Shown in pieces: positions 1 through 64,000 of a DNA stretch of 64,000 bases; within the stretch, counting starts at the first letter, position 1, and the number at the start of each line of letters is the position of its first letter. The stretch lies in contig CASJPF010000004.1 of assembly GCA_949383255.1 (NCBI GenBank), positions 1 to 64,000 on the forward strand. Reading direction: 5' to 3'. This DNA comes from Lachnospiraceae bacterium. Its GTDB lineage: Bacteria; Bacillota; Clostridia; Lachnospirales; Lachnospiraceae. A program made the translations under genes and the position numbers. The notes below the pieces were generated by a model. That model did no database searches and was not told the DNA's origin. It saw only the letters and a list, made by a program, of their open reading frames with translations.

Positions 1-9
1 ACAGCAAAC

Positions 10-41
10 AACCCTTGTTTAGCTATTGCTTAACAGGGGTT
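10..41 (+). terminator. possible terminator hairpin of an upstream gene
   Basis: An imperfect stem (10-23 paired with 28-41, one mismatch and one G-T pair) is followed by a short T-containing run. It probably ends a gene left of the window. The lack of a clean T-tract makes this uncertain. Confidence 0.35.
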
Positions 42-54
42 CTTTGACAGTCTG

Positions 55-82
55 AATGTGCGCCAAAAGGCGCACATTTTAT
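55..82. terminator. bidirectional Rho-independent terminator
   Basis: A perfect 10-bp stem AATGTGCGCC / GGCGCACATT with an AAAA loop is followed by TTATTTTG on the plus strand. The stem ends one base before the last base of the stop codon of the minus-strand zinc-ribbon gene, so it may terminate transcription from both sides. Confidence 0.7.
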
Positions 83-513
83 TTTGTGGGTTCCTCAGGA
101 TAATAGATGATACTGTCCGGTGGTATCACAATATCTTCTATGACTGGTTCAGGGGCTGGCGTGGGGACAGCCGTTCCGCAGTCTGGGCAGAAAGAGGAAG
201 TCAGTGGAACTTCATTGCCACAGTTAGGGCACTGTTTTGCACCTCTTACAAAAATAATTTTTGATTTTAGGCGTGCGATTTCTGCGTGGGCATTAGAAGC
301 AGCAGTGTATTTTTCTTTGAGTTCGGTATCCGGAAAATTTTCGCGCTTTTCATAGACGATTTTTCCAATTTCCAGACAAATTTTATCAATAATATCTTGC
401 TGGACATTAATCTGACTGTTCAGATTGGAAATTTCAGCGAGTTCTTTTGCTTTTCTAGCGACATCTTTACTTTTGTTGGAAATTGAGGAACCTACCTTGT
501 TAAAAAAGTCCAT
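79..513 (-). CDS. zinc-ribbon domain protein with N-terminal coiled coil
   Basis: A 144-residue protein. The start at 513 is preceded on the minus strand by AAGGAG with good spacing. A longer reading upstream would run into the divergent promoter region and has no support. The N-terminal two thirds is charged and helical (starting MDFFNKVGSSISNKSKDV), typical of a coiled coil. The C-terminal part has two CxxC pairs (QCPNCGNEVP and SFCPDCGTAVP) forming a classic zinc ribbon, followed by a proline-rich acidic tail. Proteins of this architecture are common and uncharacterised in Lachnospiraceae. No enzymatic motif is visible. It is divergent from the DUF4422 gene. The family call is firm, the function unknown. 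Confidence 0.8.
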   Translation of the reverse strand: MDFFNKVGSSISNKSKDVARKAKELAEISNLNSQINVQQDIIDKICLEIGKIVYEKRENFPDTELKEKYTAASNAHAEIARLKSKIIFVRGAKQCPNCGNEVPLTSSFCPDCGTAVPTPAPEPVIEDIVIPPDSIIYYPEEPTK

Positions 514-533
514 ACAAAGTCTCCTTACATTGT

Positions 534-562
534 TGTACAAACGCTCTTCAAAAGTGTATAAT
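534..562 (+). promoter_or_regulatory. sigma-A-type promoter for the DUF4422 gene
   Basis: TTGTAC at 534-539 and TATAAT at 557-562 are separated by 17 bp, 39 bp upstream of the ATG at 601. It sits in the divergent intergenic region with the zinc-ribbon gene. Confidence 0.6.
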
Positions 563-600
563 GCAATATATGATTTTATGACAAAAAAGGAGACAAAATA

Positions 601-1788
601 ATGTCTGTTAAAATTTTTGTAATGACACATAAACAATTTGAAGTGCCCGACGATCCTATGTATATTCCACTTCATGTCGGTCATAAAAATGCCAGAGAAG
701 AGTTTGGATATTTGGGTGATGATACCGGTGAAAATATTTCAGAACAAAACTGCTATTATGCGGAACTTTCTGGTGTTTATTGGGTGTGGAAAAATAATAA
801 AGATGTTGAAATTGTAGGAGTCTGTCACTATCGACGTTATCTGACAAGTGAAAAGGGGTATGTTTTTACGGAGACAGAGTACGAACAGATTTTATCTAAG
901 TACGATATTGTTACAACAAAGTTGCTAGAACTGCCGGGCTCATACAGAGATGGTTTTCGCGCACATCACAATGTCAGCGCACTGGATGAGACAGGATGTG
1001 TTATCTCAAAGCTCTATCCAGAATATTATGACACATTTGTCCGTCTGGTACATCAGAACAAGACATATTTTGGAAATATTATGGTAGCGAAAAAAGAGTT
1101 GTTTGATGCGTATTGTGAATGGCTTTTTACAATATTCTTTGCGCTGCAAAAGCGCATTAACCTTTCTTTTGCCGACGATTATCACAAGCGCGTCTTTGGG
1201 TTTATTTCTGAATTTTTGCTGTATGTGTGGGTGACAGTAAATCAATGTAGGGCTTTTGAGTGCAGAGTTGCTGTTATTGGTGAAAAGAAAGAGACACATG
1301 AAGTCACTGCAAAGATGGCGACTTTTTTTAAAAACAAGGATGTTATTGGTGCAAAGGCATATTTTGAAAAAATTTTAAAACAGCGACCAGATATTTTGAT
1401 GGAAGCGTCAGACATCAATGGAGAATGTAAGCTTTGTCTACAGGCAGTATCAACTGCTAACTTGGAACTTGTGTCATATAGAAGTTGCTTTTTGGATTAT
1501 ATGGAGGATTATATGCAGATTATCAAGTATTTTCGAGGATTAAACAGCATTGCGTCCATGTCAGTTCAAGCTGTGCTTACAGAGAAAGAACGCCAAAAGA
1601 GCACAGCAAAAACAGCATATGTCAAGACAATTGAGGAAAAGAGCCGTGGAGAAATCACTGATAGTATAACTTTTAGAACTACAGAAATTGCAATGCGTGC
1701 AGCGATTCGCTTGTATGCGCCGAATCAGAACTGTGCAGACAGAGCTTTTGCACATTGCAAACAACTTGTAAAAATTCAAATAATTTAA
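601..1788 (+). CDS. DUF4422 glycosyltransferase-like protein
   Basis: A 395-residue cytosolic protein with ATG start and AAGGAG seven to eight bases upstream. Residues 1-250 match DUF4422, a domain found in capsule and exopolysaccharide glycosyltransferases: KIFVMTHK at the N-terminus, the YIPLHVG segment, NYYxELSGVYWVWKN-like helix and VGVCHYRRYL are the diagnostic blocks. The C-terminal 140 residues form a helical extension with no recognised fold. It probably transfers a sugar during surface polysaccharide synthesis. No other glycan genes are adjacent, so it looks like a solitary locus rather than part of a capsule cluster. Confidence 0.8.
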   Translation: MSVKIFVMTHKQFEVPDDPMYIPLHVGHKNAREEFGYLGDDTGENISEQNCYYAELSGVYWVWKNNKDVEIVGVCHYRRYLTSEKGYVFTETEYEQILSKYDIVTTKLLELPGSYRDGFRAHHNVSALDETGCVISKLYPEYYDTFVRLVHQNKTYFGNIMVAKKELFDAYCEWLFTIFFALQKRINLSFADDYHKRVFGFISEFLLYVWVTVNQCRAFECRVAVIGEKKETHEVTAKMATFFKNKDVIGAKAYFEKILKQRPDILMEASDINGECKLCLQAVSTANLELVSYRSCFLDYMEDYMQIIKYFRGLNSIASMSVQAVLTEKERQKSTAKTAYVKTIEEKSRGEITDSITFRTTEIAMRAAIRLYAPNQNCADRAFAHCKQLVKIQII

Positions 1789-1843
1789 AATGCATTTTGT
1801 TTTAAGTAACAATAAAATCGCGTTGAAATGTAAAAATTAGCAC

Positions 1844-1872
1844 TTGTAATCAGTTTCAATTTAGCATAGAAT
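1844..1872 (+). promoter_or_regulatory. sigma-A-type promoter upstream of comEA
   Basis: TTGTAA at 1844-1849 and TAGAAT at 1867-1872 with a 17-bp spacer, about 50 bp upstream of the GTG start of comEA. It could drive the following competence/two-component run. Confidence 0.5.
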
Positions 1873-1920
1873 AATTATTGGATATGCATAGAGGGGCCTG
1901 AAAAGGAGTGTGTAATATCC

Positions 1921-2577
1921 GTGATAAAAACAAAAAACAAAAAATATTTATGTGTATTTCTTTTAGTGCTGTTTCAGTTTGTCTTGCTGTATGGATGCGG
2001 GTCTGCTCAAGATGAAGTTACAATGACATTGCTTGAGGTAGAATCGACAGAAACACAGAGCGCTGGCAATAAAGAAATGACCCCTGTGTCACTTTTCGAG
2101 GAAGAAGCTGTACGAGAACCCTCACAGATTTATATTTATATCTGTGGGGCGGTGGATTTTCCCGGCGTGTATTGTCTAAAGGAAGGCAGTCGGCTGTATG
2201 AGGCAGTGGAGTTGGCTGGCGGAATGACAAACGATGCAGATAAAAATTGTCTTAATATGGCGAGACAGATTGTGGATGGAGAGCAGATTGTAATTTTGAC
2301 ACAAGAAGAGGCTGCCATGCAAAAAGAAGCAGGCACTTATAAATTTCCGTCAGACCAAAGTACACAGGAGACGACACAGAAGTCAAACTTGGTTAATATT
2401 AATACTGCCACCGTTGCAGAACTGACAACTGTGTCAGGTATCGGTGAGAGCAGAGCAGAGGCAATTATTGCTTACCGAGAGAAAAATGGCAATTTTGGCA
2501 GTATCGAAGAGATTAAAAAAGTAGATGGAATTAAGGAAGGACTTTTTTCTAAGATAAAGGATAAAATAACAACTTAA
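1921..2577 (+). CDS. comEA: ComEA-type competence DNA-binding lipoprotein
   Basis: A 218-residue protein, GTG start with AAAAGGAG upstream (spacing 12, rather long). The N-terminus is a lipoprotein signal with lipobox LLYGC (Cys26), so it should be membrane-anchored outside the cell. Residues about 68-125 form an SLBB domain (IYIYICGAVDFPGVY). Residues 157-218 are a helix-hairpin-helix pair (LVNINTATVAELTTVSGIG, then AIIAYREKNG), the double-stranded DNA-binding unit of ComEA. In competence, ComEA delivers external DNA to the ComEC channel. The matching comEC lies 3.3 kb downstream on the same strand, separated by a two-component system and a GerMN lipoprotein. Confidence 0.88.
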   Translation: MIKTKNKKYLCVFLLVLFQFVLLYGCGSAQDEVTMTLLEVESTETQSAGNKEMTPVSLFEEEAVREPSQIYIYICGAVDFPGVYCLKEGSRLYEAVELAGGMTNDADKNCLNMARQIVDGEQIVILTQEEAAMQKEAGTYKFPSDQSTQETTQKSNLVNINTATVAELTTVSGIGESRAEAIIAYREKNGNFGSIEEIKKVDGIKEGLFSKIKDKITT

Positions 2578-2595
2578 GGGGGAAATTCGAGAACA

Positions 2596-3294
2596 ATGGG
2601 CAAGAAGGTTTTGGTGGTAGATGACGAGAAGTTAATCGTAAAAGGATTGCGATTTAGTCTGGAACAGGATGACATGGAAGTGGAGTGCGCATATGATGGA
2701 GAAGAGGCACTGGAAATGGCAAGGAGTAATAAATATGATCTTGTTTTGCTGGATATTATGCTACCAAAGCTGACCGGGCTGGAAGTTTGCCAACAGATTA
2801 GAGAATTTTCCGATGTGCCTGTTATTATGCTTACAGCAAAAGGCGAAGATATGGACAAAATACTTGGTCTTGAATATGGAGCAGACGATTATATCACAAA
2901 ACCGTTCAATATTCTCGAAGTCAAAGCACGCATTAAAGCGATTATACGTCGGACGGGAAGCAAGGCAAAAAGCGTGGCAGAGAAGAAGACACAGATATTA
3001 GAGGCGGGAGATTTGCGTCTTGATTGTGAGGGAAGGCGGCTTCATATCAGTGGCGTAGAGGTAAATCTTACTGCAAAGGAATTCGATGTGCTAGAACTTC
3101 TAGTACTAAATCCCAACAGAGTTTACAGTCGCGAAAATCTGTTAAAGTTAGTATGGGGAGAGGACTATCCAGGAGATGTACGAACTGTAGATGTCCATAT
3201 CAGAAGGCTGCGGGAGAAGATTGAGCCAAACCCAAGTGAACCGAAGTATGTGCATACCAAGTGGGGCGTGGGATATTATTACAAAAATCTTTAA
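2596..3294 (+). CDS. OmpR/PhoB-family response regulator
   Basis: A 232-residue two-domain regulator. The receiver has the acidic pair D9-D10, phosphoacceptor Asp53 (LVLLDIMLP) and the conserved Lys in ITKPF. A winged-helix trans_reg_C domain follows (ENLLKLVWGEDYPGD, then RTVDVHIRRLREKIEP). It starts 18 bp after the comEA stop and has GGGG(A)AA as its ribosome site. It pairs with the sensor kinase immediately downstream and closely resembles the WalR/YycF/PhoP group. Which member it is cannot be told from sequence alone. Confidence 0.9.
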   Translation: MGKKVLVVDDEKLIVKGLRFSLEQDDMEVECAYDGEEALEMARSNKYDLVLLDIMLPKLTGLEVCQQIREFSDVPVIMLTAKGEDMDKILGLEYGADDYITKPFNILEVKARIKAIIRRTGSKAKSVAEKKTQILEAGDLRLDCEGRRLHISGVEVNLTAKEFDVLELLVLNPNRVYSRENLLKLVWGEDYPGDVRTVDVHIRRLREKIEPNPSEPKYVHTKWGVGYYYKNL

Positions 3295-3342
3295 TGAAAT
3301 AATGGTATCACAGAAAAGTGTATATAAATTGGGGAGAGAGAA

Positions 3343-4800
3343 GTGGCAAAGCTCTGGAAAAAGATGAAAAAAGGGAAAATATTTGAAGGGTTTCGGAGTC
3401 TGAAAACAAGGATATTTTGCATTATTATGGCAGCTGGGATTGTGCCGTGTGTAGTGCTTCATGTTGGGATTTTGGAGCGCTATCTGGACAACACGATAAC
3501 GACAAGGACAAATGAGGTACAAACACAAGTTAAGATTATCGCAGACCATTTAATCACATATAATTATATGTTGGATAACAGCAGTGATGTAGTGAATGCA
3601 GAGCTTTCTCAGTTGTCGAATCTCTATGATGGAAGGGTTTTGGTTGTAAATGGAAACCTTAAAATTATTAAGGACACTTATGGAGTCAGTGAGGGAAAAA
3701 CGATTATTTCCGAGGCGATTATTAAGTGTCTTAAGGGTGATGGACCTTCCAATAGCCTAAAAGATGCCGGATACATTGAAATCATTGTTCCCATTGAAGA
3801 AAAGTTGGAGGAGAAGACACATGTTGCCGGAGTGATGCTGACGAGTGTCTCAACAGATAGTATCACAAATGGCTATGAGTACATTCAGAGCAGGGCTTTT
3901 CTATTAGAGATTTTAGCGATGGTAGTTATATTTGGCATTGCACTGTTACTCAGCCGCAAAATGTTAAAGCCTTTTGAAAAAATTACGGATGCGATCAATG
4001 ATGTAAAAAATGGGTTTACAGATGAAGAGATTAGTGTTACGGACTATATCGAGACAGAACATATTGGGGATGCGTTTAATCAGATGATGGGCAGAATGAA
4101 AGTGCTCGACAATTCCAGACAGGAGTTTGTGTCAAATGTATCACATGAACTGAAGACCCCGCTTGCGTCCATGAAGGTGCTTGCGGATTCACTGATTTTA
4201 CAGGAGGATGCACCGGCTGAATTATATCGGGAGTTTATGTTGGATATCGCAGAAGAGATAGACCGAGAAAACAAGATTATTACAGATTTGTTGTCTTTAG
4301 TAAAGATGACAAGAACTTCAGCGGATATGAATGTTGAGACTGTAGACATCAATGCGGTGTTGGAGCTTTTGCTCAAGCGTTTAGGACCTATTGCCACGCG
4401 GGCTGAAGTGAAGTTAGTCTTTGAGAGCAGAAGACCTGTAAGCGCGGAGATTGATGAGATGAAACTGACATTGGCACTGTCTAATCTTGTGGAAAATGCA
4501 ATTAAATATAATGTGAAAGGCGGCTGGGTTAAGGTGATACTCGATGCAGATCATCAGTATTTTACTGTTGAGGTATCCGATTCTGGCGTAGGGATTCCAC
4601 AAGAGTCTATCCAGCATATTTATGAGCGGTTTTATCGGGTAGACAAATCTCACTCCAAAGAAATCGGAGGAACTGGATTAGGACTTGCGATAACGAGGAG
4701 TGCAATATTGATGCACCGCGGCTCAATTAACGTAAACAGTGAAGAGGGAGTAGGGACGATATTTACGGTGAAGATTCCACTCACTTATATCGCGTCATAG
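3343..4800 (+). CDS. membrane sensor histidine kinase
   Basis: 485 residues, GTG start with GGGGAGAG upstream. A transmembrane helix lies near residues 22-42, followed by an extracellular sensor region (about 45-180), a second helix near 185-205, a HAMP-like linker (KMLKPFEKITDAI), a HisKA domain with the phosphorylated His268 in VSHELKTP, and an HATPase_c domain with N, G1 and G2 boxes (NLVENAIKYN, DSGVGIP, GGTGLGLAI). It is the cognate kinase of the regulator just upstream. The following GerMN lipoprotein is close enough (34 bp) to share the transcript and might modulate the extracellular sensor, which is inference. Confidence 0.9.
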   Translation: MAKLWKKMKKGKIFEGFRSLKTRIFCIIMAAGIVPCVVLHVGILERYLDNTITTRTNEVQTQVKIIADHLITYNYMLDNSSDVVNAELSQLSNLYDGRVLVVNGNLKIIKDTYGVSEGKTIISEAIIKCLKGDGPSNSLKDAGYIEIIVPIEEKLEEKTHVAGVMLTSVSTDSITNGYEYIQSRAFLLEILAMVVIFGIALLLSRKMLKPFEKITDAINDVKNGFTDEEISVTDYIETEHIGDAFNQMMGRMKVLDNSRQEFVSNVSHELKTPLASMKVLADSLILQEDAPAELYREFMLDIAEEIDRENKIITDLLSLVKMTRTSADMNVETVDINAVLELLLKRLGPIATRAEVKLVFESRRPVSAEIDEMKLTLALSNLVENAIKYNVKGGWVKVILDADHQYFTVEVSDSGVGIPQESIQHIYERFYRVDKSHSKEIGGTGLGLAITRSAILMHRGSINVNSEEGVGTIFTVKIPLTYIAS

Positions 4801-4834
4801 AAAACTGTAATGAATGAAACAGAAAGGCGATTTT

Positions 4835-5782
4835 ATGAATTGGTATCCTGCAAAGAGATCCCAGAAGGTTCTATTCTTATTTGGCTTCATACTTGTGCTG
4901 GCTGTTCTTTCGACAGGATGTAGCAGCGAAAAAAATCAGGGGACAGCGATAGATATTTCTTACTTAAATAAAAAAGAGACAAAACTTGTGACAGAGACAC
5001 ATTATCTTGAGAGCATAGACACAAAGGATATGATAGTGGAGGTGCTAAAATTGTTGTGTGCTGTACCTGACAACAAGGAGTTAAAGGCAACACTCACAAG
5101 TGGGATTAATATTGTCACGTACTCTTATGACGGAGAGCAGGTGATTGTATCTCTTGGCGAAAAATATAAGGAATTGTCAAGAACGACGGAAGTACTAACA
5201 AGAGCGGCTCTTGTTAGAAGTCTTACAAATATTCCAGGAGTAAACTATGTTATGGTTACAGTGAATGGGGAACCCTTGACAGACTTGTCGGGAAATGCGA
5301 TTGGGATTATGACAGCTGATATGTTTGTGGACAATGCTGGTACACAGGTGGAGGCGGTGGAGAGTAAGGTAAATTTGCGCTTATATTTTGCAAATGAGAC
5401 CGGAGACGGATTGATTGCCGTAAATAGAGAACTGACTCATAACGCGGACGTTTCCAATGTGCCAATGGAGAAGTTGGTTGTGGAACAGTTAATTAGTGGT
5501 CCGGCAAATGATAAAACTTATCCTACAATCAGTTCAGATACAAAATTAGTCAATATTACTGTGAAGGATGGTGTGTGTTACTTGACATTTAACAGTGAGA
5601 TGCTCACAGCAGTGAACAATGTGACAACGGATGTGACAATTTATTCGATTGTCAATTCCCTTGTAGAGTTAAGCAATATTAATAAAGTGCAGATATCGAT
5701 TGAGGGAAATAAAGATGGGAAATTCCGGGATAAATATGAGGCGTCGACTGTTTTTGAGCGAAATCTGTCACTTGTGAATTAG
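4835..5782 (+). CDS. GerMN-domain lipoprotein
   Basis: 315 residues from the ATG at 4835, chosen because AAAGG lies seven bases upstream. An in-frame ATG at 4814 lacks a ribosome site. The signal peptide ends in a lipobox STGC (Cys29). Two GerMN repeats follow: the first around residues 80-165 (KELKATLTSGINIVTYSYDG) and the second around 195-300 (LRLYFANETGDGLIAV, then LVVEQLISGP). GerMN domains occur in spore germination and sporulation lipoproteins such as GerM. Here it follows a WalRK-like two-component system, an arrangement seen with LpqB/YycH-like accessory proteins. Confidence 0.8.
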   Translation: MNWYPAKRSQKVLFLFGFILVLAVLSTGCSSEKNQGTAIDISYLNKKETKLVTETHYLESIDTKDMIVEVLKLLCAVPDNKELKATLTSGINIVTYSYDGEQVIVSLGEKYKELSRTTEVLTRAALVRSLTNIPGVNYVMVTVNGEPLTDLSGNAIGIMTADMFVDNAGTQVEAVESKVNLRLYFANETGDGLIAVNRELTHNADVSNVPMEKLVVEQLISGPANDKTYPTISSDTKLVNITVKDGVCYLTFNSEMLTAVNNVTTDVTIYSIVNSLVELSNINKVQISIEGNKDGKFRDKYEASTVFERNLSLVN

Positions 5783-5879
5783 GGACTATAGAAAAATAAC
5801 AGATTAAGGTGTGATAAAGAATAAGTTTTATAATTATTTTATATCGTACTAAAATAAAAATACAAAAGGATAATATATT

Positions 5880-8159
5880 ATGAGAAGACCACTGTGTTGC
5901 GTTTGCGCGACATTTGTGGTGACTGTGTTCTTATATTTGATAATGACCCCGCCGCCAGAACGAATATTTGATTGGCTAGAGGGGACTAGAGTCACTTTAA
6001 TTGGAGAGTTAACACAAAAAGAATACAAAAAAGATACGTTAGTTTTGCGTGTAGAACACGTTCAAGAATGGCACGGCAACATGCAAGAAAACAAAGATTT
6101 AGGATGCGTTCTATGTTATGTAGAACCCTGCGAAGATTTTGCGGAACCAAAAGTAGGAAGTACAATTGCAGTTGAGGGAAAAGTATCTTATTTTGACAGG
6201 GCACGAAATCCGGGAGGATTTGATGCACAGCGCTATTATCAGACACTTGGCGTGGATTTTAGACTATATAAAACAGAATTGATTACTGCAAGTAGCCATT
6301 ATTCTATATATTATGAGACCTTGTATCAACTTAGACACTATCTTGAGAGAATATTTGACAGAGCACTTCCTGCGGAGGATGCTGCTGTTATGAAAGCTAT
6401 TTTGCTTGGGAATAAATCTGAGTTAGATGAACAGAGAAAACAACTTTTTCAAAAGAGCGGTATTGCGCATATTTTTGCGATTTCTGGGCTTCACATTACA
6501 TTGTTGGGAATGGGATTGTATCGCATTCTGCGCAGGACATATCTTTCGCAACCATTCTGTGTAGTGCTGGCAGTCGCTTCTATGATTGCATATGGAGATA
6601 TGGTTGGCATGAGCAGTTCCGCATACCGGGCGGTATTTATGTTTGGAATGCAGCTTGCAGCGCAGCTGTTGCGACGTACTTATGATATGCTTACAGCGCT
6701 GGCACTTGCAGCGACATTAATTCTGCTGGAACAACCATTATATTTGTATTACGCAGGATTTCAACTGTCTTTTGGCGCTATTCTTGGAGTAGGCTGTCTA
6801 TTTGAAATGATGCAGCCATTTTCCAACAAAAAGAAGGAGTGCTTTGTGGACAAAATCGTGTTATCTTTGTGTGGAAGCCTTAGTATCTTCCTGATACATT
6901 TCCCTATTATGTTATGTGTATATTATGAATTTCCAATCTATTCATTTTTGTTAAATTTGATTATTATTCCTGCCATGTCTGTTTTGATGGCAGCAGGGCT
7001 TTTGTGCCTCGGCGTAGGTTGTTTGCCAAGTGCACTTGGATTGGGTATGGCAAAATTTGTGGGTTTGGTATGTCATGGGATGCTGTCTGGTTTTGCGTGG
7101 CTCTGTGAATGGTCTTTAAAGTTGCCGTTTGCAAATTGGGTGACAGGAAGACCAGACAATTGGAAAATCTGTATTTTTGCCGGAGCTGTGATATTTTTGT
7201 ATATGTCACACCAGTATGGGAAACGGTTGTCAAGAAAAGTAAACTGCGGAGAAAGAGGGATTGGCATTGAGCTTCCTTTTGGATTAAAACTTTTAATAAT
7301 ACTTACAGCGGTTATTCTGGTTACTGATTCTTCGGTAGATGGCATTTCGCTCACTTTTTTAGATGTGGGACAGGGAGATTGTATTTGGGTTGAGAATACC
7401 AGAGGAGAACATTTTTTGATTGATGGCGGAAGCACTTCAGAGAGCAAAGTGGGCAGTTACACTATTTTGCCTTATCTGAAATACAATGGAGTATCGAAGT
7501 TGGACGCGGTATTTTTGACACATCTTGACAGCGATCATATCTCGGGTGTGATGGAGCTTTTGGAAAATAGCAGAATGGACGTAAAGATTGGAAGGATTTG
7601 TATATCAAACGCTGTTATTGAAGATGAGGTGTATCACAAGTTGGCTGTGCTTTGTAATGAAAGAAAAGTACCAATTTATCGGTTGAAAGCTGGAGACCAA
7701 ATAAAAGCACATGATTTGCGATTTGAAGTACTTCATCCCAGTGCAGATTATAAGGCTGATTCGCGCAATGCGTATTCTCTTGTGATGAAACTGGAGTCTG
7801 GTGGAGTTACAGCGCTTTTGACAGGAGATGTTGAGTCTGATGGAGAGTATGCGTCTGCGGGACAGCTTTATCGGCATATAGGCTTTGCAGGAATTGATAT
7901 TTATAAGGCGGCACATCATGGTTCTAAATATTCCAACACAGAGGAATTGCTAACGTGTATACAGCCAAGGATTGCAGTTATTTCTTGTGGTGAGGACAAT
8001 CGCTATAGGCACCCACATACAGAGGCAGTTGAGCGTATGAGACAGGTAGGAAGTGATATTATAATAACAAAGAACACAGGAGCCATTATGATAAAAATTA
8101 AGAATGGAAGCTACAAGATAGAAACTTATCGAAAACCAAAGACAGAGGAGATGCAATGA
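5880..8159 (+). CDS. comEC: ComEC/Rec2 DNA-uptake channel
   Basis: 759 residues, close to the usual family length. The ATG at 5880 follows AAAGGA. The N-terminus has two membrane segments and a DUF4131-like beta domain (LVLRVEHVQEW to YQTLGVDF). The competence membrane domain begins near residue 160 (IAHIFAISGLHITLLGMGLY) and contains about eight helices. The C-terminal metallo-beta-lactamase-like domain starts near residue 483 (LTFLDVGQGDCIWVE) and has HLDSDHISG and the AAHHGSKYS metal motifs. It forms the membrane pore for single-stranded DNA during transformation. The stop overlaps the holA start by four bases (ATGA), so the two are translationally coupled. Confidence 0.93.
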   Translation: MRRPLCCVCATFVVTVFLYLIMTPPPERIFDWLEGTRVTLIGELTQKEYKKDTLVLRVEHVQEWHGNMQENKDLGCVLCYVEPCEDFAEPKVGSTIAVEGKVSYFDRARNPGGFDAQRYYQTLGVDFRLYKTELITASSHYSIYYETLYQLRHYLERIFDRALPAEDAAVMKAILLGNKSELDEQRKQLFQKSGIAHIFAISGLHITLLGMGLYRILRRTYLSQPFCVVLAVASMIAYGDMVGMSSSAYRAVFMFGMQLAAQLLRRTYDMLTALALAATLILLEQPLYLYYAGFQLSFGAILGVGCLFEMMQPFSNKKKECFVDKIVLSLCGSLSIFLIHFPIMLCVYYEFPIYSFLLNLIIIPAMSVLMAAGLLCLGVGCLPSALGLGMAKFVGLVCHGMLSGFAWLCEWSLKLPFANWVTGRPDNWKICIFAGAVIFLYMSHQYGKRLSRKVNCGERGIGIELPFGLKLLIILTAVILVTDSSVDGISLTFLDVGQGDCIWVENTRGEHFLIDGGSTSESKVGSYTILPYLKYNGVSKLDAVFLTHLDSDHISGVMELLENSRMDVKIGRICISNAVIEDEVYHKLAVLCNERKVPIYRLKAGDQIKAHDLRFEVLHPSADYKADSRNAYSLVMKLESGGVTALLTGDVESDGEYASAGQLYRHIGFAGIDIYKAAHHGSKYSNTEELLTCIQPRIAVISCGEDNRYRHPHTEAVERMRQVGSDIIITKNTGAIMIKIKNGSYKIETYRKPKTEEMQ

Positions 8160-9166
8160 AAAGAATTGTGGAGGATATTAAAAGTGGCAGATTTAGCAAG
8201 GTATATCTTCTGTATGGAGAGGAGGCATATCTGCGCAGACAGTACTGTGAAAAGCTGCGTAAGGCGCTGCTGCCAGAGGAAGATACCATGAACTGCAGCA
8301 TATATGCAGGCAAGGATATCAATGCTAATGAAGTAGTCGACCGAGCAGGCACGATGCCTTTTTTTGCGGAGCGTAGAGTGATTATTATTGAGAACAGCGG
8401 TTGGCTGAAAAACGGAAATGACCAGATTGTTGCACTGATAAAATCACTTCCAGAAACCACCTATATAATCTTTGTGGAGGAGGAGACGGATAAGCGAAGC
8501 AAACTATATAAGGCGATTACAGCAAATGGTTATGCAGCACTCTGTGAAATGCAGGATGAGGAGACTCTTAAAAAGTGGGTATTGGGATTGCTAAAAAAAG
8601 AAAACAAATTAATTACGACCAATGCATTAGAGCTTTTGTTGGATAAGACAGGAACAAGTATGGAAAATATTCGGCGGGAGGTAGAGAAACTAATTTGTTA
8701 TAAGTATTATGAAGAAGGGATTACTGAGGCTGATGTGGAGGCATTGTGTGTTGTCCAGATACAGAATCAGATTTTTGATATGGTGGAGGCTGTTGCACAG
8801 AAGGAGCAAAAGCGTGCACTTGAATTATATTATAATTTGCTTGCTTTAAAGGAGGCGCCAATGAAAATATTGGCGCTGACTGCCCGACAATTTCATATGC
8901 TTTTGCAAGTGAAAGAGATGAAAGGAAAAGGATATCAGGAGAGTGAAATTGCAAAAAACACGGGACTCAATCCCTATTACCTAAAAAAGAAATATATTCC
9001 ACAGGCAGCGCGATTTCAACTGTCACAGCTGATAGATGCACTTACAATTTGTGTGAATGCGGAGGAGAGTGTAAAAACAGGGCGTATACCAGATAAACTT
9101 AGTGTAGAACTTTTGATTATAGAGTTGAGTACACAAAATAAACTTCCGGGGTCTCTTTGCACTTAA
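8156..9166 (+). CDS. holA: DNA polymerase III delta subunit
   Basis: 336 residues, the family norm. The N-terminal AAA+-like domain contains YLLYGEEAYLRRQY and TTYIIFVEEETDKRSKLYKAI. The C-terminal collar domain has MKILALTARQFHMLLQVKEM, diagnostic for HolA. Delta opens the sliding clamp inside the clamp loader. In Firmicutes holA commonly follows comEC, as here, with an ATGA overlap. Confidence 0.92.
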   Translation: MKRIVEDIKSGRFSKVYLLYGEEAYLRRQYCEKLRKALLPEEDTMNCSIYAGKDINANEVVDRAGTMPFFAERRVIIIENSGWLKNGNDQIVALIKSLPETTYIIFVEEETDKRSKLYKAITANGYAALCEMQDEETLKKWVLGLLKKENKLITTNALELLLDKTGTSMENIRREVEKLICYKYYEEGITEADVEALCVVQIQNQIFDMVEAVAQKEQKRALELYYNLLALKEAPMKILALTARQFHMLLQVKEMKGKGYQESEIAKNTGLNPYYLKKKYIPQAARFQLSQLIDALTICVNAEESVKTGRIPDKLSVELLIIELSTQNKLPGSLCT

Positions 9167-9239
9167 TGTTGCGAAAAAATTTGTTGCAAGATCAGGTGCA
9201 AGAGTGATTCCAAAAGTGTATTAAAAAGGAGTGTGTGTA

Positions 9240-9413
9240 ATGATACCAAAGGACCCAGCAATGCTATTAAGTTATATAAACTTAAAATTAAGGGATTATT
9301 ATCCAAGTCTTGAGGCATTTTGCGAAGATATGGATGAGGATATGCAAAATATTGTGAATCAATTAAAACAGATTGATTATTATTATAATCGGGAAAAAAA
9401 TCAGTTTGTTTGA
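9240..9413 (+). CDS. DUF4250 small protein
   Basis: 57 residues. The ATG at 9240 was chosen because AAGGAG ends eight bases upstream. Starting at the GTG at 9231 would overlap that site. The whole sequence (MIPKDPAMLLSYINLKLRDY at the start, YNREKNQFV at the end) matches the short DUF4250 family found across Clostridia. It has no signal or membrane segment and its function is unknown. Confidence 0.85.
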   Translation: MIPKDPAMLLSYINLKLRDYYPSLEAFCEDMDEDMQNIVNQLKQIDYYYNREKNQFV

Positions 9414-9443
9414 GAAGAAATTATCTGGAGGCAGTGAGGAGAG

Positions 9444-10508
9444 ATGAAAAAATGGGTAATTCCTCTTTTGGCAGCAATTTTGCTGCTACAGGGGTGTACA
9501 AATCAGGATGCTGATGCAAAGGAAGTGACAGATACAGTTATTGTTGAGGAAGAACACAGCGAGGGGGAATCAAGAAGCACAATACTTGAGGAAAAACTTG
9601 AGAAGGAGGCAATGAGGCTCGAGGAGGAAACAGCGCAGCCTGAGGAGACAGGAGTGACATTTACAGATGATATTGGAAGGACAGTCAATGTAGAGAGTCA
9701 TGACAGGGTGGTTACTTTAATTGGAAGTTTTACAGATGTGTGGCTTTTGGCAGGCGGTGAAGTAGTGGGAGCAGCAAATGACTCATGGACCAGTTTTGAT
9801 TTGAATTTAGGAGAGGATGTGGTCAATATTGGATCGCATCTGGAACCAGATATTGAAAAGATTATTGCGGCAAAGCCTGATTTAGTGATTGCGAGTGCAA
9901 ATACAGATGCAGATATGGATATGGAGAAAATTTTGACAAATGCGGGTATTACTGTGGCATACTTTTCTGTCTCAAATTTTAATGAGTATATGAATATGTT
10001 GTCTATCTGCACAGATATTACAGGAAGAAAAGATCTTTTTGAAAAGAACGGGACAGAGGTCCAGAGATTGGTGGAGGCGGCAAGAGAGCGTGTAAACCAG
10101 AGGAATTTGGAAGGAAAAAAAGCGCCGCGCATTGTGTTCTTCCGCGCAAGCGCATCCAGTATTAAAGCAAAAGGAAGTTATGGCAATGTCGGTGGTGAGA
10201 TGCTTTGCGAGCTAGGTTGTATCAATATCGCTGATGAAGATGACAGCTTGCTTGATGACCTTAGTATGGAGGCAGTCATTACTGCTGATCCAGATTTTAT
10301 ATTTGTGACAACACAGGGGAAAGATACAAAGGCAGTTCAGCAAAATATTATGGACACTCTATTGAGCAATCCGGCATGGAATCGGTTGAGTGCTGTAAAG
10401 AATGGACAATACTATGTTCTAGAAAAGGAACTTTACAATCTAAAACCTAATGCAAGGTGGGGAGAGGCATATCAAAAACTTGCTGATATATTGTATGGAG
10501 AGTCTTAG
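9444..10508 (+). CDS. ABC transporter substrate-binding lipoprotein, iron-siderophore type
   Basis: 354 residues with lipobox LLQGC (Cys18), a Glu-rich linker (residues 27-67), then a FecB/BtuF-type periplasmic-binding domain. Diagnostic stretches are TFTDDIGRTVNVE, GSHLEPDIEKIIAAKPDLVIAS and the C-terminal NPAWNRLSAVKNGQYYV. It should capture a ferric siderophore, haem or cobamide outside the membrane; the ligand cannot be told. The matching permease and ATPase are on the opposite strand and converge on this gene. Its TAG stop at 10506-10508 lies inside a palindromic repeat shared with the ATPase gene end. Confidence 0.85.
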   Translation: MKKWVIPLLAAILLLQGCTNQDADAKEVTDTVIVEEEHSEGESRSTILEEKLEKEAMRLEEETAQPEETGVTFTDDIGRTVNVESHDRVVTLIGSFTDVWLLAGGEVVGAANDSWTSFDLNLGEDVVNIGSHLEPDIEKIIAAKPDLVIASANTDADMDMEKILTNAGITVAYFSVSNFNEYMNMLSICTDITGRKDLFEKNGTEVQRLVEAARERVNQRNLEGKKAPRIVFFRASASSIKAKGSYGNVGGEMLCELGCINIADEDDSLLDDLSMEAVITADPDFIFVTTQGKDTKAVQQNIMDTLLSNPAWNRLSAVKNGQYYVLEKELYNLKPNARWGEAYQKLADILYGES

Positions 10509-10533
10509 AGCGTGTTAATCACACGCTCTAAGA
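10503..10533. repeat. family A collapsed palindrome (end-to-end TAGAGCGTGT repeat)
   Basis: A perfect 12-bp inverted repeat (10503-10514 with 10522-10533) around a 7-base loop, core TAGAGCGTG/CACGCTCTA. It has no T-tract on either side. It contains the TAG stop codons of both convergent genes (10506-10508 plus strand, 10528-10530 minus strand). The ends match those of the full-length family A elements at 29492 and 37305. It may act as a bidirectional mRNA-end hairpin. Confidence 0.75.
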
Positions 10534-11286
10534 GAAGAAGTAGTAATTTCCCTCTTCATCAGAAAATTTTTTGATGTGTACATCAAAGACAGCCTCGATT
10601 ATGTGTTGTTGTAAGCACGCTTCAGGGGTGGCGATAGCAGCGATTTTTCTGTCTTGCATTATGACAAGTGTGTCAGAAATGCGAAGGGCCTGTCCAATAT
10701 CATGAAGCACAAGAATAATGGTTTTTCCTTGTTCTTTTAATTGCAATAGCATGTCCATAAAGGATTGCTGCGCATTTAAGTCCAGATATGTGGTTGGTTC
10801 GTCCAGAACAACATAGTCACAGTTTTGTGCCAATGTCATAGCGAAAAAAGCGCGCTGTCGGATTCCACCAGAGAGCGTGTCTGCATATTGGGCAGCATAG
10901 GGACTCACCTGTGTAAAATTCATTGCACTTTCTACTATTTTTACATCCTTTTGAGTTTTTCTGCGCGCGAATCCCAGGTGTGGGAAACGTCCGTGTTCCA
11001 CAAGGGTCTTTACAGGGAGAGTGGGAATAATGGTGCGCACTTGTGGTAGAAAGGAGAGTTTGCGTGCGCGTTCTCTAAGTGACAGGGCGAGATAGTCTGT
11101 GTTATCGAGATAGATAGAGCCAGCCGTGACTTTTGAAGAGCCGTTTAGGCATTGTAACAGAGTGGTTTTACCGCACCCATTGGGACCGATAATTGTGGTG
11201 ATTTCTCCCTTTTGAAAGCGAACGGAGATATCGTGCAGTATTGGCACAAAGCTGCAACTGATATTTACGTGACAAAATTCAAGCAT
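10528..11286 (-). CDS. ABC transporter ATP-binding protein, iron/cobalamin type
   Basis: 252 residues. The start at 11286 is preceded by AAGGAGG; reading from further upstream would lie inside the permease gene. It carries Walker A GPNGCGKTT, a Q-loop (LPQVRTII), signature LSGGIRQRA (Ile instead of the usual Gln), Walker B YVVLDEPTTYLD and the switch His in LVLHD. The pattern fits FecE/BtuD/FhuC. Its start overlaps the permease stop by eight bases, so the two are co-translated. It energises uptake with the lipoprotein at 9444. Confidence 0.9.
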   Translation of the reverse strand: MLEFCHVNISCSFVPILHDISVRFQKGEITTIIGPNGCGKTTLLQCLNGSSKVTAGSIYLDNTDYLALSLRERARKLSFLPQVRTIIPTLPVKTLVEHGRFPHLGFARRKTQKDVKIVESAMNFTQVSPYAAQYADTLSGGIRQRAFFAMTLAQNCDYVVLDEPTTYLDLNAQQSFMDMLLQLKEQGKTIILVLHDIGQALRISDTLVIMQDRKIAAIATPEACLQQHIIEAVFDVHIKKFSDEEGNYYFFS

Positions 11287-12280
11287 TGATTCTGCGTCCT
11301 CCTTTTTTTTGAAAGAGTAAATATAGAAAAAATGGTCCGCCAATAAAGGATAGCAATACTCCGGCAGGAAGTTCAAACGGTGCAAATAATACACGTCCTA
11401 GAGTATCACAGATAAGAACAAAGCTAGCCCCTAAAAGTGCGGAGCAAGGCAGTAAGTATCTGGCATCATTGCCAAAGAGTCGACGGCATATATGAGGAAT
11501 AATAAGACCGACAAAGCTTAATAGTCCCGCATAACTGACTGCGCAGCCAGAGAGAATACTGGATAGTATTAATAAAATTAGACGGACGCTAGCGACATGC
11601 AAACCAAGGGAGCGTGCAGTTTCGTCTCCCAAACAAAGAACATTGATGGACCTCGCAAACAGAAAGGACAAAATGAGCGCGGCAAGAATGGCTGTTGCGG
11701 GAAATCTCAATAGTTCAAATGTTAGACCTGAAAGGGAGCCAATCATAAAGGTTGTGAGATTTATGGTGATATCTGTGTCTATAAGTTTGATGGTATTAAT
11801 GCCTGCGTTTAAGAAACTGGATACTGTGATGCCTGCCAGAATAATCGTTGTGCGTGAACTGTCAGCCATATATGCCAGTCCGTAGATAGTAAGCGTGGCT
11901 ATAAGTGAACCTATAAAAGCTGCAACGGGAATGCCAAGTGTTCTGCTGCCGCCAAACATAAGTGAGAGCATTACTGCAAATCCAGCACCAGAGTTGACGC
12001 CAATGGTGTTTGGACTTGCAAGAGAATTATTCATAACGCTCTGTAGAATGACTCCAGCAGTGGAAAGTCCCATACCTGCAAGACATGCACCTACAGCTCT
12101 TGGAAGACGTACTGTATTAATTAGAATATAGGCAGTGGTATCTTTATCAAGTCCGGTGAGACAACGCAGGACACTTTTAGGAGAGAGAGGGACACTTCCA
12201 AGAAGAATACCCGCTAAAAAGCAGAAAGTCAGCAATAATATTAGCAATAAAAATTTTTTTAGTACTGAGCTTGATTTCAT
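11279..12280 (-). CDS. FecCD-family ABC permease
   Basis: 333 residues from the ATG at 12280. An AAAGGA lies 16 bases upstream, so the start is not certain. About nine to ten membrane helices are visible. FecCD/BtuC motifs: GSVPLSPKSVLRCL, RLPRAVGACLAGMGLSTAGVILQ, NSLASPNTIGVNSGAGFAV and the coupling helix GLIIPHICRRLFG. It is the membrane channel of the iron/cobalamin uptake system with the overlapping ATPase. Confidence 0.9.
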   Translation of the reverse strand: MKSSSVLKKFLLLILLLTFCFLAGILLGSVPLSPKSVLRCLTGLDKDTTAYILINTVRLPRAVGACLAGMGLSTAGVILQSVMNNSLASPNTIGVNSGAGFAVMLSLMFGGSRTLGIPVAAFIGSLIATLTIYGLAYMADSSRTTIILAGITVSSFLNAGINTIKLIDTDITINLTTFMIGSLSGLTFELLRFPATAILAALILSFLFARSINVLCLGDETARSLGLHVASVRLILLILSSILSGCAVSYAGLLSFVGLIIPHICRRLFGNDARYLLPCSALLGASFVLICDTLGRVLFAPFELPAGVLLSFIGGPFFLYLLFQKKGGRRINA

Positions 12281-12349
12281 AGATATTTGTATTTGTTCCT
12301 TTCTATTCTTTTGCAATTTGATAAATTTATCATCGCATATTTTTTAGGT

Positions 12350-13054
12350 TTAATCAAATAATATTTTATCGACAGTCACAAATTCATATCCTTCTTTTGT
12401 CAATGCATCAATCACAACAAGAGCTGCCTCCACAGAAGTATCATAATAGTCATGTAAAAGTATGATGTCATTATCGGACACTTTGCTAAGAACTGCATTT
12501 GCGACGCGACTTGTGCTTGCAGTACACCAGTCGAGAGGGTCAACATTCCAGAGGACAGGAAACATGTTTAGATCTGTCTCGAATTTTTTGTCCCATGAAC
12601 CATAAGGAGGACGAACATATTGTACCTCGTCGCCAGTGATTTCGTGTAAAATTTCATTTGTCTGTATCAGTTCATCTTTGAATTGTTCGCGGTTTGATTC
12701 GGTAAGTTGAATATGGCTGTAAGTATGATTGCCAATCAGATGTCCTTCGTCATACATTCTTTTGACAATTTCAGGGTGAAGTTCTGCATGTTCTCCAGTG
12801 ACAAAGAATGTGGCTTTCACACCGCGCTCCTTTAGCCCGTCGAGCAGTTTTTCTGTGTATACTGGATGGGGACCGTCATCAAAGGTAAGTGCTACGCGCC
12901 GAATATCCAAAGAATTAAGTTCAGCGGGGGGTGGGTCCAGAGAGGCAATCGCAGGAATGGATTGTCGATACAACAAAGATTTTGCTATGGCAGCCAGCGT
13001 CAAACACATACAGATGAAATATAATATATTGAAAATACGATTATAATGTTTCAT
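12350..13054 (-). CDS. polysaccharide deacetylase (NodB homology)
   Basis: 234 residues. The ATG at 13054 was chosen because GGTGA lies eight bases upstream; a GTG at 13066 is possible. One N-terminal membrane anchor (residues 8-27) is followed by a NodB domain: TFDDGPH (catalytic and metal Asp), HTYSH (metal His pair), RPPYGSWD and LHDYYD near the end. All the metal and catalytic residues expected for a CE4 enzyme are present, so it probably removes acetyl groups from peptidoglycan or a surface glycan outside the membrane. Confidence 0.88.
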   Translation of the reverse strand: MKHYNRIFNILYFICMCLTLAAIAKSLLYRQSIPAIASLDPPPAELNSLDIRRVALTFDDGPHPVYTEKLLDGLKERGVKATFFVTGEHAELHPEIVKRMYDEGHLIGNHTYSHIQLTESNREQFKDELIQTNEILHEITGDEVQYVRPPYGSWDKKFETDLNMFPVLWNVDPLDWCTASTSRVANAVLSKVSDNDIILLHDYYDTSVEAALVVIDALTKEGYEFVTVDKILFD

Positions 13055-13261
13055 ATACAGAATCACCGCAATATACTGTATTCTTAACTATAATATGCAT
13101 AGGACCATGACAAGATTACTTTTTGAGAGCGCTGAGCTAATGATTATATAATTTTTTAATTAATGTTCTGTTGTGTGAACATTCAATTAATGATATACTA
13201 AATGTCATAAAATGAAATGCCTTGCGGAGTACGATTAATTAATAAGAGAGGTCTGATATCA

Positions 13262-13759
13262 ATGGAAAAAAATAAAAAATGGGATATATTTGAGGATTTG
13301 ACTGCAAAATGTTATAAGTCACAAGATAATGGAAATATTATAAAGGAGAGTTGGTACAGTGCATATGATACGCTTCTGGAAATTATTGAGGAAGAGCGAA
13401 AAAAATCTCCTGATTGCTTTATGGAGTTGGCAGAGATTGATCAGAAGACGGAATATAAATATAATGTGCAAAGCTGGGTAGATGATTATTTTAAGGAGTT
13501 GAGTGTTCTTGGAGATTACAATAGAATCTATGAAGACGGCACACGGTTAATCAATGCGTTTCAGTGGCAGATGCAGACTCCAGCACAGATTAAGCTGCGG
13601 GTAATCAATGCGATGGAACGACTAGGAATGCATGAAGCAGCAAGCCGATGTAGTGAGGAGTGGGTAGTGCAGAATCCAGATAACATCAATGCGCTTTTCG
13701 CCGCGTTAATCTTTGGAAAAAAAGATTGTATCAAAGAAAAAGTAATTGAGGAGAAGTAA
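13262..13759 (+). CDS. uncharacterised protein, possibly TPR-like
   Basis: 165 residues. The ATG at 13262 has AGAGAGG about ten bases upstream; an in-frame ATG at 13217 has no such site. It is a soluble, all-helical, charged protein. The C-terminal half (YNRIYEDGTRLINAF to NPDNINALFAALIFG) looks like degenerate tetratricopeptide helices. I do not recognise a family. It stops one base before the epimerase ATG, so the two genes form an operon and it may support sugar-nucleotide or glycan metabolism. Confidence 0.6.
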   Translation: MEKNKKWDIFEDLTAKCYKSQDNGNIIKESWYSAYDTLLEIIEEERKKSPDCFMELAEIDQKTEYKYNVQSWVDDYFKELSVLGDYNRIYEDGTRLINAFQWQMQTPAQIKLRVINAMERLGMHEAASRCSEEWVVQNPDNINALFAALIFGKKDCIKEKVIEEK

Positions 13760-13760
13760 G

Positions 13761-14834
13761 ATGCTAGAAAAGAATATTAAACTAGACGGCAGCACGATAC
13801 TTGTGACAGGTGCAGCTGGTTTTATTGGCGCAAACCTGATACTGGCACTCATGAAAAATGCACAGAATATTCACATTGTAGGCATTGACAATATGAATGA
13901 CTATTATGATGTGGCACTCAAAGAATTTCGACTTACGCAGATTAAGGAGTGTAGCACCAAGGCGTCAGGTAATTTTACGTTTATTAGAGGAAGCATTGCC
14001 GATAAAACTCTGGTCAGTGAGTTATTTGCACGATATCAGCCACAAGTTGTAGTCAATCTTGCGGCGCAGGCGGGTGTGCGCTATAGTATTGAGAATCCAG
14101 ATGCTTATATTGAATCTAATCTGATTGGATTTTACAATATTCTTGAGGCATGTCGGCACAGCTATGACAATGGTGCAAAGGGTGTGGCACATCTAGTATA
14201 TGCAAGTTCTTCGTCTGTTTATGGGAGCAACAAGAAAATTCCTTATGCGACAGAAGACAAAGTGGATAATCCGGTGTCTCTTTATGCTGCCACAAAGAAA
14301 TCTGATGAGCTGTTGGCACATGCCTACGCAAAATTGTACAATATCCCCTCCACAGGACTACGTTTTTTTACAGTGTATGGTCCGGCGGGACGACCAGATA
14401 TGGCGTATTTCGGTTTTACAGATAAGCTTGTGAAGAATGAAACAATAAAAATTTTTAATTATGGAAATTGCAAACGTGACTTTACGTACATTGATGATAT
14501 TGTTATAGGAATAGAGGCAGTTATGCAGTGTGCGCCGCTTCCCAATGAGGATGGCGTGAAGTATAAGATTTATAATATTGGAAACAATCAACCGGAAAGC
14601 TTGTTGGATTTTGTGGAGATATTGCAGGATGAGCTCAAGTCTGTTGGAGTGTTGCCAGAGAACTATGACTTTGCAGCACACAAGGAGTTTGTGGGAATGC
14701 AGCCGGGTGATGTGGAAGTCACATATGCGGATGTCAGTGCATTAGAACGAGATTTTGGATTTAAACCGTCGACGGCTCTTCGTGAGGGACTCAGAAATTT
14801 CGCACAGTGGTATAAACAATTTTATGCAAATTAA
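13761..14834 (+). CDS. UDP-glucuronate 4-epimerase-like SDR
   Basis: 357 residues. The ATG at 13761 follows GAGGAG, which lies in the end of the preceding gene. The extended SDR fold shows the NAD motif VTGAAGFIGANL, catalytic YAATKK with upstream SSSSVYG, and LRFFTVYGPAGRPDMAYF, which is characteristic of UDP-glucuronate 4-epimerases. It probably makes UDP-galacturonate for surface polysaccharides. Gal/Glc epimerases differ at the GRPDMA segment, which supports this choice. Confidence 0.85.
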   Translation: MLEKNIKLDGSTILVTGAAGFIGANLILALMKNAQNIHIVGIDNMNDYYDVALKEFRLTQIKECSTKASGNFTFIRGSIADKTLVSELFARYQPQVVVNLAAQAGVRYSIENPDAYIESNLIGFYNILEACRHSYDNGAKGVAHLVYASSSSVYGSNKKIPYATEDKVDNPVSLYAATKKSDELLAHAYAKLYNIPSTGLRFFTVYGPAGRPDMAYFGFTDKLVKNETIKIFNYGNCKRDFTYIDDIVIGIEAVMQCAPLPNEDGVKYKIYNIGNNQPESLLDFVEILQDELKSVGVLPENYDFAAHKEFVGMQPGDVEVTYADVSALERDFGFKPSTALREGLRNFAQWYKQFYAN

Positions 14835-15041
14835 TTACATGCGATAAAAAATAAGTTTCTATCTGCCGGATTAGCAATGCACCTTTTAACGGGAAAAATA
14901 CAATTGCGTTGGCAGATGTAAAAGTGCAATGGTATGAGTTCTGCGGATGAAAGAACAGGTTGAAACATCTTTTAAAGATGCTTTAACCTGTAGATAGATA
15001 AGTTTTTAAGAGCGTATGTCAAACATGCTCTAAAGTGTTAG
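14835..15041. repeat. intergenic region with two hairpins, one a collapsed family A repeat
   Basis: It lies between the epimerase and the convergent regulator gene. A 15-bp imperfect stem occupies 14957-14989 (AGGTTGAAACATC partner GATGCTTTAACCT), with no T-tract. A second hairpin at about 15008-15032 (AGAGCGTATGT / ACATGCTCT) has the same ends as family A at 10503 and sits ten bases from the regulator's stop codon. Both could end the convergent transcripts. Confidence 0.5.
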
Positions 15042-15959
15042 TTAGATTAGTTTTGACTGGTTTTCCCTCAGCGACTGACGATATTCAGTGGGGGTACAGC
15101 CCATAGTTTTCTTAAAAACTTTATTAAAATAACTAGTATTATTGAAACCGACAATGCCTGCAATTTCAGAGATGGATTCATGAGTTTTGCGATACATATA
15201 TTTTGCGGACTCCATAATCCTGTATCGCATCAAATACTCGATTGGGGAGAGTCCTGTCACGCGTTTGAAACATCGGCAGCATTCGCTTTTGCTGACAAGA
15301 ATGGCGTCGGAAATATCTGCTAAGGTAACAGGATCCATAAAATGTTCTTGTATGTAAAGGATTGCCTGTTTGACCCGATAGGCGTCCTGATTTGCAGTGC
15401 GCGCAGTAGTGTTATGAGAGGCTGGTGATGCGGCGGGAAGCTGATCGTAAATGAGTTTCCATAACTGTAATACATAAGACTTGCTAAGCAGTTCATAACC
15501 AACAGGATGTTCTGTGTTAAGTGCAATCAGGAGATTTAAAGGCAGTAAAAACTGTTGGTACAACACGTTATTTTTGGTAATGTGCAGATAGCAAAATGTC
15601 TGACTAGAGATTACAGGACTAATATATTTGCTTTCTAGTTCGAGTTGACCATATCCCAAAATAAAGGAGGGATGAACAACAACACAGCAAAAAATTCCTC
15701 CGCCATCTTCAGAGGGAGTGATAAAGTGTCTAACGCCCTGATTGACAAAGACAATATCTCCTTCGGACACATATAAATTTTGCTCGTTGCATGTTATATA
15801 GGCATGACCTTTGAGCACATATTGAAACTCAATTTCATCGTGCCAGTGCCAGTGTACAATCGGTGCATCGGGTACAGTACAATCAAATGTGGAAAGCTCT
15901 AAGGGATATCCGCTGAGCAAAAGCTGTTGTGTGCGTTTTACATAAAAGTCAAGGTCCAT
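15042..15959 (-). CDS. AraC-family transcriptional regulator with cupin sensor domain
   Basis: 305 residues. The start at 15959 has GAAGGA with proper spacing. The N-terminal cupin-like AraC_binding domain contains PIVHWHWHDEIEFQYVLKGHAYI. The C-terminal pair of helix-turn-helix units has ISDAILVSKSECCRCFKRVTG and IAGIVGFNNTSYFNKVFKKTMG. It is divergent from araA with a 686-bp region between them, so it is a good candidate for the arabinose regulator, although sugar specificity cannot be read from sequence. Confidence 0.88.
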   Translation of the reverse strand: MDLDFYVKRTQQLLLSGYPLELSTFDCTVPDAPIVHWHWHDEIEFQYVLKGHAYITCNEQNLYVSEGDIVFVNQGVRHFITPSEDGGGIFCCVVVHPSFILGYGQLELESKYISPVISSQTFCYLHITKNNVLYQQFLLPLNLLIALNTEHPVGYELLSKSYVLQLWKLIYDQLPAASPASHNTTARTANQDAYRVKQAILYIQEHFMDPVTLADISDAILVSKSECCRCFKRVTGLSPIEYLMRYRIMESAKYMYRKTHESISEIAGIVGFNNTSYFNKVFKKTMGCTPTEYRQSLRENQSKLI

Positions 15960-16211
15960 GAAATTAATTCCTTCTTTCCTGCTAAGAAACCATTCAAAAA
16001 TAGACAAGTCAAGATACGTAGTCTATTTATAAATCGCTTCTATGCAATAGGTATTCCGCTGCTTTTCATAAGTTTGAAAAAGTAGCGCAAATCATATGTA
16101 AAATTGATATTTTTTATTAACAAAAATATCAATTTTTATACCGATAGTATCTAACATTGTATCAAAATCTGAGAAGGTGTGAACAGTGACGGTATTCCAG
16201 TCTCATATTGA

Positions 16212-16273
16212 TAGGGCAGTAACATGATTATCTTATTTATGATGACAGGTGAAACAGTGTAGGGCAGTAACAT
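16212..16273. promoter_or_regulatory. pair of 14-bp direct repeats between regulator and araA
   Basis: TAGGGCAGTAACAT occurs twice, at 16212-16225 and 16260-16273, exactly 48 bp apart, in the region shared by the AraC-type regulator and araA. Direct repeats are typical AraC-family binding sites. A candidate -10 TATAAT lies at 16330-16335 and another at 16408-16413 (TTGTGA with a 19-bp spacer). Confidence 0.5.
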
Positions 16274-16425
16274 TCTATGTTATTCATTTTAATATAGTAT
16301 ATCATATTTTAAGAAAAAAACAATTAGTGTATAATAAAATATTTTATTGTTTGATAAAATAAATATTGTTTTCTGCCGCGTTTTGTGATAAAAATATAGT
16401 GAAGAGCTATAATAGAATTTTTTAT

Positions 16426-16607
16426 TTATCTCAGCCGGAGAAGATGCCCGCTTCTATAAGTGGCGGGTAAAATATAATTTTGTCTCAGTGGGAGTACAAT
16501 TTCCGACTAAGATAAGTCTTCAGTAGGATTGCAAGCGTGCAAATCTGCAATATGTCAGCAAAGCTGACTCGCACGCCGCAGCAAGAATACCAATGGCATT
16601 CTTGAAT
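16426..16607 (+). repeat. family E dispersed repeat, copy 1
   Basis: About 180 bp, from TTTATCTCAGCCGGAGAAG to GGCATTCTTGAAT. The reverse complement of 33473-33646 aligns over the full length, sharing CTTCTATAA, TCTCAGTG, GTACAAT, AAGATAAG, the hairpin GTCAGCA-R-GCTGAC, CGCACGCCGCAGCAAGAAT and the final CATTCTTGA. It lies directly upstream of the araA ribosome site and so is probably within the araA leader mRNA. Confidence 0.8.
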
Positions 16608-16645
16608 AGTATGTATCAAACTGTATAAAAAATAGGAGGGATACC

Positions 16646-18142
16646 ATGAAAACAGGTAAAAATTACAAATTTTGGTTTGCGACAGGTTCACAGGATCTGT
16701 ATGGTGATGCGTGTCTCCGAAATGTAGCGGAACACGCAAAGAAAATTGTGGAGAGTCTAAACAATTCGGGTCTTTTGCCTTATGAAGTTGTATGGAAACC
16801 GACGCTGATCACAAATGCAGTGATTAGAAGGACCTTTAATGAGGCAAATGCCGATGAGGAGTGCGCGGGTGTTATCACATGGATGCATACATTTTCACCA
16901 GCAAAATCGTGGATTCTCGGATTACAGGAATATCGAAAGCCACTGATGCATTTACATACACAGTTTAATGAGGAAATCCCTTATGATACAATTGATATGG
17001 ATTTTATGAATGAGAATCAGTCTGCGCATGGCGACCGTGAATATGGCCATATTGTGAGCCGGATGGGAATTGAACGCAAGATTGTTGTCGGACATTGGCA
17101 GAATCAAGACGTAATCAAGAAGATTGCGCAGTGGATGGCGACTGCTGTAGGAGTGATGGAATCCTCTCACATTAGAGTATGCCGCTTCGGAGACAACATG
17201 AATAATGTTGCTGTTACTGAGGGGGATAAGGTTGAGGCACAGATTAAGTTTGGCTGGGAGATTGACCATTATAACGTGAATGATTTGGTGGAGTATGTCG
17301 ATGCAGTTTCAGTGGTGGATATCAAAAACTTGACAGATGAATATTACAGCAAATATCAAATTTTGACTGAAGGCAGAGATGATGCAGAGTTTAGAAGACA
17401 CGTTGAGGTGCAGGCGGCCATTGAAATCGGTATGGAGAAATTCCTTGAGGAGAGGGATTATCATGCAATTGTGACACATTTTGGTATGCTTGGTGGATTA
17501 AAGCAGCTTCCGGGATTAGCAATTCAGCGTTTGATGGAAAAAGGTTATGGATTTGGCGGCGAAGGCGATTGGAAGACCGCTGCTATGGTGCGTCTAATGA
17601 AGATTATGGCTTCCAATGTGAAGGAGGCAAAAGGAACTTCCTTTATGGAGGATTACACTTACAACTTTGTTCCGGGTAAGGAAGGCATTTTGCAAGCGCA
17701 TATGTTGGAAGTTTGCCCAAGCATTTCTGACGGCGAGATTTCTATTAAAGTATGTCCGTTGTCTATGGGCAATAGAGAAGATCCTGCAAGGCTTGTATTT
17801 ACCTCAAAGACAGGTCCTGCTGTAGCAACCTCGTTAATTGATCTTGGAAATCGGTTCCGTTTGATTATCAATGCAGTTGATTGCAAGAAAATGGAGAAAC
17901 CGATGCCAAAACTTCCTGTTGCGACCGCTTTCTGGACCCCGCAACCGAACCTTACAGTAGGTGCAGAAGCGTGGATTTTAGCAGGCGGTGCACATCACAC
18001 AGCATTTTCTTATGACCTGTCTGTTGAGCAGATGGTTGACTGGGCAGATACAATGGGAATCGAAGCAGTTGTCATTGATAAAAACACTGATATCAGGATG
18101 TTTAAAAATGAACTGAGATGGAACTCTGTGGTATACCGCTAA
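16646..18142 (+). CDS. araA: L-arabinose isomerase
   Basis: 498 residues, full family length. Start ATG with AGGAGGG upstream. It converts L-arabinose to L-ribulose in the cytosol, first step of arabinose catabolism. Metal and catalytic motifs are present: GFGGEGDWKT (Glu), FMEDYTYNFVPG (Glu), QAHMLEVCPS (His) and AGGAHHTAFS (His). The N-terminus FWFATGSQDLYG is diagnostic. araB and araD are not adjacent, so the pathway is dispersed. Expression is probably governed by the divergent AraC-type regulator. A GH53 galactanase at 52-54 kb could provide substrate from arabinogalactan. Confidence 0.96.
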   Translation: MKTGKNYKFWFATGSQDLYGDACLRNVAEHAKKIVESLNNSGLLPYEVVWKPTLITNAVIRRTFNEANADEECAGVITWMHTFSPAKSWILGLQEYRKPLMHLHTQFNEEIPYDTIDMDFMNENQSAHGDREYGHIVSRMGIERKIVVGHWQNQDVIKKIAQWMATAVGVMESSHIRVCRFGDNMNNVAVTEGDKVEAQIKFGWEIDHYNVNDLVEYVDAVSVVDIKNLTDEYYSKYQILTEGRDDAEFRRHVEVQAAIEIGMEKFLEERDYHAIVTHFGMLGGLKQLPGLAIQRLMEKGYGFGGEGDWKTAAMVRLMKIMASNVKEAKGTSFMEDYTYNFVPGKEGILQAHMLEVCPSISDGEISIKVCPLSMGNREDPARLVFTSKTGPAVATSLIDLGNRFRLIINAVDCKKMEKPMPKLPVATAFWTPQPNLTVGAEAWILAGGAHHTAFSYDLSVEQMVDWADTMGIEAVVIDKNTDIRMFKNELRWNSVVYR

Positions 18143-18149
18143 AAGCATA

Positions 18150-18440
18150 TTACTCAAAATATAGACGTTTTGGTTTTTCGACAAATTCTACTTCGTCAAG
18201 ATCAGCAAAGGCATCTATAAAATCTTCTCTTACAGTTGCGATGGCATAGCCATTGATTAGAGGTTCAATATGGATAACTTCTGACTCTAATCGCTCTAAG
18301 GGACCATGATATTTAACAATTAATTCCCAAGTTTTTGTCGTAGGAGTATATCCTGTACCAAGGACTTGGGATTTTTGTAATTCGGTTTTTGTGGCGGACA
18401 GAGCAAGATTAAGGAGATTTTCAAGTTTTGCGTTTGCCAT
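18150..18440 (-). CDS. stand-alone subtilase (S8) propeptide-like protein
   Basis: 96 residues, ATG with GGGAA upstream. The sequence (KLENLLNLALSAT, WELIVKYHG, GYAIATVREDFIDAFADL, VEFVEKPKRLYFE) closely resembles, from memory, the N-terminal prodomain of the S8/Csp-type peptidases common in Lachnospiraceae. In those proteins the catalytic domain continues directly after the EKPKRLYF motif. Here a TAA stop follows at once, and the next DNA is the 3' end of araA on the other strand, so no catalytic domain exists. It may be a free protease inhibitor/chaperone or the relic of a truncated protease. Confidence 0.65.
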   Translation of the reverse strand: MANAKLENLLNLALSATKTELQKSQVLGTGYTPTTKTWELIVKYHGPLERLESEVIHIEPLINGYAIATVREDFIDAFADLDEVEFVEKPKRLYFE

Positions 18441-18543
18441 ATAAACATTTCCCTTTTATCAAAATAATGTTATAGTAAGATATGATCTGTAAGGGTTATT
18501 GTTCACCAAATTTTATATGGATTTTTATTCGTAACTTGTGAGT

Positions 18544-18708
18544 TACTTTTCACAGGCAATGTCAGTTAGTTAAGAAGACTTTCCAAACTAAAACTATGGT
18601 CTTGTAAAAAGTTTAAGAACAAAAGCAAAACACAGAAGAACTCAAATTTATTTTCAGCCATTTTTTGGAATTTTGTCTTAACTAACTGACATTGTTTCAC
18701 GGGAAGGA
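18544..18708 (+). mobile_element. family B MITE-like element, copy 1
   Basis: About 165 bp with terminal inverted repeats containing a 19-bp perfect match: CAATGTCAGTTAGTTAAGA at 18557-18575 and its complement at 18676-18694. Outer ends are TTTTCACAGG-like. The interior (TTTAAGAACAAAAGCAAAAC, TTATTTTCAGCC, TTTTTTGGAATTT) matches the reverse complement of 23582-23745. No transposase is encoded; the short reading frame crossing it on the minus strand is not a convincing gene. Confidence 0.85.
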
Positions 18709-18819
18709 ATGCGCATTTTGTAAGAATATGATTCAGAAATGAGGGGCGGTTTTTGCGAAGCAAAATTTGAAATATTGCTCCAAATAGTAATGCTTGTGGA
18801 GAGATTTACTATAAAAAGG

Positions 18820-18848
18820 TTGATGCGATGCATTGAAGATGCTATGAT
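18820..18848 (+). promoter_or_regulatory. sigma-A-type promoter for the MGMT-like gene
   Basis: TTGATG at 18820-18825 and TATGAT at 18843-18848, spacer 17 bp, 61 bp upstream of the GTG start. It probably serves the run of small genes up to 22.4 kb. Confidence 0.55.
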
Positions 18849-18909
18849 GATAACAGAAGAACTTAAAATATAAAAGAAAACTGTCTTTTGTGTATTAAAG
18901 GAGGTTTTT

Positions 18910-19227
18910 GTGGAGCAATCAACTTTTGAAAAAATATATGCTGTTGTCAAACAGATTCCATATGGACAAGTGGCAACTTATGGACAAGTTGCTGCACTTG
19001 CAGGGAATAAACGGTGGGCAAGAGTGGTTGGTTATGCGTTGCATGTCAATCCAGATCCAGATAGGATTCCATGTTATCGCGTTGTCAACAAAGATGGCAG
19101 GGTATCTGATGCGTTTGCTTTTGGGGGTGGAAACCGTCAGGTAGAGCTGTTGAAGGCTGAAGGTGTAGTGCTTGTGGATGGCTGTGTGGACATGCAGCGA
19201 TATCAATGGGAGAGACCGTTGTATTGA
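18910..19227 (+). CDS. single-domain MGMT-type (alkyltransferase-like) DNA repair protein
   Basis: 105 residues, GTG start after AAGGAGG. It consists only of the DNA-binding/active-site domain of O6-alkylguanine-DNA alkyltransferases: IPYGQVATYGQVAALAG (wing and helix) and the active-site loop IPCYRVV. The cysteine acceptor is present, with Tyr in place of the His in the PCHR motif. Alkyltransferase-like (ATL) proteins have Trp in place of Cys. It could therefore be a minimal suicide alkyltransferase or a damage-recognition protein. Confidence 0.8.
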   Translation: MEQSTFEKIYAVVKQIPYGQVATYGQVAALAGNKRWARVVGYALHVNPDPDRIPCYRVVNKDGRVSDAFAFGGGNRQVELLKAEGVVLVDGCVDMQRYQWERPLY

Positions 19228-19239
19228 GGAGAATAACAA

Positions 19240-20103
19240 ATGATATACTTATCTCATTTTGAGTTTCCAGACAGAGAGAGGGAATATGATTTTACCATGA
19301 AACAGAAGCATACCTGTTATGATACTGTTTATCCTTTTTTAATTCTTTCAAAACATCAATTAAAAATGCTTGATTTTGAACCAGTGACAATTTTGTATGG
19401 AGGAAACGGTTCAGGAAAGACAACAGTATTAAATGTAATTGCGGAGAAGCTTCACCTTGAGCGCGATACATTATATAACCGTTCTAATTTTTTTACAGAA
19501 TACACAAAAATGTGTTCGCTTGAAATGATTGGAAAAATTCCAGTAAACAGTAGAATTATCACAAGTGATGATGTGTTTGATTTCATGTTGAATTTGCGCT
19601 ATATTAACGAAGGGATCGACCAGAGGCGTGAGGAGCTATTTGAAGAATATCAAGAAGCAAAATACAAAAAATTTCAGATGCATTCACTCGAGGATTATGA
19701 ACAGTTAAAAAAAGTAAATGCAGCGCGCCGCAACACACAGTCAAAGTTTGTGCGTGACAGTTTGCAGAACAATGTTAGAGAGCATTCTAATGGAGAGAGT
19801 GCATTTCTTTATTTTGCGGATAAGATAAAAGAAAATGGGCTGTATTTGCTAGATGAGCCAGAGAATAGCTTATCACCAAAAAAACAGCAGGAGTTGTTGC
19901 ACTTTTTGGAAGATTCTGTTCGTTTTTTTCAGTGTCAGTTTGTGATTGCAACACACTCCCCCTTTTTGCTTTCCATGAAGGGGGCAAAGATATATGACTT
20001 AGATGAAGAAGTGGTAGATATAAAGCGTTGGACGGAACTTGAAAATGTGAGAGCATACTATATGTTTTTTAAGAAGTATGCGTGTGAGTTTGAAGAAGAA
20101 TAG
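19240..20103 (+). CDS. AAA/ABC-type ATPase (COG3910-like)
   Basis: 287 residues, ATG with GAGGAG eight bases upstream. A single ABC-like nucleotide-binding fold: Walker A YGGNGSGKTT, a helical insertion (about residues 125-170), Walker B LYLLDEPENSLSP and a C-terminal ATHSPFLLSM. It resembles small predicted ATPases found widely in Firmicutes, distinct from transporter ATPases since no permease is adjacent. The role is unknown; it starts 12 bp after the MGMT-like gene, so they are probably co-transcribed. Confidence 0.8.
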   Translation: MIYLSHFEFPDREREYDFTMKQKHTCYDTVYPFLILSKHQLKMLDFEPVTILYGGNGSGKTTVLNVIAEKLHLERDTLYNRSNFFTEYTKMCSLEMIGKIPVNSRIITSDDVFDFMLNLRYINEGIDQRREELFEEYQEAKYKKFQMHSLEDYEQLKKVNAARRNTQSKFVRDSLQNNVREHSNGESAFLYFADKIKENGLYLLDEPENSLSPKKQQELLHFLEDSVRFFQCQFVIATHSPFLLSMKGAKIYDLDEEVVDIKRWTELENVRAYYMFFKKYACEFEEE

Positions 20104-20125
20104 AAAAGTTAGGAGAGAAGGAAAA

Positions 20126-20533
20126 ATGAGAATTGCAGTGACATATGAAGATGGAATGGTTTTTCAGCATTTTGGACATACGCAGCAGTTTAAAATCTTT
20201 GATGTGGAAAATGGTGAGATTCAAAAAGAGCAGGTTGTAGATACACAGGGAAATGGTCATGGGGCACTCACTGGTTTCTTGACAGAGCAGGGTGTCGATA
20301 CACTACTTTGCGGTGGAATTGGCGGCGGTGCGCAGAATGCTCTTGCATTGGCGGGGATTCAACTCTATGGAGGGATTTCTGGAGAAGCTGATGAGGTGGT
20401 TAGGGCATTTCTTGCAGGGAGGCTTTCTTATAATCCAGAAGTACATTGTAACCATCATGAACAAAGTTGCGGGGAACATTCCTGTGATAGCAAAGAACAT
20501 AATTGCGGTGGGCATGGACGCAGAGGCGAGTAA
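20126..20533 (+). CDS. NifX/NifB-like Fe-Mo cofactor-binding domain protein with His/Cys tail
   Basis: 135 residues. The ATG at 20126 has AGGAGAGAAGG upstream; an in-frame ATG at 20078 lies within the preceding gene. The first 105 residues match the dinitrogenase iron-molybdenum cofactor family (RIAVTYEDGMVFQHFGHTQQ, TLLCGGIGGGAQNALALAGI). The last 30 are a His/Cys-rich tail with repeated HC, HH, CGEH and CGGH units, suggesting metal binding. No nitrogenase genes are nearby. It overlaps the start proposed for the methyltransferase by 20 bp. Confidence 0.85.
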   Translation: MRIAVTYEDGMVFQHFGHTQQFKIFDVENGEIQKEQVVDTQGNGHGALTGFLTEQGVDTLLCGGIGGGAQNALALAGIQLYGGISGEADEVVRAFLAGRLSYNPEVHCNHHEQSCGEHSCDSKEHNCGGHGRRGE

Positions 20534-21344
20534 TGTGGACTATATAGGAAATATTATAGAGATAACGGATTTTAATGCGCCACAGCTTGACGTATATGCA
20601 AGAATTACTGAGGGACAACTTTTGAATCGCCAAGAGCCTGAGAAGGGAATGTTCATTGCAGAGAGCCCACGTGTGATTGAGAGAGCACTTGATTATGGTT
20701 GTGTGCCAATTTCCATTTTAATTGAAACAAGACAAATACAAGGTCAGAAAGATATTATCAAACGCTGTGGTAATATTCCTGTGTATACAGCAGAATTTGA
20801 TGTTTTGACACAGCTTACAGGTTTTAAACTAACACGTGGTATGTTGTGTGCCATGTATCGTCCAGTGCCAAAGACTGTCTTAGAAGTTTGCACAGGGGCA
20901 CGCAGACTTGCTGTACTTGAGAATGTAGTGAATCCTACAAATGTTGGTGCAGTTTTCCGATCGGCAGCAGCGCTTGGCGTTGATGGCATACTACTGACGC
21001 CTGCTTGCAGCAATCCGTTGTATCGGCGTGCAATTCGTGTGAGCATGGGAACAGTATTTCAAATTTCATGGGCGTTTTTTTCAGAAGGACAGGGAATAAA
21101 ACTGTTGCAAGATTTGGGGTTTCGGACGGCGGCATTGGCATTGAAGAAGGATGCGTTAAACATTGATGCACCACAACTTAGGAAAGAAGAGAAGCTTGCG
21201 ATTGTACTTGGCACAGAGGGAGATGGGCTCACTGTGGAAACGATAGAATGCTGTGATTATACAGTGCGGATACCAATGTCAAATGGTGTCGATTCTCTGA
21301 ATGTAGCAGCGGCAAGTGCAGTGGCATTTTGGCAGTTGGCATGA
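20514..21344 (+). CDS. TrmH/SpoU-family RNA 2'-O-methyltransferase
   Basis: 276 residues from the ATG at 20514 (GGTGGG upstream). A GTG at 20535 with GAGGCGAG upstream is an equally plausible start. The N-terminal substrate-binding region (FIAESPRVIERALDYG) is followed by the knotted SPOUT domain with NPTNVGAVFRSAAALGVDGI, LGTEGDGL and PMSNGVDSLNVAAASAVA, the three SpoU motifs. It methylates ribose in rRNA or tRNA with S-adenosylmethionine; the target is unknown. Confidence 0.88.
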   Translation: MDAEASNVDYIGNIIEITDFNAPQLDVYARITEGQLLNRQEPEKGMFIAESPRVIERALDYGCVPISILIETRQIQGQKDIIKRCGNIPVYTAEFDVLTQLTGFKLTRGMLCAMYRPVPKTVLEVCTGARRLAVLENVVNPTNVGAVFRSAAALGVDGILLTPACSNPLYRRAIRVSMGTVFQISWAFFSEGQGIKLLQDLGFRTAALALKKDALNIDAPQLRKEEKLAIVLGTEGDGLTVETIECCDYTVRIPMSNGVDSLNVAAASAVAFWQLA

Positions 21345-21390
21345 GGAGCTATATTAGATTTTTGTCAATAGAAAGAAGAGGAGTAATATT

Positions 21391-21768
21391 ATGGAATTAG
21401 CTAAATATTTTAAAAGTATAATTGATGAGGATCAATCTGCTATTGTTATTTGTAATCTAACACATGAGATTATCTATATGAATCCAGCAGCGATTGTTCG
21501 TTATAAAAAGAGGGGCGGGGAAGCACTTGTGGGACAAAGCCTACTAGATTGCCATAATTCGCAATCTGTTGAGAAAATTAAAAAAGTTGTCTCGTGGTTT
21601 GAAGAGAGTGTAGAACACAATAGAATTTATACACACTACAATAAAAAAGAGAATAGGGACGTCTACATGGTTGCGCTACGAGATGAGGACAAAACGTTGA
21701 TAGGGTATTATGAAAGACATATATACAGGGACAGAGAGACAGCCAAGAAGTATGATTTTTTGGCATAG
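21391..21768 (+). CDS. small PAS-domain protein
   Basis: 125 residues, ATG after AGAGGAG. It consists almost wholly of one PAS fold (AIVICNLTHEIIYMNPAAI, GQSLLDCHN, then a beta sheet ending LIGYYERHIYRD). No output domain, signal peptide or membrane segment is present. Such single-domain PAS proteins recur in Lachnospiraceae and may bind a small ligand or haem, which is inference. The stop is adjacent to the acylphosphatase gene. Confidence 0.8.
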   Translation: MELAKYFKSIIDEDQSAIVICNLTHEIIYMNPAAIVRYKKRGGEALVGQSLLDCHNSQSVEKIKKVVSWFEESVEHNRIYTHYNKKENRDVYMVALRDEDKTLIGYYERHIYRDRETAKKYDFLA

Positions 21769-21782
21769 TGAGGACAGAAAAT

Positions 21783-22052
21783 ATGATTGTCAGAAAACAT
21801 TTTCGCTTCACAGGAAGCGTACAGGGCGTGGGATTCCGCTATCGGGCAAAATATGCTGCAACTGGAATGGGAATTACAGGTTGGGCAAAAAATGAGTATG
21901 ATGGTTCTGTTGAGATGGAGGCACAGGGAACAGAGGAAGCAATCAACAGAATGCTGGTGATGATTAATAAAAGTGACTACATCATCATTGATTCTATTGA
22001 AACAAAGGAAATACCACTTAAGGAAAAAGAGCATGCGTTTTCTGTAAGGTAG
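21783..22052 (+). CDS. acyP: acylphosphatase
   Basis: 89 residues, the normal size. The ATG at 21783 has TGAGGA eight bases upstream; a GTG at 21768 is less likely. The catalytic Arg is in GSVQGVGFRYR and the catalytic Asn in GWAKNEYDGSVE. It hydrolyses acyl phosphates such as carbamoyl phosphate in the cytosol. It follows the PAS gene closely and precedes the Dabb gene. Confidence 0.92.
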   Translation: MIVRKHFRFTGSVQGVGFRYRAKYAATGMGITGWAKNEYDGSVEMEAQGTEEAINRMLVMINKSDYIIIDSIETKEIPLKEKEHAFSVR

Positions 22053-22091
22053 ATTTATTAGGCAAGGATAATTGCAGAATAGGAGAGAGAA

Positions 22092-22394
22092 ATGGTAAAA
22101 CATGTAATATTATGGCAGTTAAAGGACGAATTGACTGACAGCCAGAAGGCAGAGGTGAAGGAGGGAATTAAGACAGGGCTTGAAGCACTTTACGGAAAAA
22201 TACCAGGTCTGGTTGAGATTAAAGTGGAGATAAATCCATTGTTATCTTCCAATGCAGATGTAATGCTAGATTCCATTTTTGAGAATGAGGCGGGACTGAA
22301 AGAATATGCAGTGCACCCAGAACATGTTGCTGTGGCAGATAGCAAGGTACGACCATATACAAAGACAAGAATCTGTATGGATTTTGAAATATAG
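22092..22394 (+). CDS. Dabb-family (stress-responsive alpha/beta barrel) protein
   Basis: 100 residues, ATG with AGGAG upstream. The sequence (MVKHVILWQLKD, LEALYGKIPGLVEIKVEI, then HPEHVAVADSKVRPYTKTR) matches the Dabb ferredoxin-like fold, which usually dimerises. Some members are small enzymes; no catalytic assignment is possible here. It is the last gene before the tRNA pair. Confidence 0.88.
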   Translation: MVKHVILWQLKDELTDSQKAEVKEGIKTGLEALYGKIPGLVEIKVEINPLLSSNADVMLDSIFENEAGLKEYAVHPEHVAVADSKVRPYTKTRICMDFEI

Positions 22395-22539
22395 ACATAG
22401 ATTTAAGGATTTATTTTGTGTAGCTGATTTATAACAATGTATTTGTAGCAATTTTAAAAGAGATGTTTGTCTTGATATATTATTTTTTGTTTGAAATGCA
22501 CAAAAATATTTTTGAAAGAAAACTATTATAAAAAAGTAC

Positions 22540-22568
22540 TTGCTTTTTTATTAAAACTGTTGTATGAT
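22540..22568 (+). promoter_or_regulatory. sigma-A-type promoter for the tRNA-Glu pair
   Basis: TTGCTT at 22540-22545 and TATGAT at 22563-22568, 17-bp spacer, 51 bp upstream of the first tRNA. The region between is AT-rich with no other gene. Confidence 0.55.
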
Positions 22569-22618
22569 TTAATAGTTGTCAGCAATACAGAAAGCAGACA
22601 ATAGAATATAACAGTTAT

Positions 22619-22690
22619 GGCTCGTTGGTCAAGCGGTTAAGACGTCGCCCTCTCACGGCGAAAACAGGGGTTCGATTCCCCTACGAGCTG
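22619..22690 (+). tRNA. tRNA-Glu (anticodon CUC)
   Basis: The cloverleaf is complete: acceptor GGCTCGT with ACGAGCT (G1-U72 at the end), D arm GUC/GAC, anticodon stem TCGCC/GGCGA around loop CTCTCAC (anticodon CTC), T arm AGGGG TTCGATT CCCCT, discriminator G. CCA is not encoded. It reads GAG codons only. Confidence 0.93.
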
Positions 22691-22718
22691 TTTTTCATTT
22701 TATAGTTAAATTTGTTAT

Positions 22719-22790
22719 GGCTCGTTGGTCAAGCGGTTAAGACGTCGCCCTCTCACGGCGAAAACAGGGGTTCGATTCCCCTACGAGCTG
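22719..22790 (+). tRNA. tRNA-Glu (anticodon CUC), second identical copy
   Basis: Identical over all 72 bases to the tRNA at 22619. The duplicated unit begins about four bases upstream (TTAT before GG). Only 28 bp separate the two, so they are almost certainly one transcript. Confidence 0.93.
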
Positions 22791-23090
22791 TTGACTGTTT
22801 TAGACAGCCCAACCCATTAAGAACGCTACAAATACCAGATGTATGGTGTTGTGGTGTTTTTATTTTGCAGAGAATGAATTGTATTTTGCTAATTATATAG
22901 CTAAATAGACTTTTAAAAACTTTGATATAGAGCAGGCAAATCCTGTGAAATGGTAGATAAGTTAAATAAGTTTGATTGGAGACAATGAATGATAAGATAT
23001 ATAAATATAAGAGTCCGTATATGTATCCTATAGGTGTATTTTTTTGATAGGTGCCTACAGGGTGAAAATAATATCAAGGGCGACTCTATT
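22791..23090. other. AT-rich region with no confident gene
   Basis: Short frames here are not convincing; one overlaps the second tRNA. The only structure seen is a weak inverted pair AGAGTCC (about 23009) and GGCGACTCT (about 23079) flanking 60 bp just before the broken gene that follows. Confidence 0.4.
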
Positions 23091-23325
23091 ATGACAATAA
23101 ATTGGAGAGGAATAGGATATCGGAGGTATGTGAGAAATAAGACAATACAAAGGAAGAAGCGTATTAACAATGCAACGTATGGGCTTGATTGGTGTCCTCA
23201 GACAGCACGCAAAAAGGAAAATTTATTGTGAATGTGGTTTGTGTAAATTTGATAAGAAGTATGGATTGCCAACGATTAAGGGTATGAGAGAGAAGTCAAG
23301 GGAGAAAATACTGATGAAAGATTAG
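23091..23325 (+). pseudogene. frameshifted small basic CxCxxC protein
   Basis: The first frame from ATG 23091 encodes a basic N-terminus (NWRGIGYRRYVRNK, RKKRINNATYGLDW) and stops at 23231. A second frame, shifted by one base, continues from about 23206 with KRKIYCECGLCKFDKK and ends at TAG 23323. Together they recall a family of roughly 80-residue Clostridial proteins with a basic head and a CxCxxC zinc-like motif (recognition from memory). A single-base change around 23190-23206 separates the halves, so this is probably a broken gene. Confidence 0.55.
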
Positions 23326-23339
23326 GAAAGCGACTTTAT

Positions 23340-23453
23340 GTGATAGAGTTAAGAAAAAGAAATTTATTCCCAAATACCAAAGAGGTATTGGCAGCATACT
23401 TTCATTGTGAGTTAGACAGCAATAAATTTTACTGTCGTTTAGGTTTTACATAA
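23340..23453 (+). pseudogene. short open fragment, possible gene remnant
   Basis: A 37-codon frame from a GTG at 23340 (VIELRKRNLFPNTKE, then FYCRLGFT) has no ribosome site. It follows the frameshifted gene and precedes a strong terminator. It reads like the C-terminus of a larger protein, but I do not recognise it. Confidence 0.25.
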
Positions 23454-23461
23454 CACAGAAT

Positions 23462-23496
23462 AAAAAAACACTTTAGGCGCCTAAAGTGTTTTTTTA
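23462..23496. terminator. bidirectional terminator
   Basis: A 17-bp perfect palindrome AAAAAAACACTTTAGGC / GCCTAAAGTGTTTTTTT, flanked by A and T runs, is a strong Rho-independent terminator in either direction. Confidence 0.85.
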
Positions 23497-23581
23497 TTAC
23501 AACTCTATATAACACTATAACATAACTAAAAATATAAGTCTAGTAGTTTTTTAATAAAATTATATAATAGAGGTAACGGTT

Positions 23582-23745
23582 CGTTACTTTTCACAGGTAA
23601 TGTCAGTTAGTTAAGACCAAATTCCAAAAAACAGGCTGAAAATAAGTTTGAGTTTTTCTGTGTTTTGCTTTTGTTCTTAAATTTTTTATGGTGCCATAGT
23701 CTGGAAAATCTTCTTAATTAACTGATATTGCCTGTGAAAAGGAAC
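23582..23745 (-). mobile_element. family B MITE-like element, copy 2 (inverted)
   Basis: About 164 bp with CTTTTCACAGG outer ends and the GTCAGTTAGTTAAGA inner repeat. Its reverse complement matches 18544-18708 along the whole length. It lies 5 kb from copy 1 in opposite orientation and ends about 140 bp before the helicase start. Confidence 0.85.
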
Positions 23746-23882
23746 CTTCAATTCTGTTATGTATGCAAACATGACAGAATTATAACAGAACAATCACAAT
23801 ACGCAACCCCACAATGGGAAGTACGTATACAAACCCTGTAAATGGGAAAGGACAAAAGTTCTTAGAAAGGTATGGGTATGAT

Positions 23883-25949
23883 ATGTCGGATTACAAAATG
23901 ACAAAGAGTAAAGAGTGGCAGCAAGAAATGGTACACTTAAAGGAATGTAGAGAACTGATTGCCTCAAATATAGCAGAGTATGAGCAGCAATACGAGAAGC
24001 GCCACAAGGAGACAGAGGCGCTGTTTGACGAGGTACAGAGTGGTAATGTGGAGCTTTACGGTCAAATGATGACCTCCCGAAGCCTTGAGGAGCACAGTTT
24101 GAACCAGTTAAATAAAAATCAGGCAGCGTATGACAAACCATTTTTTGGAAGGATTGATTATCGCAATTTAGATGAGCGGTTATTTGAATCAATCTATATT
24201 GGAAAGCATGGTGTCCTGCGCAATAAGATTGATGTAGAGATTGTGGATTGGCGGGCACCGATTTCTACAGTGTATTACGAGAATGAATTAGGAAAGGGGA
24301 CCTACAACATCCCCGACAGTCATAGTGACGGCAAGGGTCGTGAGTATCATATAGACCTAAATCTAAAACGCACATATGATATTGAAGAAGGACGTATACA
24401 GGGATTTTATGACAGTGATGTGGCGGCAAATGATGAGCTGCTTGTAAAGTATCTAAGCAAAAACCGAGATGCCGTACTAGGAGATATTATTGCCACGATT
24501 CAAAAGGAACAAAACGAGATTATACGAGAGAGTCCATTTCATAATGTCATTGTACAGGGAGTTGCGGGGAGCGGCAAAACGACGGTGGCAATGCATCGAA
24601 TTTCCTATATTATGTACAATTACAAAGAGCGTTTTACCTCCAATGAATTTTGTATCGTAGGAGGGAGTGATATTCTGATTGACTACATCACAGGCGGGCT
24701 TCCGGAATTAGATGTATATGATGTGAAGCACATGCGCATGGATGAGCTGTTAATTCATTTATTAAAAAAAGAATGGAAGAAAAAGTATCAAGTAGTATCG
24801 CCGTCGCCAAAACTTGCATGGAAGAGCAAGATGTTGTTTGCGTCAGAGTTAGAACAACATATGCAGAGATTGCGGGAGCATATTCTTGGCAATTGTGTGG
24901 TGTATGATGAGGAACTTGGTATGCTGTTGTCACAGAAAAATAATGATGATTTTATTAATGGAAATCCGAGCTATTCCATCAATCGACTTTTGGTGACCTT
25001 AGATGAGCGTCTACGCACCCGTATTAAGTTACAGTGTCATGGGCGTGAGGAGATTGGAATATACAAGAAAAAACTTGTCCAATACAAAAATTATTTTTCA
25101 AATTATTGTTATAAAGGAACTGTAGTCAACTTGTATTTGCAATTTCTCGAAATCTATGGAAAGGCATACTATATTAATATGGATTCCGTCATAGAACAGA
25201 TTTCACGCGGTATTTTTGATGTGTATGATGTTGCCGCGATGCTTCTCATTTATTATAGAGCACTACAAAGAAAGCCAGATGAAGAATTTGGACAGGTTTT
25301 TATTGATGAGGCACAGGACTTTGGACCGATTGTTTACTATGCTTTGCATACAGTGTTGCCAGAATGCTATTTTACCATTATGGGGGATGTGTCGCAAAAT
25401 GTCAATTATGAGTGTGGTATGAATGAGTGGAATGATATGTGCCAGAAAATCTTTGATAGCAGCACAGATCAGTTCCGAGTACTTGCAAAGAGTTACCGAA
25501 ATACGATTGAAATTTCGGAATTTGCCGGCAAGATTCTTACTAGCGCATCAAGAGGGGCTTACAAAATTGAACCTGTTATCAGGCATGGCGAACCTGTTCA
25601 CTTTATAGAAAGCATTTCTAGGGAGGAGGCAGCAGGCATTTCGGTCGAAATTCTAACTAAAATGCAACAGAAAGGATATGAGACAATGGCAGTTATTTGT
25701 TTTTCTGATGAGGAGAAAGAAAATGTTGTCAGGCATCTTAGAAATCAAATACTGTTGATAGATTCGGATAAGAGCGGTTTTAGTAAGGGTGTGATGGTAC
25801 TTACAGTGCCAGAAACCAAGGGACTTGAATTTGATTGTGTGCTTCTGTGGAAGCCAGATTTGAAAGGCTACAAGGAGAATCCTAAGCTGGCAAAGCTCTT
25901 GTATGTAGCTGCTACGCGGGCGTTGCATGAGTTGTTTGTGGTGAAATAG
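23883..25949 (+). CDS. HelD-like UvrD/Rep superfamily 1 helicase
   Basis: 688 residues from ATG 23883, which has AAAGG 12 bases upstream. In-frame ATGs at 23814 (no ribosome site) and 23898 are alternatives. An N-terminal coiled-coil arm (WQQEMVHLKECREL to KETEALFDEVQ) is followed by the helicase core: Walker A VQGVAGSGKTTVAMHR, motif II FIDEAQDF, motif III YFTIMGDVSQN, motif IV LAKSYRN and C-terminal KGLEFDCVLLW and LLYVAATRA. The coiled-coil plus split core is typical of HelD, which releases RNA polymerase from DNA. It may perform that role or DNA repair. Confidence 0.85.
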   Translation: MSDYKMTKSKEWQQEMVHLKECRELIASNIAEYEQQYEKRHKETEALFDEVQSGNVELYGQMMTSRSLEEHSLNQLNKNQAAYDKPFFGRIDYRNLDERLFESIYIGKHGVLRNKIDVEIVDWRAPISTVYYENELGKGTYNIPDSHSDGKGREYHIDLNLKRTYDIEEGRIQGFYDSDVAANDELLVKYLSKNRDAVLGDIIATIQKEQNEIIRESPFHNVIVQGVAGSGKTTVAMHRISYIMYNYKERFTSNEFCIVGGSDILIDYITGGLPELDVYDVKHMRMDELLIHLLKKEWKKKYQVVSPSPKLAWKSKMLFASELEQHMQRLREHILGNCVVYDEELGMLLSQKNNDDFINGNPSYSINRLLVTLDERLRTRIKLQCHGREEIGIYKKKLVQYKNYFSNYCYKGTVVNLYLQFLEIYGKAYYINMDSVIEQISRGIFDVYDVAAMLLIYYRALQRKPDEEFGQVFIDEAQDFGPIVYYALHTVLPECYFTIMGDVSQNVNYECGMNEWNDMCQKIFDSSTDQFRVLAKSYRNTIEISEFAGKILTSASRGAYKIEPVIRHGEPVHFIESISREEAAGISVEILTKMQQKGYETMAVICFSDEEKENVVRHLRNQILLIDSDKSGFSKGVMVLTVPETKGLEFDCVLLWKPDLKGYKENPKLAKLLYVAATRALHELFVVK

Positions 25950-26036
25950 TTTCTTGTGAAAAGCAAGGTAGTATGATAGACTTTATACGAAACAATTTGA
26001 TATTACAACAATGCAAAATAAGGAAGGAATGATATC

Positions 26037-27353
26037 ATGACAAATGAAATATATAAAGTACAAAAATTGGATGCTCCGGTTGATTGGGTTGTGGAAGTGC
26101 CAGGATCAAAAAGTATGACAAACAGAGCGCTGCTGATGGCAGCGCTTGCTGATGGAACAACAACACTAAGAGGAGTACTGTTCAGCGAGGATTCAAGAAA
26201 TTTTCTTGATTCATTAAAAACGCTTGGTTTTCAAGTGGAGATTGATGAAGAGGCAAAAATAGTTACAATAAAAGGGTTAAATGGAGGGATTCCTGTCACA
26301 ACAGGAGAGATCAATGTCGGTAGCGCTGGAACAGCGGCGAGGTTTTTAACAGCAATGCTTGCGATGGCAGAGGGGACTTTTGTAGTAAATGCTTCAGAAC
26401 AGATGAAAAAACGCCCGATGAAGCCGCTTTTTGAAGTGTTGACAGAACTAGGAGCAGAGATTGTCTACATGGAAAGAGAAGGATTTCTGCCCGTTCGTAT
26501 TAGAGGAATTGGTGGAAGATTTTCTGTAAATAAAATGTGTAGTGTAAAGCTTGATATTAGCGAGAGCACGCAGTTTTTAAGTGCATTGATGCTAATTTCA
26601 CCTATGATAAAATCGGGACTTTGCATTGAGGTTACAAGTGCGCGCAAAGATGGTGCTTATATACGAATTACGCGTAAAATGATGGAGCAATTTGGTGCAA
26701 TAGCAAATTTTGACGGCAAAAAATACTACATGAAGAGTGGCATTTCCTACACAGCCAGATGTTATCAGATTGAGCCAGATGTATCAGCAGCCTGCTATTT
26801 CTATGCAGCGGCAGCGCTTACAGGCGGCAGAGCTATCGTTAAAAATGTTACGTGGAAATGTATGCAGGGCGATTTAAAATTTTTAGAGTTATTATTTCAG
26901 ATGGGATGCGTTGTCAATGATACGTCAGATGGGATTGAAGTAAAAAGAATCGCGAAGGACAAACTAAAAGGTATCACTGTAGATATGAAGGATTTTTCCG
27001 ATCAGACGATGACGCTTGCAGCGCTTGCTCCCTTTGCGGACAGTGCTGTTCGTATTCAAAATATAGGGCATATTCGATTGCAGGAGTCAGACCGTATTCA
27101 TGCCATTGTGACAGAGCTTACACGTCTTGGCATTTTCTGTGAGGAGGAACAAGATGCTATTACAATATATCCCGGTACGCCACAACCAGCAGTAATTCAC
27201 ACATATGAAGATCACCGTATGGCAATGGCGTTTGCGCTGATTGGGTTATGCATAGAAGGAATAGAAATTTCTAACCCCATGTGTTGTAGAAAAACATTTG
27301 AGACATATTTTGACATGCTTGACAGATTGTGTAATCAAACTAACAACTTATAA
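26037..27353 (+). CDS. aroA: 3-phosphoshikimate 1-carboxyvinyltransferase (EPSP synthase)
   Basis: 438 residues, ATG with AAGGAAGGA upstream. It joins shikimate-3-phosphate and phosphoenolpyruvate in the chorismate pathway. Motifs: VPGSKSMTNRALLMAALADG, VGSAGTAARFLTAMLA, KKRPMKPLFEVL, LDISESTQFLSALML, LQESDRIHAI and YEDHRMAMAFAL. No other aro genes are adjacent. Confidence 0.95.
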   Translation: MTNEIYKVQKLDAPVDWVVEVPGSKSMTNRALLMAALADGTTTLRGVLFSEDSRNFLDSLKTLGFQVEIDEEAKIVTIKGLNGGIPVTTGEINVGSAGTAARFLTAMLAMAEGTFVVNASEQMKKRPMKPLFEVLTELGAEIVYMEREGFLPVRIRGIGGRFSVNKMCSVKLDISESTQFLSALMLISPMIKSGLCIEVTSARKDGAYIRITRKMMEQFGAIANFDGKKYYMKSGISYTARCYQIEPDVSAACYFYAAAALTGGRAIVKNVTWKCMQGDLKFLELLFQMGCVVNDTSDGIEVKRIAKDKLKGITVDMKDFSDQTMTLAALAPFADSAVRIQNIGHIRLQESDRIHAIVTELTRLGIFCEEEQDAITIYPGTPQPAVIHTYEDHRMAMAFALIGLCIEGIEISNPMCCRKTFETYFDMLDRLCNQTNNL

Positions 27354-27438
27354 TAATATATAAATGAAACACACTCCTACATTGTCATACAATTTATTTT
27401 ATCTTAATATATTTTATAAAAAATAATGAGGGTAGTTT

Positions 27439-28305
27439 ATGCTTGGCAGAAGTAACGACGTTCATGATTCACAGACAAGCGGCGTACTAATTCAATATCT
27501 GCGGGAAATCAGTGCATATTTACAGGAAATCCATATTTCAAAAAAAGTTACAACAATGGCAGTGGCGATTTTAGTGCTTGCAGGGCTTTTAGGAGTGCGA
27601 TATAGGGAAGAAGGCACGATTCTGCCCACTAGTTCCAGCATAGGGGGCAGAGAGTTGCCGATTTACTGTGTGCAGACAGAGGAACCAAAAATTGCGTTGA
27701 CATTTGACGCAGCATGGGGGAACGATGACACAAGGAAAATTATGGAGATACTAAAAAAGCATAATGTCAAAGTGACATTTTTTATGACAGGGGGATGGGT
27801 AGAATCCTATCCAGATGATGTTAAGATGATTCTTGCGGAAGGTCATGATCTTGGGAATCATAGCCAAAACCATAAAAATATGAGTCAGATATCTGATTCT
27901 GAAAAGGAAAAAGAGCTCATGTCTGTACATGACAAGGTGAAAGAACTTACAGGATATGACATGTTTCTGTTTCGACCGCCATATGGTGATTATGACTCTA
28001 AACTAATTAAAGTCGCAAGGAAGTGTAATTATTATGCTATTCAATGGGACGTGGACAGTCTTGACTGGAAGGATTATGGTGTGGATTCTATAATAAAAAC
28101 TGTCACACAAAATAACCACCTTGGAAATGGGTCAATTATTCTGTGCCATAATGGAGCGAAATATACTGCTGAAGCCCTAGATACACTCATTACTACTTTA
28201 AAGAAGGCTGGTTATCAGCTTGTGCCAGTTTCTGAACTGATTTATAGAGACCAATATTATATGGACCATGAGGGAAGACAGATTCCAGAAAATAATAAGA
28301 GTTAA
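27439..28305 (+). CDS. polysaccharide deacetylase, PdaB-like subfamily
   Basis: 288 residues, ATG after GAGGG. One membrane anchor lies at residues 38-55, the rest is extracytoplasmic. The NodB domain has TFDAAWGNDDT, HSQNHK, FRPPYGDYD and LCHNGAKYT. The second Asp of the usual TFDDG motif is replaced by Ala, as in the sporulation-associated PdaB group, so activity may differ from that of the other deacetylase in this window. The role is probably in the cell wall or spore cortex. Confidence 0.85.
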   Translation: MLGRSNDVHDSQTSGVLIQYLREISAYLQEIHISKKVTTMAVAILVLAGLLGVRYREEGTILPTSSSIGGRELPIYCVQTEEPKIALTFDAAWGNDDTRKIMEILKKHNVKVTFFMTGGWVESYPDDVKMILAEGHDLGNHSQNHKNMSQISDSEKEKELMSVHDKVKELTGYDMFLFRPPYGDYDSKLIKVARKCNYYAIQWDVDSLDWKDYGVDSIIKTVTQNNHLGNGSIILCHNGAKYTAEALDTLITTLKKAGYQLVPVSELIYRDQYYMDHEGRQIPENNKS

Positions 28306-28419
28306 TTTCATATCAAAATTGAAAGAAGAAATTGTAGAAAAGAATTTTTATAAATTCAATAAAATATTTTGCTACAATTTTAAATGTCTCTTTTCGGAAT
28401 TATGTTGTTAGGAGAAAAA

Positions 28420-28614
28420 ATGATAAATGATAGTGCGTTAGAGTAAATTGAAATACTTGAAAAAGAGTATGAAAAAATATGGGATAAAAAAGTTAATCAT
28501 ATTGTAATACCAAAAGCAATGACCCAGGAAAAATTGGCTAAGATATTGGAAATGATGATTGGAACAGGTGATAGTATATTGGTTGCATATTCAAAATATA
28601 AAAATACCATTTAG
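28420..28614 (+). pseudogene. small gene with an early in-frame stop
   Basis: An ATG at 28420 with GGAG upstream opens a 64-codon frame interrupted only by a TAA at codon 9 (28444-28446), then stays open to TAG at 28612. Downstream text reads EILEKEYEKIWDKKVNHIVIP, KAMTQEKLAKILEMM, GTGDSILVAYSKY. A CAA-to-TAA change would explain it. I do not recognise the family. Translation from an internal start is possible. Confidence 0.45.
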
Positions 28615-28648
28615 GAACACTTTTCTCAAAAGAGAATTCTAAATATAT

Positions 28649-28680
28649 AAAAATCAAGCAGGATTGCCTGCTCGATTTTT
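28649..28680 (+). terminator. Rho-independent terminator
   Basis: Stem AAAAATCAAGCAGG / CCTGCTCGATTTTT with loop ATTG and one mismatch, ending in a T run. It could serve both directions. Confidence 0.75.
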
Positions 28681-28767
28681 ATGCACATGGGCGTCCAAAT
28701 GGAGTCTGTCAGCAAGGCTGACAGACTCCCAGCACACAAGTAGGGGAAAAGTTTTTTCCCCTACTCA
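28681..28767 (+). repeat. family C dispersed repeat, copy 1
   Basis: Two hairpins in tandem: GTCTGTCAGC-AAG-GCTGACAGAC and AGTAGGGGAAAA / TTTTTTCCCCTACT, preceded by ATGCACATGGGCGTCCAAATG. The same layout recurs at 54294-54374. This copy abuts the 3' end of the low-complexity lipoprotein gene and may serve as its terminator on the minus strand. Confidence 0.75.
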
Positions 28768-28775
28768 ATATAATA

Positions 28776-29153
28776 TTAGTTTGCAGCCTCGGTTGTTGTA
28801 TCTGTAGCAGCTTCCTCAGTTGTAGAAACCTCAAGATTAACTTCTTCTGTAGCAGTTGTATCAGTATTAGCTTCTTCTGTAGTATTTGTCTCAGTATTAG
28901 CTTCTTCTGTAGCAGTTGCATCAGTAGCAGCTTCTTCTGTAGTAGCAGGTTCAGCATCATTTGCTTCAGTAGTAGTCTCAGGAGCGACATTCTCAGTAGC
29001 AGGTACTGTAGATTCCTCTACAGGAGCAGAAGTTGTGTCAACTACATTTGTCTCAATAGGAGCAGTCACATCATCTGCTGATGAACCGCATGCTGTAAGC
29101 ATTGCTGCGCCTAATGTAAGTGTCATAATTGTAGCTAAAATTCTTTTCTTCAT
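28776..29153 (-). CDS. low-complexity Thr/Glu/Ala-rich lipoprotein
   Basis: 125 residues. The ATG at 29153 follows GGAGGAG. A lipoprotein signal with lipobox LTAC (Cys22) is followed by about 100 residues built almost only from T, E, A, N, D and V in TEEA(A/N)T-type repeats. No folded domain is evident. It probably tethers an unstructured acidic segment to the outer membrane face, possibly O-glycosylated on Thr, which is inference. Confidence 0.8.
   Translation of the reverse strand: MKKRILATIMTLTLGAAMLTACGSSADDVTAPIETNVVDTTSAPVEESTVPATENVAPETTTEANDAEPATTEEAATDATATEEANTETNTTEEANTDTTATEEVNLEVSTTEEAATDTTTEAAN
28797..28985 (-). repeat. degenerate tandem repeat inside the lipoprotein gene
   Basis: Units of about 15-45 bases built on GTAGCAGCTTCTTCTGTAGT and variants repeat across the coding region. 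They encode the TEEA/NT motif and could change copy number by slippage. Confidence 0.65.
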
Positions 29154-29419
29154 AATGATTCTCCTCCATATCGCGCAATTGCGCATGCACTATGTAGTGC
29201 TAAAATAATTTTCAGAAATAAATTTTTGTTTTTATTCCTGTTGTGCCTTACAAGTGATTATTATACATAAATTTTTGCAAAGGTCAATAGAAAAATAAAA
29301 AGTTTATTCATTTTATATTTACTTTACATTTACGATATGTTCATAAAACATTCACAAACAACGTTAAAAGTTACAATAAATTTTGTTGAAATATAGCAAA
29401 ATGTAATAAAACTGGGCAC

Positions 29420-29449
29420 TTGTAACCAATAGAAGAAGAGTGTTATAAT
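29420..29449 (+). promoter_or_regulatory. strong-looking promoter with no adjacent gene
   Basis: TTGTAA at 29420-29425, spacer 18, TATAAT at 29444-29449 with the extended TGT before it. The nearest plus-strand gene starts 550 bp downstream, so the transcript would be a long leader or a non-coding RNA running through the family A element. Confidence 0.45.
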
Positions 29450-29491
29450 AGTAAACGTCTATTGGACAGCAATGATAGTCGAAATGATGTA

Positions 29492-29659
29492 CTAGGGCGT
29501 GTCTAAATATGTTATGGCATGACATCTATACGCCCCGCTTTGCATGATATTTGTGCAGAATTCAGGTTACATAGTCTGCTATGCACTCTTCATTTGGCAC
29601 AAATTTCTCACAAATTGTAACGCACATCTGGTAAAAAGTATTTTTCACACACGTTCTAG
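29492..29659. repeat. family A element, full copy 1
   Basis: About 168 bp bounded by CTAG on both sides. Ends are TAGGGCGTGTCTAAATATG and the complement TAGAACGTGTGTGAAAAAT. The centre is the palindrome ACATAGTCTGCTATG, flanked by CTTTGCATGATATTTG and CACAAATTGTAACGCACAT. It matches 37305-37470 across its length. Confidence 0.8.
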
Positions 29660-29930
29660 GATTTTGCATTTATTGCAAATTATGACATTACAAGTTACAT
29701 GGAGCTGTGTAGTGATACAGATATATTAACCAACAAAATGTGGATTTGACGCTATGAAGTGGTTCTGCATCATTTGATACTTATAGTCTATAATAGAAAG
29801 AACAGCTATATTCTCATGGTGGAAGTTTTACAGGTGATTGTAAAATAGATTTTAATTAATTGAGAGAAAAGATTGAGATAGAAGCAAATTGATTAAGAAG
29901 TAGTTTTTAAATTTATAAAATCCCGTTATC

Positions 29931-29957
29931 AAATCCAATTGCGAAATGGATTTTTGT
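29931..29957 (+). terminator. terminator-like hairpin before the beta-propeller lipoprotein
   Basis: AAATCCAATT / AAATGGATTT around GCG, followed by TTGTTA. It might attenuate the upstream transcript. Confidence 0.45.
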
Positions 29958-30003
29958 TATAATAACTTATGTCTGAATTGTTGCAAGAAAACAGAGGTTT
30001 TTT

Positions 30004-31059
30004 ATGAATAGAAAGAGATATATAATAAACATATTTCCTATTATGATAATGTTACTTTTTTCGGCTTGTGCAGAGAAAAAGGAAGGAAAGACAATTATCT
30101 GGGAGCAGAATCAGAATAATAATGATTTGCCAGATAGTGTTTATGAGGGAATGCTTTCTGAACCTGTAATCAATGGTCAGAAAAATATATATGACACATT
30201 AAATGTGGCGACATATATTACAAAAGTTGATGAGAACTATTTTATAGTAGACTGTTATCACAATCAGATAATCTACAATAAGAATCTTACGGATTCGTTA
30301 AATCAGTGGAATGTGTTGACAAACGAGGTTCATTATGCGCACACAATTGCTTCCGATGGAGAGATGCTTCTTGTTGACGATACAGAAAATAATCGTCTGC
30401 TGGCATTTCAGAAAATACAGGATGATTATGTGCATACGCAAACGCTTGAAAATATTGGAATGCGCCCGCACTTTATACAATATGATGCAAAAAATGAAGT
30501 ATTTTTGGCGTGGAGTTCTATCACAGGGGAAATGTATTTTATAAAGAGAGCAAATGCACCCAACCAAGGAGGATATTATCCATTATATGTAGAAAAAATC
30601 TTGAAAATTGATGTGTTGTATGGCGTTTATGTGCGGTCGTTTACTATTATAGAGGATGCATTTTATTTTGTGTCAGGGCATAATAATCAAAAGATTCTCA
30701 AAGCGGTAATCAATGCCAGTGGTGATGACTTTGAAATACTTGCTGAATATCCAGTAGCAGACCAGATTGCAGGAATGGTGCAGTTAACAAAGATTGGGAA
30801 TTATTATTATATTACGGTTTCAACAGATAATCAGGAAAATCAGGATTACGCGACTATTCTTAGGACGGACAACCTTGAGAAGCTTGCAGACGAGAATTAT
30901 GAGGAACTTTATAATCAATTTGGTATATCTGGGGGAACACCTTATTATATCACAGAAATTGATGGAAGGTATTATATGGCACACCATAGGACAAATGAGA
31001 ATATTATCGTTTTTGATATGAATGAGGATCGAATTGAACATGTTGCGGTGCTCTATTAA
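30004..31059 (+). CDS. lipoprotein with probable beta-propeller fold
   Basis: 351 residues, ATG with AGAGG upstream. A lipoprotein signal ends at lipobox FSAC (Cys22). The remaining 320 residues show repeated beta blades (YFIVDCYHNQIIY, GEMLLVDDTENNRLLAF, NEVFLAWSSITGEMYFI, DAFYFVSGHNNQKIL, RYYMAHHRTNENIIVFD), consistent with a six- or seven-bladed propeller. I do not recognise a named family. It is extracytoplasmic and may bind a ligand or glycan. Confidence 0.65.
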   Translation: MNRKRYIINIFPIMIMLLFSACAEKKEGKTIIWEQNQNNNDLPDSVYEGMLSEPVINGQKNIYDTLNVATYITKVDENYFIVDCYHNQIIYNKNLTDSLNQWNVLTNEVHYAHTIASDGEMLLVDDTENNRLLAFQKIQDDYVHTQTLENIGMRPHFIQYDAKNEVFLAWSSITGEMYFIKRANAPNQGGYYPLYVEKILKIDVLYGVYVRSFTIIEDAFYFVSGHNNQKILKAVINASGDDFEILAEYPVADQIAGMVQLTKIGNYYYITVSTDNQENQDYATILRTDNLEKLADENYEELYNQFGISGGTPYYITEIDGRYYMAHHRTNENIIVFDMNEDRIEHVAVLY

Positions 31060-31060
31060 T

Positions 31061-31210
31061 AGAACCATAAACAAATAACTTTGCCATCTTGCTTGTCTAT
31101 ATCTCCAATTGACAAAAACCCTCAATATAGTCCGCTATATCTACGTTTTTGACCTGTACACTTGAAGACCTATCCAGCACAACCTTATAATGTTATTTAT
31201 TTACGGTTCT
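31061..31210. repeat. palindromic element F
   Basis: 150 bp. Ends AGAACCATAAACAAATAACT and AGAACCGTAAATAAATAACA (reverse strand) form terminal inverted repeats of about 19 bp. The centre is ATATAGTCCGCTATAT flanked by CAAAAAC / GTTTTTG. The centre resembles that of family A. Single copy in this window. Confidence 0.7.
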
Positions 31211-31223
31211 TAAATAACTGTAA

Positions 31224-31391
31224 GAAAATAACTGATACATAGAGTACTCTATACTGAAAAAACTTATACAAATATTTTGGTGTATTTTTTCGATAGCGCA
31301 GATGTAAAATATCCTTAAGAATCTGCACAGAAACTTTCAGTACAGAGTACGGACTCTCCCTCTAATTGCGTAATCTGTATCAGTTATTTTC
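31224..31391. repeat. palindromic element G
   Basis: 168 bp with a perfect 16-bp terminal inverted repeat GAAAATAACTGATACA (31224-31239 with 31376-31391). A nested inverted pair, GTACTCTATACTGAAA (15 of 16), lies at 31243-31258 and 31336-31351, and an inner GCAGAT/ATCTGC pair in the middle. It sits 13 bp from element F and 10 bp from the DUF6020 stop. Confidence 0.7.
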
Positions 31392-31400
31392 CCCAATTCT

Positions 31401-33167
31401 TTATCGATTTGATTCATAGACAAAAGGTGATACAATAAGCAATGGGAGTGCATAGAAGGCAGCATATATATACCGAAACTCTGTTGCAACTGGGGCTGCG
31501 ATGCACAATGTAATTATAAGCAGGAGAAAGGGCAGGCAGACCAGTGCACTCGCAGGTTTACCCATACGCAGGCTGAGTGCAGTGAGCAGCAGTATCAACC
31601 ATAATAGGAATCCCATACTCCACAATAATCCGTACAAGGGTATTATTTTAGGGAGTTTGAATAAGAGTTCTTTTATTTTTATAATGATGTTTCCGCGGAT
31701 AATAGGCTGCCAACTAAGACCGAACTCATTTGCATAGATGCCATCTGCCAAACCAACCTCATAGTCTACATCAGGATACCAATATCCATTTGTCTGTGCC
31801 ACATATGCATCAAAGTATGTCTTTGGGTGTTCAATGCCAATAGAAAACCACATTTTAAAAAATGTTGCTTTGTCTGACTCGAGGGAAGCGTTTCCTTTCT
31901 GACGAATCAGATTTTTAATGTTGTCTGAACAAGCAGGCTGATAGGCAGTGGGGATTTTGTCTAAATCCATTAATTGTTGAATATAGACAGCCTCGCTCTC
32001 TGTGATAGATTCTCCTTCTGCAATGACACGAGCAATCTGTTGCACAGGAATGGACAGTGATTCAACAAAGTCTGTCTGTGGAATCTCATAAACATGCATA
32101 ACAGGGTACTTGACAAACAAAACAAGCGCCAGTATCGTTAGATGAACTGGAAGTATCACTTTAAGCCACTTGCGATATGCAATTAAAATAAATGGAATAG
32201 ATATCACAAAGACATACCATCCATTAGTTCGTAGTAGGCAGAGCAAAGTACCCGACAGAACATAGGGAATTAACAGAGTAAAATATTCACTTATTTGTAG
32301 TTTTGGAACAGTGTCAGAGGAGGTGGCAAAGCTGCCTCGCACCAGAAATCGCATTAAAGCTGCGGCAAAAATTGTCATGCAGCCAGCAAAAGGGATATCC
32401 TTCCAGATTGTGACAGCATATGCGCCATTGTAGGGCATCAATGCATAAAAGCCTATCGTGAGAAGCACAACAGGCATAATAATATCTGCTTTTTGCAGCG
32501 TCCGAATGACATATCCAGCGGCAAGTGCCATAAAAATCATCTGTGCAATTGTGTACAATGCAAGTCCGGTATGCGCGTTTCCTGTAACAGAAACGCCAAT
32601 ATTGTAAAACATGCCAATAAGTGCTGTGTGCACAATAGAGTGATGATTGTTCAGTTGATAGGCGCCAATAATCTGTGCATATTGATTGATGCTGTCCGGT
32701 GTCATCACACCGGGATATTCATATAGAAAATAGGGCAGCCAGCACAAAATGCAGATAAAAGCAGCCAGATAAGGAATCCATGCATAGGAGTAACCAGAAC
32801 CTATAAGCGTTATGCTAGATGCCGCCTGTAAAAACCAGATGGTTAAATAATAATAAACTATAAAAAGTCCAATCCCCGTTAGTAGCAGAATACTGGTGCA
32901 AAACAGTACACTTGTCATATCCCCTAATATAATCTGGTAGGTTGCTGAAATTGTAAAAATACTAAAAAGTACACTGGTGAGAACAGAAAGGGTCATATCC
33001 CCAGAAATAATGTGACTTTCAACTTGGTCACTGTGAAGTTTTGTAAATACATACAACAGAATTAAAAATAGAATGAGTGACCACGGATTTTTTGTTGACA
33101 TTCCCGTGATACGCATTATGGCAAAAAGCGACAAAAAAGTTTTGACAAAAATCTTGAGATAATACAT
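31401..33167 (-). CDS. DUF6020 polytopic membrane protein
   Basis: 588 residues, ATG preceded by GGAGG. About 12-13 membrane helices. The segment after the fifth helix, YEYPGVMTPDSINQYAQI with NHHSIVHTALIG, matches DUF6020, a Lachnospiraceae-rich family with a GT-C-glycosyltransferase-like layout. An extracytoplasmic loop lies around residues 350-470. By analogy it could transfer sugars from a lipid carrier, but this is unproven. It is isolated between element G and a repeat-containing region. Confidence 0.8.
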   Translation of the reverse strand: MYYLKIFVKTFLSLFAIMRITGMSTKNPWSLILFLILLYVFTKLHSDQVESHIISGDMTLSVLTSVLFSIFTISATYQIILGDMTSVLFCTSILLLTGIGLFIVYYYLTIWFLQAASSITLIGSGYSYAWIPYLAAFICILCWLPYFLYEYPGVMTPDSINQYAQIIGAYQLNNHHSIVHTALIGMFYNIGVSVTGNAHTGLALYTIAQMIFMALAAGYVIRTLQKADIIMPVVLLTIGFYALMPYNGAYAVTIWKDIPFAGCMTIFAAALMRFLVRGSFATSSDTVPKLQISEYFTLLIPYVLSGTLLCLLRTNGWYVFVISIPFILIAYRKWLKVILPVHLTILALVLFVKYPVMHVYEIPQTDFVESLSIPVQQIARVIAEGESITESEAVYIQQLMDLDKIPTAYQPACSDNIKNLIRQKGNASLESDKATFFKMWFSIGIEHPKTYFDAYVAQTNGYWYPDVDYEVGLADGIYANEFGLSWQPIIRGNIIIKIKELLFKLPKIIPLYGLLWSMGFLLWLILLLTALSLRMGKPASALVCLPFLLLIITLCIAAPVATEFRYIYAAFYALPLLIVSPFVYESNR

Positions 33168-33669
33168 ATTGAACCTCCGCTTTAGTATAAGGATTTCATA
33201 TTTATGGAAAAATATACTATATTTTAATACTAGAATGAAATTCTTTTGGAGTCAACAGACATTGCATAAACTTCCAAAATTTGTTATGATGAAATTATTG
33301 TTTTGCTATTTGTTTGTTTTACAAATCTTACATGGATTTTTATTGTTACTTGTGTCTGCGGCGATTGACCACAATGCAGCAGATGGGCAAGCAGACGAGT
33401 CAAGGTATCAGTTAATTATTATTTGTTGTACTAGAACAAAGCAAATAGTAACGTTGTTCTGACAAGCAATTTTCAAGAATGCCGGCATTCTTGCTGCGGC
33501 GTGCGGGTCAGCTCTGCTGACAGATTATGGATTCGCATGAATCATGCCGGAGGCTTATCTTGGCCGGAGATTGTACCCACACTGAGATAAAATTGTATTT
33601 TACTTGTTATTTATAGAAGTGGGAGTTTTCTTCGGTTGAGATAAAACGAACAAAAAGGAGTGGCAGACT
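33168..33669. other. 500-bp intergenic region between divergent DUF6020 and hisC genes
   Basis: A reading frame at 33169-33462 has no ribosome site and atypical composition, so I did not call it. The right half is family E copy 2. The segment near 33328 (ATGGATTTTTATTGTTACTTGTG) resembles sequence at about 18517 near the family B element. Confidence 0.5.
33473..33646 (-). repeat. family E dispersed repeat, copy 2 (inverted)
   Basis: About 174 bp from TTCAAGAATGCCGGCATTC to TTCGGTTGAGATAAAA. Its reverse complement aligns with 16426-16607. It ends nine bases before the hisC ribosome site, like the araA copy but in the opposite orientation. Confidence 0.8.
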
Positions 33670-34737
33670 GTGATGAGCTGGGAAAATTATGTGCGGAAAG
33701 TAGTACCTTATGTGGCGGGCGAACAGCCAAAAAATCAAAATGTGATTAAGCTAAATACTAATGAAAATCCATATCCTCCTGCGCCAAGTGTCGTGGAAGT
33801 AATACGAAACTTTGACTGTGAGATACTGCGTAAGTATCCGGACCCAAACGTGTCTGCGCTTGCCGACATCCTCGCGCAATATCATGGACTTGACAGCAGT
33901 CAAGTATTTGTCGGCGTCGGTTCTGACGATGTGTTAGCAATGTCTTTTTTGACCTTTTTTAACTCTGGAAAACCGATTTTGTTTCCGGATATCACTTATT
34001 CTTTTTATGATGTATGGGCAGACTTGTATCGGATACCTTATGAATGTCAAGCATTGGATGAGAATTTCTGTATTAAAAAAGAAGATTACAAGAAGCAAAA
34101 TGGTGGTATTGTTCTTGCAAATCCCAATGCGCCGACAGGTGTGATGGCAGAGATGTCAATCCTAGAGGAGATTATTGCGGCGAATCCAGATTCGGTTGTC
34201 ATTATTGATGAGGCATATGTCGATTTTGGAGGTGATAGTTGTGTGCCGCTCATTGAGAAATATAACAACTTGCTTGTAGTGCAGACTTTTTCAAAGTCGC
34301 GTTCTCTAGCAGGCATGCGCATTGGATATGCAATGGGCAATCCAAAATTGATTCAATATCTAAATGATGTAAAATTTTCCTTCAATTCTTATACAATGAA
34401 TACATTGACAATCGCAGCAGGAGTGGCATCAGTGGCAGATGAGGGATATTTTAGGGAGAACATTGCAAAGGTAATTATGACAAGAGAACGCACAAAATTG
34501 GAACTTGCAAAACTTGGTTTTATATTTGGTGATTCAAAAACGAATTTTATTTTTGCTGCACACAAAACTGTTCCAGCGCAGGAAATTTTTGAAGCACTTC
34601 GGGAGAATGAAATATATGTTCGACATTGGAACAAACCGCGCATTGCCAACTACCTGCGCATTTCTATAGGAACAGAGGAAGAGATGGACAAGATGCTTGC
34701 GTTTCTTGCAACGCTTTTAAAAATAAAGAGAGGATGA
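33670..34737 (+). CDS. hisC: histidinol-phosphate aminotransferase
   Basis: 355 residues. The GTG at 33670 is nine bases after AAGGAG; the adjacent ATG at 33673 is also possible. A PLP-dependent class II fold: LNTNENPYPPAPSV, LANPNAPTGVMA, IIDEAYVDF, TFSKSRSLAGMRIGYA (Schiff-base Lys) and the C-terminal RISIG. It makes histidinol phosphate or closely related products; a CobD-like role is less likely given the sequence. No other his genes are near. Confidence 0.88.
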   Translation: MMSWENYVRKVVPYVAGEQPKNQNVIKLNTNENPYPPAPSVVEVIRNFDCEILRKYPDPNVSALADILAQYHGLDSSQVFVGVGSDDVLAMSFLTFFNSGKPILFPDITYSFYDVWADLYRIPYECQALDENFCIKKEDYKKQNGGIVLANPNAPTGVMAEMSILEEIIAANPDSVVIIDEAYVDFGGDSCVPLIEKYNNLLVVQTFSKSRSLAGMRIGYAMGNPKLIQYLNDVKFSFNSYTMNTLTIAAGVASVADEGYFRENIAKVIMTRERTKLELAKLGFIFGDSKTNFIFAAHKTVPAQEIFEALRENEIYVRHWNKPRIANYLRISIGTEEEMDKMLAFLATLLKIKRG

Positions 34738-34748
34738 TAGAGGAAAAC

Positions 34749-35606
34749 ATGAAAGAGATGATAGTAAATATTTTAAGAGGCATGGTCATTGGCATTGCGA
34801 ATGTGATTCCGGGTGTCAGTGGCGGGACCATGATGGTGTCAATGGGCATTTACGACAAACTAATTTTAGTTTTGACGCATTTTATCAAACGTATGAAAGA
34901 GGCAATTGCGCTGCTCGTTCCGATTGGAATTGGTATGTTGCTGTCAATTGCAATTTTTGCAAAGATATTTTCAGAGGTTTTGTTTCCGCGGTTTCCATTG
35001 CAGACAAACTTATTTTTTATTGGTTTAATTCTGGGTGGGCTGCCTGTTATCTATGGCAAGGTGAAAGGAAACAGTATTAAAATTCCGCAGATTATTGCGT
35101 TTGTGTTGTTTTTTGTCATGGTCGTTGGATTTGCTCTTGTCGGTGAGGGCGGTGATGCCAGCGCGGATATTTCATTTAGTGTTTTTAATATGCTCAAGCT
35201 CTTTGGGGTCGGCATTATTGCGGCGGCAACAATGGTTATTCCTGGCGTGAGCGGTTCGATGATTATGATGATTCTTGGCTATTACAATACGATTATTGAC
35301 ACAATCAATAACTTTATCAATGCATTGAAGGAATTTAATATTGCGGCAATGTTGGATACATTTGTGGTATTGGTACCGTTTGGGATTGGCGTGGTTGTTG
35401 GTATTGTCGCAGTGGCAAAATTAATTGAGTTTATGTTAAAGAAATATCCACTGATTACTTACTGGGCGATTATTGGTCTGATTGTGGCGTCACCATTTGC
35501 GATTCTGATTATGATGGAAGTGGGAGCTATTGGCATTGTGCAGATTCTTACAGGTATTGTATTACTTGTGGTTGGATTCTTTATCTCTTTAAAATTAGGA
35601 GCATAG
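34749..35606 (+). CDS. DUF368 membrane protein, probable polyprenyl-phosphate translocase (PopT-type)
   Basis: 285 residues. The ATG at 34749 has AGAGG upstream and begins 11 bp after hisC. About eight helices with two internally related halves: VIPGVSGGTMMVSMGIYDKL and MVIPGVSGSMIMMILGYYNT. The repeated PGVSG motif is diagnostic of DUF368. Members of the family were shown to flip undecaprenyl phosphate back across the membrane, so it probably recycles the lipid carrier for wall and surface glycans. Confidence 0.9.
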   Translation: MKEMIVNILRGMVIGIANVIPGVSGGTMMVSMGIYDKLILVLTHFIKRMKEAIALLVPIGIGMLLSIAIFAKIFSEVLFPRFPLQTNLFFIGLILGGLPVIYGKVKGNSIKIPQIIAFVLFFVMVVGFALVGEGGDASADISFSVFNMLKLFGVGIIAAATMVIPGVSGSMIMMILGYYNTIIDTINNFINALKEFNIAAMLDTFVVLVPFGIGVVVGIVAVAKLIEFMLKKYPLITYWAIIGLIVASPFAILIMMEVGAIGIVQILTGIVLLVVGFFISLKLGA

Positions 35607-35647
35607 CGTTGATGAAGCTATCTTTTGGGACATAAGGGGAGGTTTGA

Positions 35648-36418
35648 ATGGAAGCATATACAGGATTTGCCGAGGTGTATGATGAGTTGATGGATGAAAC
35701 ACCCTATGTGCAATGGTGTGCGAATGCCATACAGGCATTGGAATCATTTGGTATTCAAGATGGGTTGTTACTTGAGCTTGGCTGTGGTACTGGGACGTTG
35801 ACAGAGCTTCTCGCCACAAAGGGTTTTGACATGATTGGTGTGGACTGTTCTGAAGAGATGCTTAATATTGCTTGTAGTAAGAGAGCACAATCGCATCAGG
35901 ATATTCTTTATCTCAATCAGGATATGCGAACTTTTGAGTTGTATGGGACAGTGCGGGCGGTCGTGAGCGTGTGTGATAGTTTAAACTATTTGTTGGAAGA
36001 GGAAGATTTGAAGGCATGTTTTCGGCTGGTTAATAATTATCTTGACCCCAAAGGGATTTTTTTCTTTGATTTCAATACGAGATACAAGTATGAAACAGTG
36101 ATTGGCGACAGTGTGATTGCGGAGAACCGAGAGAATTGTAGCTTTATTTGGGAGAATTATTTTGACTCAGAAGCTGGTATTAATGAATATGATTTGACTA
36201 TATTTGTAAAGGAAAAAGAAGTATCGTTGGCTGAACAAGAACGCTTTTTGCGGTTTCAGGAAGTTCATTTTCAGCGGGGATATACACTGGAGAAAATCAA
36301 ATCGTTGATAGAAGATTCCGGGTTGGCATTTATTAGGGCGTATGATGCAGATACATTGGGGGAAGTGACAGATAAAAGCGAGCGCATTTATTGTATAGCG
36401 CAGGAAAAAATGAAGTGA
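35648..36418 (+). CDS. class I SAM-dependent methyltransferase
   Basis: 256 residues, ATG after GGGGAGG. The Rossmann motif LLELGCGTGTLTELLA binds S-adenosylmethionine, with IGVDCSEEMLNIA as motif II. It begins YTGFAEVYDELMDETPY, typical of a widely spread Firmicutes group of unknown substrate. It is followed closely by hslO. Confidence 0.88.
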   Translation: MEAYTGFAEVYDELMDETPYVQWCANAIQALESFGIQDGLLLELGCGTGTLTELLATKGFDMIGVDCSEEMLNIACSKRAQSHQDILYLNQDMRTFELYGTVRAVVSVCDSLNYLLEEEDLKACFRLVNNYLDPKGIFFFDFNTRYKYETVIGDSVIAENRENCSFIWENYFDSEAGINEYDLTIFVKEKEVSLAEQERFLRFQEVHFQRGYTLEKIKSLIEDSGLAFIRAYDADTLGEVTDKSERIYCIAQEKMK

Positions 36419-36443
36419 TTAATGAAATAGAAGGAGAATGTAT

Positions 36444-37319
36444 ATGAAAGACTATATTGTGCGGGCAACGGCAGCGAATGCACAGATTAGAGCTTTTGCA
36501 ATGACTTCGCGTGCACTTGTGGAGGAGGCGCGGAGGATTCATAATTTAAGTCCTGTAGTTACGGCTGCACTAGGGCGGCTGCTCACGGCGGGGGCTATGA
36601 TGGGCAGTATGCTTAAGGGAGAGAAAGATGTGCTGACATTGCAGATTCATTGTGATGGACCTGTGCGTGGTCTTGCGGTCACGGCGGATGCGAAGGCGAA
36701 TGTTAAGGGGACTGCCTTAGAGCCGCAGGTGATGCTTCCGCCAAATGCACTTGGAAAGCTAGATGTGGGCGGTGCTGTGGGAAATGGCATTTTGAGTGTT
36801 ATTAAGGATATGGGTTTAAAGGAACCTTATGTTGGACAGACACAGTTGCAGACTGGCGAGATTGCTGAAGATTTTACCTATTATTTTGCGACTTCCGAAC
36901 AGATTCCGTCTGCAGTTGGACTTGGCGTGCTAATGGAGAAGGATAACACAGTAAAACAGGCGGGGGGTTTTATTATTCAATTGATGCCTTTTGCGGAGGA
37001 TGAGACAATTAATACCTTGGAAGAAAAGCTCAAGACAATGGATAGTGTCACCAATATTCTTAATGCCGGTAATACTCCCGAACAGCTTCTTGAGTTTCTA
37101 CTAGGTGATTTGGGACTGGAAATCAACGATACGATATCGGCACAGTATCATTGTGATTGTAGTCGTGAGCGTGTGCAGCGGGCAATTATCAGCATTGGAA
37201 AAAAGGATATCCAGGAGATGGTTGATGATGGTAAGTCTGTTGAGGTTCGATGTCAGTTCTGTGATAAAATCTATAATTTTGAGATTGCGGACCTTGAAAA
37301 AATGCTAGAGCGTGTCTGA
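36444..37319 (+). CDS. hslO: Hsp33 redox-regulated chaperone
   Basis: 291 residues. The ATG at 36444 is seven bases from AAGGAG; an ATG at 36438 is too close. The N-terminal domain (YIVRATAANAQIRAFAMTSR) and C-terminal zinc switch with two Cys pairs (HCDC and CQFC) are complete. Oxidation releases zinc and turns on holdase activity. The last three residues (ERV) and the TGA stop at 37317-37319 fall within the end of a family A repeat. Confidence 0.94.
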   Translation: MKDYIVRATAANAQIRAFAMTSRALVEEARRIHNLSPVVTAALGRLLTAGAMMGSMLKGEKDVLTLQIHCDGPVRGLAVTADAKANVKGTALEPQVMLPPNALGKLDVGGAVGNGILSVIKDMGLKEPYVGQTQLQTGEIAEDFTYYFATSEQIPSAVGLGVLMEKDNTVKQAGGFIIQLMPFAEDETINTLEEKLKTMDSVTNILNAGNTPEQLLEFLLGDLGLEINDTISAQYHCDCSRERVQRAIISIGKKDIQEMVDDGKSVEVRCQFCDKIYNFEIADLEKMLERV

Positions 37320-37470
37320 AAAATCATTCCTGCCTCCTGTACGTTTCACTTTGCATGATATTTGCGTTAAATTCAGGCATCGTAGCCCACTACGTCTCCT
37401 TTATTTAGCGTGAATTTCCCACAAATTGTGACGCACATTTGGCAGAAAGCATTTTTCAGATACACTCTAG
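37305..37470. repeat. family A element, full copy 2
   Basis: 166 bp bounded by CTAG. Terminal inverted repeats TAGAGCGTGTCTGAAAAAT and TAGAGTGTATCTGAAAAAT (reverse strand). The centre CGTAGCCCACTACG is flanked by the imperfect arms TTAAATTCAGG and CCTTTATTTAG. It contains the hslO stop and ends 26 bp before the next minus-strand stop. Confidence 0.85.
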
Positions 37471-37496
37471 TGGAAACAAAAGTATAGTGTTATATT

Positions 37497-38108
37497 TTAA
37501 TAAAGTGTTCCAGTTTCGGGGCGATCCGCATTCTCTGACACAGCGGCTTTGTCTAGCGCGGCAGTGATTGCCTGCATTAGCAGCATGGAAGTATAGCGGT
37601 TCTCCTCGCCATAGCTGACATTTTCGATACTCTGTTCGGACAATATGACGGCTGATAGTTCCGAGAGTGTCGGATTCATCAACGGATATAAGGTCGTCAC
37701 GGACTCGTCAAGGTTTGTCAGAGTGATGGAATTAATGTGGTTTTTATCTACAGCAACTTGTAGCTCTACATTGGCTGTGCCAAGAAGCAATGTGCTAGAA
37801 TAAATGCCGGGAACATAGGTATTTTGGGCAGTTGTATTCGTGTCAATCACAGTGCTGGAAGTTTGGTTTGCTCCTGCTGGAGTTGTGGTGGAAGGAGCAG
37901 TGTTTGGCATGGTTTGTGAAGGATTTTGCAGTGGCGCCTGTTCCGGTGTTTCCTCTGCATTCTGGGTAGGAACAGGGGATGCAGTGTTTTTAGAAGGCAT
38001 AAAAAGAGAGACTGCAACCATTATAATAAGTACACTCACAATCAGAAGCACAAGTGCATAGACGATTTCCTTTGAGCGAAGTACAACAATTTTAGTGTTT
38101 GAGCTCAT
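37497..38108 (-). CDS. single-pass membrane protein with FMN-binding-like extracellular domain
   Basis: 203 residues, ATG after GGAG. One membrane helix (residues 16-36), a Pro/Thr/Gln-rich linker (37-92), then a compact domain (YVPGIYSSTLLLGTANVELQ, NHINSITLTNL, YTSMLLMQAITAALDKA). The last part resembles FMN_bind-like domains seen in related Lachnospiraceae proteins, but the flavin-attachment Thr is not evident. The function is unknown. Confidence 0.65.
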   Translation of the reverse strand: MSSNTKIVVLRSKEIVYALVLLIVSVLIIMVAVSLFMPSKNTASPVPTQNAEETPEQAPLQNPSQTMPNTAPSTTTPAGANQTSSTVIDTNTTAQNTYVPGIYSSTLLLGTANVELQVAVDKNHINSITLTNLDESVTTLYPLMNPTLSELSAVILSEQSIENVSYGEENRYTSMLLMQAITAALDKAAVSENADRPETGTLY

Positions 38109-38207
38109 GTAACGACTCCATTTTTGTTCTTTTTATAATGGTATGAAGGTCATGCCGGGAATATGCTTTGGGGTTTACAAAAAGTTTGAAAGGAAAGGAT
38201 ACGGATT

Positions 38208-39539
38208 ATGGCAAAGTATACAAAACAGGATATTATTGCAATGGTAGAGGAAGAGGATGTAGAGTTTATCCGAATGCAGTTTACGGATATTGAGGGAAAC
38301 TTTAAAAATGTAGCAATCACGTCAAGCCAGCTTGAGAAGGCGCTCAACAATGATTGTATGTTCGATTGTTCGCTTGTAAAGGGAATGTTGCCCACAGATA
38401 ATGCGGACATGTTTCTGTATCCAGATTTAGATACGTTCACAATCTTTCCGTGGCGTCCTCAGCAGGGAAAGGTAGCGCGTTTTATCTGCGATGTATATCG
38501 CGCAGACCGCACGCCTTTTGAGAGCGATTGCCGCTATATTCTGAAAAAAGCATTGAGAGAAGCAGCAGAGATGGGATATACCTTTGAGGTGGGACCAGAG
38601 TGCGAGTTCTTTTTGTTTAATGCAGATGAAAATGGCAGACCTACCACAAACACAAATGAACAGGCGGGTTTTTTTGATATGGGACCACTTGACAATGGCG
38701 AAAATGCCCGACGTGATATTGTACTTACTCTCGAGGATATGGGGTTTGAGGTGGAGGCATCACATCATGAGAAAGCGCCATCTCAGCATGAAGTAGATTT
38801 TCGGTATGATGAGGCACTTACAACAGCGGACAATATTATGACATTTAAACTTGCTGTCAAGACCATTGCCAAACATCATGGTCTCCACGGAACTTTTATG
38901 CCAAAGCCACGGATGGAGTTTTGTGGTTCTGGTATGCATATTAATATGTCGCTGAACAAAGACGGGAAAAATATTTTTGATAATCCCTCTGATGAAAATG
39001 GCTTGAGCAGGGAAGCCTATTATTTTATGGGGGGATTGATGAAGCATGTCAAGGGTATCTGCGCTGTGACAAATCCTTTGGTTAACTCATACAAGCGGTT
39101 GCGGCCGGGATTTGAGGCGCCCGTGTATATTGCGTGGAGCACACTTGGCGCAAACACTTTGATACGAGTGCCAAATATACGTGGAGAACACACAAGAATT
39201 GAGTTGAGAAGCCCGGACCCTTCGGCGAATCCTTATCTGGCAATTGCAGCGTGCTTGATGGCAGGGCTTGACGGTATTAGAAATCAAATTGAGCCAGAAG
39301 AGAAAGTGTTGGATAATATTAATGTGATTTCGGAGGAGGAGGCATTACAGCGTGGTATCAGGAAATTGCCTACAGATTTGCTCGAAGCATGTGAGGAGAT
39401 GAAGAAGGATCCACTTTTGAGGGAATTGCTTGGAGAACGTGTGTTTGAACAATATTATGCCTCCAAAATTGCAGCGTGGAAGGAGTACGACGCGCAGGTG
39501 ACAAGCTGGGAGATTGAATCCTATTTATATAAGATATAG
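38208..39539 (+). CDS. glnA: type I glutamine synthetase
   Basis: 443 residues, ATG after GGAAAGGA. The catalytic domain has FECSG-type motif GPECEFFLF, APSQHEVDFRYDEAL, FMPKPRMEFCGSGMHINMS and NPLVNSYKRLRPGFEAPVY. The adenylylation insert of proteobacterial enzymes is absent, as expected for GSI-alpha. It assimilates ammonia to glutamine. A pseudo-receiver ANTAR protein follows 43 bp downstream and probably regulates nitrogen genes. Confidence 0.95.
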   Translation: MAKYTKQDIIAMVEEEDVEFIRMQFTDIEGNFKNVAITSSQLEKALNNDCMFDCSLVKGMLPTDNADMFLYPDLDTFTIFPWRPQQGKVARFICDVYRADRTPFESDCRYILKKALREAAEMGYTFEVGPECEFFLFNADENGRPTTNTNEQAGFFDMGPLDNGENARRDIVLTLEDMGFEVEASHHEKAPSQHEVDFRYDEALTTADNIMTFKLAVKTIAKHHGLHGTFMPKPRMEFCGSGMHINMSLNKDGKNIFDNPSDENGLSREAYYFMGGLMKHVKGICAVTNPLVNSYKRLRPGFEAPVYIAWSTLGANTLIRVPNIRGEHTRIELRSPDPSANPYLAIAACLMAGLDGIRNQIEPEEKVLDNINVISEEEALQRGIRKLPTDLLEACEEMKKDPLLRELLGERVFEQYYASKIAAWKEYDAQVTSWEIESYLYKI

Positions 39540-39582
39540 GTACACCATTATATACAATTTTGTAGGATTTGGAGGTGTACAG

Positions 39583-40125
39583 TTGACAAATATAATAGTA
39601 GCTTTTGCCAAAATTGATGATGCGAAAAGTATAAAAAATGTTCTGGTGAAAAACGGATTTGGTGTGACAGCAGTCTGTACTTCCGGCGCGCAGGCGCTGA
39701 GTTATGCTGATGAGTTTCATGATGGAATTGTCATTGTGAGTTATCGGTTGGCAGATATGATTTGTGCGGAGTTAAAACACAATTTACCGGAGGGCTATGA
39801 GATGGTGGTGATGGCGCCACAGCGAGTTTTGGCAGAAGTTCAGGGCGGTGGGATCATTGGACTTGCTATGCCACTTAAAGTACACGAGTTAGTAAGTACT
39901 ATCGATATGTTGTCACAGGGAATTATCCGGCGTAAAAAGAGGCAACGTGAAAAGCCAAAGGTGCGTGACGAGAAAGAGGTAGCCATTATAGCAAATGCAA
40001 AGCAGTTATTAATGGCAAGAAATAATATGACAGAGGAGGAGGCACACCGCTATCTGCAAAAACGCAGTATGGATAATGGCACCAACATTGTTGAGACAGC
40101 GCAGATGCTTTTGGCATTAAAGTGA
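39583..40125 (+). CDS. ANTAR RNA-binding regulator with pseudo-receiver domain
   Basis: 180 residues from a TTG at 39583, chosen because GGAGGTG lies six to seven bases upstream. Upstream in-frame codons overlap glnA and lack support. The N-terminal CheY-like domain has no phosphoacceptor Asp at the expected site (GIVIVSYRLADM has Ser where others have Asp). The C-terminal ANTAR helices (IANAKQLLMARNNMTEEEAHRYLQ) bind two-hairpin RNA antiterminators. It follows glnA, as in many Clostridia, and probably regulates nitrogen genes through RNA. Confidence 0.85.
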   Translation: MTNIIVAFAKIDDAKSIKNVLVKNGFGVTAVCTSGAQALSYADEFHDGIVIVSYRLADMICAELKHNLPEGYEMVVMAPQRVLAEVQGGGIIGLAMPLKVHELVSTIDMLSQGIIRRKKRQREKPKVRDEKEVAIIANAKQLLMARNNMTEEEAHRYLQKRSMDNGTNIVETAQMLLALK

Positions 40126-40209
40126 GTAACGTGAAATTAAAGTTTCACAATCCTGATTGGAAGGTCCGCTGAAGCGCGCAAATAGGAGTTAGAGTGGAAG
40201 GAGAGAAGT

Positions 40210-41541
40210 ATGAATATCGTTTTATTATCAGGAGGATCAGGAAAGCGTCTCTGGCCTCTGTCAAATGAAATCCGGTCAAAGCAGTTTTTAAAATTGCTCA
40301 GTGATGCAAATGGCAATTATGAATCTATGGTACAGCGTGTGTATCGGCAGATTATGCAGGCGGGAATTCATGCGAATATTGTTGTGGCGACATCAGCGAC
40401 ACAAGTGGAATCTATTCGAGGGCAGTTGCCAGATGATGTGGATGTTGTTGTGGAACCGGAGCGCAGGAATACCTTTCCTGCAATTGTGCTCGCAGCATCA
40501 TATCTGGAGTCGAGAAAACAGATGGATCCGGAGGAGACGGTGATTGTGCTTCCAGTGGATCCTTATGTCGATGTGGAGTATTTTGAGACGTTCAAAAAGA
40601 TGGATGCACGCGTACAGCAGGGCGGTGTGGATATTGTTCTGATGGGCATTACACCGTCTTATCCTTCTGAAAAATACGGTTATATCATACAGGGAGAGGG
40701 AGGAAGCGTGACAGGTTTTAAAGAAAAACCAGAAGAGACGATGGCAAAAGCATTAATTGCTCAGGGGGCGCTCTGGAATGCGGGGGTGTTTGCCTTCAAA
40801 TTAAAATATTTAATGAAAATAGCAGATAATTATTTAGATAGCAGAGCGTTCGATGATGTTGTGGCATGTTATGACCATCTGAAAAAGGACAGCTTTGACT
40901 ATGAGGTGATTGAAAAAACGAAGGCGCTTGCTGTTATTCCATACAGCGGTGCGTGGAAGGATATCGGCACATGGAATACGCTTACTGAGGAGATGCAGGA
41001 GGAAAGTATTGGAGATGTGATTATGGGGGAGGAGTGTATCAATACCCATGTAATTAATGAGTTGTCGATTCCTGTCGTAGCGCTTGGCACACAAAATCTT
41101 GTGATAGCGGCGGGGCAAGATGGTATTTTAGTATCAGATAAACACAAAAGTTCTTATATTAAACCTTATGTGGAGAATATTGACAACCGACCAATGTACG
41201 AGGAGCGGCGTTGGGGGGAATATAAGGTGTATGATTATAGTCAGTATGCAGACGGGACAAAATCCCTCACAAAACATGTTACTATCAATTCAGGGTGTGC
41301 GCAGGACTATCATGTGCACCGTTATAAAGATGAAGTGATTACAGTGGCAAATGGAGAAGGAGAGCTTGTTGTAGATGGATGTTTAATAAAATTATCCCGT
41401 GGCGATTCCATTTCTATTAGGAGGGGACAGAAGCATGCAATTAGGGCTTTTCAGGATTTGCAGCTTATATCCGTACAAATTAGCGAGGATAACACAGAGG
41501 GGGACACAGAAGTATTCAACTGGAGTTGGTCAGAAACATGA
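40210..41541 (+). CDS. manC: mannose-1-phosphate guanylyltransferase with cupin domain
   Basis: 443 residues, ATG after AAGGAG. The nucleotidyltransferase (1-330) begins VLLSGGSGKRLWPLS and has VVEPERRNTFPA and GFKEKPE. The C-terminal cupin (340-440: WGEYKVYDY, YHVHRYKDEV) corresponds to the mannose-6-phosphate isomerase half of ManC/AlgA-type enzymes. It should make GDP-mannose for surface glycans. It starts the 40-50 kb envelope region. Confidence 0.85.
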   Translation: MNIVLLSGGSGKRLWPLSNEIRSKQFLKLLSDANGNYESMVQRVYRQIMQAGIHANIVVATSATQVESIRGQLPDDVDVVVEPERRNTFPAIVLAASYLESRKQMDPEETVIVLPVDPYVDVEYFETFKKMDARVQQGGVDIVLMGITPSYPSEKYGYIIQGEGGSVTGFKEKPEETMAKALIAQGALWNAGVFAFKLKYLMKIADNYLDSRAFDDVVACYDHLKKDSFDYEVIEKTKALAVIPYSGAWKDIGTWNTLTEEMQEESIGDVIMGEECINTHVINELSIPVVALGTQNLVIAAGQDGILVSDKHKSSYIKPYVENIDNRPMYEERRWGEYKVYDYSQYADGTKSLTKHVTINSGCAQDYHVHRYKDEVITVANGEGELVVDGCLIKLSRGDSISIRRGQKHAIRAFQDLQLISVQISEDNTEGDTEVFNWSWSET

Positions 41542-41552
41542 GAGGAAAAACG

Positions 41553-42425
41553 ATGAAATTTACAAAAATGCATGGGTGCGGAAATGATTATATCTATGTC
41601 AATGGATTTGTGGAGCAGATTGCCACAGATAGAAAGCCAGAGCTAGTGCGGCGGCTTAGTGACAGGCATTTTGGCATAGGCGGGGACGGCGTAATTTTTA
41701 TCAATCCGGGAAAGAGCGCTCGTTTTGAGATGGAGATGTACAATGCAGATGGGACGAGAGCACAGATGTGCGGCAATGGTATCCGCTGTGTGGCAAAATA
41801 TGTGTATGATTACGGTTTGACAAATGAGACAAGCATTACAATAGAAAGCTTTGGACAGGTGAAATACTTGGATCTTACATTAGGCGAGGATGGAAAAGTT
41901 TCTACTGTGAGAGTTAATATGGGAGCACCAATCTTAACTGCAAGTGAGATACCAGTGGTGTCTGAAAATAAGCAAGTGGTTAATGAGGAAATTACGGTGG
42001 ATGGACAGCGATATAGGATGACTTGTGTGTCAATGGGCAATCCTCATGCAGTCGTATTTCTAAATACTGTGCCAGATGAGTTTGATATCAAGGATTTTGA
42101 AATAGAAAAAAAAGGACCACATTTTGAGAACCACCCGCGATTTCCAGAGCGTATCAATACAGAATTTGTGCGGGTTATGGACAGAAAAAATGTACAGATG
42201 CGCGTGTGGGAGCGGGGAACAGGAGAGACACTTGCCTGTGGGACTGGGTGCTGTGCAACAGTGGTTGCCTGTGTGTTAAATGGCTTGACAGAGACAAAAG
42301 TTACCGTGAAGGTTCTCGGTGGCGAAATTCTGTGTGAGTGGGATCGAACGGAGAATGTTGTCTATATGACAGGTCCTGCGGAGACAGTGTTTGACGGTGA
42401 GATAGCGTTGCAGGAGGAAATGTGA
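41553..42425 (+). CDS. dapF: diaminopimelate epimerase
   Basis: 290 residues. The ATG at 41553 has AGAGG upstream. Active-site cysteines are in DGTRAQMCGNGIRCVAKY and GTGETLACGTGC. It converts LL- to meso-diaminopimelate for peptidoglycan and lysine. It starts 11 bp after manC and stops one base before the MBOAT ATG, so it shares their transcript. Confidence 0.94.
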   Translation: MKFTKMHGCGNDYIYVNGFVEQIATDRKPELVRRLSDRHFGIGGDGVIFINPGKSARFEMEMYNADGTRAQMCGNGIRCVAKYVYDYGLTNETSITIESFGQVKYLDLTLGEDGKVSTVRVNMGAPILTASEIPVVSENKQVVNEEITVDGQRYRMTCVSMGNPHAVVFLNTVPDEFDIKDFEIEKKGPHFENHPRFPERINTEFVRVMDRKNVQMRVWERGTGETLACGTGCCATVVACVLNGLTETKVTVKVLGGEILCEWDRTENVVYMTGPAETVFDGEIALQEEM

Positions 42426-42426
42426 A

Positions 42427-43836
42427 ATGCTTTTCCCAAGTGAGGTTTTTTTGTTTGTATTTTTTCCGATTGTGCTGGTGGTGTACTACGCGCTGCTGAG
42501 AAAGACAAAAACGCTAAAAAATGTATTTCTGTTGGTTGCAAGTCTCTTTTTCTATGCATGGGGTGAGCCGACATATGTTTTTTTGATGATTGCAACGATT
42601 TTAATAAACTGGATTTTTGGCATTTATGTGGATGTGTTTCGGGATAAAAAAGTAGTGGTTACAATATTGTTTATACTGTTAGTGGCAGTTAATATTGGCA
42701 CATTGGGGTGGTTTAAGTACAGTGAATTTACAGTGTTGCAGATTAACCGCTTTCTGCACACAAATATTCCAGTGCCAATTGTGCCATTGCCAATTGGAAT
42801 TTCGTTTTACACATTTCAGGCAATGTCCTATGTGATTGATGTGTATCGGCGCCGCGGCAAAGTGCAGAGAAATCCTTTGCAGGTAGGATTATATATCGCA
42901 CTGTTTCCGCAGTTAATTGCGGGACCAATTGTGCGCTATGAGACAATTGCGGACCAGATTGAACATCGGGTTGAGACATTTGCGAACTTTTCGGCGGGTG
43001 TGACTAGATTTTGTATTGGTCTTGGCAAGAAGGTTCTTGTCGCAAACAATATGGCAGTGATTGCGGACAATGCGTTTGGGCTGATTATCAATCATGAATT
43101 TCAGGCTTCTATGGGCATGGCTTGGCTCGGCGCAATCGCATATACACTGCAAATCTTTTTTGATTTTTCAGGATATTCGGATATGGCAATTGGTCTTGGC
43201 CAGATGTTTGGTTTTCATTTTGAGGAAAATTTTTACTATCCTTATATTTCCAAAACTGTATCAGAGTTCTGGCGCAGATGGCATATTTCTATGCAGACAT
43301 GGTTTCGGGATTATGTGTATTTTCCAATGGGGGGCAGCAGGGTTTCTAAGCCAAGGCTGGTGTTAAATCTCTTTGTTGTGTGGCTTTTAACAGGAATGTG
43401 GCACGGTGCAAACTGGACTTTTATTGCGTGGGGATTGATGTATTTTGCAATTTTGACTGCTGAGAAGCTAACAGGGCTCAGCAAGAAAAATTATTGGTGG
43501 GGGCATCTCTACACAATGGTGCTAGTCATGATTGGCTGGGTGATCTTTCGCTCAACAGGTATGGGAAATGCTTTTTTGTACATTAAGGCAATGTTTGGCA
43601 TAGGCGCAAAGGGAATTATTGACAAGGCGGTCTGGGCATATATCGCGCAGAACTGGATATACTTTGTATTTGCAATTATTGGCTGTGCGCCCATTATGCC
43701 GTGGATTGACGCGAAGTTAAAAAATAGTCAAATATGGCAAATTGTTTACGCTGTAGGCATTGTGGTGTGTCTGGTAGTCAGTGTATCGTTTATCTGCAAC
43801 AATGCGTACAACCCGTTTATATACTTTAATTTCTAA
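42427..43836 (+). CDS. MBOAT-family O-acyltransferase, copy 1
   Basis: 469 residues, ATG overlapping the dapF ribosome context (GGAGGAAA). About ten helices. AlgI-like motifs: LPIGISFYTFQAMSYVIDVYR, FFDFSGYSDMAIGLG, SEFWRRWHISMQTWFRDYVY and the catalytic His in LTGMWHGANWTFIAWG. It passes acyl groups across the membrane to an extracellular partner, here the DHHW protein downstream, to O-acetylate a surface polymer. It is homologous to the MBOAT at 47141. Confidence 0.92.
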   Translation: MLFPSEVFLFVFFPIVLVVYYALLRKTKTLKNVFLLVASLFFYAWGEPTYVFLMIATILINWIFGIYVDVFRDKKVVVTILFILLVAVNIGTLGWFKYSEFTVLQINRFLHTNIPVPIVPLPIGISFYTFQAMSYVIDVYRRRGKVQRNPLQVGLYIALFPQLIAGPIVRYETIADQIEHRVETFANFSAGVTRFCIGLGKKVLVANNMAVIADNAFGLIINHEFQASMGMAWLGAIAYTLQIFFDFSGYSDMAIGLGQMFGFHFEENFYYPYISKTVSEFWRRWHISMQTWFRDYVYFPMGGSRVSKPRLVLNLFVVWLLTGMWHGANWTFIAWGLMYFAILTAEKLTGLSKKNYWWGHLYTMVLVMIGWVIFRSTGMGNAFLYIKAMFGIGAKGIIDKAVWAYIAQNWIYFVFAIIGCAPIMPWIDAKLKNSQIWQIVYAVGIVVCLVVSVSFICNNAYNPFIYFNF

Positions 43837-43850
43837 TGGATAGTTTTGAG

Positions 43851-43879
43851 GTAACAGGTCAGCTTGTCTGAACTGTTAC
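43851..43879. repeat. family D collapsed palindrome
   Basis: GTAACAGGTCAG / CTGAACTGTTAC around CTTGT, one mismatch. It has the same ends as the full element at 62562-62748. It sits 14 bp after the MBOAT stop and 32 bp before the DHHW start. Confidence 0.65.
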
Positions 43880-43911
43880 GTTTTGAGACGTTGGAAAGGA
43901 CAGAAAATGAA

Positions 43912-45027
43912 ATGAAGAACAGGGACAAATGGATTACTATTGCTTTTCTTATTTTTATACTGGTGATACCACTTGTGACTGTGGTGCGCAATCTGCTGCC
44001 AAGTCAGCAAGAGAATGAACTGACAGATGAAGAACAAGCAATTTTGGAGCAGAACGGAACTCTGGCGAATGGAACACAGGCAGACACGAAAGATAATACA
44101 GAAAACAGCATGCCAAAAGAGACAGGATTTGCCAAACTGCAAAAAAGTATTAATCAGTTTACGGATAGTTTGTTTGGGCGGACAAAGCTAATTGGTTTTA
44201 ATACAGAGTTGACTTCACTCCTCACGGGAGGGACCTATATTGAGTCTACACAGACGCTTATGGGAAAAAATAATATGTTTTTCTATAAGACAGAACTTGA
44301 CGGGCACCCTATCTGGGACTATATGGGAATTAATCATTTTACAGAGGAGGAGATGGCGGCAATCGCTGCAAATCTCGTGGCGACAAGAGAACATCTGGCA
44401 ATGAGAAATATTGAGTTTTATACAATGTGCATTCCCAATAAAGAGATTATTTACGCAGAGAATATGCCAGATACCATTGCAAGAGTCAATAAAATTTCCC
44501 GTGGAGAACAACTAGCAAACTATCTAAATGAGAATACAGATTTGGTGTTTGTGTATCCCAAGGATGCGCTGATGGCAAACAAGGACAAGGTGCAACTCTA
44601 TTACAGTACGGATTCTCATAGCAATCAAATCGGGGCTTTTGTAAATATGCAGGAATTTTTTAGAACAGTGTACGGCACACATGCAGAGATAGATTCCGTT
44701 CGTTTTCGGACAGATGCGACAGACTATTCTGGTGATTTGGTTATGCTTGCAGGTTTGACAGGCAAGTACAATATTGATGCCGTATATGCGTTCGAGCCAG
44801 AATCAGCTGACAAAGCGCAATATCATGATCAAGTATTATTGTATGTTGGAGATTCCTTCGGCGGATTTCTGTCACAGATTTGTAAGGGATATTATAAGGA
44901 AGTTTACTGGGAGGATGCGCGGGATTTTCAATATAATATGCTGGACCGATATCAGCCAGATGTTGTGATCTGGGAGCGCGCAGAGCGTTACTGCGAGGTG
45001 TTTCAAGATCCGATTTTCATCAAGTAA
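43912..45027 (+). CDS. DHHW/AlgJ-like extracellular acetyltransferase partner, copy 1
   Basis: 371 residues. The ATG at 43912 has AAAGGA 11 bases upstream; a TTG at 43864 inside a hairpin was rejected. One N-terminal membrane helix (residues 6-26), then an extracytoplasmic SGNH-like domain with STDSHSNQ (catalytic Asp-His region) and YVGDSFGGFL (nucleophile Ser motif). It probably completes transfer of acetyl groups delivered by the adjacent MBOAT protein. Confidence 0.82.
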   Translation: MKNRDKWITIAFLIFILVIPLVTVVRNLLPSQQENELTDEEQAILEQNGTLANGTQADTKDNTENSMPKETGFAKLQKSINQFTDSLFGRTKLIGFNTELTSLLTGGTYIESTQTLMGKNNMFFYKTELDGHPIWDYMGINHFTEEEMAAIAANLVATREHLAMRNIEFYTMCIPNKEIIYAENMPDTIARVNKISRGEQLANYLNENTDLVFVYPKDALMANKDKVQLYYSTDSHSNQIGAFVNMQEFFRTVYGTHAEIDSVRFRTDATDYSGDLVMLAGLTGKYNIDAVYAFEPESADKAQYHDQVLLYVGDSFGGFLSQICKGYYKEVYWEDARDFQYNMLDRYQPDVVIWERAERYCEVFQDPIFIK

Positions 45028-45117
45028 TCATCCGATAAAAAATAAATTAAAATAGATAAAAAGTACCATAAAAATACACGAGAATAAACGTATATAGAGT
45101 ACCGGGAGGGGGTCTGT

Positions 45118-45651
45118 GTGGAGGAGAAACAGTTCGATGCGTGCATGGAGCGCATGAAATCCGGCGATAAGGGTGCATTGCATGAAATTTATGAGGCGTA
45201 TCTGGGATATATTTATTCCATTGTACTTCAGACTGTATCAAACCGTGAGGATGCAGAGGATGTCACCAGTGAGTTTTTTATGAAATTATGGCGACTTGCA
45301 GATACATACCGTGGTGGGAATGGGCATCGAGCATGGATGGCGGCAATTGCCCGCAATATGGGGATTGACCTTATGAGAAAGACGAAGCGGGAGATTTTAA
45401 CAGAAGATTTTGCAGATACGATGACAGAAACAGCATCAGATACGTGTGTTGAGATGGAGGTTCTCTCAGATATGGGGTTGCGGCAGGCGCTTGACGCGTT
45501 AAAGCCTAATGAGCGGGAAGTTGTGAATTTAAAAATTATGGGAGAGTTAACTTTTCAGGAGATAGCAGATATTCTTAAAATTCCACTTGGAACAGTAACT
45601 TGGCGATATCAAAATGCAATCAAAAAGTTAAGGAGATATGGTTATGAGTAA
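45118..45651 (+). CDS. ECF-type sigma factor
   Basis: 177 residues, GTG start after GGGAGGGGG. Sigma region 2 (YSIVLQTVSNREDAEDVTSEFFMKLW) and region 4 (ALDALKPNEREVVNLKIMGELTFQEIADIL) are clear; no region 3. Its last 8 bp overlap the putative anti-sigma gene, a typical arrangement. The target genes probably include the envelope genes around it. Confidence 0.9.
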   Translation: MEEKQFDACMERMKSGDKGALHEIYEAYLGYIYSIVLQTVSNREDAEDVTSEFFMKLWRLADTYRGGNGHRAWMAAIARNMGIDLMRKTKREILTEDFADTMTETASDTCVEMEVLSDMGLRQALDALKPNEREVVNLKIMGELTFQEIADILKIPLGTVTWRYQNAIKKLRRYGYE

Positions 45652-46390
45652 GGATTTGGAAAAAGAATATAAGGCACTCATGAACAGTGAAGCGCCAGAT
45701 TTGTGGGCACGCATTGAAGCAGGGATAGAGGAAAAAACAGTGTGTTCGCACCAAGAGATTTTTGTCAAAGTAAAGCGCGGCAGTAAGATATGGGTAGGGT
45801 TTGCGGCTGCGTGTGCGTGTGTGGCATTAAGTATTCCTGTCATTATGAGATATTTTCCTGTTAGTGGCAACAAGCTTGATATTGTGTTTGACAATGCAGC
45901 ATCTGCGGGGTGTGCACCAGAAGCAGCAGCTGGGGTTGAGGATGAGACAGTGTTGGAGGAAGGCATTAGCCCAGCGGCTATGAATGAAGAATTTGATGGT
46001 GCAGGCAATCGCTTGAATACAGTTACAACAGATAGTGTAGGTGATCGTTCAAGTGCAGTTGTGTCAGAAAAAGCAGGCAAAAGTTCTAACATGGATATTC
46101 CGGAGGCAACAGTAGAACAAGAAAGAGGCAGCTTTACTGTCACAGCAGAAATTCTTGGAAGTGATATTGGCAGAGATAATGGTATTCTGTATACAGTTAG
46201 GGTGATTGAATCACAAAGTGCAGCTGTGCAGGTGGGTAGTGAAATCAAAATTTTTAGTGCTGCGTTGCCCGAAGAGAATATGATAACACTCATAGAGTCC
46301 CAACCCTATAAACTCACGGTTACTAATAATACATCATACAGTGAGGAAGAAGAGATTATCTATATTTTACAGACAGTTGAGAAGCAGTAA
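45644..46390 (+). CDS. putative anti-sigma factor / membrane protein
   Basis: 248 residues. The ATG at 45644 is eight bases after AAGGAG. A cytosolic segment (1-48) precedes one membrane helix (50-70) and an extracytoplasmic domain with an Ala/Glu-rich linker and a C-terminal beta domain (GSFTVTAEILGSDIGRDNG). Its overlap with the sigma gene and its single helix suggest an anti-sigma factor, but no zinc-type ZAS motif is visible. Confidence 0.65.
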   Translation: MSKDLEKEYKALMNSEAPDLWARIEAGIEEKTVCSHQEIFVKVKRGSKIWVGFAAACACVALSIPVIMRYFPVSGNKLDIVFDNAASAGCAPEAAAGVEDETVLEEGISPAAMNEEFDGAGNRLNTVTTDSVGDRSSAVVSEKAGKSSNMDIPEATVEQERGSFTVTAEILGSDIGRDNGILYTVRVIESQSAAVQVGSEIKIFSAALPEENMITLIESQPYKLTVTNNTSYSEEEEIIYILQTVEKQ

Positions 46391-46516
46391 TTTTAACAAT
46401 ATATTTTAATGAATACTTATGAAAAATCACGGTAACAATAGGAATGTCAGATGCACTCCCAGAGTTTTTGGAGGGGAGATTTCGAGAGGCAATTTTAAAA
46501 GGAGGAGTAAATTTGT

Positions 46517-47125
46517 ATGAAGAAAAGGAAAATAATGAATAAGATAGGATTAGCTGCAATTTTAATGACACTTTCTCTGTCAATGCTGACAGGTTGCGGT
46601 AATAGGAGTGACAGAACTTCAGATGAGGTGCCGACGCAGGAGAATGTAGACACAGCAGGAATGGTGCATTTAAACAGCGTAGATGAAGTTTCTGCATTTA
46701 TGGATGAAGTATATGGGGGCGTGGCAGAAGACCTGCTCCCAATGGAAGTGATGACAACAGAGCTTGACTTAGGGGATACCGATATGATTTCATATCATAC
46801 GGGTCTGACGGACTTGGACGGCATTGCAGGAATTTATCTGTCTGAGTCTATGATGACTTCGACAGCTTATAGTGCTGTGTACATCAGAACTACAGATGAC
46901 GCGGATGCGGAAGCGATCCGTCAGCAGCTTATGGACAATATCAATCCGTCAAAGTGGGTTTGTGTGACAGCAGAACAACAGTACGCAGTGTTGGTCGGCA
47001 ATGATATTTTTTTTGTGATGGGATATCAGGATACAGCCTCCACAGTGCTTGAGAAAGCGATTGCGGCGGCTGAGGCGCGAAATATGAAAGTTTCAGATAA
47101 GCTTGAAAAGGCGAATCCAATATAA
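46517..47125 (+). CDS. DUF4358 lipoprotein
   Basis: 202 residues, ATG after GGAGGAG. Lipobox LTGC (Cys27). The remainder matches DUF4358 (MISYHTGLTDLDGIAGIYLSESMMTSTAYSAVYIR, VLVGNDIFFVMG). Family members are lipoproteins next to MBOAT/DHHW acetylation genes, as here. The role is unknown. Confidence 0.82.
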   Translation: MKKRKIMNKIGLAAILMTLSLSMLTGCGNRSDRTSDEVPTQENVDTAGMVHLNSVDEVSAFMDEVYGGVAEDLLPMEVMTTELDLGDTDMISYHTGLTDLDGIAGIYLSESMMTSTAYSAVYIRTTDDADAEAIRQQLMDNINPSKWVCVTAEQQYAVLVGNDIFFVMGYQDTASTVLEKAIAAAEARNMKVSDKLEKANPI

Positions 47126-47140
47126 ATAGGAGAGGCACCG

Positions 47141-48628
47141 ATGCTTTTTTCCAGTATTACATTTTTATATTTGTTTCTGCCATTGACCATAATATTTTAC
47201 TTTTTTGTGCCGCAGAAAGGGAAGAATTTAGTATTGCTTGTAATGTCGCTTCTGTTCTATGCATGGGGAGAACCAGTGTACGTTCTTCTCATGCTTGCGC
47301 AGATTGTGATTTCCTATGTGCTTTTGTGGTTTGTGGACAGATTTCGGGAAAGAAGGGCAGCCGGAATATTCTATATTCTGTCTGTTCTTTTGCCATTTGC
47401 AGCGTTATTTTATTTTAAATATTTTCATTTTTTTATGGACACAATATTTGGTATTCGGACAAAGACCATTGCGCTTCCAATTGGTATTTCGTTCTATACG
47501 TTTCAGATTGTAAGTTACTGTGTGGATGTGTACTGTGGCAGGGTAAAGCGACAAAAAAACCTTGTTACTTATGCGGCATATGTGACGCTTTTTCCGCAGT
47601 TGGTTGCAGGACCCATTGTCCGTTACAGCGAGATTGAACAAACACTTACAAAAGGCATTGATTTTTCTAAATTTCATAAAAGCTTTGGGCAGGGCCTAGT
47701 GCGCTTTGTGGTTGGGTTGGGCAAAAAAGTATTGATTGCCAATGTTATTGGTGAGTTTGTGGCGGAGGTTGCGGCGCTTGGTCAGCGCAATCTAACACTG
47801 TCATGGGCATATGCAATCGCAGTGTCGTTGCAGATATATTTTGATTTTTCAGGGTATTCAGACATGGCGATTGGGTTAGGCGGCATTTTTGGTTTTTCGT
47901 TCCCAGAAAATTTTAGATATCCGTTTATTTCTCAAAGCGTTACTGAGTTCTGGCGACGGTGGCACATCACACTTGGCGCATGGTTTCGGGACTATGTTTA
48001 TATTCCAATGGGAGGAAACCGAGTTTGTATGCCAAGATGGATACTGAATATTTTTGTAGTTTGGCTTTTTACTGGGTTGTGGCATGGAGCTGGATGGAAC
48101 TTTATAGTGTGGGGACTTTTGTTTGCGGTGCTGCTTGTTATGGAAAAAGGAGTGGGGAGGCTGTTTGGCAATAGGAAAAATTCTGGCAGTGCAATGGACA
48201 GTAAAAGTGTTTTAAAAAAAGATTTGGCAAAGGCATTGATAGGTATTGTAAAACATGGATATGTAATTTTTATAATACTGATAAGTTTTTTGATATTTCA
48301 TAATGATAGCTTATCCAATGCCGTGGCAGATATACAAGCATTGTTTGCGCAGGGAAGCCATATTGCTCACAATTTGGGGAGCGTGGAGCATGCAGTGTAT
48401 GCATATGTGATGCGCAATCGGATGATAATATTGTGTGTTGGTCTACTTGGTTCAACGCCGCTGCCATTGTGGATTTGGACAAAGCTGCAAGAAAGGTTGC
48501 AAACAGTTAGGATTGGAAACAAAATAATATATGTATTGACAAGTGCAATGGTGCTCTGTGTGATGGTGCTCTGCACGGCCTATTTAATTGATGGTTCTTT
48601 TAATCCGTTTTTGTATTTCCGATTTTAG
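47141..48628 (+). CDS. MBOAT-family O-acyltransferase, copy 2
   Basis: 495 residues, ATG after AGGAGAGG. Same motifs as the first copy: LPIGISFYTFQIVSYCVDVY, YFDFSGYSDMAIGLG, TEFWRRWHITLGAWFRDYVY and LFTGLWHGAGWNFIVWG. A longer C-terminal loop (residues 345-385) distinguishes it. Its TAG stop (48626-48628) lies at the start of a family A repeat half. Confidence 0.92.
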   Translation: MLFSSITFLYLFLPLTIIFYFFVPQKGKNLVLLVMSLLFYAWGEPVYVLLMLAQIVISYVLLWFVDRFRERRAAGIFYILSVLLPFAALFYFKYFHFFMDTIFGIRTKTIALPIGISFYTFQIVSYCVDVYCGRVKRQKNLVTYAAYVTLFPQLVAGPIVRYSEIEQTLTKGIDFSKFHKSFGQGLVRFVVGLGKKVLIANVIGEFVAEVAALGQRNLTLSWAYAIAVSLQIYFDFSGYSDMAIGLGGIFGFSFPENFRYPFISQSVTEFWRRWHITLGAWFRDYVYIPMGGNRVCMPRWILNIFVVWLFTGLWHGAGWNFIVWGLLFAVLLVMEKGVGRLFGNRKNSGSAMDSKSVLKKDLAKALIGIVKHGYVIFIILISFLIFHNDSLSNAVADIQALFAQGSHIAHNLGSVEHAVYAYVMRNRMIILCVGLLGSTPLPLWIWTKLQERLQTVRIGNKIIYVLTSAMVLCVMVLCTAYLIDGSFNPFLYFRF

Positions 48629-48650
48629 AGCGTGTTTGAAGTATCGTTTA
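48626..48650. repeat. family A half-element
   Basis: TAGAGCGTGTTTGAAGTATCG resembles one end of family A; no matching second end was found nearby. It overlaps the MBOAT stop codon. Confidence 0.5.
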
Positions 48651-48682
48651 GAATGCATTTTTGATTTTCGGGAGGTAGCTTT

Positions 48683-49885
48683 GTGAAAGAAAGTAAGTGG
48701 AAACAATATATCACAATCTATGGTTTTGTTTTCTGTCTGGTAAGTGTGATGGTGATTATGATAATTTCTCCCAAGAAGGCTATTTCTAGCGCTGAGCGCC
48801 GTCGTTTGGCGGAGAAACCTAAACTGACGGTAAAAAATTTGATGGATAAGTCTTTTATGGACGATACAGAAAAATATCTGCTCGACCACTTCCCATTTCG
48901 AGATGGACTTCGACGCATTAAAGCGTCTTTTGCCTATGATATATTGCAACAGAAAGAAAATAATGATATTTATGTTGTGGATGGTCATGCGTCAAAATTG
49001 GAATATCCGTTAAATGAGGCATCAGTTAAGAGGCTTTCGGACAAGATGAAAGGACTTCGACAGCAATATTTTCCAGAACAGACAGTTTGGTATGCCATTG
49101 TGCCGGATAAAAACTATTTTTTGGCACAACAAAATGGTTTTCCATCAATGGATTATAAGCGTATAATCGACCTTCTATCGCAAGCGCTCAGTGCAGATGA
49201 CGTTCCGAATGCGGCGTTTCAATATATGGATATTATGTCAGAATTGTCAATCGACGACTACTATCACACAGATACACACTGGCGTCAAGAGCGGATTCTC
49301 GGTGTCGCATGCCATGTTGCAGACGCGCTCGGTGTGGTAGGACTTTTATCTTTTTCTACGGATAGTCAAGAAACATTTACAGAAAATAAAATCAAAAATT
49401 TTTATGGTGTTTACTATGGTCAGGCAGCACTTCCTATGGAACCAGATACGATGGTGTATCTCACAAGTGAAGTGACGGATGCCGCGCGGGTGTGGAGCCT
49501 AGAGGAAAATATGCAAAGCGGGAAAAAGACCACAACAGTGATGCTGCCAGATGAGCAAGGAGCAGTTTGGAAGATGGTTTATCAGACAGAAAAACTTGAG
49601 GATGGAAAGAGCCTTGACAAGTATGATATCTTTGTGGGCGGTGCGTCTTCCTTGCAAGTTATTAGAAGTCCAAAAGCGTCTTCACAAAAACGGCTGATTT
49701 TGTTTCGTGATTCTTATACAAGCAGTCTTGCGCCTCTTTTACTGGAGGCGTATAGGGAGATTGTTCTAATTGATTTGCGCTATATTGATTCCACACGAAT
49801 TGGAACATATGTAGATTTTGCAGAAGCAGATATCTTGTTTTTGTATAATACGTCGATTGTCAATCATTCGGAAATGCTCAAATGA
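48683..49885 (+). CDS. DHHW-family protein, copy 2
   Basis: 400 residues, GTG start after GGGAGG. One N-terminal helix (residues 10-30), then an extracytoplasmic domain with HTDTHWRQERILGVA (Asp-x-His-Trp motif) and ILFRDSYTSSLAPLL (nucleophile Ser). It is the partner of the upstream MBOAT protein for O-acetylation of a surface polymer. Clear relative of the protein at 43912. Confidence 0.88.
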   Translation: MKESKWKQYITIYGFVFCLVSVMVIMIISPKKAISSAERRRLAEKPKLTVKNLMDKSFMDDTEKYLLDHFPFRDGLRRIKASFAYDILQQKENNDIYVVDGHASKLEYPLNEASVKRLSDKMKGLRQQYFPEQTVWYAIVPDKNYFLAQQNGFPSMDYKRIIDLLSQALSADDVPNAAFQYMDIMSELSIDDYYHTDTHWRQERILGVACHVADALGVVGLLSFSTDSQETFTENKIKNFYGVYYGQAALPMEPDTMVYLTSEVTDAARVWSLEENMQSGKKTTTVMLPDEQGAVWKMVYQTEKLEDGKSLDKYDIFVGGASSLQVIRSPKASSQKRLILFRDSYTSSLAPLLLEAYREIVLIDLRYIDSTRIGTYVDFAEADILFLYNTSIVNHSEMLK

Positions 49886-50071
49886 TAGTTTTTTTAATTA
49901 TGTTTTTACAAAACGTGCAGTTTATGTGCATTCCCCGTGAATCGTAATTTTTTCTTGCCATATCACGAAACTAAGTGTAAGATAGAAATTACAGTTGGTT
50001 TTGTATAACTTGGTGCTTGCAATAGGGGCCAACGACCTTAAAAAGATATGGTGAAAACGGGAGACAAAGCG

Positions 50072-51019
50072 ATGCAAAAAAGTATTTTGGAATATAATTT
50101 AATGCGCAAGAAGGTATCCAATAAAAACTCTTTTGAGATAGAAGCGGAAGAAAAGCTGGGACGAAATGACGATTGTTGGTGTGGAAGTGGCAAAAAGTAT
50201 AAAAAGTGTCATTGTTCTTTTGATGAAAAACTTGATGAATACAGGCATAAATGTATTTTAGTACCACCGAGGCGTATTATTAAAAACCCTGTGCAAGTAC
50301 AAGGGATTCGTGAAAGTGCGAAGATTAACATAGAAATTTTGAATTATATTGACGAGCATATTCAGGCAGGAATATCAACGCAGGAAATTGATAATTGGGT
50401 GTGTACTATTACTAAAAAGTACAATGCAATTGCGGCAACCTTGAATTATGAGGGGTATCCAAAGAGTGTTTGTACTTCTATTAATAATGTTGTATGTCAT
50501 GGGATTCCGTCCAAAAACGAAATTTTAAAGGATGGGGATATTGTGAATGTAGATGTGTCTACAAAATACAAAGGCTATTTTTCGGATTCCTCAAGAATGT
50601 ATTGTATAGGAAATGTCTCTGCGGAGAAGAGGCGTCTGGTGGAGATTACCAAACAAAGTCTGGAAATTGGTCTGCAATATATTCAGCCGTGGAGAAAAAT
50701 CGGGGATATGGGTGCTGCGATTCACGAGTTTGCAGTGCAGAATGGTTATTCTGTGGTGCGGGAGATTGGCGGACATGGTGTCGGTCTTGAATTTCATGAG
50801 GACCCGTGGGTTAGTTATGTCTGTCAAAAGGATACTGGAATGTTGATGGTGCCGGGAATGGTTTTTACAATTGAGCCTATGATTAATATGGGAAAAGAAG
50901 ATATATATATTTCGGATGATGATGGATGGACGGTCTATACTGAGGACGGCTTGCCTTCAGCGCAATGGGAGATACAGATTTTAGTCACAGAGGACGGATA
51001 TGAGATTATTTCGTACTAG
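50072..51019 (+). CDS. map: type I methionine aminopeptidase with N-terminal SEC-C zinc motif
   Basis: 315 residues. The ATG at 50072 has GGAGAC seven bases upstream; an ATG at 50048 is possible. Residues 31-49 form a SEC-C motif (GRNDDCWCGSGKKYKKCHC). The peptidase domain has CTSINNVVCHGIPS, VNVDVSTKYKGYFSDSSR, GHGVGLEFHEDPWV and TIEPMINMG, with all five metal ligands. It trims initiator Met. Firmicutes usually have one without the SEC-C part beside secY; this looks like an additional paralogue. The TAG stop lies in a family A half-repeat. Confidence 0.93.
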   Translation: MQKSILEYNLMRKKVSNKNSFEIEAEEKLGRNDDCWCGSGKKYKKCHCSFDEKLDEYRHKCILVPPRRIIKNPVQVQGIRESAKINIEILNYIDEHIQAGISTQEIDNWVCTITKKYNAIAATLNYEGYPKSVCTSINNVVCHGIPSKNEILKDGDIVNVDVSTKYKGYFSDSSRMYCIGNVSAEKRRLVEITKQSLEIGLQYIQPWRKIGDMGAAIHEFAVQNGYSVVREIGGHGVGLEFHEDPWVSYVCQKDTGMLMVPGMVFTIEPMINMGKEDIYISDDDGWTVYTEDGLPSAQWEIQILVTEDGYEIISY

Positions 51020-51040
51020 GATATGTTTGAAAAATCCGCC
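51017..51040. repeat. family A half-element
   Basis: TAGGATATGTTTGAAAAATC resembles one end of family A and includes the map stop codon. No clear opposite end was seen. Confidence 0.45.
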
Positions 51041-51167
51041 AGTACATTCAATGTCGCATAATGTGATTTCTTTAGAAATGGCATGAAAAGGAAACATGTC
51101 ATTTTTTGATGTACAACTTATATAGATAAGATAGGGCATGGAACGCGGCAAGCAGGGAAAAGGTAAT

Positions 51168-51539
51168 ATGTTTCAAAAAAGAGATTTTCTATTAATTACT
51201 ACAATCATTTTGATTATAGTGATATCTGCGCAGATGATTTTGCCAGTTTGGAGACACGCAGGAGAAGTTATTCACATTACAATAGATGGCAAATTATATG
51301 GGGAGTATAATCTATCTCAAAATCAAACCATTACAATCAATGATACATTAGGATACAATAGAGTTATCATACAAAGTGGATCTGCATATATGGATGAAGC
51401 AGATTGCCCAGACAAATATTGTATAGCGTATAAACCAATTCAAAATAATGGTCAAACGATTATTTGTCTGCCGCACAAGTTGGTGATTGAAGTAATGGGA
51501 GAGCAGCATTCGGGGCAAGTAGATGTAATTGTCCCATAA
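51168..51539 (+). CDS. NusG domain II-containing protein
   Basis: 123 residues. The ATG at 51168 follows AAAAGG with short spacing; an ATG at 51138 is possible. One membrane helix (residues 7-27), then a domain starting IHITIDGKLYGEYNL and ending with DCPDKYCI and ICLPHKLVIEV, matching NusG_II. In Clostridia it is usually next to a Gx transporter, as here. The Cys pair may be a redox or metal site. Confidence 0.85.
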   Translation: MFQKRDFLLITTIILIIVISAQMILPVWRHAGEVIHITIDGKLYGEYNLSQNQTITINDTLGYNRVIIQSGSAYMDEADCPDKYCIAYKPIQNNGQTIICLPHKLVIEVMGEQHSGQVDVIVP

Positions 51540-51585
51540 AAAGTATTTTTTGGTTTTGTTAGAGTGTTTTAGGATAGAGGTGGAT

Positions 51586-52077
51586 ATGAAGACAAAAAGC
51601 GTAGCGTACTGCGCCATATTGACTACGCTGGCAATGATATTTGGATATGTGGAGGCATTAATTCCATTTCATTTTGGATTGCCGGGGGTAAAGCTTGGCA
51701 TTGCAAATATTGTTATTGTTCTAGCGCTGTATCGGTTTCCCGCAGGTCAAGTGTTTGCGATACAGGTGATGCGCATTGTACTTGTTTCTTTTTTGTTCGG
51801 TAGTATGTCTATGATGATTTACAGTCTTGTAGGAGGAATGTTAAGCTTAGGGACAATGCTTCTTTTAAAAAAAACAAACTGGTTTTCTGTTACAGGAGTT
51901 AGCATTGCTGGCGGAGTGAGTCATAATCTGGGACAATTGGCAGTTGCAGTCCTGGTGGTACAGAATTTAAGGATAACATTGTATATTCCAGTTTTGTTGA
52001 CCGCAGGACTTGTGACTGGCTGCCTGATAGGAATGTTGGCATATAAACTGAAACCGCTGATGGAGCGATACTTTTGA
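51586..52077 (+). CDS. Gx transporter / heptaprenyl diphosphate synthase component I family
   Basis: 163 residues. The ATG at 51586 follows AGAGGTGG. About five helices; TTLAMIFGYVEALIPFHFGLPGVKLGIANI is the signature start of Gx_transp. Often annotated as heptaprenyl diphosphate synthase component I, but the fold suggests an ECF-type small-molecule transporter. It is paired with the NusG-II protein. Confidence 0.88.
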   Translation: MKTKSVAYCAILTTLAMIFGYVEALIPFHFGLPGVKLGIANIVIVLALYRFPAGQVFAIQVMRIVLVSFLFGSMSMMIYSLVGGMLSLGTMLLLKKTNWFSVTGVSIAGGVSHNLGQLAVAVLVVQNLRITLYIPVLLTAGLVTGCLIGMLAYKLKPLMERYF

Positions 52078-52103
52078 ATTGTATCGCTTTGCGGTTGGCG
52101 TAG

Positions 52104-52134
52104 TACTCACGGCAAATTTTATTTACCGTGAGTA
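52104..52134. terminator. hairpin between convergent genes
   Basis: Perfect TACTCACGG / CCGTGAGTA stem with a 13-base AT-rich loop, between the Gx transporter and the galactanase gene ends. Weak T-run. Confidence 0.55.
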
Positions 52135-52150
52135 TAATATTGATAAAAAA

Positions 52151-54247
52151 TCAGTCAATTTTGTGTAATGTAAAATCGTCAATTGTTCCCCAGCCCTTTG
52201 CGTCACATTGAATGTGGATTCCAATTTTTAGTGTACCATCTGTAACTTTTATAGAAGATATTGTAGGTTCTTGCCAGTTTGCATATCCCTGTGCAGTAAA
52301 TGGATCGGAAACAGTTGTTTCGTTAATATTGGCGTAGAGTTCCATTTGGGCACTCTCGTCAATATCACCGCCTTGGAAACAGGCTTTTAGCTCATAGGTT
52401 CCGGGTTCTAAATCTTTAAATTCTTGTTCAATGTTAAATGACATATCAGATTCTGACCAGAAATGGAAGGAATATTCCCCAGAGTGTGCGTCTGTCTCTT
52501 TTTTCTGAAAATCAGTAGGATTTTTGTCTCCTTCATAAGAGACTTTCCACATGGAGGTATCAGAATCTTCAAAGCTTGGATTGGACACATAGTTGCGTCT
52601 CTCCACATTGACAACACAAAAAGTCTCAGTTTGATTATCTGAACCAAACTTTTCGTCAAGGATGCTACCTGTAATCTCATAAGTGCCAACCTTGGAAGTA
52701 TCGATATTGAGCACCATCTCCTCATACCATTCGATAGGCATAGATGCATTTAGGGCACGGTTGTTGTAGACAACATCCACAGTTTCGGGCATCTCCACGT
52801 CAGAACCAATATTACATGTGACTGTTGGAACGTTAATCATATCAATTGCAGGCTCAGCGTTGGTGCCATATTTTAACCACTTAAAAGTATTTAAGGATTC
52901 TAGCGGTTTTCCAGTTGCGTCAAATAAAGCCTGATTATCCCAAGAACAGCCACCATAGTATTTTCCAGCATCGTTAGGATCATATGCTGCCGCATAGCTG
53001 CTTGCCCAGCCAGATCCAAATTCTTCCCAGATAGGGCTATTGTCAGCGTTTACATCACCGACTGTAATCCAAGCGCCTTCCCAGTAAAAAACACCTAGCG
53101 CGCCCGCATCATTGGCGGTGGCGCAGACATCACGCAGAGCGGTGGATTGACTTTGAACAGTGGCGCCATAGGCGTCAATCAAGTCTGCTTCGCTAACACT
53201 GTTTCCTGAACCGTCAGTGTCTTCTGTAGTATAACAGTAAGCAGTCTCAGCAATCAGCGTTTTTTTACCATATTTGTCTTGGATATTCGCCATAACCTTC
53301 TGAAGATTTTCAAAAGTGCCATGCCAGTATGGATAGTAGGACAGCGCAAAAATATCATAGTCTACCTGAAAAGAGGAGAGTTTATACAAAATAGAATCAA
53401 GACCATCATAGTCGTTTGCATTTGTATAATGTAATGCTACTTGAATGTCTTTGTTATAACTTTCTGCGACTTCACGGATTGCCTTGCTGCCAGAACTCAT
53501 AAGCTTTGCAATATTGGGAATTTGTGTTTCGCCTGCCATGCCATTGTTGGTTTCATTTCCAACTTGAACCATACAGACATCAACGCCATTTTCCAAAAGT
53601 TGTGTCAGACTGTCCTTTGTAAATTCATACAGGGCGTTTGACTTTTCTTCAAGCGAGAAATCAACCCATGCTTTCGGGCACATTTGTTTGGAAGGATCTG
53701 CCCAAAAATCTGAATAATGAAAATCAATACAGACTTTCATACCGTTTTCTGTGGCGCGTTTTCCAAGTGCAATAGCGGTTGCCAGATCGTTATTTCCACC
53801 CCCATATCCATTGCCATTCTCATCAAAGGGGTCATTCCAGATGCGAATGCGCGCATAGTTGACGCCGGCTTCTGCCATTGTAGTAAACACGTCTTGTTCT
53901 TTGCCATCTGCACTGTAATATTTTACACCGCTTTTTTCTTCTGTAAGGATAGAGGACACATCCATTCCACGAATAAAATTATCTGAAAGATTTGGAATTG
54001 GTTCCACATAAATGCCAGCGTCTTCTGCGGCAGTAGGCAGTGGAAAGGCGTTTGTTGTCTGCAGTGGTGTTTGGCTTGGGGGTTCCGCGGCAACAGTCTC
54101 GGAAACGGATGATTCGGGACTTACTACAGTTGATTCTTCAGTTTTAGTAGGGGGTGTGTCCACAGAAGTTTGGTCTGCACCAGCGCCGCATCCAGTGAAG
54201 GACAGGGCAGCTGCCAAAAGGACTGTGATCATTGTTTTCTTTTTCAT
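52151..54247 (-). CDS. GH53 endo-beta-1,4-galactanase lipoprotein
   Basis: 698 residues, ATG after AAGGAGG. Lipobox FTGC (Cys20), Ser/Thr-rich linker, then a GH53 barrel (residues about 85-450): FIRGMDVSSIL, NYARIRIWNDP, KVCIDFHYSDFWADP, acid/base Glu in MVQVGNET and nucleophile Glu in LIAETAYCYT. A Big_4/Ig-like domain follows (about 470-545), then a C-terminal carbohydrate-binding module (about 550-698: NYVSNPSFED, GTYELKACFQGG, GWGTIDDFTL), probably CBM61-like. It cuts galactan in type I arabinogalactan at the cell surface, releasing oligosaccharides; araA may use the arabinose. Confidence 0.92.
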   Translation of the reverse strand: MKKKTMITVLLAAALSFTGCGAGADQTSVDTPPTKTEESTVVSPESSVSETVAAEPPSQTPLQTTNAFPLPTAAEDAGIYVEPIPNLSDNFIRGMDVSSILTEEKSGVKYYSADGKEQDVFTTMAEAGVNYARIRIWNDPFDENGNGYGGGNNDLATAIALGKRATENGMKVCIDFHYSDFWADPSKQMCPKAWVDFSLEEKSNALYEFTKDSLTQLLENGVDVCMVQVGNETNNGMAGETQIPNIAKLMSSGSKAIREVAESYNKDIQVALHYTNANDYDGLDSILYKLSSFQVDYDIFALSYYPYWHGTFENLQKVMANIQDKYGKKTLIAETAYCYTTEDTDGSGNSVSEADLIDAYGATVQSQSTALRDVCATANDAGALGVFYWEGAWITVGDVNADNSPIWEEFGSGWASSYAAAYDPNDAGKYYGGCSWDNQALFDATGKPLESLNTFKWLKYGTNAEPAIDMINVPTVTCNIGSDVEMPETVDVVYNNRALNASMPIEWYEEMVLNIDTSKVGTYEITGSILDEKFGSDNQTETFCVVNVERRNYVSNPSFEDSDTSMWKVSYEGDKNPTDFQKKETDAHSGEYSFHFWSESDMSFNIEQEFKDLEPGTYELKACFQGGDIDESAQMELYANINETTVSDPFTAQGYANWQEPTISSIKVTDGTLKIGIHIQCDAKGWGTIDDFTLHKID

Positions 54248-54293
54248 GTGTTCCTCCTTTTTGCAGCGATTCTGTCAAGAATGGCTGCCAGTT

Positions 54294-54374
54294 ATGCACA
54301 CGGGTGTCCAAATGAAATATGTCAGCAAGCTGGCAGACATCCGGCACGCAAGTAGGGAAAGACTTCCTTACTCG
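54294..54374 (+). repeat. family C dispersed repeat, copy 2
   Basis: ATGCACACGGGTGTCCAAATG, hairpin ATGTCAGC-AA-GCTGGCAGACAT, CGGCACGCAAGTAGGGAA and a second hairpin ending TTCCTTACT. Same layout as 28681-28767. It lies just upstream of the galactanase start, in its promoter or leader region. Confidence 0.75.
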
Positions 54375-54540
54375 ATTTGTGGGTTCTTTATGGATAATAT
54401 TATAGCATAACATTTTATATGAAAATTTGCAAAATCGGAAACAAAAGATGCAAATTCTTTCACAAATTTGTACAAAATGTGGTAAAATAAGTTTGCTGAA
54501 AGATTTTTTGTGTATGTTTTTAGAAAGAGAGGTAACAAAT

Positions 54541-55092
54541 ATGAATAAAGCAGCAGTATTTTTTGGAACAGGTTATGAGGAAATTGAAGCGCTCACAGTG
54601 GTGGATTTGCTGCGGCGCGCAGGGATTGAGACAGTCTGTGTCGCAGTCGACAACGAAACATATGTTACAGGAAGTCACAATATTTCTGTGGCGATGGATG
54701 CAAAGATTGATGCACTTGACTTTGACTGTTTTGATATTCTGGTCTGTCCGGGTGGTATGCCAGGAACCAAGAACCTTGAAGCATGTACAAAGTTGACAGA
54801 ACAGCTTCGGAAGTTTTATGAGCGTGGTAAATTGATTGCGGCAATTTGTGCAGCGCCTAGTATATTTGGACATATGGGTCTGCTAGAAGGAAAGAGGGCT
54901 TGTATTTATCCTGGTATGGAGGCGGAACTGTCTGGAGCAGAGGTTTGCTTTGACAAAGTGGTAAAATCAGGAAATATTATTACAAGTCGCGGTATGGGAA
55001 CGGCGATTGCGTTCTCGCTTGAAATTATTGCTTCGCTTTTAGACCAAGAAACAGCGGATGAATTAAGCGAAAAAATTGTATATATAGGGTAA
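54541..55092 (+). CDS. DJ-1/PfpI family protein
   Basis: 183 residues. The ATG at 54541 has AGAGG upstream; upstream in-frame sequence is non-coding in composition. Class I glutaminase-like fold with nucleophile Cys in LIAAICAAPSI, Glu in GYEEIEALT and GGMPGTKNLE. Members act as glyoxalase III/deglycases or chaperones. Confidence 0.92.
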   Translation: MNKAAVFFGTGYEEIEALTVVDLLRRAGIETVCVAVDNETYVTGSHNISVAMDAKIDALDFDCFDILVCPGGMPGTKNLEACTKLTEQLRKFYERGKLIAAICAAPSIFGHMGLLEGKRACIYPGMEAELSGAEVCFDKVVKSGNIITSRGMGTAIAFSLEIIASLLDQETADELSEKIVYIG

Positions 55093-55122
55093 ACCTAAGT
55101 TTAAGAAGCGGTAGCAAATATT

Positions 55123-55151
55123 TTGACAATTTAGGCACTCAATGGTATAAT
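55123..55151 (+). promoter_or_regulatory. consensus sigma-A promoter of the che-type operon
   Basis: TTGACA at 55123-55128 and TATAAT at 55146-55151 with a 17-bp spacer and an extended TGG before the -10. It lies 76 bp upstream of the cheR start, with no intervening hairpin. It is the best match to consensus that I found in the window and implies strong housekeeping expression of the six-gene operon. Confidence 0.85.
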
Positions 55152-55226
55152 CATCTATACGGTGTGTCTAATTGTTGAAATAAAGTAATAATTAGATATA
55201 AATTAGGTGGATAGAAGGTTTCTCAA

Positions 55227-56030
55227 ATGATAACAGAACAAGAGTTTCAGAGAGTGGCGGCTTATGTAAAAAATAAAGCTGGTATCAACTTAAACGAAAA
55301 GAAGGTTTTGGTTCAGGGAAGACTTGATAGTTATATGCAACGAAAGGGTTACAGCTCCTACGATGCGTTTATGGACCGTGTGGAGCGGTTTCCATCAGGA
55401 CCGGAGGCAGAAGATCTGATGAACGCCCTCACAACAAACCATACATATTTTTGGAGGGAGTATGAACAGTTTTTGTATTTAAAACAGACCGTTTTTCCAG
55501 AGTTGAAAATGCGTACAGAAAACACAAGGGATTGGCATATCTGGTGCGCTGCCTCCTCGACAGGGGAGGAGCCGTACACGCTTGCAATGCTCTGCAAAGA
55601 TTTTTTAGGATTAGAGCAGGCAGAGTGGGACACGAAAGTACTTGCTACGGATATTGACACAAAAGTGCTCGAGAAAGCAGTGAAGGGTATATATGCCAAA
55701 AATTCTGTAGAGCAGCTACCCAATCAGTATGTGCGCCGTTTTTTTAAACAGATTAATCCTGATGAATATCGTGTAAAAGACGAACTCAGAAAGGAAGTGT
55801 TGTTCCGGCAGCTTAATCTAATGAATCCGCTGCCCTTTAGAAAACCGCTTCACGTTGTGTTTATCAGGAATGTTATGATTTATTTTGATGAGCCGACCAA
55901 GGAGCGATTATTAAACAATATTTATGAGAAAATGGCACCCGGCGGGTACCTCTTTATTGGTTCCACGGAATCTATGAGCCAGAACCATTCCCGGTTCCAG
56001 TATATAAGACCATCCATATATAAAAAGTGA
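55227..56030 (+). CDS. cheR: CheR-type chemoreceptor methyltransferase
   Basis: 267 residues, ATG after AGAAGG. An N-terminal helical domain (residues 1-75) precedes the SAM-binding fold: WCAASSTGEEPYTLAM (motif I), ATDIDTKVLEKA and FIRNVMIYFDEPTKERLL. It adds methyl groups to glutamates of methyl-accepting receptors. First gene of the operon. Confidence 0.92.
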   Translation: MITEQEFQRVAAYVKNKAGINLNEKKVLVQGRLDSYMQRKGYSSYDAFMDRVERFPSGPEAEDLMNALTTNHTYFWREYEQFLYLKQTVFPELKMRTENTRDWHIWCAASSTGEEPYTLAMLCKDFLGLEQAEWDTKVLATDIDTKVLEKAVKGIYAKNSVEQLPNQYVRRFFKQINPDEYRVKDELRKEVLFRQLNLMNPLPFRKPLHVVFIRNVMIYFDEPTKERLLNNIYEKMAPGGYLFIGSTESMSQNHSRFQYIRPSIYKK

Positions 56031-56045
56031 TTTAGGAGAAAGAAT

Positions 56046-57086
56046 ATGGGAAAATTAAAGGTTTTATTGGTTGTGGGAGATTTGGAGATGAGAAGGCGGC
56101 TTGGTGCAATTCTTGGCGCAGACAAAGATCTAGATATTGTTGCGGAGGCAAATAACGCCTATGCTGCGCGTGACAAAATTATTGAATGCGAGCCCGATGT
56201 GATGGTTTTATGTCATGATTTGCCTCGAATGCCAGGAATTACATTTTTGGAAAAGCTTATGCCACAGCGAAGCACTGCAACACTTGTCATCGCAGAATCC
56301 CAGTATGAGGATGCAGCATTTCGTGCAGGGGCGAGGGATTTCATTGCTTGTGGGAAAAATTTTGGATTGCTTGAACAGGAAAATATTTGCAATCGACTAA
56401 AAAAGCTTGCGGGCGGAGAGTGGTTAAAAGCGGCAAAAAAGCTGTCTGTGCCAGTGCTGACACAGGTGCTAAACAATAGCAGCAATAGAATATTTGAAAC
56501 GCACTCTACAACAACATCAATTATAGCAATTGGGGCATCAACGGGGGGCACGGAAGCGATTGCTACTGTGGTGCGCGGCTTAAAAAAGGATATTCCAGGA
56601 ATTGTAATGGTGCAGCATATGCCAGAAGGCTATACACAGATGTATGCTCACCGTTTGGACAATGAAGGTGAGGTTTCGGTGAAAGAAGCGGTATCTGGAG
56701 ATGTGGTAAAGCCTGGTCAGATCCTTCTAGCACCCGGGGATAAGCAGATGCGAGTTGTGAAAATTAGTGGAAGATATCAGGTGGAATGCAGATATGGTCC
56801 GCGTGTGACAGGGCATTGTCCGTCAGTGGATGCGCTGTTTGAGTCGGTGGCCCGCGCAGCGGGAAAAGAAGCGATTGGCGTGCTTATGACTGGTATGGGA
56901 AGTGATGGTGCCAAGGGGCTTTTGGCAATGAAAAATGCAGGTGCGCGCACGATAGGACAGGATGAAAAGACGTGTATCGTCTATGGTATGCCCAAGGTGG
57001 CATATGAAATTGGTGCGGTAAACTGGCAGGTGCCGTTGGAACAAATTGCACAGAAAATATATTATTTGTTGGACAAACGACAATAG
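56046..57086 (+). CDS. cheB: CheB-type methylesterase with degenerate receiver domain
   Basis: 346 residues, ATG after AGGAG. The C-terminal methylesterase is intact: GASTGGTEAI (Ser), VMVQHMPEGY (His) and GVLMTGMGSDGAKGL (Asp). The N-terminal receiver is not: the acidic pair is replaced by Val10-Gly11 (KVLLVVGDLEM), the phosphoacceptor position is Cys56 (DVMVLCHDLPRMPG) and the conserved Lys-Pro is Cys-Gly (DFIACGK). It therefore cannot be activated by phosphorylation in the usual way. It sits between cheR and a CheY-like regulator. Confidence 0.9.
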   Translation: MGKLKVLLVVGDLEMRRRLGAILGADKDLDIVAEANNAYAARDKIIECEPDVMVLCHDLPRMPGITFLEKLMPQRSTATLVIAESQYEDAAFRAGARDFIACGKNFGLLEQENICNRLKKLAGGEWLKAAKKLSVPVLTQVLNNSSNRIFETHSTTTSIIAIGASTGGTEAIATVVRGLKKDIPGIVMVQHMPEGYTQMYAHRLDNEGEVSVKEAVSGDVVKPGQILLAPGDKQMRVVKISGRYQVECRYGPRVTGHCPSVDALFESVARAAGKEAIGVLMTGMGSDGAKGLLAMKNAGARTIGQDEKTCIVYGMPKVAYEIGAVNWQVPLEQIAQKIYYLLDKRQ

Positions 57087-57112
57087 AAAATAAGAAAATA
57101 GGAGGCAAAGCT

Positions 57113-57508
57113 ATGAGGATATTGATAGCAGAGGATGATTTTGCCAGCAGAAAGGCAATTTTAAAATTTTTGTCAGCGTATGGAGAATGTGATGTGACAG
57201 TGGATGGTATGGAGGCAATTGATGCCTTTATGATGGCGATTGAGGAGGATGATCCTTATGATCTTGTCTGTCTGGATGTAATGATGCCAGTGATGGACGG
57301 TTATCAAGCGCTCAAAAATATACGTGATATTGAACGGGAACATAATGTGTCACAGAGTGAACAGGCAAAGGTAATTATGACAACGGCGTTGAACGAGGAG
57401 AAAAATGTTAAAATGGCATTTGATCTTGGTTGTACTGTCTACTGTGCAAAGCCGATTGATGTGGAAAAGCTGAGGGATATTCTAAATAAACTTGGATTGA
57501 CAGAATAA
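57113..57508 (+). CDS. CheY-like single-domain response regulator
   Basis: 131 residues, ATG after GGAGG. Complete receiver: D8-D9 acidic pair, Asp55 (LVCLDVMMPVMDG), Thr in MTTAL and Lys in YCAKPID. No output domain. It could accept phosphate from the operon's histidine kinase and relay it. Confidence 0.9.
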   Translation: MRILIAEDDFASRKAILKFLSAYGECDVTVDGMEAIDAFMMAIEEDDPYDLVCLDVMMPVMDGYQALKNIRDIEREHNVSQSEQAKVIMTTALNEEKNVKMAFDLGCTVYCAKPIDVEKLRDILNKLGLTE

Positions 57509-57543
57509 TAGGTTTCTGAGAAAGAGAAAGGGGACAATGCTGC

Positions 57544-58056
57544 ATGGAAGAAAATAAAGAAGTTGAGCTTGTGGAACAGGAGGATATTCGACAGGGAAAA
57601 TATATGACTTTCTGTATTGGGAGTGATGTGTTTGGAATAGAGCTCAAGTATGTAAATGAGATTATACCAATGCAATCTATAGCACCGATTCCGGAGGCAG
57701 AGTGTTATATTAAGGGGCTGATTAATCTGCGAGGCAAGATTATACCAGTGATTGATGTGGCGATCCGATTTGGAAAAGAACTTTTTGAGTATAATGACCG
57801 CACTTGTATTATTGTTGTGGATGTTCAGAATGTTGTTGTGGGGCTGATTGTCGAGACAATTTTAGAGGTGGTATCCATTGAGGAGGAAGATATTTTGCCG
57901 CCTCCAAATGTCTCAAAAGCAAACGCACAGGCAAAATTTATCCGTGGTATTGGAAAGATTGGTGACAGTATTAAACTGCTGCTTGATCCAGTAAAGCTTT
58001 TGAGCGACAATTCCCTTGATTTTGTGGATAAGCAGGAAGAAGAAGAGGAAGAATAA
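57544..58056 (+). CDS. cheW: CheW-type coupling protein with acidic tail
   Basis: 170 residues, ATG 15 bases after AAAGGGGA. CheW fold: YMTFCIGSDVFGIELKYVNEI, GLINLRGKIIPVIDV and IVETILEVVSI. The last eight residues are mostly Glu. CheW normally bridges receptors and CheA; no CheA is encoded here. Its TAA is directly followed by the kinase ATG. Confidence 0.9.
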   Translation: MEENKEVELVEQEDIRQGKYMTFCIGSDVFGIELKYVNEIIPMQSIAPIPEAECYIKGLINLRGKIIPVIDVAIRFGKELFEYNDRTCIIVVDVQNVVVGLIVETILEVVSIEEEDILPPPNVSKANAQAKFIRGIGKIGDSIKLLLDPVKLLSDNSLDFVDKQEEEEEE

Positions 58057-59517
58057 ATGCCAAAAAGTCGTGAAGAATTTTTTTACTTTGTTTTGAACAA
58101 TAGTCAAGAGTGCATTGTCAAGTATGATTCGCATGGATGCATCAATTATTGTAATGACAGACTTTTGGAACTTACTGGATACAGCGCAGGAGAGTTGATT
58201 GGAACTTATGTTGGAGAGTTATTTCTCAATGTGTTTGTCAATATAAAGGATCATATTGAACTGACAGAGGAATACAAGGATAAAGAAGTGATAGAGACTG
58301 CTTTGTACCGCAAGAATAAGACCTGTTTTCCAGTGGAAATCAAAGTAGTGTCAAAAACTTTTGATGGAGTCGAGGTTATTATCTGTACTGCTGTCGATAT
58401 GACACGATATAAGGAGAGCATCCAAAGGGTAGAGGAGACTACAATACAGATGCAAGAGTCCATGAAGGCAAGAGACGCTTTTGTGGCGAATGTTACGCAT
58501 GAGCTACGCACACCAGTCAATGGAATCAAAGGACATGCGGAGATTTTGATGGAACAGGAGCAGGATTTTCAGAAAATTAATTATATGAAGATGATTCTTG
58601 ACTGCTGTGCAACTATGGAGGGAATTATCAATAATATTTTGGATTTTTCAAAGCTTGAAGCAGGAAAATTCCAGCTAGATGAAAAACCGTTTTCTTTCTA
58701 TGAATTTATGGCAAAGATAGAGAAGATGTTTAATATGCTCACAATGAGAAAAGGGCTTCGGTTCACGCTGAATGTAGCGCAGGAGATTCCAGATAAAGTG
58801 ATTGGTGATGAATTGCGGTTAACACAGATTTTGAACAATCTTGTGTCCAACGCAGTGAAGTTTACAGAACAGGGGTATGTTGGAATTGAGGTATCTCTAA
58901 ACACAAGAATCAATGATGAAATAGAGTTGTTTTTTCTGGTAGTGGATACTGGAATTGGGCTTTCTCCAGAAGACAAGGATAAGCTGTTTAAGAGCTTTTC
59001 TCAGGTGGATGCCTCTATCACTAGGAAATTTGGCGGCACAGGGCTTGGGCTTTCTATCACAAAAGAACTTGTAACGATGATGCATGGCAAAGTTTGGGCG
59101 GAGGGCGAGAAGGGAAAAGGCTCAACTTTTTCCTTTACAGTGCGTTTAAGGCAAGAACAGGCGCAAGATACAGCTGAGCAGGAACCTTCTATTAGAAAAT
59201 GGAAATATTCTCATAATTTAAATACAATTGCCGGAGAACAGGATTTGATGTATGAGCTTGGCAGTGAGATTAATGCCAGGGAGCTAAGAAAATATTTTGA
59301 AAAGCTCAATATTAGTATGGATATGGAAAATTGGCAGAAGGCAGAGAGTTTTGCCACAATGCTCAAGCAACTGCTCAGTGGAGGATCTAAGGATTTGCAG
59401 CGTTTGACATTCCGAATGGAAATGTCTATCAGAAAGGCTGACTGTGACAAAGCGCGCGATTATGCGCAGAAGGTAAAAGAACAACTATTGCTTGAGGTAG
59501 AAGGGCTGGAGATATAA
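58057..59517 (+). CDS. soluble PAS histidine kinase with C-terminal HPt-like region
   Basis: 486 residues, ATG directly after the cheW stop (AGGAAGAAGAAGAGGAA upstream). PAS domain (5-125), HisKA with His148 in VTHELRTPVNG, HATPase_c with NNLVSNAVKFTE, DTGIGLS and GGTGLGLSI. No membrane helix. The C-terminal 105 residues (WKYSHNLNTIAGEQDLMYELG onward) are a helical bundle resembling HPt or a receptor-like tail, without a clear phosphoryl His. It may replace CheA in this pathway. Confidence 0.85.
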   Translation: MPKSREEFFYFVLNNSQECIVKYDSHGCINYCNDRLLELTGYSAGELIGTYVGELFLNVFVNIKDHIELTEEYKDKEVIETALYRKNKTCFPVEIKVVSKTFDGVEVIICTAVDMTRYKESIQRVEETTIQMQESMKARDAFVANVTHELRTPVNGIKGHAEILMEQEQDFQKINYMKMILDCCATMEGIINNILDFSKLEAGKFQLDEKPFSFYEFMAKIEKMFNMLTMRKGLRFTLNVAQEIPDKVIGDELRLTQILNNLVSNAVKFTEQGYVGIEVSLNTRINDEIELFFLVVDTGIGLSPEDKDKLFKSFSQVDASITRKFGGTGLGLSITKELVTMMHGKVWAEGEKGKGSTFSFTVRLRQEQAQDTAEQEPSIRKWKYSHNLNTIAGEQDLMYELGSEINARELRKYFEKLNISMDMENWQKAESFATMLKQLLSGGSKDLQRLTFRMEMSIRKADCDKARDYAQKVKEQLLLEVEGLEI

Positions 59518-59521
59518 TAAT

Positions 59522-60616
59522 ATGAATGAAACATCACAAAATAATAGTGAGATTAGTATTCTTGTTGTGGATGATGTCGAGGTAAACCTGATTATTCTGG
59601 AGGAGATTATTAAAAATATGGGATATCAGGCATTGCTTGCCCAGAGTGTAAAGGAGGCATTGCAAGTTATTGAGGACAGTGACACGCTGCCAAAAGTCAT
59701 TTTGTCAGATATTTCTATGCCAGAAATCGATGGATTTACATTTTGCTCTATGTTAAAAAATGATCCATACACCAAAGAGATTCCAGTAATTTTTATATCG
59801 GCGATGGACACCGCTTCCGATCTCAGCAAAGGATTTGAATTAGGTGCCGTGGACTATATCCCAAAGCCATTTGAGAAGACAGAGGTTGAGATGCGCATCT
59901 CAACGCACCTTAAGATTTACACAATGCAGCGGGAACTTGAAGAAAACAACAGGCGACTCAATCTTGTGGTGGCGCGCCAGATGGAAAAATTGCGGATAGA
60001 GCAGAAAAATATTATGACAGCGCTGGCAAGACTTGTGGAGAGCAGGGAAAATGTGTCTGGCACACACTATAAGAACATCTTGTACAACAGCCGCATTCTC
60101 GCAGAAGGTATGCAGCTTTCGCCAAAATTTGAAGACGAAGTGACAGATGATTTTATTGATACAATTGAGTCTAGTGCAGGGTTGCATGATATTGGGAAAC
60201 TAATGATACCGGACCACATTCTTCTTAAAAATGCCCCGCTTAATGATGAGGAGCGCAAAATTATGTGTTCTCATGCAGAACTTGGCGCTAGAACACTCAA
60301 TGATATTTATGAAGGCGTTGAAAAAAATGATTTTATTGAGATGGCGATTGACATTGCATGGTATCATCATGAGTGCTGGGATGGATCCGGTTATCCCAAA
60401 GGTTTAAAAGGAAATGAAATTCCATTGTCTGCACGTATCGTAAAGATTGTGGATGTGTTTGATGCGATGATTGGAGAACGGCGTTATAAAAAGCCAATCC
60501 CACTCGAACAGACACTTGCTTATATGCAAGAGAACGCAGGAACAATATTTGACCCAGATATTATTCGTGTATTTATGCGCATTTATCGCAATTTTAAAGG
60601 GATTCATCTCGAATGA
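59522..60616 (+). CDS. response regulator with HD-GYP cyclic-di-GMP phosphodiesterase domain
   Basis: 364 residues, ATG with GGAG upstream. Receiver (1-125) with Asp63 (LSDISMPEIDG) and the expected Lys in YIPKPFE. A coiled-coil linker, then HD-GYP domain: LHDIGKLMIPDHIL (HD), HAELGARTL, YHHECWDGSGYPKGLKG (GYP) and ARIVKIVDVFDAM. All metal ligands are present, so it should hydrolyse cyclic-di-GMP under control of the upstream kinase. Last gene of the operon. Confidence 0.9.
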   Translation: MNETSQNNSEISILVVDDVEVNLIILEEIIKNMGYQALLAQSVKEALQVIEDSDTLPKVILSDISMPEIDGFTFCSMLKNDPYTKEIPVIFISAMDTASDLSKGFELGAVDYIPKPFEKTEVEMRISTHLKIYTMQRELEENNRRLNLVVARQMEKLRIEQKNIMTALARLVESRENVSGTHYKNILYNSRILAEGMQLSPKFEDEVTDDFIDTIESSAGLHDIGKLMIPDHILLKNAPLNDEERKIMCSHAELGARTLNDIYEGVEKNDFIEMAIDIAWYHHECWDGSGYPKGLKGNEIPLSARIVKIVDVFDAMIGERRYKKPIPLEQTLAYMQENAGTIFDPDIIRVFMRIYRNFKGIHLE

Positions 60617-60683
60617 TAGAATATGACAGTTTAGTAAAAATATACCACTCATAAAACTTTTTACTCCGTTAATACTAGGATTA

Positions 60684-60757
60684 AGACAAGCGGAAAAAAC
60701 GTAGAGACAGTCAAGGATTCTTTTCAAAGAGCCATATGACAATCGCTTGTCTTTGAA
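60684..60757. repeat. intergenic inverted repeat
   Basis: AAGACAAGCG and CGCTTGTCTT bracket 55 bp between the HD-GYP gene and the spore-protein gene. It may form a terminator or a larger structure; no second copy seen. Confidence 0.4.
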
Positions 60758-60804
60758 GATAGATTGAAATAGAGAGCAAAAATGAATTGACGGAGGTAAA
60801 AATT

Positions 60805-61011
60805 ATGTCATCACAAAACAGATCAAACAGAGTAGAAGTTCCAGAGGCAAAGGCAGCAATGGATCGCTTTAAGACTGAGGTTGCATCAGAGCTTGGTGTA
60901 AACTTAAAGGAAGGTTACAACGGGGACCTCACATCACGCGAAGCAGGAAGCATCGGTGGCGAGATGGTCAGAAGAATGGTAAAGAGCTATGAGGAGTCTT
61001 TAAACAAATAG
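60805..61011 (+). CDS. small acid-soluble spore protein, alpha/beta type
   Basis: 68 residues. The ATG at 60805 follows GGAGG. Typical alpha/beta SASP sequence: VPEAKAAMDRFKTEVASELG and the GPR-cleavage-type and DNA-binding region NLKEGYNGDLTSREAGSIGGEMVRRMV. It coats spore DNA, so the organism forms spores or retains the genes. A sigma-G promoter could not be placed with confidence. Confidence 0.93.
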   Translation: MSSQNRSNRVEVPEAKAAMDRFKTEVASELGVNLKEGYNGDLTSREAGSIGGEMVRRMVKSYEESLNK

Positions 61012-61030
61012 GACAAATACAGAGCCAAAA

Positions 61031-61065
61031 AAGAGATGTAGTTTCAATACTACATCTCTTTTTTG
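61031..61065 (+). terminator. Rho-independent terminator after the SASP gene
   Basis: Stem AAGAGATGTAGT / ACTACATCTCTT with loop TTCAAT, then TTTT. Flanked by an A run, so it may work both ways. Confidence 0.88.
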
Positions 61066-61114
61066 CGGTTTTTTACGGAATTTGAAAATTGTTCTTTTAT
61101 TTTTTCAAAGCCTA

Positions 61115-61123
61115 TGCTATAAT
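61115..61123 (+). promoter_or_regulatory. extended -10 promoter of tig
   Basis: TGCTATAAT at 61115-61123 is an extended -10 element; the -35 region is weak (TTTTAT). About 105 bp upstream of the tig start. Confidence 0.5.
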
Positions 61124-61227
61124 TGTAAAATGACTGTAACTGTTACAAATGACAGGGTACGGATTGTACGTGAAAATATATTCATAGCAGGTAGAATTGC
61201 GTGATGTTCGAGGAGGAAATAGGACAA

Positions 61228-62514
61228 ATGAGTTTACAGGTAGAAAAGTTGGAAGGAAATATGGCTAAGCTTACAATAGAAGCGTCAGCAGAGGATTTTG
61301 AGAAAGCGGTGGAGAAGGCTTATCAGAAGAGTAAAAGCAAGGTTAGCATTCCGGGATTTCGCAAGGGCAAAGTGCCACGCAAAATAATAGAACAAATGTA
61401 CGGAAAAGAAGTTTTTTATGAAGATGCAGCAAATATTGCTATTCCTACAGCATATGCGGCTGCCGTAGATGAATGTACAGAGGAGATTGTGTCACAGCCA
61501 ACAATTGAGGTTGTGCAGCTCGAGGCAGGGAAGCCTTTTATCTTTACGGCGGAAGTTGCGCTGAAACCGGATGTTACGCTTGGAAAATATAAAGGGATTG
61601 AGATTGATAAGATTGACGTCACTGTCACAGAGGAAGAAATTGATGCCGCAATTGACAAGGAGCGGGAGAGAAATGCTAGAACAACTTTTGTGGAGGACAG
61701 AGCAGTTCAAGATGGAGACATGACTGTGCTGGATTATGAGGGATTTGTGGATGGAAAAACGTTTGAGGGAGGCAAAGATGAAAACTATCCGCTGACGATT
61801 GGATCAAACACATTTATTCCCGGCTTTGAGGAACAGCTGATTGGCGCTGAGATTGGCAAGGAAGTAGAGGTGAATGTGACCTTTCCAGAAGATTATCATG
61901 CGGCGGAGCTTGCTGGAAAGCCGGCTCTGTTTAAATGTATTGTTCGAGAAATCAAGAAGAAAGAACTGCCGGAACTGGATGATGAGTTTGCAAGTGAGGT
62001 GTCAGAGTTTGATACACTGGCTGAGTATAGGGAAGATGTCAAGAAGAATCTCACTCTAAAGAAGGAAGAGGAAGCGAAAAACGAGAGGGAAGAAGCAGTG
62101 GTTGACGCGATTATTGCGGATGCACAGATGGATATTCCCGAGGCTATGCTCACAACTCAACAGCGCCAGATGGCGGATGATTTTTCACAGAGAATTCGGA
62201 TGCAGGGAATTACAATTGAACAGTATTTCCAGTTTACAGGTCTTACAATGGATGCATTGCTAGAGCAAATGAAGCCGCAGGCAGAACAGCGAATTAAGTC
62301 TAGACTTGTTCTGGAGGCAGTGGCTAAAGCTGAAAATCTAGAAGCGAGCGAGGAAGATTACACAAACGAAATCAAAAAAATGGCGGAAGCTTATCGTATG
62401 ACAGAGGAGAAGATGACAGAGATGATTGGTGCATTTGAGGAGAAAGCAATTAAAGAAGACCTCCGTGCAAAGAAAGCTTTAGATTTTGTGGTTGAAAACG
62501 CAGTCGAGAAGTAA
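61228..62514 (+). CDS. tig: trigger factor
   Basis: 428 residues. The ATG at 61228 has AGGAGG upstream; a GTG at 61201 is an alternative. Ribosome-binding signature GFRKGKVPRKIIEQMYG, a central FKBP peptidyl-prolyl isomerase domain (DGDMTVLDYEGFVDGK, GFEEQLIGAEIGKEVEVNV) and a helical C-terminal arm. It binds nascent chains at the ribosome exit. Upstream of clpP-clpX, as in many Firmicutes. Confidence 0.95.
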   Translation: MSLQVEKLEGNMAKLTIEASAEDFEKAVEKAYQKSKSKVSIPGFRKGKVPRKIIEQMYGKEVFYEDAANIAIPTAYAAAVDECTEEIVSQPTIEVVQLEAGKPFIFTAEVALKPDVTLGKYKGIEIDKIDVTVTEEEIDAAIDKERERNARTTFVEDRAVQDGDMTVLDYEGFVDGKTFEGGKDENYPLTIGSNTFIPGFEEQLIGAEIGKEVEVNVTFPEDYHAAELAGKPALFKCIVREIKKKELPELDDEFASEVSEFDTLAEYREDVKKNLTLKKEEEAKNEREEAVVDAIIADAQMDIPEAMLTTQQRQMADDFSQRIRMQGITIEQYFQFTGLTMDALLEQMKPQAEQRIKSRLVLEAVAKAENLEASEEDYTNEIKKMAEAYRMTEEKMTEMIGAFEEKAIKEDLRAKKALDFVVENAVEK

Positions 62515-62561
62515 TCAAGACCATATCAATCATTTTATATTTCAGAGTATGCTTGAAAAAT

Positions 62562-62748
62562 GTAACAGTTCAGCCATGTCATTCCTAAGTTGCCAGAATG
62601 TACATTTTCACCAATGATATTCGGTCTTTGCTGGCGACTTATTTCATGTCGGGTGTCTGCTCTATAGAATTAATAATACAAATTGTCCTTAGCGAGTAAG
62701 CTCCTACATACAATTTGTGCAATCAATTCTGGATGGCTGAACTGTTAC
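62562..62748. repeat. family D palindromic element, full copy
   Basis: 187 bp with a perfect 16-bp terminal inverted repeat GTAACAGTTCAGCCAT (62562-62577 with 62733-62748) and an inner ACAAATTGT/ACAATTTGT pair at 62678 and 62710. A half family A end (AGAGTATGCTTGAAAAAT) abuts it on the left at 62544. Lies between tig and clpP. Confidence 0.75.
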
Positions 62749-62765
62749 TGAAAAATTCTAAAAAA

Positions 62766-62817
62766 AATATAATAATTGTGCATATGATTTGCACAATTAT
62801 TATATTTGTATTATACT
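62766..62817 (+). promoter_or_regulatory. clpP promoter overlapped by a 16-bp palindrome
   Basis: TTGCAC at 62789-62794 and TATACT at 62812-62817, 17-bp spacer, 46 bp upstream of clpP. A perfect 16-bp inverted repeat AATATAATAATTGTGC (62766-62781 with 62791-62806) covers the -35 and most of the spacer. It could be an operator or a terminator for tig. No CtsR-type site is visible. Confidence 0.6.
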
Positions 62818-62863
62818 GAGGTTAAAGTGTTCAGTATCATTATGAAAATCGGAGGTAAATCCC

Positions 62864-63466
62864 ATGAGTTTAGTACCATATGTCATTGAACAGACAAGCC
62901 GCGGGGAACGTTCTTATGATATTTATTCAAGACTCTTAAAGGAGCGGATTATTTTCTTGGGAGAAGAGGTAAATGAAGTGACAGCGAGCCTAACCGTGGC
63001 GCAGTTGTTATTTTTGGAAGCCGAGGACCCAGAGAAAGATATCCAATTATATATAAACAGTCCGGGAGGGTCTGTTACTGCTGGTATGGCAATCTATGAT
63101 ACCATGCGTTATATTAAGTGTGATGTGTCTACTATCTGTATTGGAATGGCTGCCAGTATGGGGGCATTTCTGTTAGCGGGTGGCACCAAAGGGAAGCGTC
63201 TTGCACTTCCCAATGCAGAGATTATGATTCATCAGCCGCTTGGCGGAGCACAAGGACAAGCGACAGAGATAGAAATCGCTGCAAAACATATTCTGCGCAC
63301 AAAGCAGAAATTAAACAGTATCCTTGCAGAAAATTGTGGTCAGCCATATGATGTGATTGCAGCGGATACAGAACGTGATAATTGGAAGTCGGCTGAGGAA
63401 GCCATGCAATACGGATTGATTGACAAAGTAATCACGGACAGGGCTGAAGCAACGGAAGATTTATAG
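62864..63466 (+). CDS. clpP: ATP-dependent Clp protease proteolytic subunit
   Basis: 200 residues, ATG after GGAGG. Catalytic Ser in [14 protein letters not shown], His in [13 protein letters not shown] and the later Asp are present. The N-terminus [20 protein letters not shown] is diagnostic. It forms the tetradecameric protease chamber with ClpX/ClpA unfoldases. clpX follows by 44 bp. Confidence 0.97.
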
Positions 63467-63510
63467 TTTGAATTTGAGTAGATATAATTATGAGTAAAGG
63501 GAGAAAAAGG

Positions 63511-64000
63511 ATGGCTGGAAAAAGCACTGAAGGAAGGGTAAGATGTTCTTTCTGCAATAAAACACAGGATCAGGTTCGGAAGCTGATAGCAGGTCCATCC
63601 GGTGTTTATATCTGTGATGAGTGTGTAGATATCTGTGCAGACATTATAGAGGAAGAGTATGAGGAGGAGCAAATTGATGGCGGTATTGACATCAACCTCC
63701 TAAAACCTGCCGAGATTAAAGAATTTCTTGACGAGTATGTAATCGGTCAGGAAGAGGCTAAAAAAGTATTGTCCGTAGCTGTCTACAATCATTATAAGCG
63801 TGTTATGGCGGAGAAGGATTTGGACGTTGAATTACAAAAGAGCAATATTATTATGATTGGACCGACTGGCTCAGGAAAAACATATCTGGCACAGACACTT
63901 GCTAAAATTATCAATGTTCCATTTGCAATAGCGGATGCAACAACACTTACAGAGGCAGGCTATGTGGGCGAGGATGTTGAGAATATTCTTTTGAAGCTTA
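63511..64000 (+). CDS. clpX: ClpX ATPase, truncated by the window end
   Basis: 163 residues of the N-terminus. The ATG at 63511 is seven bases after GGGAG. The zinc-binding domain has CSFC and CDEC cysteine pairs, followed by [23 protein letters not shown] and Walker [17 protein letters not shown]. It unfolds substrates for ClpP. The rest lies beyond position 64000. Confidence 0.96.

Follow-up and report, generated by a model that had tools for sequence, protein, structure and literature searches.

IS711 of Brucella is a member of the IS5 family of insertion sequences. Also known as IS6501, it is 842 bp long, duplicates TA at YTAR targets, carries two overlapping frames whose joining is attributed to a -1 frameshift, and inserts preferentially into the palindromic repeats termed Bru-RS (PMC2266754, PMC3163539). 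The IS427 group of Paracoccus (IS1248 and others), likewise assigned to the IS5 family, comprises elements of 832-865 bp with ends of 13-21 bp, 2-bp duplications (with one 4-bp exception), and two frames accompanied by a frameshift motif (PMC3281130). Among MITEs, RUP of Streptococcus pneumoniae has ends in common with IS630-Spn1 and a TA target (PMC2229807), while in Coxiella burnetii QMITE1 and QMITE2 extend 1-50 bp into the 3' ends of genes, the C-terminus of one gene being read from a QMITE (PMC5896051). MITEs with the ends of an insertion sequence, a YTAR target as in IS711, and the overlap of gene 3' ends are all known already, and the repeat described here, family A, adds another such case.

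As far as the cited passages describe these systems, the parent insertion sequence that we propose for family A resembles IS711 in size, in TA duplication at YTAR, in insertion into palindromic repeats, and possibly in having two overlapping frames. It comes from another phylum, however, and Bru-RS is a target whereas family A palindromes carry the insertion sequence's own ends; the passages on IS711 make no mention of stop-codon overlap. The Paracoccus IS427 group likewise shares a similar size, short ends, a 2-bp duplication, and possibly the two-frame arrangement with the proposed parent, and no palindromic MITE or stop-codon effect appears in the passages describing it. RUP is alike in being a MITE that shares the ends of an insertion sequence and targets TA, but its transposase is of the IS630 type rather than the IS5 type. 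For QMITE1 and QMITE2 the overlap with gene 3' ends is similar, whereas both the organism and the element differ.

Family A was found in a stretch of 64,000 nucleotides from a Lachnospiraceae bacterium (the window), where a sequence-only reading had suggested a mobile palindrome that settles at gene ends, becomes both stop codon and mRNA 3' hairpin, and supplies the stops of at least five genes. We consider it highly probable that an IS5-family transposase of the IS427/IS711 kind moves family A, a MITE, in trans, and that its insertion into YTAR preserves stop codons. Every copy listed by that reading was recovered. One full palindrome (37306..37469, + strand) spans 164 bp including the TA at both edges, its target being C-TA-G in the 3' end of hslO, and a second, more diverged one (29493..29658, +) is intergenic with no gene stop at its edges; both are bracketed by CTAG on either side, as had been claimed. 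A collapsed element (10506..10530) consists of TA, a 21-bp core, and TA, on a TTAA target common to two convergent stops, and a weak collapsed hairpin (15009..15031) is a possible decayed copy. Single ends lie directly 3' of the sense codons of the second MBOAT gene (48626..48644, +) and, with 4 mismatches (the same letters as in the near-twin genome G060), at the TAG of map (51017..51035, +). A further, doubtful single end (62543..62561, +), also with 4 mismatches, adjoins an unrelated long palindrome. No stop codon coincides with three of these copies: the 29493 palindrome, the hairpin at 15009, and the single end at 62543.

The repeats are real, with 4 matches to the 19-base end in the window at up to 3 mismatches vs 0.01 expected. 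The genome-wide search that had been suggested as a check returned 30 matches at the same threshold vs 1 for the reversed pattern, in a host genome (G000) that is a draft assembly of 4.38 Mb in 169 contigs, 86% complete. Allowing Y at the variable base of the 19-mer raised these numbers to 44 matches vs 6 for the reversed control, and because of this ratio some of the weakest matches are due to chance. Six full copies, each 161-166 bp and alignable over their whole length, are present in the host genome. Family A is thus short and non-coding, with terminal inverted repeats and many copies, as expected of a MITE. A covariance model (R1) was dropped as a copy counter: the 24 loci read comprised the 6 full copies and others, and its matches below 70 bits were mostly another palindromic family. 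An Rfam search of the window returned two tRNAs and nothing else.

The target of family A is YTAR, and TA is duplicated. At 144 ends with at most 2 mismatches that start with TA (all others being left out), taken from stretches of four relatives (G034, G003, G007, and G032) that were chosen because they bear ends, the base before TA was C in 100 cases, T in 38, A in 5, and G in 1. A pyrimidine therefore precedes 138 of the 144 ends, vs a background before TA of 41% (13% for C) in the parts of this DNA that lie outside called genes. A longer target motif was rejected: beyond the Y at -1 there is a weak preference only, and flanks that recur, ...GGATGGAGTAC for example, probably belong to other repeats. 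A lead to IS1301, whose target is AYTAG, was set aside: AYTAG was absent from the papers searched. Insertion into CTAG leaves YTAG at both edges and the site therefore stays usable, and another family A end adjoins in 10 of 211 distinct flanks (identical flanks merged). The mobility and TA duplication proposed by the sequence-only reading were borne out by empty sites. With the element removed and one TA kept, the host hslO region aligns gap-free across the junction with both G061 and G022, with a small gap to G021, and the 10506 site aligns gap-free to G021, with gaps to G061 and G002.

All five genes end where they had been said to end, in or at the repeat, but comparison with relatives indicates that the reading of the repeat as a supplier of stop codons mostly reverses cause and effect, the stops having been kept rather than created. 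For four of the five genes, repeat-free orthologues end at the same codon. The second MBOAT gene (47141-48628) has its in-frame stop TAG at 48626-48628 (+). Its C-terminal FLYFRF was found in all of the 16 loci read (from 30 returned), followed by TAG in 6, TAA in 4, and TGA in 6, and the stop falls at the same residue in 13/13 loci without a family A end. Such an end follows the gene only in the host, G060, and G034, the sequence of G032 (TAGGAGCTGT) being ambiguous. The map gene (50048-51019, +; stop TAG 51017-51019) could be compared with a single relative, G021, in which the same final residue is followed by TAA and no element, while the stretches of other relatives gave no match. At both the 48626 and 51017 single ends, the spacer does not exceed that of relatives lacking the end, and no empty site proves an insertion.

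The remaining two genes of this group converge on the collapsed element. The ABC ATPase gene (10528..11394, -) stops at TAG 10530-10528, and in 13/13 element-free relatives with this gene beside the binding-protein gene it stops one codon after YYFF with TAA, TAG, or TGA (G020 does not have it there, and G060 has the element). The substrate-binding-protein gene (9444..10508, +) stops at TAG 10506-10508, at the same aligned place as TAA in G021, which reads CATTAATAAAAG vs TCT-TA-[element]-TA-AGAGAAG in the host. The tail length of this protein varies by some residues among 13 other loci, leaving G021 as the sole clean comparison. There, both convergent genes stop on a common, element-free TTAA, and the insertion turned each of the two TAA stops into TAG. 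The element thus contributed the final base of four stops and, for one gene, the complete stop.

That one gene is the exception. In hslO (36438..37319, +; named by the sequence-only reading) the last residues, ERV, and the TGA at 37317-37319 are read from the element, so that the last codons have been replaced and the entire stop comes from the repeat. The native stop would be the TAG at 37485-37487; the TAG stop of the G061 orthologue aligns with a TAG in the right flank of the host element. Among the 20 genomes read out of 35, 18 loci are without the element and have other tails, and ERV-TGA from the element was found only in the host and its near twin G060. The claim that the palindrome supplies stops therefore stands for hslO and fails for the MBOAT, map, binding-protein, and ATPase genes.

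These observations can be accommodated by a simple scheme. The terminal repeat starts with G, so that each insertion reads Y-TA-GAGCG...CGCTC-TA-R. Where this TA lies in a TAG or TAA stop, TAG is restored at that codon, whichever the strand, by the host TA and the first G of the element, and the insertion thus leaves the protein unchanged. Insertions deep in genes, absent from the sample, would have been purged, so that intergenic and stop-codon sites remain, and the insertion in the 3' end of hslO survived, replacing its last codons. A later internal deletion may then collapse the palindrome to hairpins such as 10506-10530, or to single ends. In this process the gene-side end would be protected, its first G now being the third base of a stop.

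We next consider whether ends are drawn to stops. With genes called by a simple purpose-written codon-usage caller, which makes the stop fractions approximate, 8 of the 144 ends in the four relatives lie exactly on stops vs 28 of 735 non-coding YTAG sites (p 0.36), and 3 of the 144 are TGA cases like that of hslO. This larger count supersedes a first one restricted to G034, in which 2 of 66 ends were on stops vs 3 of 15 CTAG sites outside gene interiors; none of those 66 ends was deep inside a called gene. The host genome gave a different picture, with 7 of 44 ends on stops vs 10 of 378 control sites (p 7e-4). Beyond the window, host genes terminate at a family A end at C2:45666, C5:80046, C15:10807, C15:19494, C23:45187, and C38:14460. 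All seven are decayed ends with 2-3 mismatches (7/28 vs 10/378, p 4e-5), and none of the 16 well-kept ends with 0-1 mismatches lies exactly on a stop (decayed vs well-kept, p 0.037), the hslO case being one of these 16. For six of the seven stop-overlapping ends there is no second end in the vicinity, and a short frame of 97 codons is among the seven genes. At 3-4 mismatches, no end was on a stop in G034 (0/7) or in G003, G007, and G032 (0/5), and in syntenic stretches one of four was, this one being at map in G060, the near twin. Ends with 5 mismatches were left out, the reversed control being about as frequent. The proposal that the palindrome settles at gene ends thus finds no counterpart in the four relatives and is matched in the host by decayed ends only.

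Taken together, these counts indicate no insertion bias toward stops, and preferential survival at stops is possible, an idea drawn from 7 ends in one genome. If stop-codon ends are kept longest, this would explain the excess of decayed ends at host stops. We therefore put forward, tentatively and as rather less than probable, that stops may be safe landing sites on either strand, even for two convergent genes at once, that the first base of the element would become locked in by selection, and that old ends could gather at stops without any insertion bias.

The same excess could alternatively mean that single ends at stops have been domesticated, with the first base acting in the stop and perhaps the next 15 bases in the 3' UTR, both retained by selection as the remainder of the element disappears. 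The concentration of decayed host ends on stops, where well-kept ends have none, is in line with this idea, as is the MBOAT stop of G034, which carries an end that is missing from G061, G021, and G022, although the MBOAT genes of the latter three are closer to that of the host. The excess comes, however, from small numbers in one genome with a home-made gene caller and includes the 97-codon frame, nothing similar was seen among the 12 decayed ends in relatives, and one-sided protection from deletion accounts for it without function. On balance, we regard domestication as unlikely.

Less likely still, and by a wide margin improbable, is the original proposal that the palindrome seeks out gene ends and serves them as a beneficial 3'-end module, providing both the stop codon and a 3' hairpin. 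Five genes of the window do end at or in the repeat, hslO truly gained a new stop, and decayed ends are enriched at host stops. Yet four of these five genes have the same stop codon in relatives without the repeat, there is no excess among the 144 ends, well-kept host ends are not found exactly on stops, and single ends do not fold. In terms of folding, the hairpin part of the proposal fits two copies: the 37306 palindrome folds into one long hairpin (-64.6 kcal/mol, z -9.6) and the 10506-10530 element into a collapsed one (-19.5 kcal/mol, z -8.3). The single ends at 48626 (z 0.2) and 51017 (z -0.5), by comparison, fold no better than shuffled sequences. The 29493 copy is decayed (z -1.05) and the 15009-15031 hairpin weak (z -2.5). 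Intrinsic terminator prediction found none at 10506, and one weak predicted terminator near the loop of the 37306 copy.

The insertion sequence whose ends match those of family A (19-23 bp) was found in relatives and in other Lachnospiraceae. MITE and insertion sequence have 21-23 bp in common at each end, with no convincing similarity between their interiors. The G030 contigs break off about 139 bases in from the ends, and their interior sequence reads as the beginning or the final part of a transposase; in G003, one copy is complete end to end, 846 bp with TA, its frame decayed. A scan of a named genome collection with the N-terminal piece of the G003 copy returned 38 loci, including ones in Robinsoniella peoriensis, Eubacterium plexicaudatum ASF492, Lachnospiraceae bacterium A2, and Blautia sp. 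MSJ-9. Of these, 31 were scanned for ends, and 18 had both (at most 3 mismatches), with YTA...TAR flanks in 18/18, although several of these 18 copies share one genome and do not represent 18 independent species. Fifteen of the 18 are 842-880 bp long, the other three being 911, 915, and 988 bp. In 10 of the 18, an N-terminal frame of 116-132 aa is followed by a stretch in the -1 frame (f+2) that runs to the usual C-terminus, and the other 8 are decayed or differently arranged. The first transposase frame matches the IS5-family model NF033580 at 132 bits (cut-off 110) as well as PF13340, and the second matches PF01609 above cut-off and NF033580 below it, the Pfam domains of the pieces being DUF4096 and DDE_Tnp_1. 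No solved structure matched the N-terminal piece. We therefore propose this insertion sequence, of the IS427/IS711 kind within the IS5 family, as the probable parent of family A, and because the ends are shared we infer that it mobilises the MITE in trans.

A parent copy within the host genome itself was rejected: a profile search found no PF13340, and the 9 PF01609 loci have no convincing matching ends (best, 4 mismatches). PF13340 is also absent from G034 despite its 304 ends. Across the genus it occurs in 4 of 38 genomes, two of these matches carrying ends on both sides, a third on one side, and the fourth (G060) on neither. The absence of the insertion sequence may reflect its loss or collapse in draft assemblies, or another transposase may be at work. 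The suggestion of the sequence-only reading that the TA duplication is of the IS630/mariner type, which would make family A a MITE dependent on a Tc1/mariner-like transposase like pneumococcal RUP, agrees with the TA duplication alone and was rejected as having next to no likelihood, since the insertion sequence found with these ends encodes an IS5-family transposase according to NCBIfam and Pfam (NF033580, PF13340, PF01609) and the context around TA is strongly YTAR.

Family A, which we thus interpret as a MITE with an IS5-family parent, is not confined to the host. Ends with at most 1 mismatch are held by 15 of the 60 genomes searched (host included), one of them being G034 with its 304 ends. 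Two pairs of ends in G034 flank ordinary genes at spacings of 1.1 and 1.4 kb; a reading of these pairs as carrier elements was set aside, each being taken instead as two separate insertions. No publication on family A was found in the literature by the letters of the repeat, and none among the papers listed was recognised by title or the start of its abstract.

Family A is thus a palindromic repeat spread across a genus of Lachnospiraceae-type bacteria, now with a pointer to its parent insertion sequence. It also carries a caution, in that repeats at gene ends can mimic functional 3' modules where the orthologous stop came first. The instructive part is the stop-preserving arithmetic of a G placed after TA: the target choice of a transposon and the sequence of its ends can together make insertion into a stop codon harmless.

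Family-A ends recurrently border a flank ending GGATGGAGTAC or GGATAGAGCAC, right outside the TA, as for instance in the window's own genome (contig C21, 54387; contig C16, 4020) and at the fetched loci L053, L056, and L122. This flank is common to different genera, and is probably the end of another repeat serving as a family-A insertion site. A third palindrome, with ends TAGTACACCGTTTTTT, immediately adjoins a collapsed family-A hairpin in the own genome (contig C92, 2382-2570; L178 and L030). In the window, a long palindrome with arms GTAACAGTTCAGCC...GGCTGAACTGTTAC (62560-62755) adjoins the doubtful family-A end at 62543, and its 16-mer GTAACAGTTCAGCCAT was present in 1 of 342 fetched loci (L032).

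In the relative G034, inward-facing family-A ends 1.1-1.4 kb apart flank ordinary genes at two loci (contig C24, 8224-9365; contig C18, 12394-13823), enclosing frames judged by eye to be rhomboid-like and sensor-kinase-like. Each pair could represent two insertions or a gene-carrying unit.

The own genome also harbors a second palindromic family, about 164 bp long with ends like TTAGGAACTGTAGAAAAATAAC, including copies at C126:2863-3026, C61:18199-18360, and C12:11604-11767 (L169, L170, and L172). R1, the family-A covariance model, found 62 places there; of those whose sequences were read, roughly a dozen showed this second family, and many more fall within its range on score alone. In the window, a match to the second-family end with 2 mismatches (5781-5799) overlaps the TAG stop of gene 4814-5782, and the placement of ends on stop codons seen for family A may therefore be common to this second family also.
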